Assembly (NCBI GenBank): GCA_027186245.1
Contig: CP114481.1
Span: forward strand, 18,631,501 to 18,695,500
Length of the DNA stretch: 64,000 nt
Direction: 5' to 3'
Origin: Coriaria nepalensis
Lineage: Eukaryota; Streptophyta; Magnoliopsida; Cucurbitales; Coriariaceae
The position numbers were made by a program, and so were the translations under genes. Each line of letters begins with the position of its first letter. Position 1 is the first letter of the stretch. This document shows, piece by piece, positions 1-64,000 of this stretch. Below the pieces are notes generated by a model, which was not told where the DNA came from, did not search any database, and saw only the letters and a list, made by a program, of their open reading frames with translations.

Positions 1-27
1 AAATCATATTATTGCGTCTCTTTTAGT

Positions 28-163
28 CATTAAATCATTCTAAATCGCTTCGAACGAAATTCGGCCTTTAAACATGACTTTCGTGCATAACTTGCAGTTA
101 ATCTATTGAAGGCAACAATGCATTTGTTTAGCCATAAAATCATGTCATTGAGTCTCATCCAGT
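28..163 (+). repeat. Monomer A (136 bp), reference copy
   Basis: Begins 'cattaaatcattctaaatcg' and carries the A-specific landmark 'cgaaattcggcc', which contains the near-palindrome cgaa-a-ttcg, then 'tttaaacatgactttcgtgc'. The shared core follows at about 85-125 and ends in the 8-bp palindrome aatgcatt. Two main alleles occur in the window: A1 with 'cgcttcgaac' after C1, and A2 with 'tacttcaaac' after C2. A1 also has sub-variants ending 'gaact', 'gaaag' and 'aaatg'. A monomers are the ones lost at both kinds of deletion junction in this array. Confidence 0.95.
85..125 (+). other. Conserved core of monomer A (shared by A, B and C)
   Basis: Monomers A (about 85-125), B (about 228-270) and C (about 368-408) share a block of about 40 bp: 'cataacttgca' (or close variant), then 'ctattga' (or 'ttattga'), then 'g.caac.atgca'. 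The flanks diverge strongly between monomer types. The block recurs about every 140 bp through the array. Known satellites sometimes keep such blocks because a protein binds them or because they phase nucleosomes. That reading is inference here; only the conservation is seen. Confidence 0.8.
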
Positions 164-306
164 CACTAAATCATTCTAAATTAAGTTGAACGGATTCTAT
201 TTTAGCCCTTCAAACATGATTTTCTTACAGAACTTGCAATTAATCTATTGAAGACAACAATGCAGTATTTTAGCCTTAAAAAGTATATCATTCAGTCTTT
301 TCATAT
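164..306 (+). repeat. Monomer B (143 bp), reference copy
   Basis: B is recognised by 'taaattaagttgaacg', an EcoRI-type gaattc in most copies (this first copy has ggattc), and 'gcccttcaaacatgatt'. Two main forms exist. B1 has 'cataactagcaattaatc', 'gaagacaac', 'atgcagtatttt' and 'aaagtatatc'. B2 has 'cataacttgcaattaatt', 'gacgacaac', 'atgcattatttt' and 'aaagtatttc'. The copy here is a B1-like variant with 'ttttagccc' and 'cttacagaac' that is confined to the first 1.1 kb. 'ttttagccc' reappears once near 63565. B1 has lost the aatgcatt palindrome kept in A and B2. Confidence 0.95.
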
Positions 307-447
307 CATTAAATTGTTTGAAAGAACTTCGAACAAATTCTATTATGCATTTAAGACACGACTTTCATGCATAAGTTGCAATTGATCTATTGAAGGCAAA
401 TATGCATTTTTTTAGCCTTAAAATCATATTATTCCGTCTCTTTTAGT
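307..447 (+). repeat. Monomer C (141 bp), reference copy
   Basis: C is recognised by 'cattaaattgtttgaaagc', 'acttcgaac', 'taagacacgactttc', and a T-tract after 'ctatgcat'. C1 reads 'aacaaattctatatttgc' and 'cataagttgcaattg', and is followed by 'aaaatcatatt'. C2 reads 'aaccaattctatttgtgc' and 'cataacttgtaattg', and is followed by 'aaagtcatatt'. A C2/C1 hybrid with 'gaaagtactt' and 'caattggtc' occurs near 2012, 6225, 6645, 7066 and 15064. The copy given here is C1-like with 'ctattatgc' and 'gaaagaactt'. Confidence 0.95.
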
Positions 448-1149
448 CATTAAATCATTCTAAATCGCTTCGAACTAAATTCGGCCTTTAAACATGACTT
501 TCATGCATAACTTGCAGTTAATCTATTGAAGGCAACAACGCATTTGTTTAGCCTTAAAATCGTGTCATTGGGTCTCATCCAGTCATTAAATCATTCTAAA
601 TTAAGTTGAACGAATTCTATTTTAGCCCTTCAAACATGATTTTCTTACAGAACTTGCAATTAATCTATTGAAGACAACAATGCAGTATTTTAGCCTTAAA
701 AAGTATATCATTCAGTCTTTTCATATCATTAAATTGTTTGAAAGAACTTCGAACAAATTCTATTATGCATTTAAGACACGACTTTCATGCATAAGTTGCA
801 ATTGATCTATTGAAGGCAACTATGCATTTTTTTAGCCTTAAAATCATATTATTCCGTCTCTTTTAGTCATTAAATCATTCTAAATCGCTTCGAACTAAAT
901 TCGGCCTTTAAACATGACTTTCATGCATAACTTGCAGTTAATCTATTGAAGGCAACAACTCATTTGTTTAGCCTTAAAATCGTGTCATTGGGTCTCATCC
1001 AGTCATTAAATCATTCTAAATTAAGTTGAACGAATTCTATTTTAGCCCTTCAAACAATATTTTCTTACAGAACTTGCAATTAATCTATTGAAGACAACAA
1101 TGCAGTATTTTAGCCTTAAAAAGTATATCATTCAGTCTTTTCATATCAT

Positions 1150-1680
1150 TAAATTGTTTGAAAGCACTTCGAACCAATTCTGTTTGTGTGTTTAAGACAC
1201 GACTTTCATGCATAACTTGTAATTGATCTATTGAAGGCAACTATGCATTTTTTTAGCCTTAAAGTCATATTATTGCGTCTCTTTTAGTCATTAAATCATT
1301 CTAAATTACTTCAAACGAAATTCGGCCTTTAAACATGACTTTCGTGCATAACTTGCAGTTAATCTATTGAAGGCAACAATGCATTTGTTTAGCCTTAAGG
1401 TCATGTCATTGAGTCTCATCCAGTCATTAAATCATTCAAAATTAAGTTGAACGAATTCTATTTTCGCCCTTCAAACATGTTTTCTTGCATAACTTGCAAT
1501 TAATTTATTGACGACAACAATGCATTATTTTAGCCTTAAAAAGTATATCATTCAGTCTTTTCATATCATTAAATTGTTTGAAAGCACTTCGAACAAATTC
1601 TATATTTGCATTTAAGACACGACTTTCATGTATAAGTTGCAATTGATCTATTGAAGGCAACTATGCATTTTTTTTGCCTT
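1150..1680 (+). repeat. Block copy, offset 1270 (partner 2420-2950)
   Basis: C2 ('tgtttgtgtg' at 1181) - A2 - B ('ttaaggtcatg' at 1393, 'acatgttttcttgc') - C1 recurs at +1270 with about four differences. The offset is three trimers plus a 10-bp local duplication in the A monomer at 1711-1740. Confidence 0.85.
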
Positions 1681-2250
1681 AAAATCATATTTTGCATCTC
1701 TTTTAGTCATTAAATCATTCTAAATCATTTTAAATCGCTTCGAACGAAATTCGGCCTTTAAACATGACTTTCGTGCATAACTTGCAGTTAATCTATTGAA
1801 GGCAACAATGCATTTGTTTAGCCTTAAAGTCATGTCATTGATTCTCATCCAGTCATTAAATCATTCTAAATTAAGTTGAACGAATTCTATTTTCGCCCTT
1901 CAAACATGATTTTCTTTCATAACTTGCAATTAATTTATTGACGACAACAATGCATTATTTTAGCTTTAAAAAGTATTTCATTCAGTCTTTTCATATCATT
2001 AAATTGTTTGAAAGTACTTCGAACCAATTCTATTTGTGCATTTAAGACACGACTTTCATGCATAAGTTGCAATTGGTCTATTGAAGGCAACTATGCATTT
2101 TTTTAGCTTTAAAATCATATTATTGCGTCTCTTTTAGTCATTAAATCATTCTAAATCGCTTCGAACTAAATTCGGCCTTTAAACATGACTTTCGTGCATA
2201 ACTTGCAGTTAATCTATTGAAGGCAACAATGCATTTGTTTAGCCTTAAAG
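1545..2250 (+). repeat. Block copy, offset 4214 (partner 5759-6464)
   Basis: C1 with 'catgtataag', the A monomer with the 10-bp micro-duplication, a B2 after 'gattctcatcc', and the hybrid C with 'gaaagtactt'/'caattggtc' are shared in the same order 4214 bp downstream, about ten trimers away. Confidence 0.8.
1711..1740 (+). repeat. 10-bp micro-duplication in an A monomer
   Basis: 'taaatcattc' is followed by a second near-copy 'taaatcattt' before 'taaatcgctt', lengthening A by 10 bp. The upstream 'atattattg' is shortened to 'atattttg'. The same pair of changes recurs at 5901-5950, showing that the two sites derive from one event. Confidence 0.85.
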
Positions 2251-2419
2251 TCATGTCATTGAGTCTCATCCAGTCATTAAATCATTCTAAATTAAGTTGA
2301 ACGAATTCTATTTTCGCCCTTCAAACATGATTTTTTACATAACTTGCAATTAATTTATTGATGACAACAATGCATTATTTTAGCTTTAAAAAGTATTTCA
2401 TTCAGTCTTTTCATATCAT

Positions 2420-2950
2420 TAAATTGTTTGAAAGCACTTCGAACCAATTCTGTTTGTGTGTTTAAGACACGACTTTCATGCATAACTTGTAATTGATCTA
2501 TTGAAGGCAACTATGCATTTTTTTAGCCTTAAAGTCATATTATTGCGTCTCTTTTAGTCATTAAATCATTCTAAATTACTTCAAACGAAATTCGGCCTTT
2601 AAACATGACTTTCGTGCATAACTTGCAGTTAATCTATTGAAGGCAACAATGCATTTGTTTAGCCTTAAGGTCATGTCATTGAGTCTCATCCAGTCATTAA
2701 ATCATTCAAAATTAAGTTGAACGAATTCTATTTTCGCCCTTCAAACATGTTTTCTTGCATAACTTGCAATTAATTTATTGACGACAACAATGCAATATTT
2801 TAGCCTTAAAAAGTATATCATTCAGTCTTTTCATATCATTAAATTTTTTGAAAGCACTTCGAACAAATTATATATTTGCATTTAAGACACGACTTTCATG
2901 CATAAGTTGCAATTGATCTATTGAAGGCAACTATGCATTTTTTTAGCCTT
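2420..2950 (+). repeat. Block copy, offset 1270 (partner 1150-1680)
   Basis: Second copy of the C2-A2-B-C1 block. It differs by 'tgcaatatttt', 'aaattttttg', 'aaattatata' and 'catgcataag'. Part of this copy (about 2590-2955) is also found at +4636. Confidence 0.85.
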
Positions 2951-2955
2951 AAAAT
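2590..2955 (+). repeat. Block copy, offset 4636 (partner 7226-7591)
   Basis: 'ttaaggtcatg', 'acatgttttcttgc', 'tgcaatatttt', 'aaattttttg' and 'aaattatata' occur in this order here and again 4636 bp downstream (eleven trimers). Confidence 0.82.
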
Positions 2956-3684
2956 CTTGTTATTGCGTCTCTTTTAGTCATTAAATTATTCTAAATCGCT
3001 TCAAACAAAATTCGGCCTCTAAACATGACTTTCGTCCATAACTTGCAGTTAATCTATTGAAGGCAACAATGCATTTTTTTAGCCTTAAAGTCATGTCATT
3101 GAGTCTAGTCCAGTCATTAAATCATTCCCAATTAAGTTGAACGAATTCTACTTTCGCCCTTCAGACATGATTTTCTTACATAACTAGCAATTAATCTATT
3201 GAAGACAATAATGCAGTATTTTAGCCTTAAAAAGTATATCATTCAGTCTTTTCATATCATTAAATTGTTTGAAAGCACTTCGAACAAATTCTATATTCGC
3301 ATTTAAGACACGACTTTCATGCATAAGTTGCAATTGATCTATTGAAGGCAACTATGCATTTTTTTAGCCTGAAAATCATATTATTGCGTCTCTTTTAGTC
3401 ATTAAATCATTCTAAATCGCTTCGAACGAAATTCGGCCTTTAAACATGACTTTCGTGCATAACTTGCAGTTAATCTATTAAAGGCAACAATGCATTTGTT
3501 TAGCCTTAAAGTCATGTCATTGAGTCTCATCCAGTCATTAAATCATTATAAATTAAGTTGAACAAATTCTATTTTCGCCCTTCAAACATGATTTTTTACA
3601 TAACTTGCAATTAATCTATTGAAGACAACAATGCAGTAATTTAGCCTTAAAAAGTATATCATTTAGTCTTTTCATATCATTAAA

Positions 3685-5455
3685 TTGCTTGAAAGCACTT
3701 CGAACAAATTCTATATTTGCATTTAAGACACGACTTTCATGCATAAGTTGCAATTGATCTATTGAAGGCAACTATGCATTTTTTTAGCCTTAAAATCATA
3801 TTATTGCGTCTCTTTTAGTCATTAAATCATTCTAAATCGCTTCAAATGAAATTCGGCCTTTAAACATGACTTTCGTGCATAACTTGCAGTTAATCTATTG
3901 AAGGCAACAATGCATTTGTTTAGCCTTAAAGTCATGTCATTGATTCTCATCCAGTCATTAAATCATTCTAAATTAAGTTGAACGAATTCTATTTTCGCCC
4001 TTCAAACATGATTTTCTTACATAACTTGCAATTAATTTATTGACGACAACAATGCATTATTTTAGCTATAAAAAGTATTTCATTCAGTCTTTTAAAATCA
4101 TTAAATTGTTTGAAAGCACTTCGAACAAATTCTATATTTGCATTTAAGACACGACTTTAATGTATAAGTTGCAATTGATCTATTGAAGGCAACTATGCAT
4201 TTTTTTAGCTTTAAAATCATATTATTGCGTCTCTTTTAGTCATTAAATAATTCTAAATCGCTTCGAACGAAATTCGGCCTTTAAACATGACTTTCGTGCA
4301 TAACTTGCAGTTAATCTATTGAAGGCAACAATGCATTTGTTTAGCCTTAAAGTCATGTCATTGAGTCTCATCCAGTCATTAAATCATTCTAAATTAAGTT
4401 GAACGAATTCTATTTTCGCCCTTCAAACATGATTTTTTACATAACTTGCAATTAATTTATTGACGACAACAATGCATTATTTTAGCTTTAAAAAGTATTT
4501 CATTCAGTCTTTTCATATCATTAAATTGTTTGAAAGCACTTCGAACCAATTCTGTTTGTGTGTTTAAGACACGACTTTCATGCATAACTTGTAATTGATC
4601 TATTGAAGGCAACTATGCATTTTTTTAGCCTTAAAGTCATATTATTGCGTCTCTTTTAGTCATTAAATCATTCTAAATTACTTCAAACGAAATTCGGCCT
4701 CTAAACATGACTTTCGTGCATAACTTGCAGTTAATCTATTGAAGGCAACAATGCATTTGTTTAGCCTTAAAGTCATGTCATTGATTCTCATCCAGTCATT
4801 AAATCATTCTAAATTAAGTTGAACGAATTCTATTTTCGCCCTTCAAACATGATTTTCTTACATAACTTACAATTAATTTATTGACGACAACAATGCATTA
4901 TTTTAGCTTTAAAAAGTATTTCATTCAGTCTTTTCAAATCATTAAATTGTTTGAAAGCACTTCGAACAAATTCTATATTTGCATTTAAGACACGACTTTC
5001 ATGCATAAGTTGCAATTGATCTATTGAAGGCAACTATGCATTTTTTTAGCTTTAAAATCATATTATTGCGTCTCTTTTAGTCAATAAATCATTCTAAATC
5101 GCTTCGAACGAAATTCGGCCTTTAAACATGACTTTCGTGCATAACTTGCAGTTAATCTATTGAAGGCAACAATGCATTTGTTTAGCCTTAAAGTCTTGTC
5201 ATTGAGTCTCGTCCAGTCATTAAATCATTCTAAATTAAGTTGAACGAATTCTATTTTCGCCCTTTAAACTTGATTTTTTACATAACTTGCAATTAATTTA
5301 TTGACGACAAAAATGCATTATTTTAGCTTTAAAAAGTATTTCATTCAATCTTTTCATATCATTAAATTGTTTGAAAGCACTTCGAACCAATTCTATTTGT
5401 GCATTTAAGACCCGACTTTCATGCATAACTTGTAATTGATCTATTGAAGGCAACT
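3685..5455 (+). repeat. Block copy, offset 5898 (partner 9583-11353)
   Basis: Shares rare variants with the block 5898 bp downstream: 'cgcttcaaatg', 'gactttaatgtataag' (4154), 'tagtcaataaatc' (5079) and 'gcccttt' plus 'aaacttgatt' (5260s). Offset checked at several landmarks. The offset is almost exactly fourteen trimers. Confidence 0.87.
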
Positions 5456-5758
5456 ATGCATTTGGTTAGCCTTAAAGTCATATCTTTGCGTCTCTTTTAG
5501 TCATTAAATCATTCTAAATTACTTCAAACGAAATTCGGCCTTTAAACATGACTTTCGTGCATAACCTGCAGTTAATCTATTGAAGGCAACAATGCATTTT
5601 TTTAGCCTTAAATTCATGTCATTGAGTCTCATCCAGTCATTAAATCATTCTAAATTAAGTTGAACGAATTCTATTCTCGCCCTTCAAACATGATTTTCTT
5701 ACATAACTAGCAATTAATCTATTGAAGACAACAATGCAGTATTTTAGCCTTAAAAAGT

Positions 5759-6464
5759 ATATCATTCAGTCTTTTCATATCATTAAATTGTTTGAAAGCA
5801 CTTCGAGCAAATTCTATATTTGCATTTAAGACACGACTTTCATGTATAAGTTGCAATTGATCTATTGAAGGCAACTATGCATTTTTTTAGCCTTAAAATC
5901 ATATTTTGCGTCTCTTTTAGTCATTAAATCATTCTAAATCATTCTAAATCGCTTCGAACGAAATTCGGCCTTTAAACATGACTTTCGTGCATAACTTGCA
6001 GTTAATCTATTGAAGGCAACAATGCATTTGTTTAGCCTTAAAGTCATGTCATTGATTCTCATCCAGTCGTTAAATCATTCTAAATTAAGTTGAACGAATT
6101 CTATTTTCGCCCTTCAAACATGATTTTCTTTCATAACTTGCAATTAATTTATTGACGACAACAATGCATTATTTTAGCTTTAAAAAGTATTTCATTCAGT
6201 CTTTTCATATCATTAAATTGTTTGAAAGTACTTCGAACCAATTCTATTTGTGCATTTAAGACACGACTTTCATGCATAAGTTGCAATTGGTCTATTGAAG
6301 GCAACTATGCATTTTTTTAGCTTTAAAATCATATTATTGCGTCTCTTTTAGTCATTAAATCATTCTAAATCGCTTCGAACTAAATTCGGCCTTTAAACAT
6401 GATATTCGTGCATAACTTGCAGTTAATCTATTGAAGGCAACAATGCATTTGTTTAGCCTTAAAG
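5759..6464 (+). repeat. Block copy, offset 4214 (partner 1545-2250)
   Basis: Downstream copy. Differences include 'cttcgagc' (5800s), 'tgcgtctc' instead of 'tgcatctc', and 'atgatattcg' (6390s). It feeds directly into the homogenised run at 5931-7270. Confidence 0.8.
5931..5950 (+). repeat. 10-bp micro-duplication, second occurrence
   Basis: 'attctaaatc' occurs twice in a row, preceded by the shortened 'atattttgcg' at 5901. It matches the event at 1711-1740 and sits in the block copied at offset 4214. Confidence 0.85.
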
Positions 6465-7270
6465 TCATGTCATTGATTCTCATCCAGTCGTTAAATCATT
6501 CTAAATTAAGTTGAACGAATTCTATTTTCGCCCTTCAAACATGATTTTCTTTCATAACTTGCAATTAATTTATTGACGACAACAATGCATTATTTTAGCT
6601 TTAAAAAGTATTTCATTCAGTCTTTTCATATCATTAAATTGTTTGAAAGTACTTCGAACCAATTCTATTTGTGCATTTAAGACACGACTTTCATGCATAA
6701 GTTGCAATTGGTCTATTGAAGGCAACTATGCATTTTTTTAGCTTTAAAATCATATTATTGCGTCTCTTTTAGTCATTAAATCATTCTAAATCGCTTCGAA
6801 CTAAATTCGGCCTTTAAACATGACTTTCGTGCATAACTTGCAGTTAATCTATTGAAGGCAACAATGCATTTGTTTAGCCTTAAAGTCATGTCATTGAGTC
6901 TCATCTAGTCGTTAAATCATTCTAAATTAAGTTGAACGAATTCTATTTTCGCCCTTCAAACATGATTTTCTTTCATAACTTGCAATTAATTTATTGACGA
7001 CAACAATGCATTATTTTAGCTTTAAAAAGTATTTCATTCAGTCTTTTCATATCATTAAATTGTTTGAAAGTACTTCGAACCAATTCTATTTGTGCATTTA
7101 AGACACGACTTTCATGCATAAGTTGCAATTGGTCTATTGAAGGCAACTATGCATTTTTTTAGCTTTAAAATCATATTATTGCGTCTCTTTTAGTCATTAA
7201 ATCATTCTAAATCGCTTCGAACTAAATTCGGCCTTTAAACATGACTTTCGTGCATAACTTGCAGTTAATC
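5931..7270 (+). repeat. Homogenised run of three 421-bp trimers with hybrid C
   Basis: Three consecutive, nearly identical trimers at a 421-bp step. Each carries 'gtcgttaaatc' before B (about 6066, 6487, 6908), 'ctttcataacttgc' in B2, and the hybrid C 'gaaagtactt' with 'caattggtc' (about 6225, 6645, 7066). Inside the run the alternation of type-1 and type-2 trimers is lost, as expected from local single-trimer amplification. Confidence 0.87.
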
Positions 7271-7591
7271 TATTGAAGGCAACAATGCATTTGTTTAGCC
7301 TTAAGGTCATGTCATTGAGTCTCATCCAGTCATTAAATCATTCAAAATTAAGTTGAACGAATTCTATTTTCGCCCTTCAAACATGTTTTCTTGCATAACT
7401 TGCAATTAATTTATTGACGACAACAATGCAATATTTTAGCCTTAAAAAGTATATCATTCAGTCTTTTCATATCATTAAATTTTTTGAAAGCACTTCGAAC
7501 AAATTATATATTTGCATTTAAGACACGACTTTCATGCATAAGTTGCAATTGATCTATTGAAGGCAACTATGCATTTTTTTAGCCTTAAAAT
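7226..7591 (+). repeat. Block copy, offset 4636 (partner 2590-2955)
   Basis: Second copy of the B-C1 segment with 'aaattatata' at 7501. It joins the preceding hybrid-C run in the A monomer, so an exchange point lies near 7200-7226. Confidence 0.82.
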
Positions 7592-8484
7592 CATATTATT
7601 GCGTCTCTTTTAGTCATTAAATCATTCTAAATCGCTTCAAATGAAATTCGGCCTTTAAACATGACTTTCGTGCATAACTTGCAGTTAATCTATGGAAGGC
7701 AACAATGCATTTGTTTAGCCTTAAATTCATGTCATTGAGTCTCATCCAGTCATTAAATCATTCTAAATTAATTTGAACGAATTCTATTTTCGCCCTTCAA
7801 ACATGATTTTTTACATAACTTGCAATTAATTTATTGAAGACAACAATGCAGTATTTTAGCCTTAAAAAGTATATCATTTAGTCTTTTCATATCATTAAAT
7901 TGTTTGAAAGCACTTCGAACAAATTCTATATTTGCATTTAAGACACGACTTTCGTGCATAAGTTGCAATTGATCTATTGAAGGCAACTATGCATTTTTTT
8001 AGCCTTAAAATCATATTATTGCGTCTCTTTTACTCATTAAATCATTCTAAATCGCTTCAAATGAAATTCGGCCTTTAGACATGACTTTCGTGCATAACTT
8101 GCAGTTAATCTATGGAAGGCAACAATGCATTTGTTTAGCCTTAAATTCATGTCATTGAGTCTCATCCAGTCATTAAATCATTCTAAATTAATTTGAACGA
8201 ATTCTATTTTCGCCCTTCAAACATGATTTTCTTTCATAACTTGCAATTAATTTATTGACGACAACAATGCATTATTTTAGCTTTAAAAAGTATTTCATTC
8301 AGTCTTTTCATATCATTAAATTGTTTGAAAGTACTTCGAACCAATTCTATTTTTGCATTTAAGACACGACTTTCATGCATAACTTGTAATTGATATATTG
8401 AAGGCAACTATACATTTTTTTAGCCTTAAAGTCATATTATTGCGTCTCTTTTAGTCATTAAAGCATTCTAAATTTCTTCGAACG

Positions 8485-9470
8485 AAATTCGGCCTTTAAA
8501 CATGACTTTCGTGCATAACTTGCAGTTAATCTATTGAAGGCAACAATGCATTTGTTTAGCCTTAAAATCATGTCATTGAGTCTCATCCAGTCATTAAATC
8601 ATTCTAAATTAAGTTGAACGAATTCTATTTTCGCCCTTCAAACTTGATTTTCTTACATAACTTGGAATTAATTTATTGACGACAACAATGCATTATTTTA
8701 GCTTTAAAAAGTATTTCATTCAGTCTTTTCATATCATTAAATTGTTTGAAAACACTTCGAACCAATTCTATTTGTGCATTTAAGACACGACTTTCATGCA
8801 TAACTTGTAATTGATCTTTTGAAATCAACTATGCATTTGGTTGGCCTTAAAATCATATTATTGCGTCTCTTTTAGTCATTAAATCATTCTAGATTACTTC
8901 AAACAAAATTCGGCCTTTAAACATGACTTTCGTGCATAACTTGCAGTTAATCTATTGAAGGCAACAATGCATTTGTTTAGTCTTAAAGTCATGTCATTTA
9001 GTCTCATCCAGTCATTAAATCATTCTAAATTAATTTAAACGAATTCGATTTTCGCCCTTCAAACATGATTTTCTTACATAACTAGCAATTAATCTATTGA
9101 AGACAACAATGCAGTATTTTAGCCTTAAAAAGTATATCATTAAGTCTTTTCATATCATTAAATTCTTTGAAAGCACTTCGATCAAATTCTATATTTGCAT
9201 TTAAGACACGACTTTCATGCATAAGTTGCAGTTGATCTATTGAAGGCAACTATGCATTTTTTTAGCTTTAAAATCATATTATTGCGTCTGTTTTAGTCAT
9301 TAAATCATTCTAAATCGCTTCGAACGAAATTCGGCCTTTAAACATGACTTTCGTGCATAACTTGCAGTTAATCTATGGAAGGCAACAATGCATTTGTTTA
9401 GCCTTAAATTCATGTCATTGAGTCTCATCCAGTCATTAAATCATTCTAAATTAATTTGAACGAATTCTAT
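8485..9470 (+). repeat. Block copy, offset 3366 (partner 11851-12836)
   Basis: Contains the rare C/A boundary 'tttggttggcc' (8836) followed by 'ctagattacttcaaacaaaa', and a B with 'taatttaaacgaattcg'. All three recur together 3366 bp downstream (eight trimers). Confidence 0.84.
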
Positions 9471-9582
9471 TTTCGCCCTTCAAACATGATTTTTTACATA
9501 ACTTGCAATTAATTTATTGAAGACAACAATGCAGTATTTTAGCCTTAAAAAGTATATCATTTAGTCTTTTCATATCATTAAA

Positions 9583-11353
9583 TTGTTTGAAAGCACTTCG
9601 AACAAATTCTATATTTGCATTTAAGACACGACTTTCATGCATAAGTTGCAATTGATCTATTGAAGGCAACTATGCATTTTTTTAGCCTTAAAATCATATT
9701 ATTGCGTCTCTTTTAGTCATTAAATCATTCTAAATCGCTTCAAATGAAATTCGGCCTTTAAACATGACTTTCGTGCATAACTTGCAGTTAATCTATTGAA
9801 GGCAACAATGCATTTGTTTAGCCTTAAAGTCATGTCATTGATTCTCATCCAGTCATTAAATCATTCTAAATTAAGTTGAACGAATTCTACTTACGCCCTT
9901 CAAACATGATTTTCTTACATAACTTGCTATTAATTTATTGACGACAACAATGCATTATTTTAGCTATAAAAAGTATTTCATTCAGTCTTTGAAAATCATT
10001 AAATTGTTTGAAAGCACTTCGAACAAATTCTATATTTGCATTTAAGACACGACTTTAATGTATAAGTTGCAATTGATCTATTGAAGGCAACTATGCATTT
10101 TTTTAGCTTTAAAATCATATTATTGCGTCTCTTTTAGTCATTAAATAATTCTAAATCGCTTCGAACGAAATTCGGCCTTTAAACATGACTTTCGTGCATA
10201 ACTTGCAGTTAATCTATTGAAGGCAACAATGCATTTGTTTAGCCTTAAAGTCATGTCATTGAGTCTCATCCAGTCATTAAATCATTCTAAATTAAGTTGA
10301 ACGAATTCTATTTTCGCCCTTCAAACATGATTTTTTACATAACTTGCAATTAATTTATTGACGACAACAATGCATTATTTTAGCTTTAAAAAGTATTTCA
10401 TTCAGTCTTTTCATATCATTAAATTGTTTGAAAGCACTTCGAACCAATTCTGTTTGTGTGTTTAAGACACGACTTTCATGCATAACTTGTAATTGATCTA
10501 TTGAAGGCAACTATGCATTTTTTTAGCCTTAAAGTCATATTATTGCGTCTCTTTTAGTCATTAAATCATTCTAAATTACTTCAAACGAAATTCGGCCTTT
10601 AAACATGACTTTCGTGCATAACTTGCAGTTAATCTATTGAAGGCAACAATGCATTTGTTTAGCCTTAAAGTCATGTCATTGATTCTCATCCAGTCATTAA
10701 ATCATTCTAAATTAAGTTGAACGAATTCTATTTTCGCCCTTCAAACTTGATTTTCTTACATAACTTACAATTAATTTATTGACGACAACAATGCATTATT
10801 TTAGCTTTAAAAAGTATTTCATTCAGTCTTTTCAAATCATTAAATTGTTTGAAAGCACTTCGAACAAATTCTATATTTGCATTTAAGACACGACTTTCAT
10901 GCATAAGTTGCAATTGATCTATTGAAGGCAACTATGCATTTTTTTAGCTTTAAAATCATATTATTGCGTCTCTTTTAGTCAATAAATCATTCTAAATCGC
11001 TTCGAACGAAATTCGGCCTTTAAACATGACTTTCGTGCATAACTTGCAGTTAATCTATTGAAGGCAACAATGCATTTGTTTAGCCTTAAAGTCATGTCAT
11101 TGAGTCTCGTCCAGTCATTAAATCATTCTAAATTAAGTTGAACGAATTCTATTTTCGCCCTTTAAACTTGATTTTCTTACATAACTTGCAATTAATTTAT
11201 TGACGACAAAAATGCATTATTTTAGCTTTAAAAAGTATTTCATTCAATCTTTTCATATCATTAAATTGTTTGAAAGCACTTCGAACCAATTCTATTTGTG
11301 CATTTAAGACACGACTTTCATGCATAACTTGTAATTGATCTATTGAAGGCAAC
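9583..11353 (+). repeat. Block copy, offset 5898 (partner 3685-5455)
   Basis: Second copy with a handful of differences, such as 'ctacttacgccc' (9886), 'cttgctatta' (about 9924) and 'ctttgaaaatc' (9987). Private variants on this copy show that it diverged after duplication. It is not adjacent to its partner. Confidence 0.87.
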
Positions 11354-11850
11354 TAAGCATTTTTTTAGCCTTAAAATCATATTATTGCGTCTCTTTTAGT
11401 CATTAAATTATTTTAAATCGCTTCGAACGAAATTCGGCCTTTAAACATGACTTTCGTGCATAACTTCCAGTTAATCTATTGAAGGCAACAATGCATTTTT
11501 TTAGCCTTAAAGTCATGTCATTGAGTCTCATCCAGTCATTAAATCATTCCAAATTAAGTTGAACGAATTCTATTTTCGCCCTTCAAACATGATTTTCTTA
11601 CATAACTTGCAATTAATCTATTGAAGACAACAATGCAGTATTTTAGCCTTAAAAAGTATATCATTCAGTATTTTCATATCATTAAATTGTTTGAAAGCAC
11701 CTCGAACAAATTCTATATTTGCATTTAAGACACGACTTTCATGCATAAGTTGCAATTGATCTATTGAAGGCAACTATGCATTTTTTTAGCCTTAAAATCA
11801 TATTATTGCGTCTCTTTTAGTCATTAAATCATTCTAAATCGCTTCGAACT

Positions 11851-12836
11851 AAATTCGGCCTTTAAACATGACTTTCGTGCATAACTTGCAGTTAATCTAT
11901 TGAAGGCAACAATGCATTTGTTTAGCCTTAAAATCATGTCATTGAGTCTCATCCAGTCATTAAATCATTCTAAATTAAGTTGAACGAATTCTATTTTCGC
12001 CCTTCAAACATGATTTTCTTACATAACTTGGAATTAATTTATTGACGACAACAATGCATTATTTTAGCTTTAAAAAGTATTTCATTCAGTCTTTTCATAT
12101 CATTAAATTGTTTGAAAGCACTTCGAACCAATTCTATTTGTGCATTTAAGACACGACTTTCATGCATAACTTGCAATTGATCTATTGAAGGCAACTATGC
12201 ATTTGGTTGGCCTTAAAATCATATTATTGCGTCTCTTTTAGTCATTAAGTCATTCTAGATTACTTCAAACAAAATTCGGCCTTTAAACATGACTTTCGTG
12301 CATAAGTTGCAGTTAATCTATTGAAGGCAACAATGCATTTGTTTAGTCTTAAAGTCATGTCATTTAGTCTCATCCAGTCATTAAATCATTCTAAATTAAT
12401 TTAAACGAATTCGATTTTCGCCCTTCAAACATGATTTTCTTACATAACTAGCAATTAATCTATTGAAGACAACAATGCAGTATTTTAGCCTTAAAAAGTA
12501 TATCATTAAGTCTTTTCATATCATTAAATTGTTTGAAAGCACTTCGATCAAATTCTATATTTGCATTTAAGACACGACTTTCATGCATAAGTTGCAGTTG
12601 ATCTATTGAAGGCAACTATGCATTTTTTTAGCTTTAAAATCATATTATTGCGTCTCTTTTAGTCATTAAATCATTCTAAATCGCTTCGAACGAAATTCGG
12701 CCTTTAAACATGACTTTCGTGCATAACTTGCAGTTAATCTATGGAAGGCAACAATGCATTTGTTTAGCCTTAAATTCATGTCATTGAGTCTCATCCAGTC
12801 ATTAAATCATTCTAAATTAATTTGAACGAATTCTAT
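11851..12836 (+). repeat. Block copy, offset 3366 (partner 8485-9470)
   Basis: Second copy; 'tttggttggcc' at about 12202. C2 here reads 'cataacttgcaattg' and 'gaaggcaac' where the partner reads 'gtaattgatcttttgaaatc'. The same 'ggttggcc' plus 'ctagattactt' signature appears a third time at about 31163. Confidence 0.84.
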
Positions 12837-15800
12837 TTTCGCCCTTTAAACATGATTTTCTTACATAACTTGCAATTAATTTTATTGACGACAACAATAC
12901 ATTATTTTAGCTTTAAAAAGTATTTCATTCAGTCTTTTCATATCATTAAATTGTTTGAAAGCACTTCGAACCAATTCTGTTTGTGCGTTTAAGACACGAC
13001 TTTCATGCATAACTTGTAATTGATCTATTGAAGGCAACTATGCATTTTTTTAGCCTTAAAGTCATATTATTGCATCTCTTTTAGTCATTAAATCATTCTA
13101 AATTACTTCAAACGAAATTCGGCCTTTAAACATGACTTTCGTGCATAACTTGCAGTTAATCTATTGAAGGCAACAATGCATTTGTTTAGCCTTAAAGTCA
13201 TGTCATTGAGTCTCATCCAGTCATTAAATCATTCTAAATTCAGTTGAACGAATTCTATTTTCGCCCTTCAAACATGATTTTTTACATAACTTGCAATTAA
13301 TTTATTGACGACAACAATGCATTATTTTAGCTTTAAAAAGTATTTCATTCAGTCTTTTCATATCATTAAATTGTTTGAAAGCACTTCGAACCAATTCTAT
13401 TTGTGCATTTAAGACACGACTTTCATGCATAACTTGTAATTGATCTATTGAAGGTAACTATGCATTTTTTTAGCCTTAAAGTCATATTATTGCGTCTCTT
13501 TTAGTCATTAAATCATTCAAAATCGCTTCGAACGAAATTCGGCCTTTAAAGATAACTTTCGTGCGTAACTTGCAGTTAATCTATTGAAGGCAACAATGCA
13601 TTTGTTTAGCCTTAAAGTCATGTCATTGAGTCTCATCCAGTCATTAAACCATTCTAAATTAAGTTGAACGAATTCTATTTTCGCCCTTAAAACATGATTT
13701 TCTTACATAACTAGCAATTAATCTATTGAAGACAACAATGCAGTATTTTAGCCGTAAAAAGTATATCATTTAGTCTTTTCATATCGTTAAATTGTTTGGA
13801 AGCACTTCGAACAAATTCTATATTTGCATTTAAGACACGACTTTCATGCATAAGTTGCAATTGATCTATTGACGGCAACTATGCATTTTTTTAGCTTTAA
13901 AATCATATTATTGCGTGTCTTTTAGTCATTAAATCATTCTAAATTACTTCAAACGAAATTCGGCCTTTAAACATGACTTTCGTGCATAACTTGCAGTTAA
14001 TCTATTGAAGGCAACAATGCATTTGTTTAGCCTTAAAGTCATGTCATTGATTCTCATCCAGTCATTAAATCATTCTAAATTAAGTTGAACGAATTCTATT
14101 TTCGCCCTTCAAACATGATTTTCTTACATAACTTGCAATTAATTTATTGACGACAACAATGCATTATTTTAGCTTTAAAAAGTATTTCATTCAGTCTTTT
14201 CATATCATTAAATTGTTTGAAAGCACTTCGAACAAATTCTATATTTGCATTTAAGACACGACTTTCATGCATAAGTTGCAATTGATCTATTGAAGGCAAC
14301 TATGCATTTTTTTAGCCTTAAAGTCATATTATTGCGTCTCTTTTAGTCATTAAATCATTCTAAATTACTTCAAACGAAATTCGGCCTATAAACATGACTT
14401 TCGTGCATAACTTGCAGTTAATCTATTGAAGGCAACAATGCATTTGTTTAGCCTTAAAGTCATGTCATTGATTCTCATCCAGTCATTAAATCATTCTAAA
14501 TTAAGTAGAACGAATTCTATTTTCGCCCTTCAAACATGATTTTCTTACATAACTTACAATTAATTTATTGACGACAACAATGCATTATTTTAGCTTTAAA
14601 AAGTATTTCATTCAGTCTTTTCAAATCATTAAATTGTTTGAAAGCACTTCGAACAAATTCTATATTTGCATTTAAGACACGACTTTCATGCATAAGTTGC
14701 GATTGATCTATTGAAGGCAACTATGCATTTTTTTAGCTTTAAAATCATATTATTGCGTCTCTTTTAGTCATTAAATCATTCTAAATTACTTCAAACGAAA
14801 TTCGGCCTTTAAACATGACTTTCGTGCATAACTTGCAGTTAATCTATTGAAGGCAACAATGCATTTGTTTAGCCTTAAAGTCATGTCATTGAGTCTCATC
14901 CAGTCATTAAATCATTCTAAATTAAGTTGAACGAATTCTATTTTCGCCCTTCAAACATGATTTTCTTTCATAACTTGCAATTAATTTATTGACGACAACA
15001 ATGCATTATTTTAGCTTTAAAAAGTATTTCATTCAGTCTTTTCATATCATTAAATTGTTTGAAAGTACTTCGAACCAATTCTATTTGTGCATTTAAGACA
15101 CGACTTTCATGCATAAGTTGCAATTGGTCTATTGAAGGCAACTATGCATTTTTTTAGCTTTAAAATCATATTATTGCGTCTCTTTTAGTCATTAAATCAT
15201 TCTAAATCGCTTCGACCGAAATTCGGCCTTTAAACATGACTTTCGTGCATAACTTGCAGTTAATCTATTGAAGGCAACAATGCATTTGTTTAGCCTTAAA
15301 GTCATGTCATTGAGTCTCATCCAGTCATTAAATCATTCTAAATTAAGTTGAACGAATTCTATTTTCGCCCTTCAAACATGATTTTCTTACATAACTTGCA
15401 ATTAATTTATTGACGACAACAATGCATTATTTTAGCTTTAAAAAGTATTTCATTCAGTCTTTTCATATCATTAAATTGTTTGAAAGCACTTCGAACAAAT
15501 TCTATATTTGCATTTAAGACACGACTTTCATGCATAAGTTGCAATTGATCTATTGAAGGCAACTATGCATTTTTTTAGCCTTAAAGTCATATTATTGCGT
15601 CTCTTTTAGTCATTAAATCATTCTAAATTACTTCAAACGAAATTCGGCCTATAAACATGACTTTCGTGCATAACTTGCAGTTAATCTATTGAAGGCAACA
15701 ATGCATTTGTTTAGCCTTAAAGTCATGTCATTGATTCTCATCCAGTCATTAAATCATTCTAAATTAAGTTGAACGAATTCTATTTTCGCCCTTTAAACAT

Positions 15801-18800
15801 GATTTTCTTACATAACTTGCAATTAATTTATTGACGACAACAATGCAGTATTTTAGCTTTAAAAAGTATTTCATTCAGTCTTTTCATATCATTAAATTGT
15901 TTGAAAGCACTTCGAACCAATTCTATTTGTGCATTTAAGACACGACTTTCATGCATAACTTGTAATTGATCTATTGAAGGCAACTATGCATTTTTTTAGC
16001 CTTAAAGTCATATTATTGCGTCTCTTTTAGTCATTAAATCATTCTAAATTACTTCAAACGAAATTCGGCCTTTAAACATGACTTTCGTGCATAACTTGTA
16101 GTTAATCTATTGAAGGCAACAATGCATTTGTTTAGCCTTAAAGTCATGTCATTGAGTCTCATCCAGTCATTAAATCATTCTAAATTAAGTTGAACGAATT
16201 CTATTTTCGCCCTTCAAACATGATTTTCTTTCATAACTTGCAATTAATTTATTGACGACAACAATGCATTATTTTAGCTTTAAAAAGTATTTCATTCAGT
16301 CTTTTCATATCATTAAATTGTTTGAAAGTACTTCGAACCAATTCTATTTGTGCATTTAAGACACGACTTTCATGCATAAGTTGCAATTGGTCTATTGAAG
16401 GCAACTATGCATTTTTTTAGCTTTAAAATCATATTATTGCGTCTCTTTTAGTCATTAAATCATTCTAAATCGCTTCGAAAGAAATTCGGCCTTTAAACAT
16501 GACTTTCGTGCATAACTTGCAGTTATTCTATTGAAGGCAACAATGCATTTGTTTAGCCTTAAAGTCATGTCATTGAGTCTCATCCAGTCATTAAATCATT
16601 CTAAATTAAGTTGAACGAATTCTATTTTCGCCCTTCAAATATGATTTTTTACATAACTTGCAATTAATTTTATTGACGACAACAATACATTATTTTAGCT
16701 TTAAAAAGTATTTCATTCAGTCTTTTCATATCATTAAATTGTTTGAAAGCACTTCGAACCAATTCTATTTGTGCATTTAAGACACGACTTTCATGCATAA
16801 CTTGTAATTGATCTATTGAAGGCAACTAAGCATTTTTTTAGCCTTAAAGTCATATTATTGCGTCTCTTTTAGTCATTAAATCATTCTAAATCGCTTCGAA
16901 CGAAATTCGGCCTTTAAACATGACTTTCGTGCATAACTTGCAGTTAATCTATTGAATACAGCAATGCATTTGTTTAGCCTTAAAGTCATGTCATTGAGTC
17001 TCATCCAGTCATTAAATCATTCAAAATTAAGTTGAACGAATTCTATTTTCGCCCTTCAAACATGATTTTCTTACATAACTTGCAATTAATTTATTGACGA
17101 CAACAATGCATTATTTTAGCTTTAAAAAGTATTTCATTCAGTGTTGTCAAATCATTAAATTGTTTGAAAGCACTTCGAACAAATTCTATATATGCATTTA
17201 AGACACGACATTCATGCATAAGTTGCAATTGATCTATTGAAGGCAACTATGCATTTTTTTAGCTTTAAAATCATATTATTGCGTGTCTTTTAGTCATTAA
17301 ATCATTCTAAATCGCTTCGAACGAAATTCGGCCTTTAAACATGACTTTCGTGCATAACTTGCTGTTAATCTATTGAAGGCAACAATGCATTTGTTTAGCC
17401 TTAAAGTCATGTCATTGGGTCTCATCCAGTCATTAAATCACTCTAAATTAAGTTGAACGAATTCTATTTTCGCCCTTTAAACATGATTTTCTTACATAAC
17501 TTGCAATTAATTTATTGACGACAATAATGCATTATTTTAGCTTTAAAAAGTATTTCATTCAGTCTTTTCATATCATTAAATTGTTTGAAAGGACTTCGAA
17601 CCAATTCTATTTGTGCATTTAAGACACGACTTTCATGCATAACTTGTAATTGATCTATTGAAGGCAACTATGCATTTTTTTAGCCTTAAAGTCATATTAT
17701 TGCGTCTCTTTTAGTCATTAAATCATTCTAAATTACTTCAAACGAAATTCGGCCTTTCAACATGACTTTCGTGCATAACTTGCAGTGAATTTATTGAAGG
17801 CAACAATGCATTTGTTTAGCCTTAAAGTCATGTCATTGAGTCTCATCCAGTCATTAAATCATTCTAAATTAAGTTGAACGAATTCTATTTTCGCCCTTCA
17901 AACATGATTTTTTACATAACTTGCAATTAATTTTATTGACGACAACAATGCATTATTTTAGCTTTAAAAAGTATTTCATTTAGTCTTTTCATTTCATTAA
18001 ATTGTTTGAAAGCACTTCGAACCAATTCTATTTGTGCATTTAAGACCCGACTTTCATGCATAACATGTAATTGATATATTGAAGTCAACTATGCATTTTT
18101 TTAGCCTTAAAGTCATATTATTGGGTCTATTTTAGTCATTAAATCATTCTAAATTACTTCAAACGAAATTCGGCCTTTAAACATGACTTTCATGCTTAAC
18201 TTGCAGTTAATCTTTTGAAGGCAACAATGCATTTGTTTAGCCTTAAAGTCATGTCATTGAGTCTCATCCAGACAGTAAATCATTCTAAATTAAGTTGAAC
18301 GAATTCTATTTTCGCCCTTCAAACATGATTTTCTTACATAACTAGCAATTAATCCATTGAAGACAACAATGCATTATTTTAGCCTTAAAAAGTATATCAT
18401 TCAGTCTTTTCATATCATTAAATTGTTTGAAAGCACTTCGAACAAATTCTATATTTGCATTTAAGACACGACTTTCATGCATAAGTTGCAATTGATCTAC
18501 TGAAGGCATCTATGCATTTTTTTATCTTTAAAATCATATTATTGCGTCTCTTTTAGTCATTAAATCATTCTAAATCGCTTCGAACGAAATTCGGCCTTTA
18601 AACATGACTTTCGCGCATAACTTGCAGTTAATCTATTGAATACAGCAATGCATTTGTTTAGCCTTAAAGTCATGTCATTGATTCTCATCCAGTCATTAAA
18701 TCATTCTAAATTAAGTTGAACGAATTGTATTTTCGCCCTTCAAACATAATTTTTTACATAACTTGCAATTAATTTATTAACGACAACAATGCATTATTTT

Positions 18801-20654
18801 AGCTTTAAAAAGTATTTCATTCAGTCTTTTCATATCATTAAATTGTTTGAAAGCACTTCGAACCAATTCTATATGTGCATTTAAGACACGACTTTCATGC
18901 ATAAGTTGCAATTGATCTATTGAAGGCAACTATGCATTTTTTTAGCTTTAAAATCATATTATTGCGTCTCTTTTAGTCATTAAATCATTCTAAATCGCTT
19001 CGAAAGAAATTCGGCCTTTAAACATGACTTTCGTGCATAACTTGCAGTTATTCTATTGAAGGCAACAATGTATTTGTTTAGCCTTAAAGTCATGTCATTG
19101 AGTCTCATCCAGTCACTAAATCATTCTAAATTAAGTTGAACGAATTCTATTTTCGCCCTTTAAACATGATTTTCTTACATAACTTGCAATTAATTTATTG
19201 ACGACAACAATGCAGTATTTTAGCTTTAAAAAGTATTTCATTCAGTCTTTTCATATCATTAAATTGTTTGAAAGCACTTCGAACCAATTCTATTTGTGCA
19301 TTTAAGACACAACTTTCATGCATAACTTGTAATTGATCTATTGAAGGCAACTATGCATTTTTTTAGCCTTAAAGTCATATTATTGCGTCTCTTTTAGTCA
19401 TTAAATCATTCTAAATTACTTCAAACGAAATTCGGCCTTTAAACATGACTTTCGCGCATAACTTGCAGTCAATCTATTGAAGGCAACAATGCATTTGTTT
19501 AGCCTTAAAGTCATGTCATTGAGTCTCATCCAGTCATTAAATCATTCTAAATTAAGTTGAACGAATTCTATTTTCGCCCTTTAAACTTGATTTTCTTACA
19601 TAACTTGCAATTAATTTATTGACGACAACAATGCATTATTTTAGCTTTAAAAAGTATTTCATTCAGTCTTTTCATATCATTAAATTGTTTGAAAGGACTT
19701 CGAACCAATTCTATTTGTGCATTTAAGACACGACTTTCATGCATAACTTGTAATTGATCTATTGAAGGCAACTATGCATTTTTTTAGCCTTAAAGCCATA
19801 TTATTGCGTCTCTTTTAGTCATTAACTCATTCTAAATTACTTCAAACGAAATTCGGCCTTTAAACATGACTTTCGTGCATAACTTGCAGTTAATCTATTG
19901 AAGGCAACAATGCATTTGTTTAGCCTTAAAGTCATGTCATTGAGTCTCATCCAGTCATTAAATCATTCTAAATTAATTTGAACGAATTCTATTTTCGCCC
20001 TTCAAACATGATTTTCTTACATAACTAGCAATTAATCCATTGAAGACAACAATGCATTATTTTAGCCTTAAAAAGTATATGATTCAGTCTTTTCATATCA
20101 TTAAATTGTTTGAAAGCACTTCGAACAAATTCTATATTTGCATTTAAGACACGACTTTCATGCATAAGTTGCAATTGATCTATTGAAGGCAACTATGCAT
20201 TTTTTTAGCTTTAAAATCATATTATTGCGTCTCTTTTAGTTATTAAATCATTCCAAATCGCTTCGAACGAAATTCGGCCTTTAAACATGACTTTCGTGCA
20301 TAACTTGCAGTTATTCTATTGATGGCAACAATGTATTTGTTTAGCCTTAAAGTCATGTCATTGAGTCTCATCCACGCATTAAATCATTCTAAATTAAGTT
20401 GAACGAATTCTATTTTCGCCCTTGAAACATGATTTTCTTACATAACTAGCAATTATTCTATTGAAGACAACAATGCAGTATTTTAGCCTTAAAAAGTATA
20501 TCATTCAGTCTTTTCATATCCTTATATTGTTTGAAAGCACTTCGAACAAATTCTATATTTGCATTTAAGACACGACTTTCATGCATAAGTTGCAATTGAT
20601 CTATTGAAGGCAACTATGCATTTTTTTAGCCTTAAAATCATATTATCGCGTCTC

Positions 20655-21360
20655 TTTTAGTCATTAAATCATTCTAAATCGCTTCGAAAGAAATTCGGCC
20701 TTTAAACATGACTTTCGTGCATAACTTGCAGTTATTCTATTGATGGCAACAATGTATTTGTTTAGCCTTAAAGTCATGTCATTGAGTCTCATCCACGCAT
20801 TAAATCATTCTAAATTAAGTTGAACGAATTCTATTTTCGCCCTTGAAACATGATTTTCTTACATAACTAGCAATTATTCTATTGAAGACAACAATGCAGT
20901 ATTTTAGCCTTAAAAAGTATATCATTCAGTCTTTTCATATCCTTATATTGTTTGAAAGCACTTCGAACAAATTCTATATTTGCATTTAAAACACGACTTT
21001 CATGCATAAGTTGCAATTTATCATTCTAAATTAAGTTCAACGAATTGTATTTTCGCCCTTCAAACATGATTTTTTACATAACTTGCAATTAATTTATTGA
21101 CGACAACAATGCATTATTTTAGCTTTAAAAAGTATTTCATTCAGTCTTTTCATATCATTAAATTGTTTGAAAGCACTTCGAACCAATTCTATATGTGCAT
21201 TTAAGACACGACTTTCATGCATAAGTTGCAATTGATCTATTGAAGGCAACTATGCATTTTTTTAGCTTTAAAATCATATTATTGCGTCTCTTTTAGTCAT
21301 TAAATCATTCTAAATCGCTTCGAAAGAAATTCGGCCTTTAAACATGACTTTCGTGCATAA
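20655..21360 (+). repeat. 636-bp tandem duplication, copy 1 (partner 21291-21996)
   Basis: A1 with 'gcttcgaaag', B1, C1 with 'tcatatccttatattg' and 'tttaaaacac', then the C-to-B junction at 21011, then B with 'cgaattgtatttt'. The order repeats 636 bp downstream. 636 is one trimer plus the 215-bp remainder of a truncated trimer. Confidence 0.84.
21011..21030 (+). other. Type-I junction 1 (C joined to B, about 205 bp lost)
   Basis: C sequence 'ttgcaattta' runs straight into B 'tcattctaaa'. The last third of C, all of A and the first bases of B are missing. The A landmark step here is 637 bp instead of two trimers. Junction form 'ttta-tcattc'. Confidence 0.9.
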
Positions 21361-21996
21361 CTTTCAGTTATTCTATTGATGGCAACAATGTATTTGTTTA
21401 GCCTTAAAGTCATGTCATTGAGTCTCATCCAGTCATTAAATCATTCTAAATTAATTTGAACGAATTCTATTTTCGCCCTTCAAACATGATTTTCTTACAT
21501 AACTAGCAATTATTCTATTGAAGACAACAATGCAGTATTTTAGCCTTAAAAAGTATATCATTCAGTCTTTTCATATCCTTATATTGTTTGAAAGCACTTC
21601 GAACAAATTCTATATTTGCATTTAAAACACGACTTTCATGCATAAGTTGCAATTTATCATTCTAAATTAAGTTGAACGAATTGTATTTTCGCCCTTCAAA
21701 CATGATTTTTTACATAACTTGCAATTAATTTATTGACGACAACAATGCATTATTTTAGCTTTAAAAAGTATTTCATTCAGTCTTTTCATATCATTAAATT
21801 GTTTGAAAGCACTTCGAACCAATTCTATATGTGCATTTAAGACACGACTTTCATGCATAAGTTGCAATTGATCTATTGAAGGCAACTATGCATTTTTTTA
21901 GCTTTAAAATCATATTATTGCGTCTCTTTTAGTCATTAAATCATTCTAAATCGCTTCGAAAGAAATTCGGCCTTTAAACATGACTTTCGTGCATAA
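21291..21996 (+). repeat. 636-bp tandem duplication, copy 2
   Basis: Same order of variants as copy 1, including the junction at 21647. Differences include 'catccagtcatt' for 'catccacgcatt' and 'taatttg' for 'taagttg', so conversion from neighbours has followed. Confidence 0.84.
21647..21666 (+). other. Type-I junction 2
   Basis: Identical in form to junction 1 and 636 bp from it. It is a copy made by the tandem duplication rather than a new event. Confidence 0.9.
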
Positions 21997-23964
21997 CTTG
22001 CAGTTAATCTATTGAAGGCAACAATGCATTTGTTTAGCCTTAAAGTCATGTCATTGAGTCTCATCCAGTCATTAAATCATTCTAAATTAATTTGAACGAA
22101 TTCTATTTTCGCCCTTCAAACATGATTTTCTACATAACTAGCAATTAATCTATTGAAGACAACAATGCAGTATTTTAGCCTTAAAAAGGATATCATTCAG
22201 TCTTTTCATATCATTAAATTGTTTGAAAGCACTTCGAACAAATTCTATATTTGCATTTAAGACACGACTTTCATGCATAAGTTGCAATTGATCTATTGAA
22301 GGCAACTATGCATTTTTTTAGCCTTAAAATCATATTATTGCGTCTCTTTTAGTCATTAAATCATTCTGAATCGCTTCGAACGAAATTCGGCCTTTAAACA
22401 TGAATTTCGTGCATAACTTGCAGTTAATCTATTGAAGGCAACAATGCATTTGTTTAGCCTTAAAGTCATGTCATTGAGTCTCATCCAGTCATTAAATCAT
22501 TCTAAATTAAGTTGAACGAATTCTATTTTCGCCCTTTCAACATGATTTTCTTACATAACTTGCAATTAATTTATTGACGACAACAATGCATTATTTTAGC
22601 TTTAAAAAGTATTTCATTCAGTCTTTTCATATCATTAAATTGTTTGAAAGGACTTCGAACCAATTCTATTTGTGCATTTAAGACACGACTTTCATGCATA
22701 AGTTGCAATTGATCTATTGAAGGCAACTATGCATTTTTTTAGCTTTAAAATCATATTATTGCGTCTCTTTTAGTCATTAAATCATTCTAAATCGCTTCGA
22801 AAGAAATTCGGCCTTTAAACATGACTTTCGTGCATAACTTGCAGTTAATCTATTGAAGGCAACAATGCATTTGTTTAGCCTTAAAGTCATGTCATTCAGT
22901 CTCATCCAGTCATTAAATCATTCTAAATTAATTTGAACGACTTCTATTTTCGCCCTTCAAACATGATTTTCTACATAACTAGCAATTAATCTATTGAAGA
23001 CAACAATGCATTATTTTAGCCTTAAAAAGTATATCATTCAGTCTTTTCATATCATTAAATTGTTTGAAAGCACTTCGAACAAATTCTATATTTGCATTTA
23101 AGACACGACTTTCATGCATAAGTTGCAATTGATCTATTGAAGGCAACTATGCATTTTTTTAGCTTTAAAATCATATTATTGCGTCTCTTTTAGTCATTAA
23201 ATCATTCTAAATTACTTCAAACAAAATTCGGCCTTTAAACATGACTTTCGTGCATAACTTGCAGTTAATCTATTGAAAGCAACAATGCATTTTTTTAGCT
23301 TTAAAGTCATGTCATTGAGTCTCATCCAGTCATTAAATCATTCTAAATTAAGTTGAACGAATTCTATTTGCGCCCTTAAAACATGATTTTTTTACATAAC
23401 TAGCAATTAATTTATTGACGACAACAATGCATTATTTTAGCTTTAAAAAGTATTTCATTCAGTCTTTTCATATCATTAAATTGTTGGAAAGCACTTCGAA
23501 CAAATTCTATATGTGCATTTAAGACACGACTTTCATGCGTAAGTTGCAATTGATCTATTGAAGGCAACTATGCATTTTTTTAGCTTTAAAATTATACTAT
23601 TGCGTCTCTTTTAGTCATTAAATCATTCTAAATCGCTTCGAACGAAATTCGGCCTTTAAACATGACTTTCGTGCATAACTTGCAGTTAATCTATTGAAGG
23701 CAACAATGCATTTGTTTAGCCTTAAAGTCATGTCATTGAGTCTCATCCAGTCATTAAATCATTCTAAATAAAGTTGAACAAATTCTATTTTCGCCCTTCA
23801 AACATGATTTTCTTACATAACTAGCAATTATTCTATTGAAGACAACAATGCAGTATTTTAACCTTAAAAAGTATATCATTCAGTCTTTTCATATCATTAA
23901 ATTGTTTGAAAGCACTTCGAACAAATTCTATATTTGCATTTAAGACACGACTTTCATGCATAAG

Positions 23965-23984
23965 TTGCAATTTATCATTCTAAA
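23965..23984 (+). other. Type-I junction 3
   Basis: Same 'ttgcaatttatcattc' form, 2318 bp after junction 2. It is followed by a B with the B1 mark 'ctagc' and the B2 marks 'tttattgacgac'. Confidence 0.9.
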
Positions 23985-25454
23985 TTAAGTTGAACGAATT
24001 CTATTTTCGCCCTTCAAACATGATTTTCTTACATAACTAGCAATTAATTTATTGACGACAACAATGCATTATTTTAGCTTTAAAAAGTATTTCATTCAGT
24101 CTTTTCATATCATTAATTTGTTTGAAAGCACTTCGAACCAATTCTATTTGTGCATTTAAGACACAACTTTCATGCATAACTTGTAATTGATCTATTGAAG
24201 GCAACTATGCATTTTTTTAGCCTTAAAGTCATATTATTGCGTCTCTTTTAGTCATTAAATCATTCTAAATTACTTCAAACGAAATTCGGCCTTTAAACAT
24301 GACTTTCGTGCATAACTTGCAGTTAATCTATTGAAGGCAACAATGCATTTGTTTAGCCTTAAAGTCATGTCATTGAGTCTCATCCAGTCATTAAATCATT
24401 CTAAATTAATTTGAACGAATTCTATTTTCGCCCTTGAAACATGATTTTCTTACATAACTAGCAATTAATCCATTGAAGAAAACAATGCATTATTTTAGCC
24501 TTAAAAAGTATATCATTCAGTCTTTCCATATCATTAAATTGTTTGAAAGCACTTCGAACAAATTCTATATTTGCATTTAAGACACGACTTTCATGCATAA
24601 GTTGCAATTGATCTATTGAAGGCAACTATGCATTTTTTTAGCCTTAAAATCATATTATTGCGTCTCCTTTAGTCATTAAATCATTCTAAATGGCTTCGAA
24701 CGAAATTCGGCCTTTAAACATGACTTTCGTGCATAACTTGCAGTTATTCTATTGAAGGCAACAATGTATTTGTTTAGCCTTAAAGTCATGTCATTGAGTC
24801 TCATCCAGTCATTAAATCATTCTAAATTAAGTTGAACAAATTCTATTTTCGCCCTTTAAACATGATTTTCTTACATAACTTGCAATTAATTTATTGACGA
24901 CAACAATGCAGTATTTTAGCTTTAAAAAGTATTTCATTCAGTCTTTTCATATCATTAAATTGTTTGAAAGCACTTCGAACCAATTCTATTTGTGCATTTA
25001 AGACACAACTTTCATGCATAACTTGTAATTGATCTATTGAAGGCAACTATGCATTTTTTTAGCCTTAAAGTCATATTATTGCGTCTCTTTTAGTCATTAA
25101 ATCATTCTAAATTACTTCAAACGAAATTCGGCCTTTAAACATGACTTTCGCGCATAACTTGCAGTTAATCTATTGAAGGCAACAATGCATTTGTTTAGCC
25201 TTAAAGTCATGTCATTGAGTCTCATCCATTCATTAAATCATTCTAAATTAAGTTGAACGAATTCTATTTTCGCCCTTTAAACATGATTTTCTTACATAAC
25301 TTGCAATTAATTTATTGACGACAACAATGCATTATTTTAGCTTTAAAAAGTATTTCATTCAGTCTTTTCATATCATTAAATTGTTTGAAAGGACTTCGAA
25401 CCAATTCTATTTGTGCATTTAAGACACGACTTTCATGCATAACTTGTAATTGAT

Positions 25455-27160
25455 CTATTGAAGGCAACTATGCATTTTTTTAGCCTTAAAGCCATATTAT
25501 TGCGTCTCTTTTAGTCATTAACTCATTCTAAATTACTTTAAACGAAATTCGGCCTTTAAACATGACTTTCGTGCATAACTTGCAGTTAATCTATTGAAGG
25601 CAACAATGCATTTGTTTAGCCTTAAAGTCATGTCATTGAGTCTCATCCAGTCATTAAATCATTCTAAATTAATTTGAACGAATTCTATTTTCGCCCTTCA
25701 AACATGATTTTCTTTCATAACTTCCAATTAATTTATTGACGACAGCAATGCATTATTTTAGCTTAAAAAAGTATTTCATTCAGTCTTTTCATATCATTAA
25801 ATTGTTTGAAAGCACTTCGAACAAATTCTATTTGTGCATTTAAGACACGACTTTCATGCATAAGTTGCAATTGATCTATTGAAGGCAACTATGCATTTTT
25901 TTAGCTTTAAAATCATATTATTGCGTCTCTTTTAGTTATTAAATCATTCCAAATCGCTTCGAACGAAATTCGGCCTTTAAACATGACTTTCGTGCGTAAC
26001 TTGCAGTTAATCTATTGAAGGCAACAATGCATTTGTTTAGCCTTAAAGTCATGTCATTGAGTCTCATCCACGCATTAAATCATTCTAAATTAAGTTGAAC
26101 GAATTCTATTTTCGCCCTTGAAACATGATTTTCTTACATAACTAGCAATTAATCCATTGAAGACAACAATGCATTATTTTAGCCTTAAAAAGTATATCAT
26201 TCAGTCTTTTCATATCATTAAATTGTTTGAAAGCACTTCGAACAAATTCTATATTTGCATTTAAGACACGACTTTCATGCATAAGTTGCAATTGATCTAT
26301 TGAAGGCAACTATGCATTTTTTTAGCCTTAAAATCATATTATTGCGTCTCTTTTAGTCATTAAATCATTCTAAATGGCTTCGAACGAAATTCGGCCTTTA
26401 AACATGACTTTCGTGCATAACTTGCAGTTATTCTATTGATGGCAACAATGTATTTGTTTAGCCTTAAAGTCATGTCATTGAGTCTCATCCAGTCATTAAA
26501 TCATTCTAAATTAAGTTGAACGAATTCTATTTTCGCCCTTTAAACATGATTTTCTTACATAACTTGCAATTAATTTATTGACGACAACAATGCAGTATTT
26601 TAGCTTTAAAAAGTATTTCATTCAGTCTTTTCATATCATTAAATTGTTTGAAAGCACTTCGAACCAATTCTATTTGTGCATTTAAGACACGACTTTCATG
26701 CATAACTTGTAATTGATCTATTGAAGGCAACTATGCATTTTTTTAGCCTTAAAGTCATATTATTGCGTCTCTTTTAGTCATTAAATCATTCTAAATTACT
26801 TCAAACGAAATTCGGCCTTTAAACATGACTTTCGTGCATAACTTGTAGTTAATCTATTGAAGGCAACAATGCATTTGTTTAGCCTTAAAGTCATGTCATT
26901 GAGTCTCATCCAGTCATTAAATCATTCTAAATTAAGTTGAACGAATTCTATTTTCGCCTTTCAAACATGATTTTCTTACATAACTTGCAATTAATTTATT
27001 GACGACAACGATGCATTATTTTAGCTTTAAAAAGTATTTCATTCAGTCTTTTCATATCATTAAATTGTTTGAAAGCACTTCGAACAAATTCTATATTTGC
27101 ATTTAAGACACGACTTTCATGCATAAGTTGCAATTGATCTATTGAAGGCAACTATGCATT
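25455..27160 (+). repeat. 2526-bp duplication, copy 1 (partner 27981-29686)
   Basis: Begins with 'ttaaagccatatt' (25487), then 'taactcattc', a B with 'cttccaatta' and 'gacagcaatg', 'gcttaaaaaag', and further rare variants in order. All recur 2526 bp (six trimers) downstream with about six or seven differences. Confidence 0.88.
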
Positions 27161-27980
27161 TTTTTTGCTTTAAAATCATATTATTGCGTCTCTTTTAGTC
27201 ATTAAATCATTCTAAATGACTTCAAACGAAATTCGGCCTTTAAACATGACTTTCGTGCATAACTTGCCGTTAATCTATTGAAAGCAACAATGCATTTTTT
27301 TAGCTTTAAAGTCATGTCATTGAGTTTCATCCAGTCATTAAATCATTCTAAATTAAGTTGAATGAATTCTATTTTCGCCCTTCAAACATGATTTTCTTAC
27401 ATAACTAGCAATTAATCTATTGACGACAACAATGCAGTATTTTAGCCTTAAAAAGTATATCATTCAGTCTTTTCATATCATTAAATTGTTTGAAAGCACT
27501 TCGAACAAATTCTATATTTGCATTTAAGACACGACTTTCATGCATAAGTTGCAATTGATCTATTGAAGGCAACTATGCATTTTTTTAGCTTTAAAATCAT
27601 ATTATTGCGTCTCTTTTAGTCATTAAATCATTCTAAATCGCTTCGAACGAAATTCGGCCTTTAAACATGACTTTCGTGCATAACTTGCAGTTAATCTATT
27701 AAAGGCAACAATGCATTTGTTTAGCCTTAAAGTCATGTCATTGAGTCTCATCCACGCATTAAATCATTCTAAATTAAGTTGAACGAATTCTATTTTCGCC
27801 CTTGAAACATGATTTTCTTACATAACTAGCAATTAATCCATTGAAGACAACAATGCATTATTTTAGCCTTAAAAAGTATATCATTCAGTCTTTTCATATC
27901 ATTAAATTGTTTGAAAGCACTTCGAACAAATTCTATATTTGCATTTAAGACACGACTTTCATGCATAAGTTGCAATTGAT

Positions 27981-29686
27981 CTATTGAAGGCAACTATGCA
28001 TTTTTTTAGCCTTAAAGCCATATTATTGCGTCTCTTTTAGTCATTAACTCATTCTAAATTACTTTAAACGAAATTCGGCCTTTAAACATGACTTTCGTGC
28101 ATAACTTGCAGTTAATCTATTGAAGGCAACAATGCATTTGTTTAGCCTTAAAGTCATGTCATTGAGTCTCATCCAGTCATTAAATCATTCTAAATTAATT
28201 TGAACGAATTCTATTTTCGCCCTTCAAACATGATTTTCTTACATAACTTCCAATTAATTTATTGACGACAGCAATGCATTATTTTAGCTTAAAAAAGTAT
28301 TTCATTCAGTCTTTTCATATCATTAAATTGTTTGAAAGCACTTCGAACAAATTCTATTTGTGCATTTAAGACACGACTTTCATGCATAAGTTGCAATTGA
28401 TCTATTGAAGGCAACTATGCATTTTTTTAGCTTTAAAATCATATTATTGCGTCTCTTTTAGTTATTAAATCATTCCAAATCGCTTCGAACGAAATTCGGC
28501 CTTTAAACATGACTTTCGTGCGTAACTTGCAGTTAATCTATTGAAGGCAACAATGCATTTGTTTAGCCTTAAAGTCATGTCATTGAGTCTCATCCACGCA
28601 TTAAATCATTCTAAATTAAGTTGAACGAATTCTATTTTCGCCCTTGAAACATGATTTTCTTACATAACTAGCAATTAATCCATTGAAGACAACAATGCAT
28701 TATTTTAGCCTTAAAAAGTATATCATTCAGTCTTTTCATATCATTAAATTGTTTGAAAGCACTTCGAACAAATTCTATATTTGCATTTAAGACACGACTT
28801 TCATGCATAAGTTGCAATTGATCTATTGAAGGCAACTATGCATTTTTTTAGCCTTAAAATCATATTATTGCGTCTCTTTTAGTCATTAAATCATTCTAAA
28901 TGGCTTCGAACGAAATTCGGCCTTTAAACATGACTTTCGTGCATAACTTGCAGTTATTCTATTGATGGCAACAATGTATTTGTTTAGCCTTAAAGTCATG
29001 TCATTGAGTCTCATCCAGTCATTAAATCATTCTAAATTAAGTTGAACGAATTCTATTTTCGCCCTTTAAACATGATTTTCTTACATAACTTGCAATTAAT
29101 TTATTGACGACAACAATGCAGTATTTTAGCTTTAAAAAGTATTTCATTCAGTCTTTTCATATCATTAAATTGTTTGAAAGCACTTCGAACCAATTCTATT
29201 TGTGCATTTAAGACACGACTTTCATGCATAACTTGTAATTGATCTATTGAAGGCAACTATGCATTTTTTTAGCCTTAAAGTCATATTATTGCGTCTCTTT
29301 TAGTCATTAAATCATTCTAAATTACTTCAAACGAAATTCGGCCTTTAAACATGACTTTCGTGCATAACTTGTAGTTAATCTATTGAAGGCAACAATGCAT
29401 TTGCTTAGCCTTAAAGTCATGTCATTGAGTCTCATCCAGTCATTAAATCATTCTAAATTAAGTTGGACGAATTCTATTTTCGCCTTTCAAACATGATTTT
29501 CTTACATAACTTGCAATTAATTTATTGACGACAACAATGCATTATTTTAGCTTTAAAAAGTATTTCATTCAGTCTTTTCATATCATTAAATTGTTGGAAA
29601 GCACTTCGAACAAATTCTATATTTGCATTTAAGACACGACTTTCATGCATAAGTTGCAATTGATCTATTGAAGGCAACTATGCATT
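27981..29686 (+). repeat. 2526-bp duplication, copy 2
   Basis: Second copy with private changes 'ttgcttagcc' (about 29401), 'gttggacg' (29463) and 'ttgttggaaag' (about 29591). Similarity continues weakly to about 29875. An older relative of the left edge lies at 19795. Confidence 0.88.
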
Positions 29687-30495
29687 TTTTTAGCTTTAAA
29701 ATCATATTATTGCGTCTCTTTTAGTCATTAAATCATTCTAAATTACTTCAAACGAAATTCGGCCTTTAAACATGACTTTCGTGCATAACTTGCTGTTAAT
29801 CTATTGAAAGCAACAATGCATTTTTTTAGCTTTAAAGTCATGTCATTGAGTCTCATCCAGTCATTAAATCATTCTAAATTAAGTTGAACGAATTCTATTT
29901 GTGCCCTTCAAACATGATTTTTTTACATAACTAGCAATTAATTTATTGACGACAACAATGCATTATTTTAGCTTTAAAAAGTATTTCATTCAGTCTTTTC
30001 ATATCATTAAATTGTTTGAAAGCACTTCGAACCACTTCTATTTGTGCATTTAAGACACGACTTTCATGCATAAGTTGCAATTGATCTATTGAAGGCAACT
30101 ATGCATTTTTTTAGCTTTAAAATCATACTATTGCGTCTCTTTTAGTCATTAAATCATTCTAAATCGCTTCGAACGAAATTCGGCCTTTAAACATGACTTT
30201 CGTGCATAACTTGCAGTTAATCTATTGAAGGCAACAATGCATTTGTTTAGCCTTAAAGTCATGTCATTGAGTCTCATCCAGTCATTAAATCATTCTAAAT
30301 TAAGTTGAACAAATTCTATTTTCGCCCTTCAAACATGATTTTCTTACATAACTAGCAATTATTCTATTGAAGACAACAATGCAGTATTTTAGCCTTAAAA
30401 AGTATATCATTCAGTCTTTTCATATCATTAAATTGTTTGAAAGCACTTCGAACAAATTCTATATTTGCATTTAAGACACGACTCTCACGCATAAG

Positions 30496-30515
30496 TTGCA
30501 ATTTATCATTCTAAA
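30496..30515 (+). other. Type-I junction 4
   Basis: Same 'ttgcaatttatcattc' form, 6531 bp after junction 3. The flanking segments 23.2-24.0 kb and 29.75-30.5 kb also share 'attgaaagcaac' and 'tgatttttttac'. The B after the junction is B1 rather than B2. Confidence 0.9.
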
Positions 30516-31099
30516 TTAAGTTGAACGAATTCTATTTTCGCCCTTCAAACATGATTTTCTTACATAACTAGCAATTAATCTATTGAAGACAACAATGCAG
30601 TATTTTAGCCTTAAAAAGTATATCATTCAGTCTTTTCATATCATTAAATTGTTTGAAAGCACTTCGAACAAATTCTATATTTGCATTTAAGACACGACTT
30701 TCATGCATAAGTTGCAATTGATCTATAGAAGGCAACTATGCATTTTTTTAGCCTTAAAATCATATTATTGCGTCTCTTTTAGTTATTAAATTATCCTAAA
30801 TCGCTTCGAACGAAATTCGGCCTTTAAACATGACTTTCGTGCATAACTTGCTGTTAATCTATTGAAGGCAACAATGCATTTGTTGAGCCTTAAAGTCATG
30901 TCATTGAGTCTCATCCAGTCATTAAATCATTCTAAATTAAGTTGAACGAATTCTATTTTCGCCCTTCAAACATGATTTTTTACATAACTTGCAATTAATT
31001 TATTGACGACAACAATGCATTATTTTAGCTTTAAAAAGTATTTCATTCAGTCTTTTCATATCATTAAATTGTTTGAAAGCAATTCGAACCAATTCTATT

Positions 31100-34000
31100 T
31101 GTGCATTTAAGACACGACTTTCATGCATAACTTGGAATTGATCTATTGAAGGCAACTATGCATTTGGTTGGCCTTAAAATCATATTATTGCGTCTCTTTT
31201 AGTCATTAAATCATTCTAGATTACTTCAAACGAAATTCGGCCTTTAAACATGACTTTCGTGCATAACTTGCAGTTAATCTATTGAAGGCAACAATGCATT
31301 TGTTTAGCCTTAAAGTCATGTCATTGAGTCTCATCCAGTCATTAAATCATTCTAAATTAATTTGAACGAATTCTATTTTCGCCCTTCAAACATGATTTTC
31401 TTACATAACTAGCAATTAATCTATTGAAGACAACAATGCATTATTTTAGCTTTAAAAAGTATTTCATTCAGTCTTTTCAAATCATTAAATTGTTTGAAAG
31501 CACTTCGAACCAATTCTATTTGTGCATTTAAGACACGACTTTCATGCATAACTTGCAATTGATCTATTGAAGGCAACTATGCATTTTTTTAGCCTTAAAG
31601 TCATATTATTGCGTGTCTTTTAGTCATTAAATCATTCTAAATTACTTCAAACGAAATTCGGCCTTTAAACATGACTTTCTTGCATAACTTGCAGTTAATC
31701 TATTAAAGGCAACAATGCATTTGTTTAGCCTTAAAGTCATGTCATTGAGTCTCATCCAGTCATTAAATCATTCTAAATTAAGTTGAACGAATTCTATTTT
31801 CGCCCTTCAAACATGATTTTCTTACATAACTTGCAATTAATTTATTGACGACAACAATGCATTATTTTAGCTTTAAAAAGTATTTCATTCAGTCTTTTCA
31901 TATCATTAAATTGTTTGAAAGCACATCGAACCAATTCTATTTGTGCATTTAAGACACTACTTTCATGCATAACTTGTAATTGATCTATTGAAGGCAACTA
32001 TGCATCTTTTTAGCCTTAAAGTCATATTATTGCGTCTCTTTTAGTCACTAAATCATTCTAAATTACTTCAAACGAAATTCGGCCTTTAAACATGACTTTC
32101 GTGCATAACTTGCAGATAATCTATTGAAGGCAACAATGCATTTGTTTAGCCTTAAAGTCATGTCATTGAGTCTCATCCAATCATTAAATCATTCTAAATT
32201 AAGTTGAACGAATTCTATTTTCGCCCTTTAAACATGATTTTCTTACATAACTTGCAATTAATTTATTGACGACAACAATGCAGTATTTTAGCTTTAAAAA
32301 GTATTTCATTCAGTCTTTTCATATCATTAAATTGTTTGAAAGCACTTCGAACCAATTCTATTTGTGCATTTAAGACACAACTTTCATGGATAACTTGTAA
32401 TTGATCTATTGAAGGCAACTATGCGTCTTTTTAGCCTTAAAGTCATATTATTGCGTCTCTTTTAGTCACTAAATCATTCTAAATTATTTCAAACGAAATT
32501 CGGCCTTTAAACATGACTTTCGTGCATAACTTGCAGATAATCTATTGAAGGCAACAATGCATTTGTTTAGCCTTACAGTCATGTCATTGAGTCTCATCCA
32601 GTCATTAAATCATTCTAAATTAATTTGAACGAATTCTATTTTCGCCCTTCAAACATGATTTTCTTACATAACTAGCAATTAATCTATTGATGACAACAAT
32701 GTAGTATTTTAGCCTTAAAAAGTATTTCATTCAGTCTTTTCAAATCATTAAATTGTTTGAAAGCACTTCGAACCACTTCTATTTGTGCATTTAAGACACG
32801 ACTTTCATGCATAACTTGCAATTGATCTATTGAAGGCAACTATGAATTTTTTTAGCCTTAAAGTCATATTATTGCGTCTCTTTTAGTCATTAAATCACTC
32901 TAAATTACTCCAAACGAAATTCGGCCTTTAAACATGACTTTCTTGCATAACTTGCAGTTAATCTATTAAAGGCAACAATGCATTTGTTTAGCCTTAAAGT
33001 CATGTCATTGAGTCTCATCCAGTCATTAAATCATTCTAAATTAAGTTGAACGAATTCTATTTTCGCCCTTCAAACATGATTTTCTTACATAACTTGCAAT
33101 TAATTTATTGACGACAACAATGCATTATTTTAGCTTTAAAAAGTATTTCATTCAGTCTTTTCATATCATTAAATTGTTTGAAAGCACTTCGAACCAATTC
33201 TATTTGTGCATTTAAGACACGACTTTCATGCATAACTTGTAATTGATCTATTGAAGGCAACTATGCATCTTTTTAGCCTTAAAGTCATATTATTGCGTCT
33301 CTTTTAGTCACTAAATCATTCTAAATTACTTCAAACGAAATTCGGCCTTTAAACATGACTTTCGTGCATAACTTGCAGATAATCTATTGAAGGCAACAAT
33401 GCATTTGTTTAGCCTTACAGTCATGTCATTGAGTCTCATCCAGTCATTAAATCATTCTAAATTAATTTGAACGAATTCTATTTTCGCCCTTCAAACATGA
33501 TTTTCTTACATAACTAGCAATTAATCTATTGATGACAACAATGCAGTATTTTAGCCTTAAAAAGTATTTCATTCAGTCTTTTCAAATCATTAAATTGTTT
33601 GAAAGCACTTCGAACCACTTCTATTTGTGCATTTAAGACACGACTTTCATGCATAACTTGCAATTGATCTATTGAAGGCAACTATGAATTTTTTTAGCCT
33701 TAAAGTCATATTATTGCGTCTCTTTTAGTCATTAAATCATTCTAAATTACTTCAAACGAAATTCGGCCTTTAAACATGACTTTCTTGCATAACTTGCAGT
33801 TAATCTATTCAAGGCAACAATGCATTTGTTTAGCCTTAAAGTCATGTCATTGAGTCTCATCGAGTCATTAAATCATTCTAAATTAAGTTGAACGAATTCT
33901 ATTTTCGCCCTTCAAACATGATTTTCTTACATAACTTGCAATTAATTTATTGACGACAACAATGCATTATTTTAGCTTTAAAAAGTATTTCATTCAGTCT

Positions 34001-36120
34001 TTTCATATCATTAAATTGTTTGAAAGCACTTCGAACCAATTCTATTTGTGCATTTAAGACACGACTTTCATGCATAACTTGTAATTGATCTATTGAAGGC
34101 AACTATGCATCTTTTTAGCCTTAAAGTCATATTATTGCGTCTCTTTTAGTCACTAAATCATTCTAAATTACTTCAAACGAAATTCGGCCTTTAAACATGA
34201 CTTTCGTGCATAACTTGCAGATAATCTATTGAAGGCAACAATGCATTTGTTTAGCCTTAAAGTCATGTCATTGAGTCTCATCCAGTCATTAAATCATTCT
34301 AAATTAATTTGAACGAATTCTATTTTCGCCCTTCAAACATGATTTTCTTACATAACTAGCAATTAATCTATTGAAGACAACAATGCAGTATTTTAGCCTT
34401 AAAAAGTATATCATTCAGTCTTTTCATATCATTAAATTGTTTGAAAGCACTTCGAACCAATTCTATTTGTGCATTTAAGACACGACTTTCATGCATAACT
34501 TGTAATTGATCTATTGAAGACAACTATGCATCGTTTTAGCCTTAAAGTCATATTATTGCGTCTCTTTTAGTCACTAAATCATTCTAAATTATTTCAAACG
34601 AAATTCGGCCTTTAAACATGACTTTCGTGCATAACTTGCAGATAATCTATTGAAGGCAACAATGCATTTGTTTAGCCTTACAGTCATGTCATTGAGTCTC
34701 ATCCAGTCATTAAATCATTCTAAATTAATTTGAACGAATTCTATTTTCGCCCTTCAAACATGATTTTCTTACATAACTAGCAATTAATCTATTGATGACA
34801 ACAATGCAGTATTTTAGCCTTAAAAAGTATATCATTCAGTCTTTTCATATCATTAAATTGTTTGAAAGCACTTCGAACCAATTCTATTTGTGCATTTAAG
34901 ACACGACTTTCATGCATAACTTGTAATTGATCTATTGAAGGCAACTATGCATATTTTTAGCCTTAAAGTCATATTATTGCGTCTCTTTTAGTCATTAAAT
35001 CATTCTAAATTACTTCAAACGAAATTCGGCCTTTAAACATGACTTTCTTGCATAACTTGCAGTTAATCTATTAAAGGCAACAATGCATTTGTTTAGCCTT
35101 AAAGTCATGTCATTGAGTCTCATCGAGTCATTAAATCATTCTAAATTAAGTTGAACGAATTCTATTTTCGCCCTTCAAACATGATTTTCTTACATAACTT
35201 GCAATTAATTTATTGATGACAACAATGCAGTATTTTAGCCTTAAAAAGTATATCATTCAGTCTTTTCATATCATTAAATTGTTTGAAAGCACTTCGAACC
35301 AATTCTATTTGTGCATTTAAGACACGACTTTCATGCATAACTTGTAATTGATCTATTGAAGGCAACTATGTATATTTTTAGCCTTAAAGTCATATTATTG
35401 CGTCTCTTTTAGTCACTAAATCATTCTAAATTATTTCAAACGAAATTCGGCCTTTAAACATGACTTTCGTGCATAACTTGCATATAATCTATTGAAGGCA
35501 ACAATGCATTTGTTTAGCCTTACAGTCATGTCATTGAGTCTCATCCAGTCATTAAATCATTCTAAATTAATTTGAACGAATTCTATTTTCGCCCTTCAAA
35601 CATGATTTTCTTACATAACTAGCAATTAATCTATTGATGACAACAATGCAGTATTTTAGCCTTAAAAAGTATATCATTCAGCCTTTTCATATCATTAAAT
35701 TGTTTGAAAGCACTTCGAACCAATTCTATTTGTGCATTTAAGACACGACTTTCATGCATAACTTATAATAGATCTATTGAAGGCAACTATGCATTTTTTT
35801 AGCCTTAAAGTCATATTATTGCGTCTCTTTTAGTCATTAAATCATTCTAAATTACTTCAAACGAAATTCAGCCTTTAAACATGACTTTCGTGCATAACTT
35901 GCAGTTAATCTATTGAAGGCAACAATGCATTTGTTTAGCCTCAAAGTCTTGTCATTGAGTCTCATCCAGTCATTAAATCATTCTAAACTAAGTTGAACGA
36001 ATTCTATTTTCGCCCTTGAAACATGATTTTCTTACATAACTAGCAATTAATCTATTGAAGACAACAATGCAGTATTTTAGCCTTAAAAAGTATATCAATC
36101 AGTCTTTTCATATCAATAAA
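31100..36120 (+). repeat. Domain with only C2 and A2 monomers
   Basis: All twelve A monomers from about 31.2 to 35.9 kb are A2 ('tacttcaaac', 'tatttcaaac' or a one-base variant), and all C monomers are C2. B still alternates between B1 and B2. Diagnostic variants are 'gtcactaaatc', 'cttgcagataatc' (32110, 32531, 33373, 34215, 34636; variant at about 35478), 'ttacagtcatg', 'gatgacaac' and 'atgcatcttttt'. Steps between them are 421 or 842 bp. Elsewhere such a pure stretch of C2-A2 is not seen. No truncations occur here. Confidence 0.86.
32432..34115 (+). repeat. Two 842-bp hexamer copies in tandem
   Basis: 32432-33273 and 33274-34115 repeat the order A2 with 'cagataatc', B1 with 'ttacagtc' and 'gatgac', C2 with 'ccacttctatttg' and 'tatgaattttt', A2 with 'tcttgcataac', B2, C2 with 'atgcatcttttt'. 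This is the clearest case of the six-monomer unit being copied as a block. Confidence 0.85.
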
Positions 36121-36204
36121 TTGTTTGAAAGCACTTCGAACAAATTCTATATTTGCATTTAAGACACGACTTTCATGCATAAGTTGCAATTGATCTATAA
36201 AAGG

Positions 36205-37605
36205 CAACTATGCATTTTTTGAGCCTTAAAATCATATTATTGCGTCTCTTTTAGTCATTAAATCATTCTAAATCGCTTCGAACGAAATTCGGCCTTTAAA
36301 CATGACTTTCGTGCATAACTTGCAGTTAATCTATTGAAGGCAACAATGCATTTGTTTAGCCTTAAAGTCATGTCATTGAGTCTCATCCAGTCATTAAATC
36401 ATTCTAAATTAAGTTGAACGAATTCTATTTTCGCCCATCAAACATGATTTTCTTACATAACTTGCAATTAATTTATTGAGGACAACAATGCATTATTTTA
36501 GATTTAAAAAGTATTTCATTTAGTCTTTCATATCATTAAATTGTTTGAAAGGACTTCGAACCAATTCTATTTGTGCACTTAAGACACGACTTTCATGCAT
36601 AACTTGTAATTGATCTATTTAATGCAACTATGCATATTTTTAGCCTTAAAGTCATATTATTGCGTCTCTTTTAGTCATTAAATCATTCTAAATTACTTCA
36701 AACGAAATTCGGTCTTTAAACATGACTTTCGTGCTTAACTTGCAGTTAATCTATTGAAGGCAACAATGCATTTTGTTTAGCCTTAAAGTCATGTCATTGA
36801 CTCTCATCCAGTCATTAAATCATTCTAAATTAATTTGAACGAATTCTATTTTCGCCCTTCAAACATGATTTTCTTACATAACTAGCAATTAATTTATTGA
36901 ATACAACAATGCAGTATTTTAGCCTTAGAAAGTATATCATTCAGACTTTTCATATCATTAAATTGTTTGAAAGCACTTCGAACAAATTCTATATTTGCAT
37001 TTAAGACACGACTTTCATGCATAAGTTGCAATTGATCTATTGAAGGAAACTATGCATTTTTTGAGCCTTAAAATCATATTATTGCGTCTCTTTTAGTCAT
37101 TAAATCATTCTAAATCGCTTCGAACGAAATTCAGCCTTTAAACATGACTTTCGTGCATAACTTGCAGTTAATCTATTGAAGGCAACAATGCATTTGTTTA
37201 GCCTTAAAGTCATGTCATTGAGTCTCATCCAGTCATTAAATCATTCTAAATTAAGTTGAACGAGTTCTATTTTCGCCCATCAAACATGATTTTCTTACAT
37301 AACTTGCAATTAATTTATTGACGACAACAATGCAGTATTTTAGCCTTAAAAAGTATATCATTCAGTCTTTTCATATCATTAAATTGCTTGAAAGCACTTC
37401 GAACAAATTCTATATTTGTATTTAAGACACGACTTTCATGCATAAGTTGCAATTCATCTATAGAAGGCAACTATGCATTTTTTGAGCCTTAAAATCATAT
37501 TATTGCGTCTCTTCTAGTCATTAAATCATTCTAAATCGCTTCGAACGAAATTCGGCCTTTAAACATGACTTTCGTGCATAACTTGCAGTTAATATATTGA
37601 AGGCA
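36205..37605 (+). repeat. 1263-bp duplication, copy 1 (partner 37468-38868)
   Basis: Shared rare variants: 'tttagatttaaaaag' and 'agtctttcatatc' (36500s), 'tatttaatgcaac' (36616), 'cggtcttt' (36711), 'attttgtttag' (36771), 'gaaggaaac', 'gagttctatt' and 'aaattgcttg'. All recur at +1263 (three trimers) with very few differences, such as 'gaggac' vs 'gacgac' and 'gaatacaac' vs 'gaagacaac'. Confidence 0.9.
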
Positions 37606-38868
37606 ACAATGCATTTGTTTAGCCTTAAAGTCATGTCATTGAGTCTCATCCAGTCATTAAATCATTCTAAATTAAGTTGAACGAATTCTATTTTCGCCCA
37701 TCAAACATGATTTTCTTACATAACTTGCAATTAATTTATTGACGACAACAATGCATTATTTTAGATTTAAAAAGTATTTCATTTAGTCTTTCATATCATT
37801 AAATTGTTTGAAAGGACTTCGAACCAATTCTATTTGTGCACTTAAGACACGACTTTCATGCATAACTTGTAATTGATCTATTTAATGCAACTATGCATAT
37901 TTTTAGCCTTAAAGTCATATTATTGCGTCTCTTTTAGTCATTAAATCATTCTAAATTACTTCAAACGAAATTCGGTCTTTAAACATGACTTTCGTGCTTA
38001 ACTTGCAGTTAATCTATTGAAGGCAACAATGCATTTTGTTTAGCCTTAAAGTCATGTCATTGACTCTCATCCAGTCATTAAATCATTCTAAATTAATTTG
38101 AACGAATTCTATTTTCGCCCTTCAAACATGATTTTCTTACATAACTAGCAATTAATTTATTGAAGACAACAATGCAGTATTTTAGCCTTAGAAAGTATAT
38201 CATTCAGACTTTTCATATCATTAAATTGTTTGAAAGCACTTCGAACAAATTCTATATTTGCATTTAAGACACGACTTTCATGCATAAGTTGCAATTGATC
38301 TATTGAAGGAAACTATGCATTTTTTGAGCCTTAAAATCATATTATTGCGTCTCTTTTAGTCATTAAATCATTCTAAATCGCTTCGAACGAAATTCAGCCT
38401 TTAAACATGACTTTCGTGCATAACTTGCAGTTAATCTATTGAAGGCAACAATGCATTTGTTTAGCCTTAAAGTCATGTCATTGAGTCTCATCCAGTCATT
38501 AAATCATTCTAAATTAAGTTGAACGAGTTCTATTTTCGCCCATCAAACATGATTTTCTTACATAACTTGCAATTAATTTATTGACGACAACAATGCAGTA
38601 TTTTAGCCTTAAAAAGTATATCATTCAGTCTTTTCATATCATTAAATTGCTTGAAAGCACTTCGAACAAATTCTATATTTGTATTTAAGACACGACTTTC
38701 ATGCATAAGTTGCAATTCATCTATAGAAGGCAACTATGCATTTTTTGAGCCTTAAAATCATATTATTGCGTCTCTTCTAGTCATTAAATCATTCTAAATC
38801 GCTTCGAACGAAATTCGGCCTTTAAACATGACTTTCGTGCATAACTTGCAGTTAATATATTGAAAGCG
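37468..38868 (+). repeat. 1263-bp duplication, copy 2
   Basis: Copy 2 overlaps the end of the copy 1 match, as expected for a tandem duplication. The match stops at 'atattgaaagcgac' (about 38859) against 'atattgaaggcaac'. Confidence 0.9.
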
Positions 38869-41655
38869 ACATTGCATTTTTTTAGCTTTAAAGTCATGTC
38901 ATTGAGTCTCATCCAGTCATTAAATCATTCTAAATTAAGTTGAACGAATTCTATTTTCGCCCTTCAAACATGATTTTCTTACATAACTAGCAATTAATCT
39001 ATTGAAGACAACAATGCAGTATTTTAGCCTTAGAAAGTATATCATTCAGACATTTCATATCATTAAATTGTTTGAAAGCACTTCGAACAAATTCTATATT
39101 TGCATTTAAGACACGACTTTCATGCATAAGTTGCAATTGATCTATAGAAGGCAACTATGCATTTTTTGAGCCTTAAAATCATATTATTGCGTCTCCTTTA
39201 GTCATAAAATCATTCTAAATTACTTCAAACGAAATTCGGCCTTTAAACATGACTTTCGTGCATAACTTGCAGTTAATCTATTGAAGGCAACAATGCATTT
39301 GTTTAGCCTTAAAGTCATGTCATTGAGTCTCATCCAGTCATTAAATCATTCTAAATTAAGTTGAACGAGTTCTATTTTCGCCCATCAAACATGATTTTCT
39401 TACATAACTAGCAATTAATCTATTGAAGACAACAATGCAGTATTTTAGCCTTAAAAAGTATATCATTCAGACTTTTCATATCATTAAATTGTTTGAAAGC
39501 ACTTCGAACAAATTCTATATTTGCATTTAAGACACGACTTTCATGCATAAGTTGCAATTGATCTATAGAAGGCAACTATGCATTTTTTTAGCCTTAAAGT
39601 CATATTATTGCGTCTCCTTTAGTCATAAAATCATTCTAAATTACTTCAAACGAAATTCGGCCTTTAAACATGACTTTCGTGGATAACTTGCAGTTAATCT
39701 ATTGAAGGCAACAATGCATTTGTTTAGCCTTAAAGTCGTGTCATTGAGTCTCATCCAGTCATTAAATCATTCTAAATTAAGTTGAACGAATTTTATTTTC
39801 GCCCTTCAAACATGATTTTTTACATAACTTGCAATTAATTTATTGACGACAACAATGCATTATTTTAGCTTTAAAAAGTATTTCATTCTGTCTTTTCATA
39901 TCATTAAATTGTTTGAAAGCACTTCGAACCAATTCTATTTGTGCATTTAAGACACGACTTTCATGCATAACTTGTAATTGATCTATTGAAGGCAACTATG
40001 CATTTTTTTTGCCTTAAAGTCATATTATTGCATCTCTTTTAGTCATTAAATCATTCTAAATTACTTCAAACGAAATTCGGCCTTTAAACATGACTTTCGT
40101 GCATAACTTGCAGTTAATCTATTGAAGGCAACAATGCATTTGTTTAGCCTTAAAGTCATGTCATTGAGTCTCATCCAGTCATTAAATCATTCTAAATTAA
40201 GTTGAACGAATTCTATTTTCGCCCTTCAAACATGATTTTTTACATAACTTGCAATTAATTTATTGACGACAACAATGCATTATTTTAGTTTTAAAAAGTA
40301 TTTCATTCAGTCTTTTCATATCTTTAAATTGTTTGAAAGCACTTCGAACCAATTCTATTTGTGCATTTAAGACATGACTTTCATGCATAACTTATAATTG
40401 ATCTATTGAAGGCAACTATGCATCTTTTTAGCCTTAAAGTCATATTATTGCGTCTCTTTTAGTCACTAAATCATTCTAAATTACTTCAAACGAAATTCGG
40501 CCTTTAAACATGACTTTCGTGCATAACTTGCAGATAATCTATTGAAGGCAACAATGCATTTGTTTAGCCTTAAAGTCATGTCATTGAGTCTCATCCAGTC
40601 ATTAAATCATTCTAAATTAATTTGAACGAATTCTATTTTCGCCCTTCAAACATGATTTTCTTACATAACTAGCAATTAATCTATTGAAGACAACAATGCA
40701 GTATTTTAGCCTTAAAAAGTATATCATTTAGTCTTTTCATATCATTAAATTGTTTGAAAGCACTTCGAACAAATTCTATATTTGCATTTAAGATACGACT
40801 TTCACGCATAAGTTGCAATTGATCTACTGAAGGCAACTATGCATTTTTTTAGCCTTAAAATCATATTATTGCGTCTCTTTTAGTCATTAAATCATTCTAA
40901 ATCGCTTCGAACGAAATTCGGCCTTTAAACATGACTTTCGTGCATAACTTGCAGTTAATCTATTGAAGGCAACAATGCATTTGTTTAGCCTTAAAGTCAT
41001 GTCATTGAGTCTCATCCAGTCATTAAATCATTCTAAATTAAGTTGAACGAATTCAATTTTCGCCCATCAAACATGATTTTCTTACATAACTTGCAATTAA
41101 TTTATTGACGACAACAATGCATTATTTTAGATTTAAAAAGTATTTCATTCAATCTTTCATATCATTAAATTGTTTGAAAGGACTTCGAACCAATTCTATT
41201 TGTGCACTTAAGACACGATTTTCATGCATAACTTGTAATTGATCTATTTAATGCAACTATGCATTTTTTTAGCCTTAAAGTCATATTATTGCGTCTCTTT
41301 TAGTCATTAAATCATTCTAAATTACTTCAAACGAAATTCGGCCTTTAAACATGACTTTCCTGCTTAAGTTGCAGTTAATCTATTGAAAGCAAAAATGCAT
41401 TTTGTTTAGCCTTAAAGTCATGTCATTGACTCTCATCCAATCATTAAATCATTCTAAATTAATTTGAACGAATTCTATTTTCGCCCTTCAAACATGATTT
41501 TCTTACATAACTAGCAATTAATCTATTGAAGACAACAATGCAGTATTTTAGCCTTAAAAAGTATATCATTCAGTCTTTTCATATCATTAAATTGTTTGAA
41601 AGCACTTCGAACAAATTCTATATTTGCATTTAAGACACGACTTTCATGCATAAAA

Positions 41656-41675
41656 TTGCAATTAATCATTCTAAA
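41656..41675 (+). other. Type-I junction 5
   Basis: Form 'ttgcaattaatcattc' (A before 'atc' instead of T). Preceded by the private 'cataaaattg'. C1 is joined to B2 and A is missing. Confidence 0.9.
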
Positions 41676-42292
41676 TTAAGTTGAACGAATTCTATTTTCG
41701 CCTTTCAAACATGATTTTCTTACATAACTTGCAATTAATTTATTGACGACAACAATGCATTATTTTAGCTTTAAAAAGTATTTCATTCAGTCTTTTCATA
41801 TCATTAAATTGTTTGAAAGCACTTCGAACCAATTCTATTTGTGCATTTAAGACACGACTTTCATGCATAACTTGTAATTGATCTATTGAAGGCAACTATG
41901 CATTTTTTTAGCCTTAAAGTCATATTATTGCGTCTGTTTTAGTCATTAAATCATTCTAAATTACTTCAAACGAAATCCGGCCTTTAAACATGACTTTCTT
42001 GCATAACTGGCAGTTAATCTATTGAAGGCAACAATGCATTTGTTTAGCCTTAAAGTCATGTCATTGAGTCTCATCCAGTCATTAAATCATTCTAAATTAA
42101 TTTGAACGAATTCTATTTTCGCCCTTCAAACATAATTTTCTTACATAACTAGCAATTAGACTATTGAAGACAACAATGCAGTATTTTAGCCTTAAAAAGT
42201 ATATCATTCAGTCTTTTCATATCATTAAATTGTTTGAAAGCACTTCGAACAAATTCTATATTTGCATTTAAGACACGACTTTCATGCATAAG

Positions 42293-42312
42293 TTGCAATT
42301 GATCATTCTAAA
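42293..42312 (+). other. Type-I junction 6
   Basis: Form 'ttgcaattgatcattc', which keeps the C1 sequence 'ttgatc' intact up to the joint. 637 bp after junction 5. Confidence 0.9.
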
Positions 42313-43771
42313 TTAAGTTGAACGAATTCTATTTTCGCCCTTCAAACATGATTTTCTTACATAACTTGCAATTAATTTATTGACGACAACAATGCATTAT
42401 TTTAGCTTTAAAAAGTATTTCATTCAGTCTTTTCATATCATTAAATTGTTTGAAAGCACTTCGAACCAATTCTATTTGTGCATTTAAGACACGACTTTCA
42501 TGCATAACTTGTAATTGATCTATTGAAGACAACTATGCATTTTTTTAGCCTTAAAGTCATATTATTGCGTCTCTTTTAGTCATTAAATCATTCGAAATTA
42601 CTTCAAACGAAATTCGGCTTTTAAACATGACTTTCGTGCATAACTTGCAGTTAATCTGTTGAAGGCAACAATGCATTTGTTTAGCCTTAAAGTCATTTCA
42701 TTGAGTCTCATCCAGTCATTAAATCATTCTAAATTAATTTGAACGAATTCTATTTTCGCCCTTCAAACATGATTTTCTTACATAACTAGCAATTAATCTA
42801 TTGAAGACAACAATGCAGTATTTTAGCCTTAAAAAGTATATCATTTAGTCTTTTCATATCATTAAATTGTTTGAAAGCACTTCGAACAAATTCTATATTT
42901 GCATTTAAGATACGACTTTCACGCATAAGTTGCAATTGATCTACTGAAGGCAACTATGCATTTTTTTAGCCTTAAAATCATATTATTGCGTCTCTTTTAG
43001 TCATTAAATCATTCTAAATCGCTTCGAACGAAATTCGGCCTTTAAACATGACTTTCGTGCATAACTTGCAGTTAATCTATTGAAGGCAACAATGCATTTG
43101 TTTAGCCTTAAAGTCATGTCATTGAGTCTCATCCAGTCATTAAATCATTCTAAATTAAGTTGAACGAATTCAATTTTCGCCCATCAAACATGATTTTCTT
43201 ACATAACTTGCAATTAATTTATTGACGACAACAATGCATTATTTTAGATTTAAAAAGTATTTCATTCAATCTTTCATATCATTAAATTGTTTGAAAGGAC
43301 TTCGAACCAATTCTATTTGTGCACTTAAGACACGATTTTCATGCATAACTTGTAATTGATCTATTTAATGCAACTATGCATTTTTTTAGCCTTAAAGTCA
43401 TATTATTGCGTCTCTTTTAGTCATTAAATCATTCTAAATTACTTCAAACGAAATTCGGCCTTTAAACATGACTTTCCTGCTTAAGTTGCAGTTAATCTAT
43501 TGAAAGCAAAAATGCATTTTGTTTAGCCTTAAAGTCATGTCATTGACTCTCATCCAATCATTAAATCATTCTAAATTAATTTGAACGAATTCTATTTTCG
43601 CCCTTCAAACATGATTTTCTTACATAACTAGCAATTAATCTATTGAAGACAACAATGCAGTATTTTAGCCTTAAAAAGTATATCATTCAGTCTTTTCATA
43701 TCATTAAATTGTTTGAAAGCACTTCGAACAAATTCTATATTTGCATTTAAGACACGACTTTCATGCATAAC

Positions 43772-43791
43772 TTGCAATTAATCATTCTAAA
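43772..43791 (+). other. Type-I junction 7
   Basis: Form 'ttgcaattaatcattc', the duplicate of junction 5 at +2116. 1479 bp after junction 6. Confidence 0.9.
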
Positions 43792-44408
43792 TTAAGTTGA
43801 ACGAATTCTATTTTCGCCTTTCAAACATGATTTTCTTACATAACTTGCAATTAATTTATTGACGACAACAATGCATTATTTTAGCTTTAAAAAATATTTC
43901 ATTCAGTCTTTTCATATCATTAAATTGTTTGAAAGCACTTCGAACCAATTCTATTTGTGCATTTAAGACACGACTTTCATGCATAACTTGTAATTGATCT
44001 ATTGAAGGCAACTATGCATTTTTTTAGCCTTAAAGTCATATTATTGCGTCTGTTTTAGTCATTAAATCATTCTAAATTACTTCAAACGAAATCCGGCCTT
44101 TAAACATGACTTTCTTGCATAACTGGCAGTTAATCTATTGAAGGCAACAATGCATTTGTTTAGCCTTAAAGTCATGTCATTGAGTCTCATCCAGTCATTA
44201 AATCATTCTAAATTAATTTGAACGAATTCTATTTTCGCCCTTCAAACATAATTTTCTTACATAACTAGCAATTAGACTATTGAAGACAACAATGCAGTAT
44301 TTTAGCCTTAAAAAGTATATCATTCAGTCTTTTCATATCATTAAATTGTTTGAAAGCACTTCGAACAAATTCTATATTTGCATTTAAGACACGACTTTCA
44401 TGCATAAG

Positions 44409-44428
44409 TTGCAATTGATCATTCTAAA
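44409..44428 (+). other. Type-I junction 8
   Basis: Form 'ttgcaattgatcattc', the duplicate of junction 6 at +2116. 637 bp after junction 7. Confidence 0.9.
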
Positions 44429-45261
44429 TTAAGTTGAACGAATTCTATTTTCGCCCTTCAAACATGATTTTCTTACATAACTTGCAATTAATTTATTGAC
44501 GACAACAATGCATTATTTTAGCTTTAAAAAGTATTTCATTCAGTCTTTTCATATCATTAAATTGTTTGAAAGCACTTCGAACCAATTCTATTTGTGCATT
44601 TAAGACACGACTTTCATGCATAACTTGTAATTGATCTATTGAAGACAACTATGCATTTTTTTAGCCTTAAAGTCATATTATTGCGTCTCTTTTAGTCATT
44701 AAATCATTCGAAATTACTTCAAACGAAATTCGGCTTTTAAACATGACTTTCGTGCATAACTTGCAGTTAATCTGTTGAAGGCAACAATGCATTTGTTTAG
44801 CCTTAAAGTCATTTCATTGAGTCTCATCCAGTCATTAAATCATTCTAAATTAATTTGAACGAATTCTATTTTCGCCCTTCAAACATGATTTTCTTACATA
44901 ACTAGCAATTAATCTACTGAAGACAACAATGCAGCATTTTAGCCTTAAAAAGTATATCATTCAGTCTTTTCATATCACTGAATTGTTTGAAAGCACTTCG
45001 AACAAACTCTATTTTTGCATTTAGGACACGACTTTCATGCATAAGTTGCAATTGATCTATTGAAGGCAACTATGCATTTTTTTAGCTTTAAAATCATATT
45101 ATTGCGTCTCTTTTAGTCATTAAATCATTCTAAATCGCTTCGAACGAAATTCGGCCTTTAAACATGACTTTCGTGCATAACTTGCAGTTAATCTATTGAA
45201 GGCAACAATGCATTTGTTTAGCCTTAAAGTCATGTCATTGATTCTCATCCAGTCATTAAAT

Positions 45262-46740
45262 CATTCTAAATTAAGTTGAAGGAATTCTATTTTCGTCCTT
45301 CAAACATGATTTTCTTACATAACTAGCAATTAATCTATTGAAGACAACAATGCAGTATTTTAGCCTTAAAAAGTATATCATTTAGTCTTTTCATAACATT
45401 AAATTGTTTGGAAGCACTTCGAACAAAATCTATATTTGCATTTAAGACACGACTTTCATGCATAAGTTGCAATTGATCTATTGAAGGCAACTATGCATTT
45501 TTTTAGCCAAAGAATCATATTATTGCATCTCTTTTAGTCATTAAATCATTCTAAATCGTTTCAAACGAAATTCGGCCTTTAAAGATGACTTTCGTGCATA
45601 ACTTGCAGTTAATCTATTGAAGGCAACAATGCATTTGTTTAGCCTTAATGTCATGTCATTGAGTCTCATCCAGTCATTAAATCATTCTAAATTAAGTTGA
45701 ACGAATTCTATTTTGGCCCTTCAAACATGATTTTCTTACATAACTTGCAATTAATTTATTGACGACAACAATGCATTATCTTAGCTTTAAAAAGTATTTC
45801 ATTCAGTCTTTTCATATCATTAAATTGTTTGAAAGCACTTCGAACCAATTCTATTCGTGCATTTAAGACACGACTTTCATGCATAACCTGTAATTGATCT
45901 ATGGAAGGCAACTATGCATTTGGTTAGCCTTAAAGTCATATTATTGCGTCTCTTTTAGTCATTAAATCATTTTAAATTACTTCAAACGAAATTCGGCCTT
46001 TAAACATGACTTTCGTGCATAACTTGCAGTTAATCTATTGAAGGCAACAATGCATTTGTTTAGCCTTAAAGTCATGTCATTGAGTCTCATCCAGTCATTA
46101 AATCATTCTAAATTAATTTGAACGAATTCTATTTTCGCCCTTCAAACATGATTTTCTTACATAACTTGCAATTAATTTATTGGCGACAACAATGCATTAT
46201 TTTAGCTTTAAAAAGTATTTCATTCAGTCTTTTCATATCATTAAATTGTTTGAAAGCACTTCGAACCAATTCTATTTGTGCATTTACGACACGACTTTCA
46301 TGCATAACTTGTAATTGATCTATTGAAGGCAACTATGCATTTTTTTAGCCTTAAAGTCATATTACTGCGTCTCTTTTAGTCATTAAATCATTCTAAATTA
46401 CTTCAAACGAAATTCGGCCTTTAAACATGACTTTCGTGCATAACTTGTAGTTAATCTATTGAAGGCAACAATGCATTTGTTTAGCCTTAAAGTCATGTCA
46501 TTGAGTCTCATCCAGTCATTAAATCAGTCTAAATTAATTTGAACGAATTCTATTTTCGCCCTTCAAACATGATTTTCTTACATAACTAGCAATTAATCTA
46601 TTGAAGACAACAATGCAGTATTTTAGCCTTAAAAAGTATATCATTTAGTCTTTTCATATCATTAAATTGTTTGAAAGCACTTCGAACAAATTCTATATTT
46701 GCATTTAAGACACGACTTTCATGCATAAGTTGCAATTAAT
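45262..46740 (+). repeat. 1479-bp duplication, copy 1
   Basis: Starts inside B at 'attctaaattaagttgaagg' and ends at the type-I junction at 46730-46749. The first about 675 bp are repeated immediately after that junction, with 'ttttcgtcc', 'cataacatt', 'aaaatctata', 'agccaaagaatc' and 'ttttggccc' in order. Confidence 0.88.
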
Positions 46741-46749
46741 CATTCTAAA
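46730..46749 (+). other. Type-I junction 9 (also a duplication breakpoint)
   Basis: Form 'ttgcaattaatcattc'. The B sequence on its right is the start of the 1479-bp repeat. This joint therefore coincides with the boundary between the two repeat copies. Confidence 0.9.
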
Positions 46750-47414
46750 TTAAGTTGAAGGAATTCTATTTTCGTCCTTCAAACATGATTTTCTTACATA
46801 ACTAGCAATTAATCTATTGAAGACAACAATGCAGTATTTTAGCCTTAAAAAGTATATCATTTAGTCTTTTCATAACATTAAATTGTTTGGAAGCACTTCG
46901 AACAAAATCTATACTTGCATTTAAGACACGACTTTCATGCATAAGTTGCAATTGATCTATTGAAGGCAACTATGCATTTTTTTAGCCAAAGAATCATATT
47001 ATTGCATCTCTTTTAGTCATTAAATCATTCTAAATCGTTTCAAACGAAATTCGGCCTTTAAAGATGACTTTCGTGCATAACTTGCAGTTAATCTATTGAA
47101 GGCAACAATGCATTTGTTTAGCCTTAATGTCATGTCATTGAGTCTCATCCAGTCATTAAATCATTCTAAATTAAGTTGAACGAATTCTATTTTGGCCCTT
47201 CAAACATGATTTTCTTACATAACTTGCAATTAATTTATTGACGACAACAATGCATTATCTTAGCTTTAAAAAGTATTTCATTCAGTCTTTTCATATCATT
47301 AAATTGTTTGAAAGCACTTCGAACCAATTCTATTCGTGCATTTAAGACACGACTTTCATGCATAACCTGTAATTGATCTATGGAAGGCAACTATGCATTT
47401 GGTTAGCCTTAAAG
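46741..47414 (+). repeat. 1479-bp duplication, partial copy 2
   Basis: Matches 45262-45935 at +1479. I noted one difference, 'tatacttgc' (46911) for 'tatatttgc'. The match ends at 'catatttttgcg' versus 'catattattgcg'. Confidence 0.88.
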
Positions 47415-48208
47415 TCATATTTTTGCGTCTCTTTTTGTCATTAAATCATTCTAAATTACTTGAAACGAAATTCGGCCTTTAAACATGACTTTCGTGCATA
47501 ACTTGCAGTTAATCGATTAAAGGCAACAATGCATTTTTTTAGCCATAAAGTCATGTCATTGAGTCTCATCCAGTCATTAAATCATTCTAAATTAAGTTGA
47601 ACGAATTCTATTTTCGCCCTTAAAACATGATTTTCTTACATAACTAGCAATTAATCTATTGAAGACAACAATGCAGTATTTTAGCCGTAAAAAGTATATC
47701 ATTTAGTCTTTTCATATCATTAAATTGTTTGGAAGCACTTCGAACAAATTCTATATTTGCATTTAAGACACGACTTTCATGCATAAGTTGCAATTGATCT
47801 ATTGAAGGCAACTATGCATTTTTTTAGCCTTACAATCATATTATTGCGTCTCTTTTAGTCATTAAATCATTCTAAATCGCTTCGAACGAAATTCGGCCTT
47901 GAAACATGACTTTCGTGCATAACTTGCAGTTAATCTATTGAAGGCAACAATGCATTTGTTTAGCCTTAAAGTCATGTCATTGAGTCTCATCTAGTCATTA
48001 AATCATTCTAAATTAAGTTGAACGAATTCTATTTTCGCCCTTCAAACATGATTTTCTTACATAACTAGCAATTAATCTATTGAAGACAACAATGCAGTAT
48101 TTTAGCCTTAAAAAGTATATCATTCAGTCTTTTCATATCATTAAATTGTTTCAAAGCACTACGAACAAATTCTATATTTGCATTTAAGACACGACTTTCA
48201 TGCATAAG

Positions 48209-48228
48209 TTGCAATTGATCATTCTAAA
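48209..48228 (+). other. Type-I junction 10
   Basis: Form 'ttgcaattgatcattc', 1479 bp after junction 9. It is followed by a B2 with 'gaattcaatttt' and by C2 with 'cataacctgtaattg'. It is the last type-I joint in the window. Confidence 0.9.
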
Positions 48229-48921
48229 TTAAGTTGAACGAATTCAATTTTCGCCCTTCAAACATGATTTTCTTACATAACTTGCAATTAATTTATTGAC
48301 GACAACAATGCATTATTTTAGCTTTAAAAAGTATTTCATTCAGTCTTTTCATATCATTAAATTGTTTGAAAGCACTTCGAACCAATTCTATTCGTGCATT
48401 TAAGACACGACTTTCATGCATAACCTGTAATTGATCTATGGAAGGCAACTATGCATTTGGTTAGCCTTAAAGTCATATTTTTGCATCTCTTTTTGTCATT
48501 AAATCATTCTAAATTACTTGAAACGAAATTCGGCCTTTAAACATGACTTTCGTGCATAACTTGCAGTTAATCGATTGAAGGCAACAATGCATTTGTTTAG
48601 CCTTAAAGTCATGTCATTGAGTCTCATCCACTCATTAAATCATTCTAAATTAAGTTGAACGAATTCTATTTTCGCCCTTCAAACATGATTTTCTTACATA
48701 ACTAGCAATTAATCTATTGAAGACAACAATGCAGTATTTTAGCCTTCAAAAGTATATCATTCAATCTTTTCATATCATTGAATTGTTTGAAAGCACTTCG
48801 AACCAATTCTATATTTGCATTTAAGACACGACTTTCATGCATAAGTTGCAATTGATCTATTGAAGGCAACTATGCATTTTTTTAGCCTTAAAATCATATT
48901 ATTGCGTCACTTTTAGTCATG

Positions 48922-49730
48922 AAATCATTCTAAATCGCTTCGAACGAAATTCGGCCTTTAAACATGACTTTCGTGCATAACTTGCAGTTAATCTATTGAA
49001 GGCAACAATGCATTTGTTTACCCTTAAAGTCATGTCATTGAGTCTCATTTAGTCATTAAATCATTCTAAATTAAGTTGAAGGAATTCTATTTTCGCCCTT
49101 CAAACATGATTTTCTTACATAACTAGCAATTAATCTATTGAAGACAACAATGCAGTATTTTAGCCTTAAAAAGTATATCATTTAGTCTTTTCATATCATT
49201 AAATTGTTTGGAAGCACTTCGAACAAATTCTATATTTGCATTTAAGACACGACTTTCATGCATAAGTTGCAATTGATCTATTGAAGGCAACTATGCATTT
49301 TTTTAGCCTTAAAATCATATTATTGCGTCTCTTTTAGTCATTAAATCATTCTAAATCGCTTCGAACGAAATTCGGCCTTTAAACATGACTTTCGTGCATA
49401 ACTTGCAGTTAATCTATTGAAGGCAACAATGCATTTGTTTACCCTTAAAGTCATGTCATTGAGTCTCATTTAGTCATTAAATCATTCTAAATTAAGTTGA
49501 AGGAATTCTATTTTCGCCCTTCAAACATGATTTTCTTACATAACTAGCAATTAATCTATTGAAGACAACAATGCAGTATTTTAGCCTTAAAAAGTATATC
49601 ATTTAGTCTTTTCATATCATTAAATTGTTTGGAAGCACTTCGAACAAATTCTATATTTGCATTTAAGACACGACTTTCATGCATAAGTTGCAATTGATCT
49701 ATTGAAGGCAACTATGCATTTTTTTAGCCT
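48922..49730 (+). repeat. 421-bp doublet
   Basis: 48922-49309 and 49343-49730 look identical by eye, including 'tttacccttaaag' and 'ctcatttagtc', 'gttgaaggaattc' and 'gtttggaagc'. This is a one-trimer tandem copy with essentially no divergence. Confidence 0.87.
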
Positions 49731-52700
49731 TCAAAATCATATTATTGCGTCTCTTTTAGTCATTAAATCATTCTAAATCGCTTCGAACGAAATTCGGCCT
49801 TTAAACATGACTTTCGTGCATAACTTGCAGTTAATCTATTGAAGGCAACAATGCATTTGTTTAGCCTTAAAGTCATGTCATTGAGTCTCATTTAGTCATT
49901 AAATCATTTTTAATTAATGTGAACGAATTCTATTTTCGCCCTTCAAACATGATTTTCTTACATAACTTGCAATTAATTTATTGGCGACAACAATGCATTA
50001 TTTTAGCTTTAAAAAGTATTTCATTCAGTCTTTTCATATCATTAAATTGTTTGAAAGCACTTCGAACCAATTCTATTTGTGCATTTAAGACACGACTTTC
50101 ATGCATAACTTGTAATTGATCTATTGAAGGAAACTATGCATTTTTTTAGCCTTAAAGTCATATTATTGCGTCTCTTTTAGTCATTAAATCATTCTAAATT
50201 ACTTCGAACGAAATTCGGCCTTTAAACATGACTTTCGTGCATAACTTGAAGTTAATCTATTGAAGGCAACAATGCATTTGTTTAGCCTTAAAGTCATGTC
50301 ATTGAGTCTCATCCGGTCATTAAATCATTCTAAATTAAGTTGAACGAATTCTATTTTCGCCCTTCAAACATGATTTTCTTACATAACTAGCAATTAATCT
50401 ATTGAAGACAACAATTCATTAATTTAGCTTTAAAAAGTATTTCATTCAGTCTTTTCATATCATTAAATTGTTTGAAAGCACTTCGAACCAATTCTATTTG
50501 TGCATTTAAGACACGACTTTCATGCATAACTTGTAACTGATCTATTGAAGGAAACTATGCATTTTTTTGGCCTTAAAGTCATATTATTGCGTCTCTTTTA
50601 GTCATTAAATTATTCTAAATTACTTCAAACGAAATTCGGCCTTTAAACATGACTTTCGTGCATAACTTGCAGTTAATCTATTGAAGGCAACAATGCATTT
50701 GTTTAGCCTTAAAGTCATGTCATTGAGTCTCATCCAGTCATTAAATCATTCTAAATTAAGTTGAACGAATTCTATTTTCGCCCTTCAAACATGATTTTCT
50801 TACATAACTTGCAATTAATTTATTAATGACAACAATGCATTATTTTAGCTTTAAAAAGTATTTCATTCAGTTTTTTCATATCATGAAATTGTTTGAAAGC
50901 ACTTCGAACAATTTCTATATTTGCATTTAAGACACGACTTTCATGCATAAGTTGCAATTGATCTATTGAAGGCAACTATGCATTGTTTTAGCCTTAAAGT
51001 CATATTATTGCCTCTCTTTTAGTCATTAAATCATTCTAAATTACTTCGAACGAAATTCGGCCTTTAAACATGACTTTCGTGCATAACTTGCAGTTAATCT
51101 ATTGAAGGGAACAATGCATTTGTTTAGCCTTAGAGTCATGTCATTGAGTCTCATCCAGTCCTTAAATCATTCTAAATTAAGTTGAAGGAATTCTATTTTC
51201 GCCCTTCAAACATGATTTTCTTACATAACTTGCAATTAATTTATTGACGACAACAATGCATTATTTTAGCTTTAAAAAGTATTTCATTCAGTCTTTTCAT
51301 ATCATTAAATTGTTTGAAAGCACTTCGAACCAATTCTATTTTCGCATTTAAGACACGACTTTCATGCATAACTTGTAATTGATCTACTGAAGGCAACTAT
51401 GCATTTTTTTAGCCTGAAAGTCATATTATTGCGTCCCTTTTAGTCATTAAATCATTCTCAATTACTTCAAACGAAATTCGGCCTTTAAACATGACTTTCG
51501 TGCATAACTTGCAGTTAATCTATTGAAGGCAACAATGCTTTTGTTTTGCCTTAAAGTCATGTCATTGAGTCTCATCCAGTCATTAAATCATTCTAAATGA
51601 ATTTGAACGAATTCTATTTTCGCCCTTCAAACATGATTTTCTTACATAACTTGCAATTAATCTATTGAAGACAACAATGCAGTATTTTAGCCTTAAAAAG
51701 TATATCACTCAGTCGTTTCATATCATTAAATTGTTTGAAAGCACTTCGAACAAATTCTATATTTGCATTTAAGACACGACTTTCATGCACAAGTTGCAAT
51801 TGATCTATTGATGGCAACTATGCATTTTTTTAGCTTTAAAATCATATTATTGTGTCTCTTTTAGTCGTTAAATCATTCTAAATCGCTTCGACCGAAATTC
51901 GGCCTTTAAACATGACTTTCGTGCATAACTTGCAGTTAATCTATTGAAGGCAACAATGCATTTGTTTAGCCTTAAAGTCATGTCATTGATTCTCAACCAG
52001 TCATTAAATCATTCTAAATTAAGTTGAACGAATTCTATTTTCGTCCTTCAAACATGATTTTCTTACATAACTTGCAATTAATTTATTGATGACAACAATG
52101 CATTATTTTAGCTTTAAAAAGTATTTCATTCAGTCTTTTCATATCATTAAATTGTTTGAAACCAATTCGAACCAATTCTATTTGTGCATTTAAGACACGA
52201 CTTTCATGCATAAGTTGCAATTGATCTATTGAAGGCAACTATGCATTCTTTTAGCCTTAAAGTCATATTATTGCGTCCCTTTTAGTCGTTAAATCATTCT
52301 AAATCACTTTGACCGAAATTCGGCCTTTAAACATGACTTTCGTGCATAACTTGCAGTTAATCTATTGAAGGCAACAATGCTTTTGTTTAGCCTTAAAGTC
52401 ATGTCATTGAGTCTCATCCAGTCATTAAATCATTCTAAATAAATTTGAACGAATTCTATTTTCGCCCTCGAAACATGATTTTCTTACATAACTTGGAATT
52501 AATCTATTGAAGACAACAATGCAGTATTTTAGCCTTAAAAAGTATATCACTCAGTCGTTTCATATCATTAAATTGTTTGACAGCACTTCGAACAAATTCT
52601 ATATTTGCATTTAAGACACGACTTTCATGCATAAGTCGCAATTGATCTATTGAAGGCAACTATGCATTTTTTTAGCTTTAAAATCATATTATTGCGTCTC

Positions 52701-52875
52701 TTTTAGTCGTTAAATCATTCTAAATCGCTTTGACCGAAATTCGGCCTTTAAACATGACTTTCGTGCATAACTTGCAGTTAATCTATTGAAGGCAACAATG
52801 CATTTGTTTAGCCTTAAAGTCATGTCATTGACTCTCATCCAGTCATTAAATCATTCTAAATTAATTTGAACGAAT

Positions 52876-53729
52876 TCTATTTTCGCCCTTCAAACATGAT
52901 TTTCTCACATAACTAGCAATTAATCTATTGAAGACAACAATGCAGTATTTTAGCCTTAAAAAGTATATCCTTCAGTCTTTTCGTATCATTAAATTGTTTG
53001 AAGGCACTTCGAACGAATTCTATATTTGCATTTAAGACACGACTTTCATGCATAAGTTGCAATTGATCTATTGAAGGAAACTATGCATTTTTTGAGCCTT
53101 AAAATCATATTATTGCGTCTCTTTTAGTCATTAAATCATTCTAAATCGCTTCGAACGAAATTCGGCCTTTAAACATGACTTTCGTGCATAACTTGCAGTT
53201 AATCTATTGAAGGCAACAATGCATTTGTTTAGCTTTAAAGTCATGTCATTGAGTCTCATCCAGTCATTAAATCATTCTAAATTAAGTTGAACGAGTTCTA
53301 TTTTCGCCCTTCAAACATGATTTTCTCACATAACTAGCAATTAATCTATTGAAGACAACAATGCAGTATTTTAGCCTTAAAAAGTATATCCTTCAGTCTT
53401 TTCGTATCATTAAATTGTTTGAAGGCACTTCGAACGAATTCTATATTTGCATTTAAGACACGACTTTCATGCATAAGTTGCAATTGATCTATTGAAGGAA
53501 ACTATGCATTTTTTGAGCCTTAAAATCATATTATTGCGTCTCTTTTAGTCATTAAATCATTCTAAATCGCTTCGAACGAAATTCGGCCTTTAAACATGAC
53601 TTTCGTGCATAACTTGCAGTTAATCTATTGAAGGCAACAATGCATTTGTTTAGCTTTAAAGTCATGTCATTGAGTCTCATCCAGTCATTAAATCATTCTA
53701 AATTAAGTTGAACGAGTTCTATTTTCGCG
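52876..53729 (+). repeat. 421-bp doublet
   Basis: 'ttttctcacataactagc', 'tatatccttcag', 'cttttcgtatc', 'gaaggcacttcgaacg' and 'gaaggaaac' all occur at 52.9-53.1 kb and again 421 bp later. The copies part at 'ttttcgcgcatc' (about 53722). Confidence 0.86.
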
Positions 53730-54035
53730 CATCAAACATGATTTTCTTACATAACTTGCAATTAATTTATTGACGACAACAACGCAGTATTTTAGCCTTA
53801 AAAAGTATATCATTCAGTCTTTTCATATCATTAAATTGCTTGAAAGCACTTCGAACAAATTCTATATTTGTATTTAAGACACGACTTTCATGCATAAGTT
53901 GCAATTCATCTATAGAAGGCAACTATGCATTTTTTGAGCCTTAAAATCATATTATTGCGTCTCTTCTAGTCATTAAATCATTCTAAATCGCTTCGAACGA
54001 AATTCGGCCTTTAAACATGACTTTCGTGCATAACT
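53460..54035 (+). repeat. Distant copy of the 37.0-37.6 kb block (offset 16452)
   Basis: 'gaaggaaac' with 'ttttttgagcc', 'gagttctatt', 'catcaaacatg', 'aaattgcttg', 'tatatttgtattt', 'caattcatctatag' and 'cttctagtc' occur here in the same order as at about 37008-37583, and again at 38271-38846. Differences include 'gcgcatc', 'caacaacgc' and 'tagctttaaag'. Confidence 0.83.
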
Positions 54036-55091
54036 TGCAGTTAATCTATTGAAGGCAACAATGCATTTGTTTAGCCTTAAAGTCATGTCATTGAGTCTCA
54101 TCCAGTCATTAAATCATTCTAAATTAAGTTGAACGAATTCTATTTTCGCCCTTGAAACATAATTTTCTTACATAACTAGCAATTAATCTATTGAAGACAA
54201 CAATGCAATATCGTAGCCTTAAAAAGTATATCATTCAGTCTTTTCATATCATTAAATTGTTTGAAAGCACTTCGAACAAATTCTATTTGTGCATTTAAGA
54301 CACGACTTTCATGCATAACTTGTAATTGATCTATGGAAGGCAACTATGCATTTGGTTAGCCTTAAAGTCATATTATTGCGTCTCTTTTAGTCATTAAATC
54401 ATTCTAAATTACTTCAAACGAAATTCAGCCTTTAAACATGACTTTCGTGCATAACTTGCAGTTAATCTATTGAAGGCAACAATGCATTTGTTTAGCCTTA
54501 ATGTCTTGTCATTGAGTCTCATCCAGTCATTAAATCATTCTAAATTAAGTTGAACGAATTCTATTTTCGCCCTTGAAACATGATTTTCTTACATAACTAG
54601 CAATTAATCTATTGAAGACAACAATGCAGTATTTTAGCCTTAAAAAGTATATCATTCAGTCTTTTCATATCATTAAATTGTTTGAAAGCACTTCGAACAA
54701 ATTCTATATTTGCATTTAAGACACGACTTTCATGCATAACTTGTAATTGATCTATTGAAGGCAACTATGCATTCTTTTAGCCTTAAAGTCATATTATTGC
54801 GTCTCTTTTAGTCATTAAATCATTCTAAATTACTTCAAACGAAATTCAGCCTTTAAACATGACTTTCGTGCATAACTTGCAGTTAATCTATTGAAGGGAA
54901 CAATGCATTTGTTTAGCCTTAAAGTCATGTCATTGAGTCTCATCCAGTCATTAAATCATTCTAAATTAAGTTGAACGAATTCTATTTTCGCCCTTGAAAC
55001 ATGATTTTCTTACATAACTTGCAACTAATTTATTTACGACAACAATACATTATTTTAGCTTTAAAAAGTATTTCATTCAGTCTTTTCATAT

Positions 55092-55233
55092 CATTAAATT
55101 TTTTGAAAGCACTTCGAACCAATTCTATTTGTGCATTTAAGACACGACTTTCGTGCATAACTTGTAATTGATCTATTGAAGGCAACAATGCATTTGTTTA
55201 GCCTTAAAGTCATGTCATTGAGTCTCATCCACT
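55092..55233 (+). repeat. C/A hybrid monomer 1
   Basis: Starts as C2 ('aaattttttgaaagc', 'cataacttgtaattg') and ends as A ('caacaatgcatttgtttagcc', shown in part, then 'aaagtcatgtcattgag'). It is followed directly by B. Length 142 bp, so the exchange was in register. One full monomer's worth of sequence is missing from this trimer. Confidence 0.9.
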
Positions 55234-55796
55234 CATTAAATCATTCTAAATTAAGTTGAACGAATTCTATTTTCGCCCTTGAAACATGATTTTCTTACAT
55301 AACTAGCAATTAATCTATTGAAGACAACAATGCAGTATTTAGCCTTAAAAAGTATATCATTCAGTCTTTTCATAACATTAAATTGTTTGAAAGCACTTCG
55401 AACAAATTCTATATTTGCATTTAAGACACGACTTTCATGCATAAGTTGCAATTGATCTATTGAAGGCAACTATGCATTTTTTTAACCTTAAAATCATATT
55501 ATTGCATCTCTTTTAGTCATTAAATCATTCTAAATCGCTTCGAACGAAATTCAGCCTTTAAACATGACTTTCGTGCATAACTTGCAGTTAATCTATTGAA
55601 GGGAACAATGCATTTGTTTAGCCTTAGAGTCATGTCATTGAGTCTCATCCAGTCATTAAATCATTCTAAATTAAGTTGAACGAATTCTATTTTCGCCCTT
55701 GAAACATGATTTTCTTACATAACTTGCAACTAATTTATTGACGACAACAATACACTATTTTAGCTTTAAAAAGTATTTCATTCAGTCTTTTCATAT

Positions 55797-55938
55797 TATT
55801 AAATTTTTTGAAAGCACTTCGAACCAATTCTATTTGTGCATTTAAGACACGACTTTCATGCATAACTTGTAATTGATCTATTGAAGGCAACTATGCATTT
55901 GTTTAGCCTTAAAGTCATGTCATTGAGTCTCATCCACT
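55797..55938 (+). repeat. C/A hybrid monomer 2
   Basis: C2 front ('aaattttttgaaagc') and A tail ('atgcatttgtttagcc'), 142 bp. The switch lies within or just after the shared core. It keeps C-type 'caactatgc', where hybrid 1 has A-type 'caacaatgc'. Confidence 0.9.
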
Positions 55939-57765
55939 CATTAAATCATTCTAAATTAAGTTGAACGAATTCTATTTTCGCCCTTGAAACATGATTTTCT
56001 TACATAACTAGCAATTAATCTATTGAAGACAACAATGCAGTATTTTAACCTTAAAAAGTATATCATTCAGTCTTTTCATAACATTAAATTGTTTGAAAGC
56101 ACTTCGAACAAATTCTATATTTGCATTTAAGACACGACTTTCATGCATAAGTTGCAATTGATCTATTGAAGGCAACTATGCATTTTTTTAACCTTAAAAT
56201 CATATTATTGCATCTCTTTTAGTCATTAAATCATTCTAAATCGCTTCGAACGAAATTCGGCCTTTAAACATGACTTTCGTGCATAACTTGCAGTTAATCT
56301 ATTGAACGCAACAATGCATTTGTTTAGCCTTAAAGTCATGTCATTGAGTCTCATCCAGTCATTAAATCATTCTAAATTAAGTTGAACGAATTCTATTTTC
56401 GCCCTTGAAACATGATTTTCTTACATAACTTGCAACTAATTTATTGACGACAACAATACATTATTTTAGCTTTAAAAAGTATTTCATTGAGTCTTTTCAT
56501 ATCATTAAATTGTTTGAAAGCACTTCGAACCAATTCTATTTGTGCATTTAAGACACGACTTTCATGCATAACTTGTAATTGATCTATTGAAGGCAACTAT
56601 GCATTTGGTTATCCTTAAAGTCATATTTTTGCGTCTCTTTTAATCATTACATCATTCTAAATTACTTCAAACGAAATTCGGCCTTTAAACATGACTTTCG
56701 TGCATAACTTGCAGTTAATCTATTGAAGGCAACAACGCATTTGTTTAGCCTTAAAGTCATGTCATTGAGTCTCATCCAATCATTAAATCATTCTAAATTA
56801 AGTTGAACGAATTCTATTTTCGCCCTTCAAACATGATTTTCTTACATAACTAGCAATTAATCTATTGAAGACAACAATGCAGTATTTTAGCCTTAAAAAG
56901 TATATCATTCAGTCTTTTCATATCATTAAATTGTTTCCAAGCACTTCGAACAAATTCTATATTTGCATTTAAGACACGACTTTCATGCATAAGTTGCAAT
57001 TGATCTATTGAAGGCAACTATGCATTTTTTTAGCCTTAAAATCATATTATTGCGTCTCTTTTAGTCATTAAATCATTCTAAATCGCTTCGAACGAAATTC
57101 GGCCTTTAAACATGACTTTCGTGCATAACTTGCAGTTAATCTATTGAAGGCAACAATGCATTTGTTTAGCCTTAAAGTCATGTCATTGAGTCTCATCTAG
57201 TCATTAAATCATTCTAAATTAAGTTGAACGAATTCTATTTTCCCCCTTCAAACATGATTTTCTTACATAACTAGCAATTAATCTATTGAAGACAACAATG
57301 CAGTATTTTAGCCTTAAAAAGTATATCATTTAGTCTTTTCATATCATTAAATTGTTTGGAAGCACTTCGAACAAATTCTATATTTGCATTTAAGACACGA
57401 CTTTCATGCATAAGTTGCAATTGATCTATTGAAGGCAACTATGCATTTTTTTAACCTTAAAATCATATTATTGCATCTCTTTTAGTCATTAAATCATTCT
57501 AAATCGCTTCGAACGAAATTCGGCCTTTAAACATGACTTTCGTGCATAACTTGCAGTTAATCTATTGAACGCAACAATGCATTTGTTTAGCCTTAAAGTC
57601 ATGTCATTGAGTCTCATCCAGTCATTAAATCATTCTAAATTAAGTTGAACGAATTCTATTTTCGCCCTTGAAACATGATTTTCTTACATAACTTGCAACT
57701 AATTTATTGACGACAACAATACATTATTTTAGCTTTAAAAAGTATTTCGTTCAGTCTTTTCATAT

Positions 57766-57907
57766 CATTAAATTTTTTGAAAGCACTTCGAACCAATTCG
57801 ATTTGTGCATTTAAGACACGACTTTCATGCATAACTTGTAATTGATCTATTGAAGGCAACTATGCATTTGTTTAGCCTTAAAGTCATGTCATTGAGTCTC
57901 ATCTACT
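57766..57907 (+). repeat. C/A hybrid monomer 3
   Basis: Same structure, with 'aattcgatttgtgc' in the C part and 'tcatctactc' at the A/B boundary. 142 bp. Confidence 0.9.
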
Positions 57908-58892
57908 CATTAAATCATTCTAAATTAAGTTGAACGAATTCTATTTTCGCCCTTGAAACATGATTTTCTTACATAACTAGCAATTAATCTATTGAAGACA
58001 ACAATGCAGTATTTTAGCCTTAAAAAGTATATCATTCAGTCTTTTCATAACATTAAATTGTTTGAAAGCACTTCGAACAAATTCTATATTTGCATTTAAG
58101 ACACGACTTTCATGCATAAGTTGCAATTGGTCTATTGAAGACAACTATGCATTTTTTTAACCTTAAAATCATATTATTGCATCTCTTTTAGTCATTAAAT
58201 CATTCTAAATCGCTTCGAACGAAATTCGGCCTTTAAACATGACTTTCGTGCATAACTTGCAGTTAATCTATTGAACGCAACAATGCATTTGTTTAGCCTT
58301 AAAGTCATGTCATTGAGTCTCATCCAGTCATTAAACCATTCTAAATTAAGTTGAACGAATTTTATTTTCGCCCTTCAAACATGATTTTCTTACATAACTT
58401 GCAACTAATTTATTGACAACAACAATACATTATTTTAGCTTTAAAAAGTATTTCATTGAGTCTTTTCATATCATTAAATTGTTTGAACGCACTTCGAACC
58501 AATTCTATTTGTGCATTTAAGACACGACTTTCATGCATAAGTTGCAATTGATCTATTGAAGGCAACTATGCATTTTTTTAACCTTAAAATCATATTATTG
58601 CATCTCTTTTAGTCATTAAATCATTCTAAATCGCTTCGAACGAAATTCAGCCTTTAAACATGACTTTCGTGCATAACTTGCAGTTAATCTATTGAAGGGA
58701 ACAATGCATTTGTTTAGCCTTAGAGTCATGTCATTGAGTCTCATCCAGTCATTAAATCATTCTAAATTAAGTTGAACGAATTCTATTTTCGCCCTTGAAA
58801 CATGATTTTCTTACATAACTTGCAACTAATTTATTGACGACAACAATACACTATTTTAGCTTTAAAAAGTATTTCATTCAGTCTTTTCATAT

Positions 58893-59034
58893 TATTAAAT
58901 TTTTTGAAAGCACTTCGAACCAATTCTATTTGTGCATTTAAGACACGACTTTCATGCATAACTTGTAATTGATCTATTGAAGGCAACTATGCATTTGTTT
59001 AGCCTTAAAGTCATGTCATTGAGTCTCATCCACT
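58893..59034 (+). repeat. C/A hybrid monomer 4
   Basis: Copy of hybrid 2 at +3096. Confidence 0.9.
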
Positions 59035-60861
59035 CATTAAATCATTCTAAATTAAGTTGAACGAATTCTATTTTCGCCCTTAAAACATGATTTTCTTACA
59101 TAACTAGCAATTAATCTATTGAAGACAACAATGCAGTATTTTAGCCTTAAAAAGTATATCATTCAGTCTTTTCATAACATTAAATTGTTTGAAAGCACTT
59201 CGAACAAATTCTATATTTGCATTTAAGACACGACTTTCATGCATAAGTTGCAATTGATCTATTGAAGGCAACTATGCATTTTTTTAACCTTAAAATCATA
59301 TTATTGCATCTCTTTTAGTCATTAAATCATTCTAAATCGCTCCGAACGAAATTCGGCCTTTAAACATGACTTTCGTGCATAACTTGCAGTTAATCTATTG
59401 AACGCAACAATGCATTTGTTTAGCCTTAAAGTCATGTCATTGAGTCTCATCCAGTCATTAAATCATTCTAAATTAAGTTGAACGAATTCTATTTTCGCCC
59501 TTGAAACATGATTTTCTTACATAACTTGCAACTAATTTATTGACGACAACAATACATTATTTTAGCTTTAAAAAGTATTTCATTGAGTCTTTTCATATCA
59601 TTAAATTGTTTGAAAGCACTTCGAACCAATTCTATTTGTGCATTTAAGACACGACTTTCATGCATAACTTGTAATTGATCTATTGAAGGCAACTATGCAT
59701 TTGGTTATCCTTAAAGTCATATTTTTGCGTCTCTTTTAATCATTACATCATTCTAAATTACTTCAAACGAAATTCGGCCTTTAAACATGACTTTCGTGCA
59801 TAACTTGCAGTTAATCTATTGAAGGCAACAACGCATTTGTTTAGCCTTAAAGTCATGTCATTGAGTCTCATCCAATCATTAAATCATTCTAAATTAAGTT
59901 GAACGAATTCTATTTTCGCCCTTCAAACATGATTTTCTTACATAACTAGCAATTAATCTATTGAAGACAACAATGCAGTATTTTAGCCTTAAAAAGTATA
60001 TCATTCAGTCTTTTCATATCATTAAATTGTTTCCAAGCACTTCGAACAAATTCTATATTTGCATTTAAGACACGACTTTCATGCATAAGTTGCAATTGAT
60101 CTATTGAAGGCAACTATGCATTTTTTTAGCCTTAAAATCATATTATTGCGTCTCTTTTAGTCATTAAATCATTCTAAATCGCTTCGAACGAAATTCGGCC
60201 TTTAAACATGACTTTCGTGCATAACTTGCAGTTAATCTATTGAAGGCAACAATGCATTTGTTTAGCCTTAAAGTCATGTCATTGAGTCTCATCTAGTCAT
60301 TAAATCATTCTAAATTAAGTTGAACGAATTCTATTTTCCCCCTTCAAACATGATTTTCTTACATAACTAGCAATTAATCTATTGAAGACAACAATGCAGT
60401 ATTTTAGCCTTAAAAAGTATATCATTTAGTCTTTTCATATCATTAAATTGTTTGGAAGCACTTCGAACAAATTCTATATTTGCATTTAAGACACGACTTT
60501 CATGCATAAGTTGCAATTGATCTATTGAAGGCAACTATGCATTTTTTTAACCTTAAAATCATATTATTGCATCTCTTTTAGTCATTAAATCATTCTAAAT
60601 CGCTTCGAACGAAATTCGGCCTTTAAACATGACTTTCGTGCATAACTTGCAGTTAATCTATTGAACGCAACAATGCATTTGTTTAGCCTTAAAGTCATGT
60701 CATTGAGTCTCATCCAGTCATTAAATCATTCTAAATTAAGTTGAACGAATTCTATTTTCGCCCTTGAAACATGATTTTCTTACATAACTTGCAACTAATT
60801 TATTGACGACAACAATACATTATTTTAGCTTTAAAAAGTATTTCGTTCAGTCTTTTCATAT

Positions 60862-61003
60862 CATTAAATTTTTTGAAAGCACTTCGAACCAATTCGATTT
60901 GTGCATTTAAGACACGACTTTCATGCATAACTTGTAATTGATCTATTGAAGGCAACTATGCATTTGTTTAGCCTTAAAGTCATGTCATTGAGTCTCATCT
61001 ACT
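60862..61003 (+). repeat. C/A hybrid monomer 5
   Basis: Copy of hybrid 3 at +3096, including 'aattcgatttgtgc'. Confidence 0.9.
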
Positions 61004-61583
61004 CATTAAATCATTCTAAATTAAGTTGAACGAATTCTATTTTCGCCCTTGAAACATGATTTTCTTACATAACTAGCAATTAATCTATTGAAGACAACAA
61101 TGCAGTATTTTAGCCTTAAAAAGTATATCATTCAGTCTTTTCATAACATTAAATTGTTTGAAAGCACTTCGAACAAATTCTATATTTGCATTTAAGACAC
61201 GACTTTCATGCATAAGTTGCAATTGGTCTATTGAAGGCAACTATGCATTTTTTTAACCTTAAAATCATATTATTGCATCTCTTTTAGTCATTAAATCATT
61301 CTAAATCGCTTCGAACGAAATTCGGCCTTTAAACATGACTTTCGTGCATAACTTGCAGTTAATCTATTGAACGCAACAATGCATTTGTTTAGCCTTAAAG
61401 TCATGTCATTGAGTCTCATCCAGTCATTAAACCATTCTAAATTAAGTTGAACGAATTTTATTTTCGCCCTTCAAACATGATTTTCTTACATAACTTGCAA
61501 CTAATTTATTGACAACAACAATACATTATTTTAGCTTTAAAAAGTATTTCATTGAGTCTTTTCATATCATTAAATTGTTTGAA

Positions 61584-62210
61584 CGCACTTCGAACCAATT
61601 CTATTTGTGCATTTAAGACACGACTTTCATGCATAACTTGTAATTGATCTATTGAAGGCAACTATGCATTTGGTTATCCTTAAAGTCATATTTTTGCGTC
61701 TCTTTTAATCATTACATCATTCTAAATTACTTCAAACGACATTCGGCCTTTAAACATGACTTTCATGCATAACTTGCAGTTAATCTATTGAAGGCAACAA
61801 TGCATTTGTTTAGCCTTAAAGTCATGTCATTGAGTCTCATCCAATCATTAAATCATTCTAAATTAAGTTGAACGAATTCTATTTTCGCCCTTCAAACATG
61901 ATTTTCTTACATAACTAGCAATTAATCTATTGAAGACAACAATGCAGTATTTTAGCCTTAAAAAGTATATCATTCAGTCTTTTCATATCATTAAATTGTT
62001 TCCAAGCACTTCGAACAAATTCTATATTTGCATTTAAGACACGACTTTCATGCATAAGTTGCAATTGATCTATTGAAGGCGACTATGCATTTTTTTAGCC
62101 TTAAAATCATATTATTGCGTCTCTTTTAGTCATTAAATCATTCTAAATCGCTTCGAACGAAATTCGGCCTTTAAACATGACTTTCGTGCATAACTTGCAG
62201 TTAATCTATT
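61584..62210 (+). repeat. Block copy, offset 1969 (source 59615-60241)
   Basis: 'tttggttatcc', 'taatcattacatc' and 'tttccaagc' repeat at +1969, which is four trimers plus one 285-bp dimer. Differences include 'cgacattcgg' (61737), 'ctttcatgc' (61760) and 'gaaggcgac' (62076). The segment also occurs at about 56.52-57.15 kb. Confidence 0.85.
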
Positions 62211-64000
62211 GAACGCAACAATGCATTTGTTTAGCCTTAAAGTCATGTCATTGAGTCTCATCCAGTCATTTAATAATTCTAAATTAAGTTGAACGAATTT
62301 TATTTTCGCCCTTCAAACATGATTTTCTTACATAACTTGCAACTAATTTATTGACGACAACAATACATTATTTTAGCTTTAAAAAGTATTTCATTGACTC
62401 TTTTCATATCATTAAATTGTTTGAAAGCACTTCGAACCAATTCTATTTGTGCATTTAAGACACGACTTTCATGCATAACTGTAATTGATCTATTGAAGGC
62501 AACTATGCATTTGGTTATCCTTAAAGTCATATTTTTGCGTCTCTTTTAATCATTACATCATTCTAAACTACTTCAAACGAAATTCGGCCTTTAAACATGA
62601 CTTTCGTGCATAACTTGCAGTTAATCTATTGAAGGCAACAATGCATTTGTTTAGCCTTAAAGTCATGTCATTGAGTCTCATCTACTCATTAAATCATTCT
62701 AAATTAAGTTGAACGAATTCTATTTTCGCCCTTGAAACATGATTTTTTTACATAACTAGCAATTAATCTATTGAAGACAACAATGCAGTATTTTAGCCTT
62801 AAAAAGTATATCATTCAGTCTTTTCATATCATTAAATTGTTTGAAAGCACTTCGAACCAATTCTATTTGTGCATTTAAGACACGACTTTCATGCATAAGT
62901 TGCAATTGATCTATTGAAGGCAACTATGCATTTGGTTAGCCTTAAAGTCATATTTTTGCGTCTCTTTTAATCATTACATCATTCTAAATTACTTCAAACG
63001 CAATTCGGCCTTTAAACATGACTTTCGTGCATAACTTGCAGTTAATCTATTGAAGGCAACAATGCATTTGTTTAGCCTTAAATTCATGTCATTGAGTCTC
63101 ATCCAATCATTAAATCATTCTAAATTAAGTTGAACGAATTCTATTTTCGCCCTTGAAACATGATTTTTTTACATAACTAGCAATTAATCTATTGAAGACA
63201 ACAATGCAGTATTTTAGCCTTAAAAAGTATGTCATTCAGTCTTTTCATATCATTAAATTGTTTCCAATCACTTCGAACAAATTCTATATTTGCATTTAAG
63301 ACACGACTTTCATGCATAAGTTGCAATTGATCTATTGAAGGCGACTATGCATTTTTTTAGCCTTAAAATCATATTATTGCGTCTCTTTTAGTCATTAAAT
63401 CATTCTAAATCGCTTCGAACGAAATTCGGCCTTTAAACATGACTTTCGTGCATAACTTGCAGTTAATCTGTTGAAGGCAACAATGCATTTGTTTAGCCTT
63501 AAAGTCATGTCATTGAGTCACATCGAGTCATTAAATCATTCTAAATTAAGTTGAACGAATTCTATTTTAGCCCTTCAAACATGATTTTCTTACATAACTT
63601 GCAATTAATTTATTGACGACAACAATGCATTATTTTAGCTTTAAAAAGTACATCATTCAGTCTTTTCATATCATTAAATTGTTTGAAAGCACTTCGAACA
63701 AAGTCTATATTTGCATTTAAGACACGACTTTCATGCATAACTTGTAATTGATCTATTGAAGGAAACTATGCATTCTTTTAGCCTTAAAGTCATATTATTG
63801 CGTCTCTTTTTGTCATTAAATCATTCTAAATTACTTCGAACGAAATTCAGCCTTTAAACATGACTTTCGTGCATAACTTGCAGTTAATCTATTGAAGGCA
63901 ACAATGCATTTGTTTAGCCTTAAAGTCTTGTCATTGAGTCTCATCCAGTCATTAAATCATTCTAAATTAAGTTGAACGAATTCTATTTTCGCCCTTGAAA
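61637..64000 (+). repeat. Terminal regular trimers
   Basis: About five and a half regular trimers without junctions. 'ggttatcc' recurs at 62513 and 'tttccaa' at about 63261 (+1262 from 61999). A single-base loss gives 'cataactgtaattg' at 62475. B at about 63545 carries 'ttttagccc', otherwise seen only in the first 1.1 kb. The window ends within a B monomer. No gene. Confidence 0.85.

What the first reader, a model, noticed from the sequence alone, without database searches (positions are those of the whole stretch)
21011..48228. Ten out-of-register C-to-B junctions at one fixed position
Ten times, C position about 81 ('ttgcaatt') is fused to B position about 8 ('atcattc'), always deleting about 205 bp that includes all of A. 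Three joint forms exist: 'tttatc' (four copies), 'ttaatc' (three) and 'ttgatc' (three). The joint has a short 'atc' overlap and is not homologous in register. Either one founder deletion spread by block copying and conversion, or the spot is a recurrent break site.
Basis: partly seen in the sequence, partly recalled or inferred. Interest (0 to 1): 0.75.

Follow-up and report, generated by a model that had tools for sequence, protein, structure and literature searches.

The report
One misjoined satellite repeat, copied seventeenfold
In a large repetitive DNA array, one out-of-step join between two repeat units probably happened once and was then copied to many places, so it acts as a natural tag showing how such arrays copy and reshuffle themselves.

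Summary
The window is an unbroken satellite of 421-bp trimers (A-B-C). Ten joints fuse the same C point to the same B point, in three one-base forms (4 T, 3 A, 3 G). The assembly (316 Mb; window on contig C1) has 17 such joints, all within 231 kb of C1. Sixteen of 17 share a near-identical block across the joint with another joint; the downstream four echo J7-J10, 169 kb away. Flanks of differently formed joints are more alike than matched intact sites for about 200 bp left and 100-150 bp right, then not: the decay expected of one founder whose flanks were later reshuffled by in-register recombination. Against it: trees reject a single clade for the right flanks, J9's right flank matches an intact B from the joint onward, and the copied blocks leave six unlinked groups. 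A recurrent break site is not supported: apart from two 10-bp duplications, 273.5 kb holds no other out-of-register joint and no reciprocal one. One apparently independent joint at homologous points (C to A, 209-bp tandem duplication) was found on C2, so a weak site preference stays open. 'Deletion of 205 bp' is undetermined: duplication of 216+421k bp gives the same joint.

The parts
1..64000 (+). satellite array of 421-bp trimers A-B-C (monomers about 140 bp), no interruption
   Evidence: whole window covered, 17 discontinuities; 0 ORFs of 100 aa
21011..21026 (+). J1, joint form T (joint base 21019)
21647..21662 (+). J2, form T; near copy of J1
   Evidence: 519-bp block with 1 mismatch containing J1 and J2
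23965..23980 (+). J3, form T
30496..30511 (+). J4, form T; copy of J3 on the left and for 75 bp on the right, then another B haplotype
41656..41671 (+). J5, form A
42293..42308 (+). J6, form G (3-bp ATC overlap)
43772..43787 (+). J7, form A; copy of J5
44409..44424 (+). J8, form G; copy of J6
46730..46745 (+). J9, form A; right flank matches an intact B
48209..48224 (+). J10, form G
40581..42800 (+). block carrying J5 and J6, repeated at 42698-44916 with J7 and J8 (2219 bp, 2 mismatches)
45259..45942 (+). intact B context near-identical (684 bp, 1 mismatch) to the right flank of J9, 46738-47421
21003..21018 (+). C-monomer side of J1: in intact C this is the 5' arm (12 nt) and the first 4 loop bases of a hairpin (TGCATAAGTTGC / GCAACTATGCA, 16-nt loop); the break lies in the loop
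55146..60958 (+). five in-register C-to-A joints (hybrid monomers), 4 of 5 at consensus 394 to 110

Best explanation
The ten joints (17 in the array) descend from one founder out-of-register joint between C377 and B162 of a 421-bp trimer satellite, sealed on a 3-bp ATC overlap (G form). The founder was a microhomology join or template switch. It then spread through in-register unequal exchange and block copying, mostly within a few kb and once over 169 kb. Crossover or conversion with intact neighbours wore away the shared flanks to about 100-200 bp a side. The joint base changed to A and to T in sub-lineages: A could be conversion from intact B161, T a substitution. Shown: the joint, its copies, its confinement in the assembly and the decay of linkage. 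Inferred: the single founder, G as the founder form, the joining pathway, the direction (duplication or deletion) and the cause of the base changes.
For: Near-identical blocks with a joint inside both copies involve 16 of 17 joints, all but U1: J5+J6/J7+J8 2258 bp with 3 mismatches, J10/D4 3649 bp with 24, J9/D3 1905 bp with 22, J7+J8/D1+D2 1679 bp with 17, U3/J6 487 bp with 4, and across forms J3(T)/J5(A) 655 bp with 12. Cross-form flank similarity exceeds region-matched intact sites: left bins to 200 bp p 0.048, 0.013, 0.011, 0.005, then 0.50 at 200-300; right bins 0-50 and 50-100 p 0.008, 0.006, then 0.11, 0.29, 0.70 (1000 draws, not corrected for the number of bins; 10 of 17 joints, with J2, J7, J8, D1-D4 dropped as near copies; left controls limited to the same C subtype). 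Left 200 bp: 31 of 31 cross-form pairs above the control median, controls of all subtypes. All 17 C-to-B joints found in the assembly lie in C1:18618046-18849149, while the satellite was read elsewhere on C1 and on C2. No other out-of-register joint (two 10-bp duplications aside) in 273.5 kb, nor in 40 kb elsewhere.
Against: Right-flank trees reject one clade (p 1.7e-12), and the joint label needs 7 changes on the right tree, 6 on the left. At the threshold the joints fall into six unlinked groups, of which one mixes forms. J9's right flank matches an intact B (684 bp, 1 mismatch) from the joint itself, as a fresh joint would. On the right only 17 of 31 cross-form pairs are above the control median; U1, J4 and J9 carry a second B haplotype. 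The closest stretch shows no excess in several tests: left 15-60 bp against the same C subtype (p 0.30-0.96), left 30 bp likewise (p 0.54), right 15-60 bp in the window-only test (p 0.25-0.65); there is little variation there. Intact sites 15753, 26500 and 33872 match the U3 right flank as well as J3 does, so the haplotype is not private to joints. Three base states exactly at the joint are unusual for mutation alone. A homologous joint exists on C2.
Confidence: 0.76

Rival explanations
1. Recurrent break and join site: the loop of the C hairpin and the ATCATTC stretch are repeatedly broken and joined on ATC, so the forms and clusters are separate events.
For: The break lies in the loop of the lowest-energy hairpin among sliding 45-mers of the 421-bp unit (starts 356-360: -8.1 to -8.2 kcal/mol, median -2.4). 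All 10 window joints have C at 372, against 89 of 147 intact C monomers, which fits a preference for the stem-forming subtype, but equally one founder. One joint at homologous points, C to A, on C2: two 209-bp copies with 2 mismatches and a 3-bp ATC overlap. J9's right flank begins at the joint. Right-flank trees reject one clade. Three base states at the joint.
Against: All 17 C-to-B joints found are in one 231-kb stretch. Flank linkage across forms decays with distance. The B side has no notable structure. ATC is an ordinary overlap: 8.3% of 155349 out-of-register position pairs have 3 bp or more.
Confidence: 0.14
2. Few founders (two or three), for example one for G/T and one for A (blunt C376 to B161), each then copied.
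For: The A form reads strictly as a blunt joint with B161. J9 and J5/J7 share no rare left variant: their only shared departure from the C-subtype consensus within 300 bp is one carried by 18 of 77 intact sites. The right flanks of the A form alone are rejected as one clade (p 0.0027). J9 and J10 groups stay unlinked to the others by blocks.
Against: J3 (T) and J5 (A) share a 655-bp block across the joint. Among 628 other sites the best match of U2's left 150 bp (G) is J9 (A). The A form differs from the others by one base only.
Confidence: 0.08
3. Assembly artefact from collapsed or misjoined reads in the satellite.
For: No reads could be examined.
Against: Seventeen joints with the same break to within one base but different flanks, spacings and joint bases; random misassembly would not place them at one phase (inference).
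Confidence: 0.02

Closest known systems
Structural variants of higher-order repeats in human alpha satellite (PMC9549924, passages seen)
   Same: A variant order of monomers within a homogeneous higher-order array, present in many copies
   Different: That review says such variants usually can be explained as in/dels of whole monomers and that hybrid monomers usually keep the monomer length; here the joint is out of register and shifts the phase by about 65-75 bp
Unequal exchange and break-induced replication models of satellite evolution (PMC8997354, passages seen)
   Same: Out-of-register duplication, nested copying, homogenisation by exchange and conversion
   Different: Those are models; here one joint serves as a marker whose linkage decay can be measured
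Microhomology-mediated events in maize cent10 (Wolfgruber 2016, as reported in the passage of PMC8997354 seen; the paper itself was not read)
   Same: Short overlap at a joint in a centromeric satellite region
   Different: Here the joint is within one satellite and was afterwards multiplied

Membership tests
Higher-order-repeat structural variant | tandem array with a higher-order unit of distinct monomers | tested here: met
   421-bp trimer over the whole window
Higher-order-repeat structural variant | variant monomer order shared by several copies through descent | tested here: met
   copied blocks containing the joint, 16 of 17 joints
Higher-order-repeat structural variant | gain or loss of whole monomers, phase kept (the usual case in PMC9549924) | tested here: not met
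   skip of 205 positions, against 134-142 or 285 for the in-register joints
Microhomology-mediated joint | one to several bp shared at the break | tested here: inconclusive
   3 bp in the G form, 0 in the A form; 3 bp or more is common by chance (8.3% of position pairs)
Microhomology-mediated joint | dependence on an end-joining or replication-repair pathway | not testable with these tools
   needs mutants
Recurrent break hotspot | several independent origins at the same site | tested here: inconclusive
   17 joints fit one founder best, though right-flank trees disagree; one probable independent case on C2
Centromeric satellite | association with the centromeric histone | not tested
   no chromatin data; only the large extent of the array is known

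The most novel reading that the evidence does not exclude
The hairpin loop of the C monomer and the ATCATTC stretch form a preferred break-and-join pair: C1 and C2 made the same joint to the base independently (C to B and C to A), so hairpin-loop breakage seeds new higher-order units in this satellite.
Probability: 0.15. Interest if true: 0.6.

Novelty: new member of a known kind. Interest (0 to 1): 0.36.

Why it matters
A rare out-of-register joint is a nearly unique tag inside an otherwise anonymous array. Its 17 copies show that blocks of up to several kb move, in one case over 169 kb, and that recombination erodes linkage within about 100-200 bp on each side. Models of satellite homogenisation need such quantities. 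The C2 case offers a simple test of whether hairpin loops seed new repeat units.

Tried and rejected
Not taken as recurrence, because J3/J4 show flank swapping.

Tandem-duplication reading of each joint: identity of the stretches left and right of the joint at d = 216+421k. Highest values: J2 98.3% (637), J4 97.7% (216 bp only), J6 97.5% (637), J10 97.5% (1058), J9 97.2% (1479; first 421 bp 99.8%), J5 97.0% (1479, over 638 bp). No significance test was run, and alignment ends at a joint are trivial when one copy lacks it, so this does not fix the direction.

Near matches of the joint pattern (up to 2 mismatches): 28 places, of which 17 are the joints. Of the other 11, five (two on C6, one each on C9, C10, C15) were read and belong to one dispersed repeat with no BLAST match to the satellite; one is the C2 joint; five (C6:9224642, C8, C11, C12, C14) were not read. 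With up to 3 mismatches a longer pattern lists 44 places: 17 joints, the C2 joint, and 26 that I take from the printed letters to be intact-like B or A sites; one of the 26 (C1:22361502) was read and is an intact A with a small insertion. The tool says that counts of repeats are lower bounds.

Reciprocal joint: none in 273.5 kb. In the assembly, 921 places match its pattern with up to 2 mismatches and the first 100 are printed, none exact; the one closest in letters (C1:18331982) was read and is an intact loop variant. The rest were not read.

Chance that the C2 joint falls on the same points: the histogram gives about 2909 distinct out-of-register joints with 3 bp or more in the trimer, about 323 per monomer pair (my arithmetic). 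One founder per 313.5 kb of unselected array, scaled to about 9.4 Mb (65968 matches times 142 bp, not verified as all satellite), gives about 30 events and about 0.09 expected coincidences. Suggestive only.

Literature: (listings), with passages of two reviews. No listed title or abstract start describes a multiplied out-of-register joint; the papers themselves were not read beyond those passages, and most subscription journals are not held.

Full report
WHAT IS THERE. The window is a single satellite array with a 421-bp unit of three related monomers, A, B and C. It lies at C1:18631501-18695500 of a 316-Mb, 20-contig genome that is not named to me. A wrap-around alignment with free jumps gives 17 discontinuities in the window and 31 in the 273.5 kb made of the window and fetched stretches (C1:18561501-18825500 and 18842501-18852000): 17 C-to-B joints skipping 205 positions, 10 in-register C-to-A, 2 in-register A-to-C, and 2 duplications of 10 bp. 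In a further 40 kb (20 kb on C2, 20 kb elsewhere on C1) there were 7 in-register joints and no out-of-register one.

HOW MANY IN THE GENOME. The joint pattern has 17 exact matches in the assembly, all on C1 between 18618046 and 18849149: three upstream (G, G, G; here U1-U3), ten in the window (J1-J10), four downstream (A, G, A, G; D1-D4). A longer pattern with up to 3 mismatches gives the same 17 C-to-B joints. The tool warns that counts of repeats are lower bounds. The satellite itself is much larger: I read it at C1 18.05, 21.16 and 22.36 Mb and at C2 12.28-12.31 Mb, and the printed, capped lists of related matches run on C1 from 17.76 to beyond 24 Mb.

COPIES. J1/J2, J3/J4 and J5+J6/J7+J8 lie in near-identical blocks that contain the joint. 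With a looser threshold 16 of 17 joints share such a block with another joint; U1 does not. The downstream four repeat the forms and spacing of J7-J10 (638, 2320, then 1901 instead of 1480: one 421-bp unit more), and their near flanks match in blocks of 1679-3649 bp. The blocks leave six groups that are not linked to each other: U1; U2-U3-J6-J8-D2 (all G); J1-J2 (T); J3-J4-J5-J7-D1 (T and A); J9-D3 (A); J10-D4 (G). So copying is shown inside the groups, and common origin of the groups rests on the next test.

ONE FOUNDER OR MANY. I compared flanks of joints of different form with intact sites within 6 kb of each, using 10 of the 17 joints (J2, J7, J8, D1-D4 dropped as near copies). The excess similarity is confined to about 200 bp on the left and 100-150 bp on the right and is zero beyond (p values of 0.005 to 0.05 per bin, uncorrected). 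That decay is what linkage to one founder gives. Nearest-neighbour lists agree in part: for the right 421 bp, J3 (T) has U3 (G) as its best match of 627, and U3 has J3 among its best, tied with intact sites at 15753, 26500 and 33872; among the joints D2, J5 and J6 follow. Results against: the right-flank tree rejects one clade; right flanks fall into two haplotype classes, so only 17 of 31 cross-form pairs exceed the control median, against 31 of 31 on the left; J9's right flank equals an intact B from the joint on; and in the first 15-60 bp, where there is little variation, no excess is seen against controls of the same subtype or in the window alone. J4, a clear copy of J3 up to 75 bp right of the joint, shows that right flanks do get exchanged close to it.

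THE JOINT BASE. G is the intact C base, A is the intact B base, T is neither. The G form has a 3-bp ATC overlap. I take G as founder, A as conversion from intact B or mutation, and T as mutation. This is inference; three states at one base is a weak point of the single-founder reading.

DELETION OR DUPLICATION. The same joint results from deleting 205+421k bp or from duplicating 216+421k bp. J9 and J10 show raised identity of neighbouring stretches at d = 1479 and 1058, as a duplication would, but this was not tested for significance and does not decide it. The reciprocal joint is absent from the 273.5 kb; in the assembly none of the 100 printed of 921 near matches is exact, and the likeliest one is an intact loop variant.

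HAIRPIN. The break lies in the 16-nt loop of a hairpin that is the minimum-energy fold of the C fragment (-9.3 kcal/mol, z -2.65) and the lowest of the sliding 45-mers of the unit. The matching B fragment does not fold so (-3.2, z 0.44); the matching A fragment folds more stably (-11.5, z -3.01) but into another structure. The B side of the joint has no notable structure (-2.3, z 0.10). The hairpin may have prompted the founder break; one founder cannot show it.

THE C2 CASE. At C2:12282281, in an array 85-88% like the C1 consensus by BLAST, the same loop point of C is joined to the homologous point of A. There are two 209-bp copies (2 mismatches), intact sequence on both outer sides and a 3-bp ATC overlap. 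The first copy is 97.1-99.5% like four other full-length stretches nearby, so the likeness of the two copies does not date the event. The partner monomer differs and both flanks are local, so I read it as a separate event. I found it by searching for the joint, so it is selected, and a rough estimate gives about 0.09 such coincidences by chance. It leaves a site preference possible but unproved.

VERDICT. A real, well-described out-of-register joint, most likely one event multiplied by ordinary satellite turnover. It is useful as a tag; I see no new mechanism.

Noticed in passing
window 55146-60958 and C1:18698201-18703553 (L016): Ten in-register C-to-A joints, eight of them at consensus 394 to 110, form a second family of variant units; 9 of 10 are placed by the alignment at the 3' arm of the C hairpin, though the exact switch point is ambiguous within identical sequence.
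   Followed up: partly
window 1721 and 5935: Two 10-bp tandem duplications (TAAATCATTC) in A, at the position homologous to the B side of the joint.
   Followed up: no
L035 882 (C2:12282281): A C-to-A joint at homologous points: 209-bp tandem duplication with ATC overlap.
   Followed up: yes
L036-L035, C2:12277499-12282430: Seven in-register B-to-C joints (consensus 174 to 317) give shorter units next to trimers.
   Followed up: no
L030-L034: A dispersed repeat family (unclassified) shares TTGCAATTGATCATTC or a near form of it with the joint, apparently by chance; no BLAST match to the satellite.
   Followed up: partly
C1:6889238-6945526: Regularly spaced matches (CATAACTTGCAATTCATCATTT) suggest another, diverged array of the same superfamily; the stretch was not read.
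   Followed up: no
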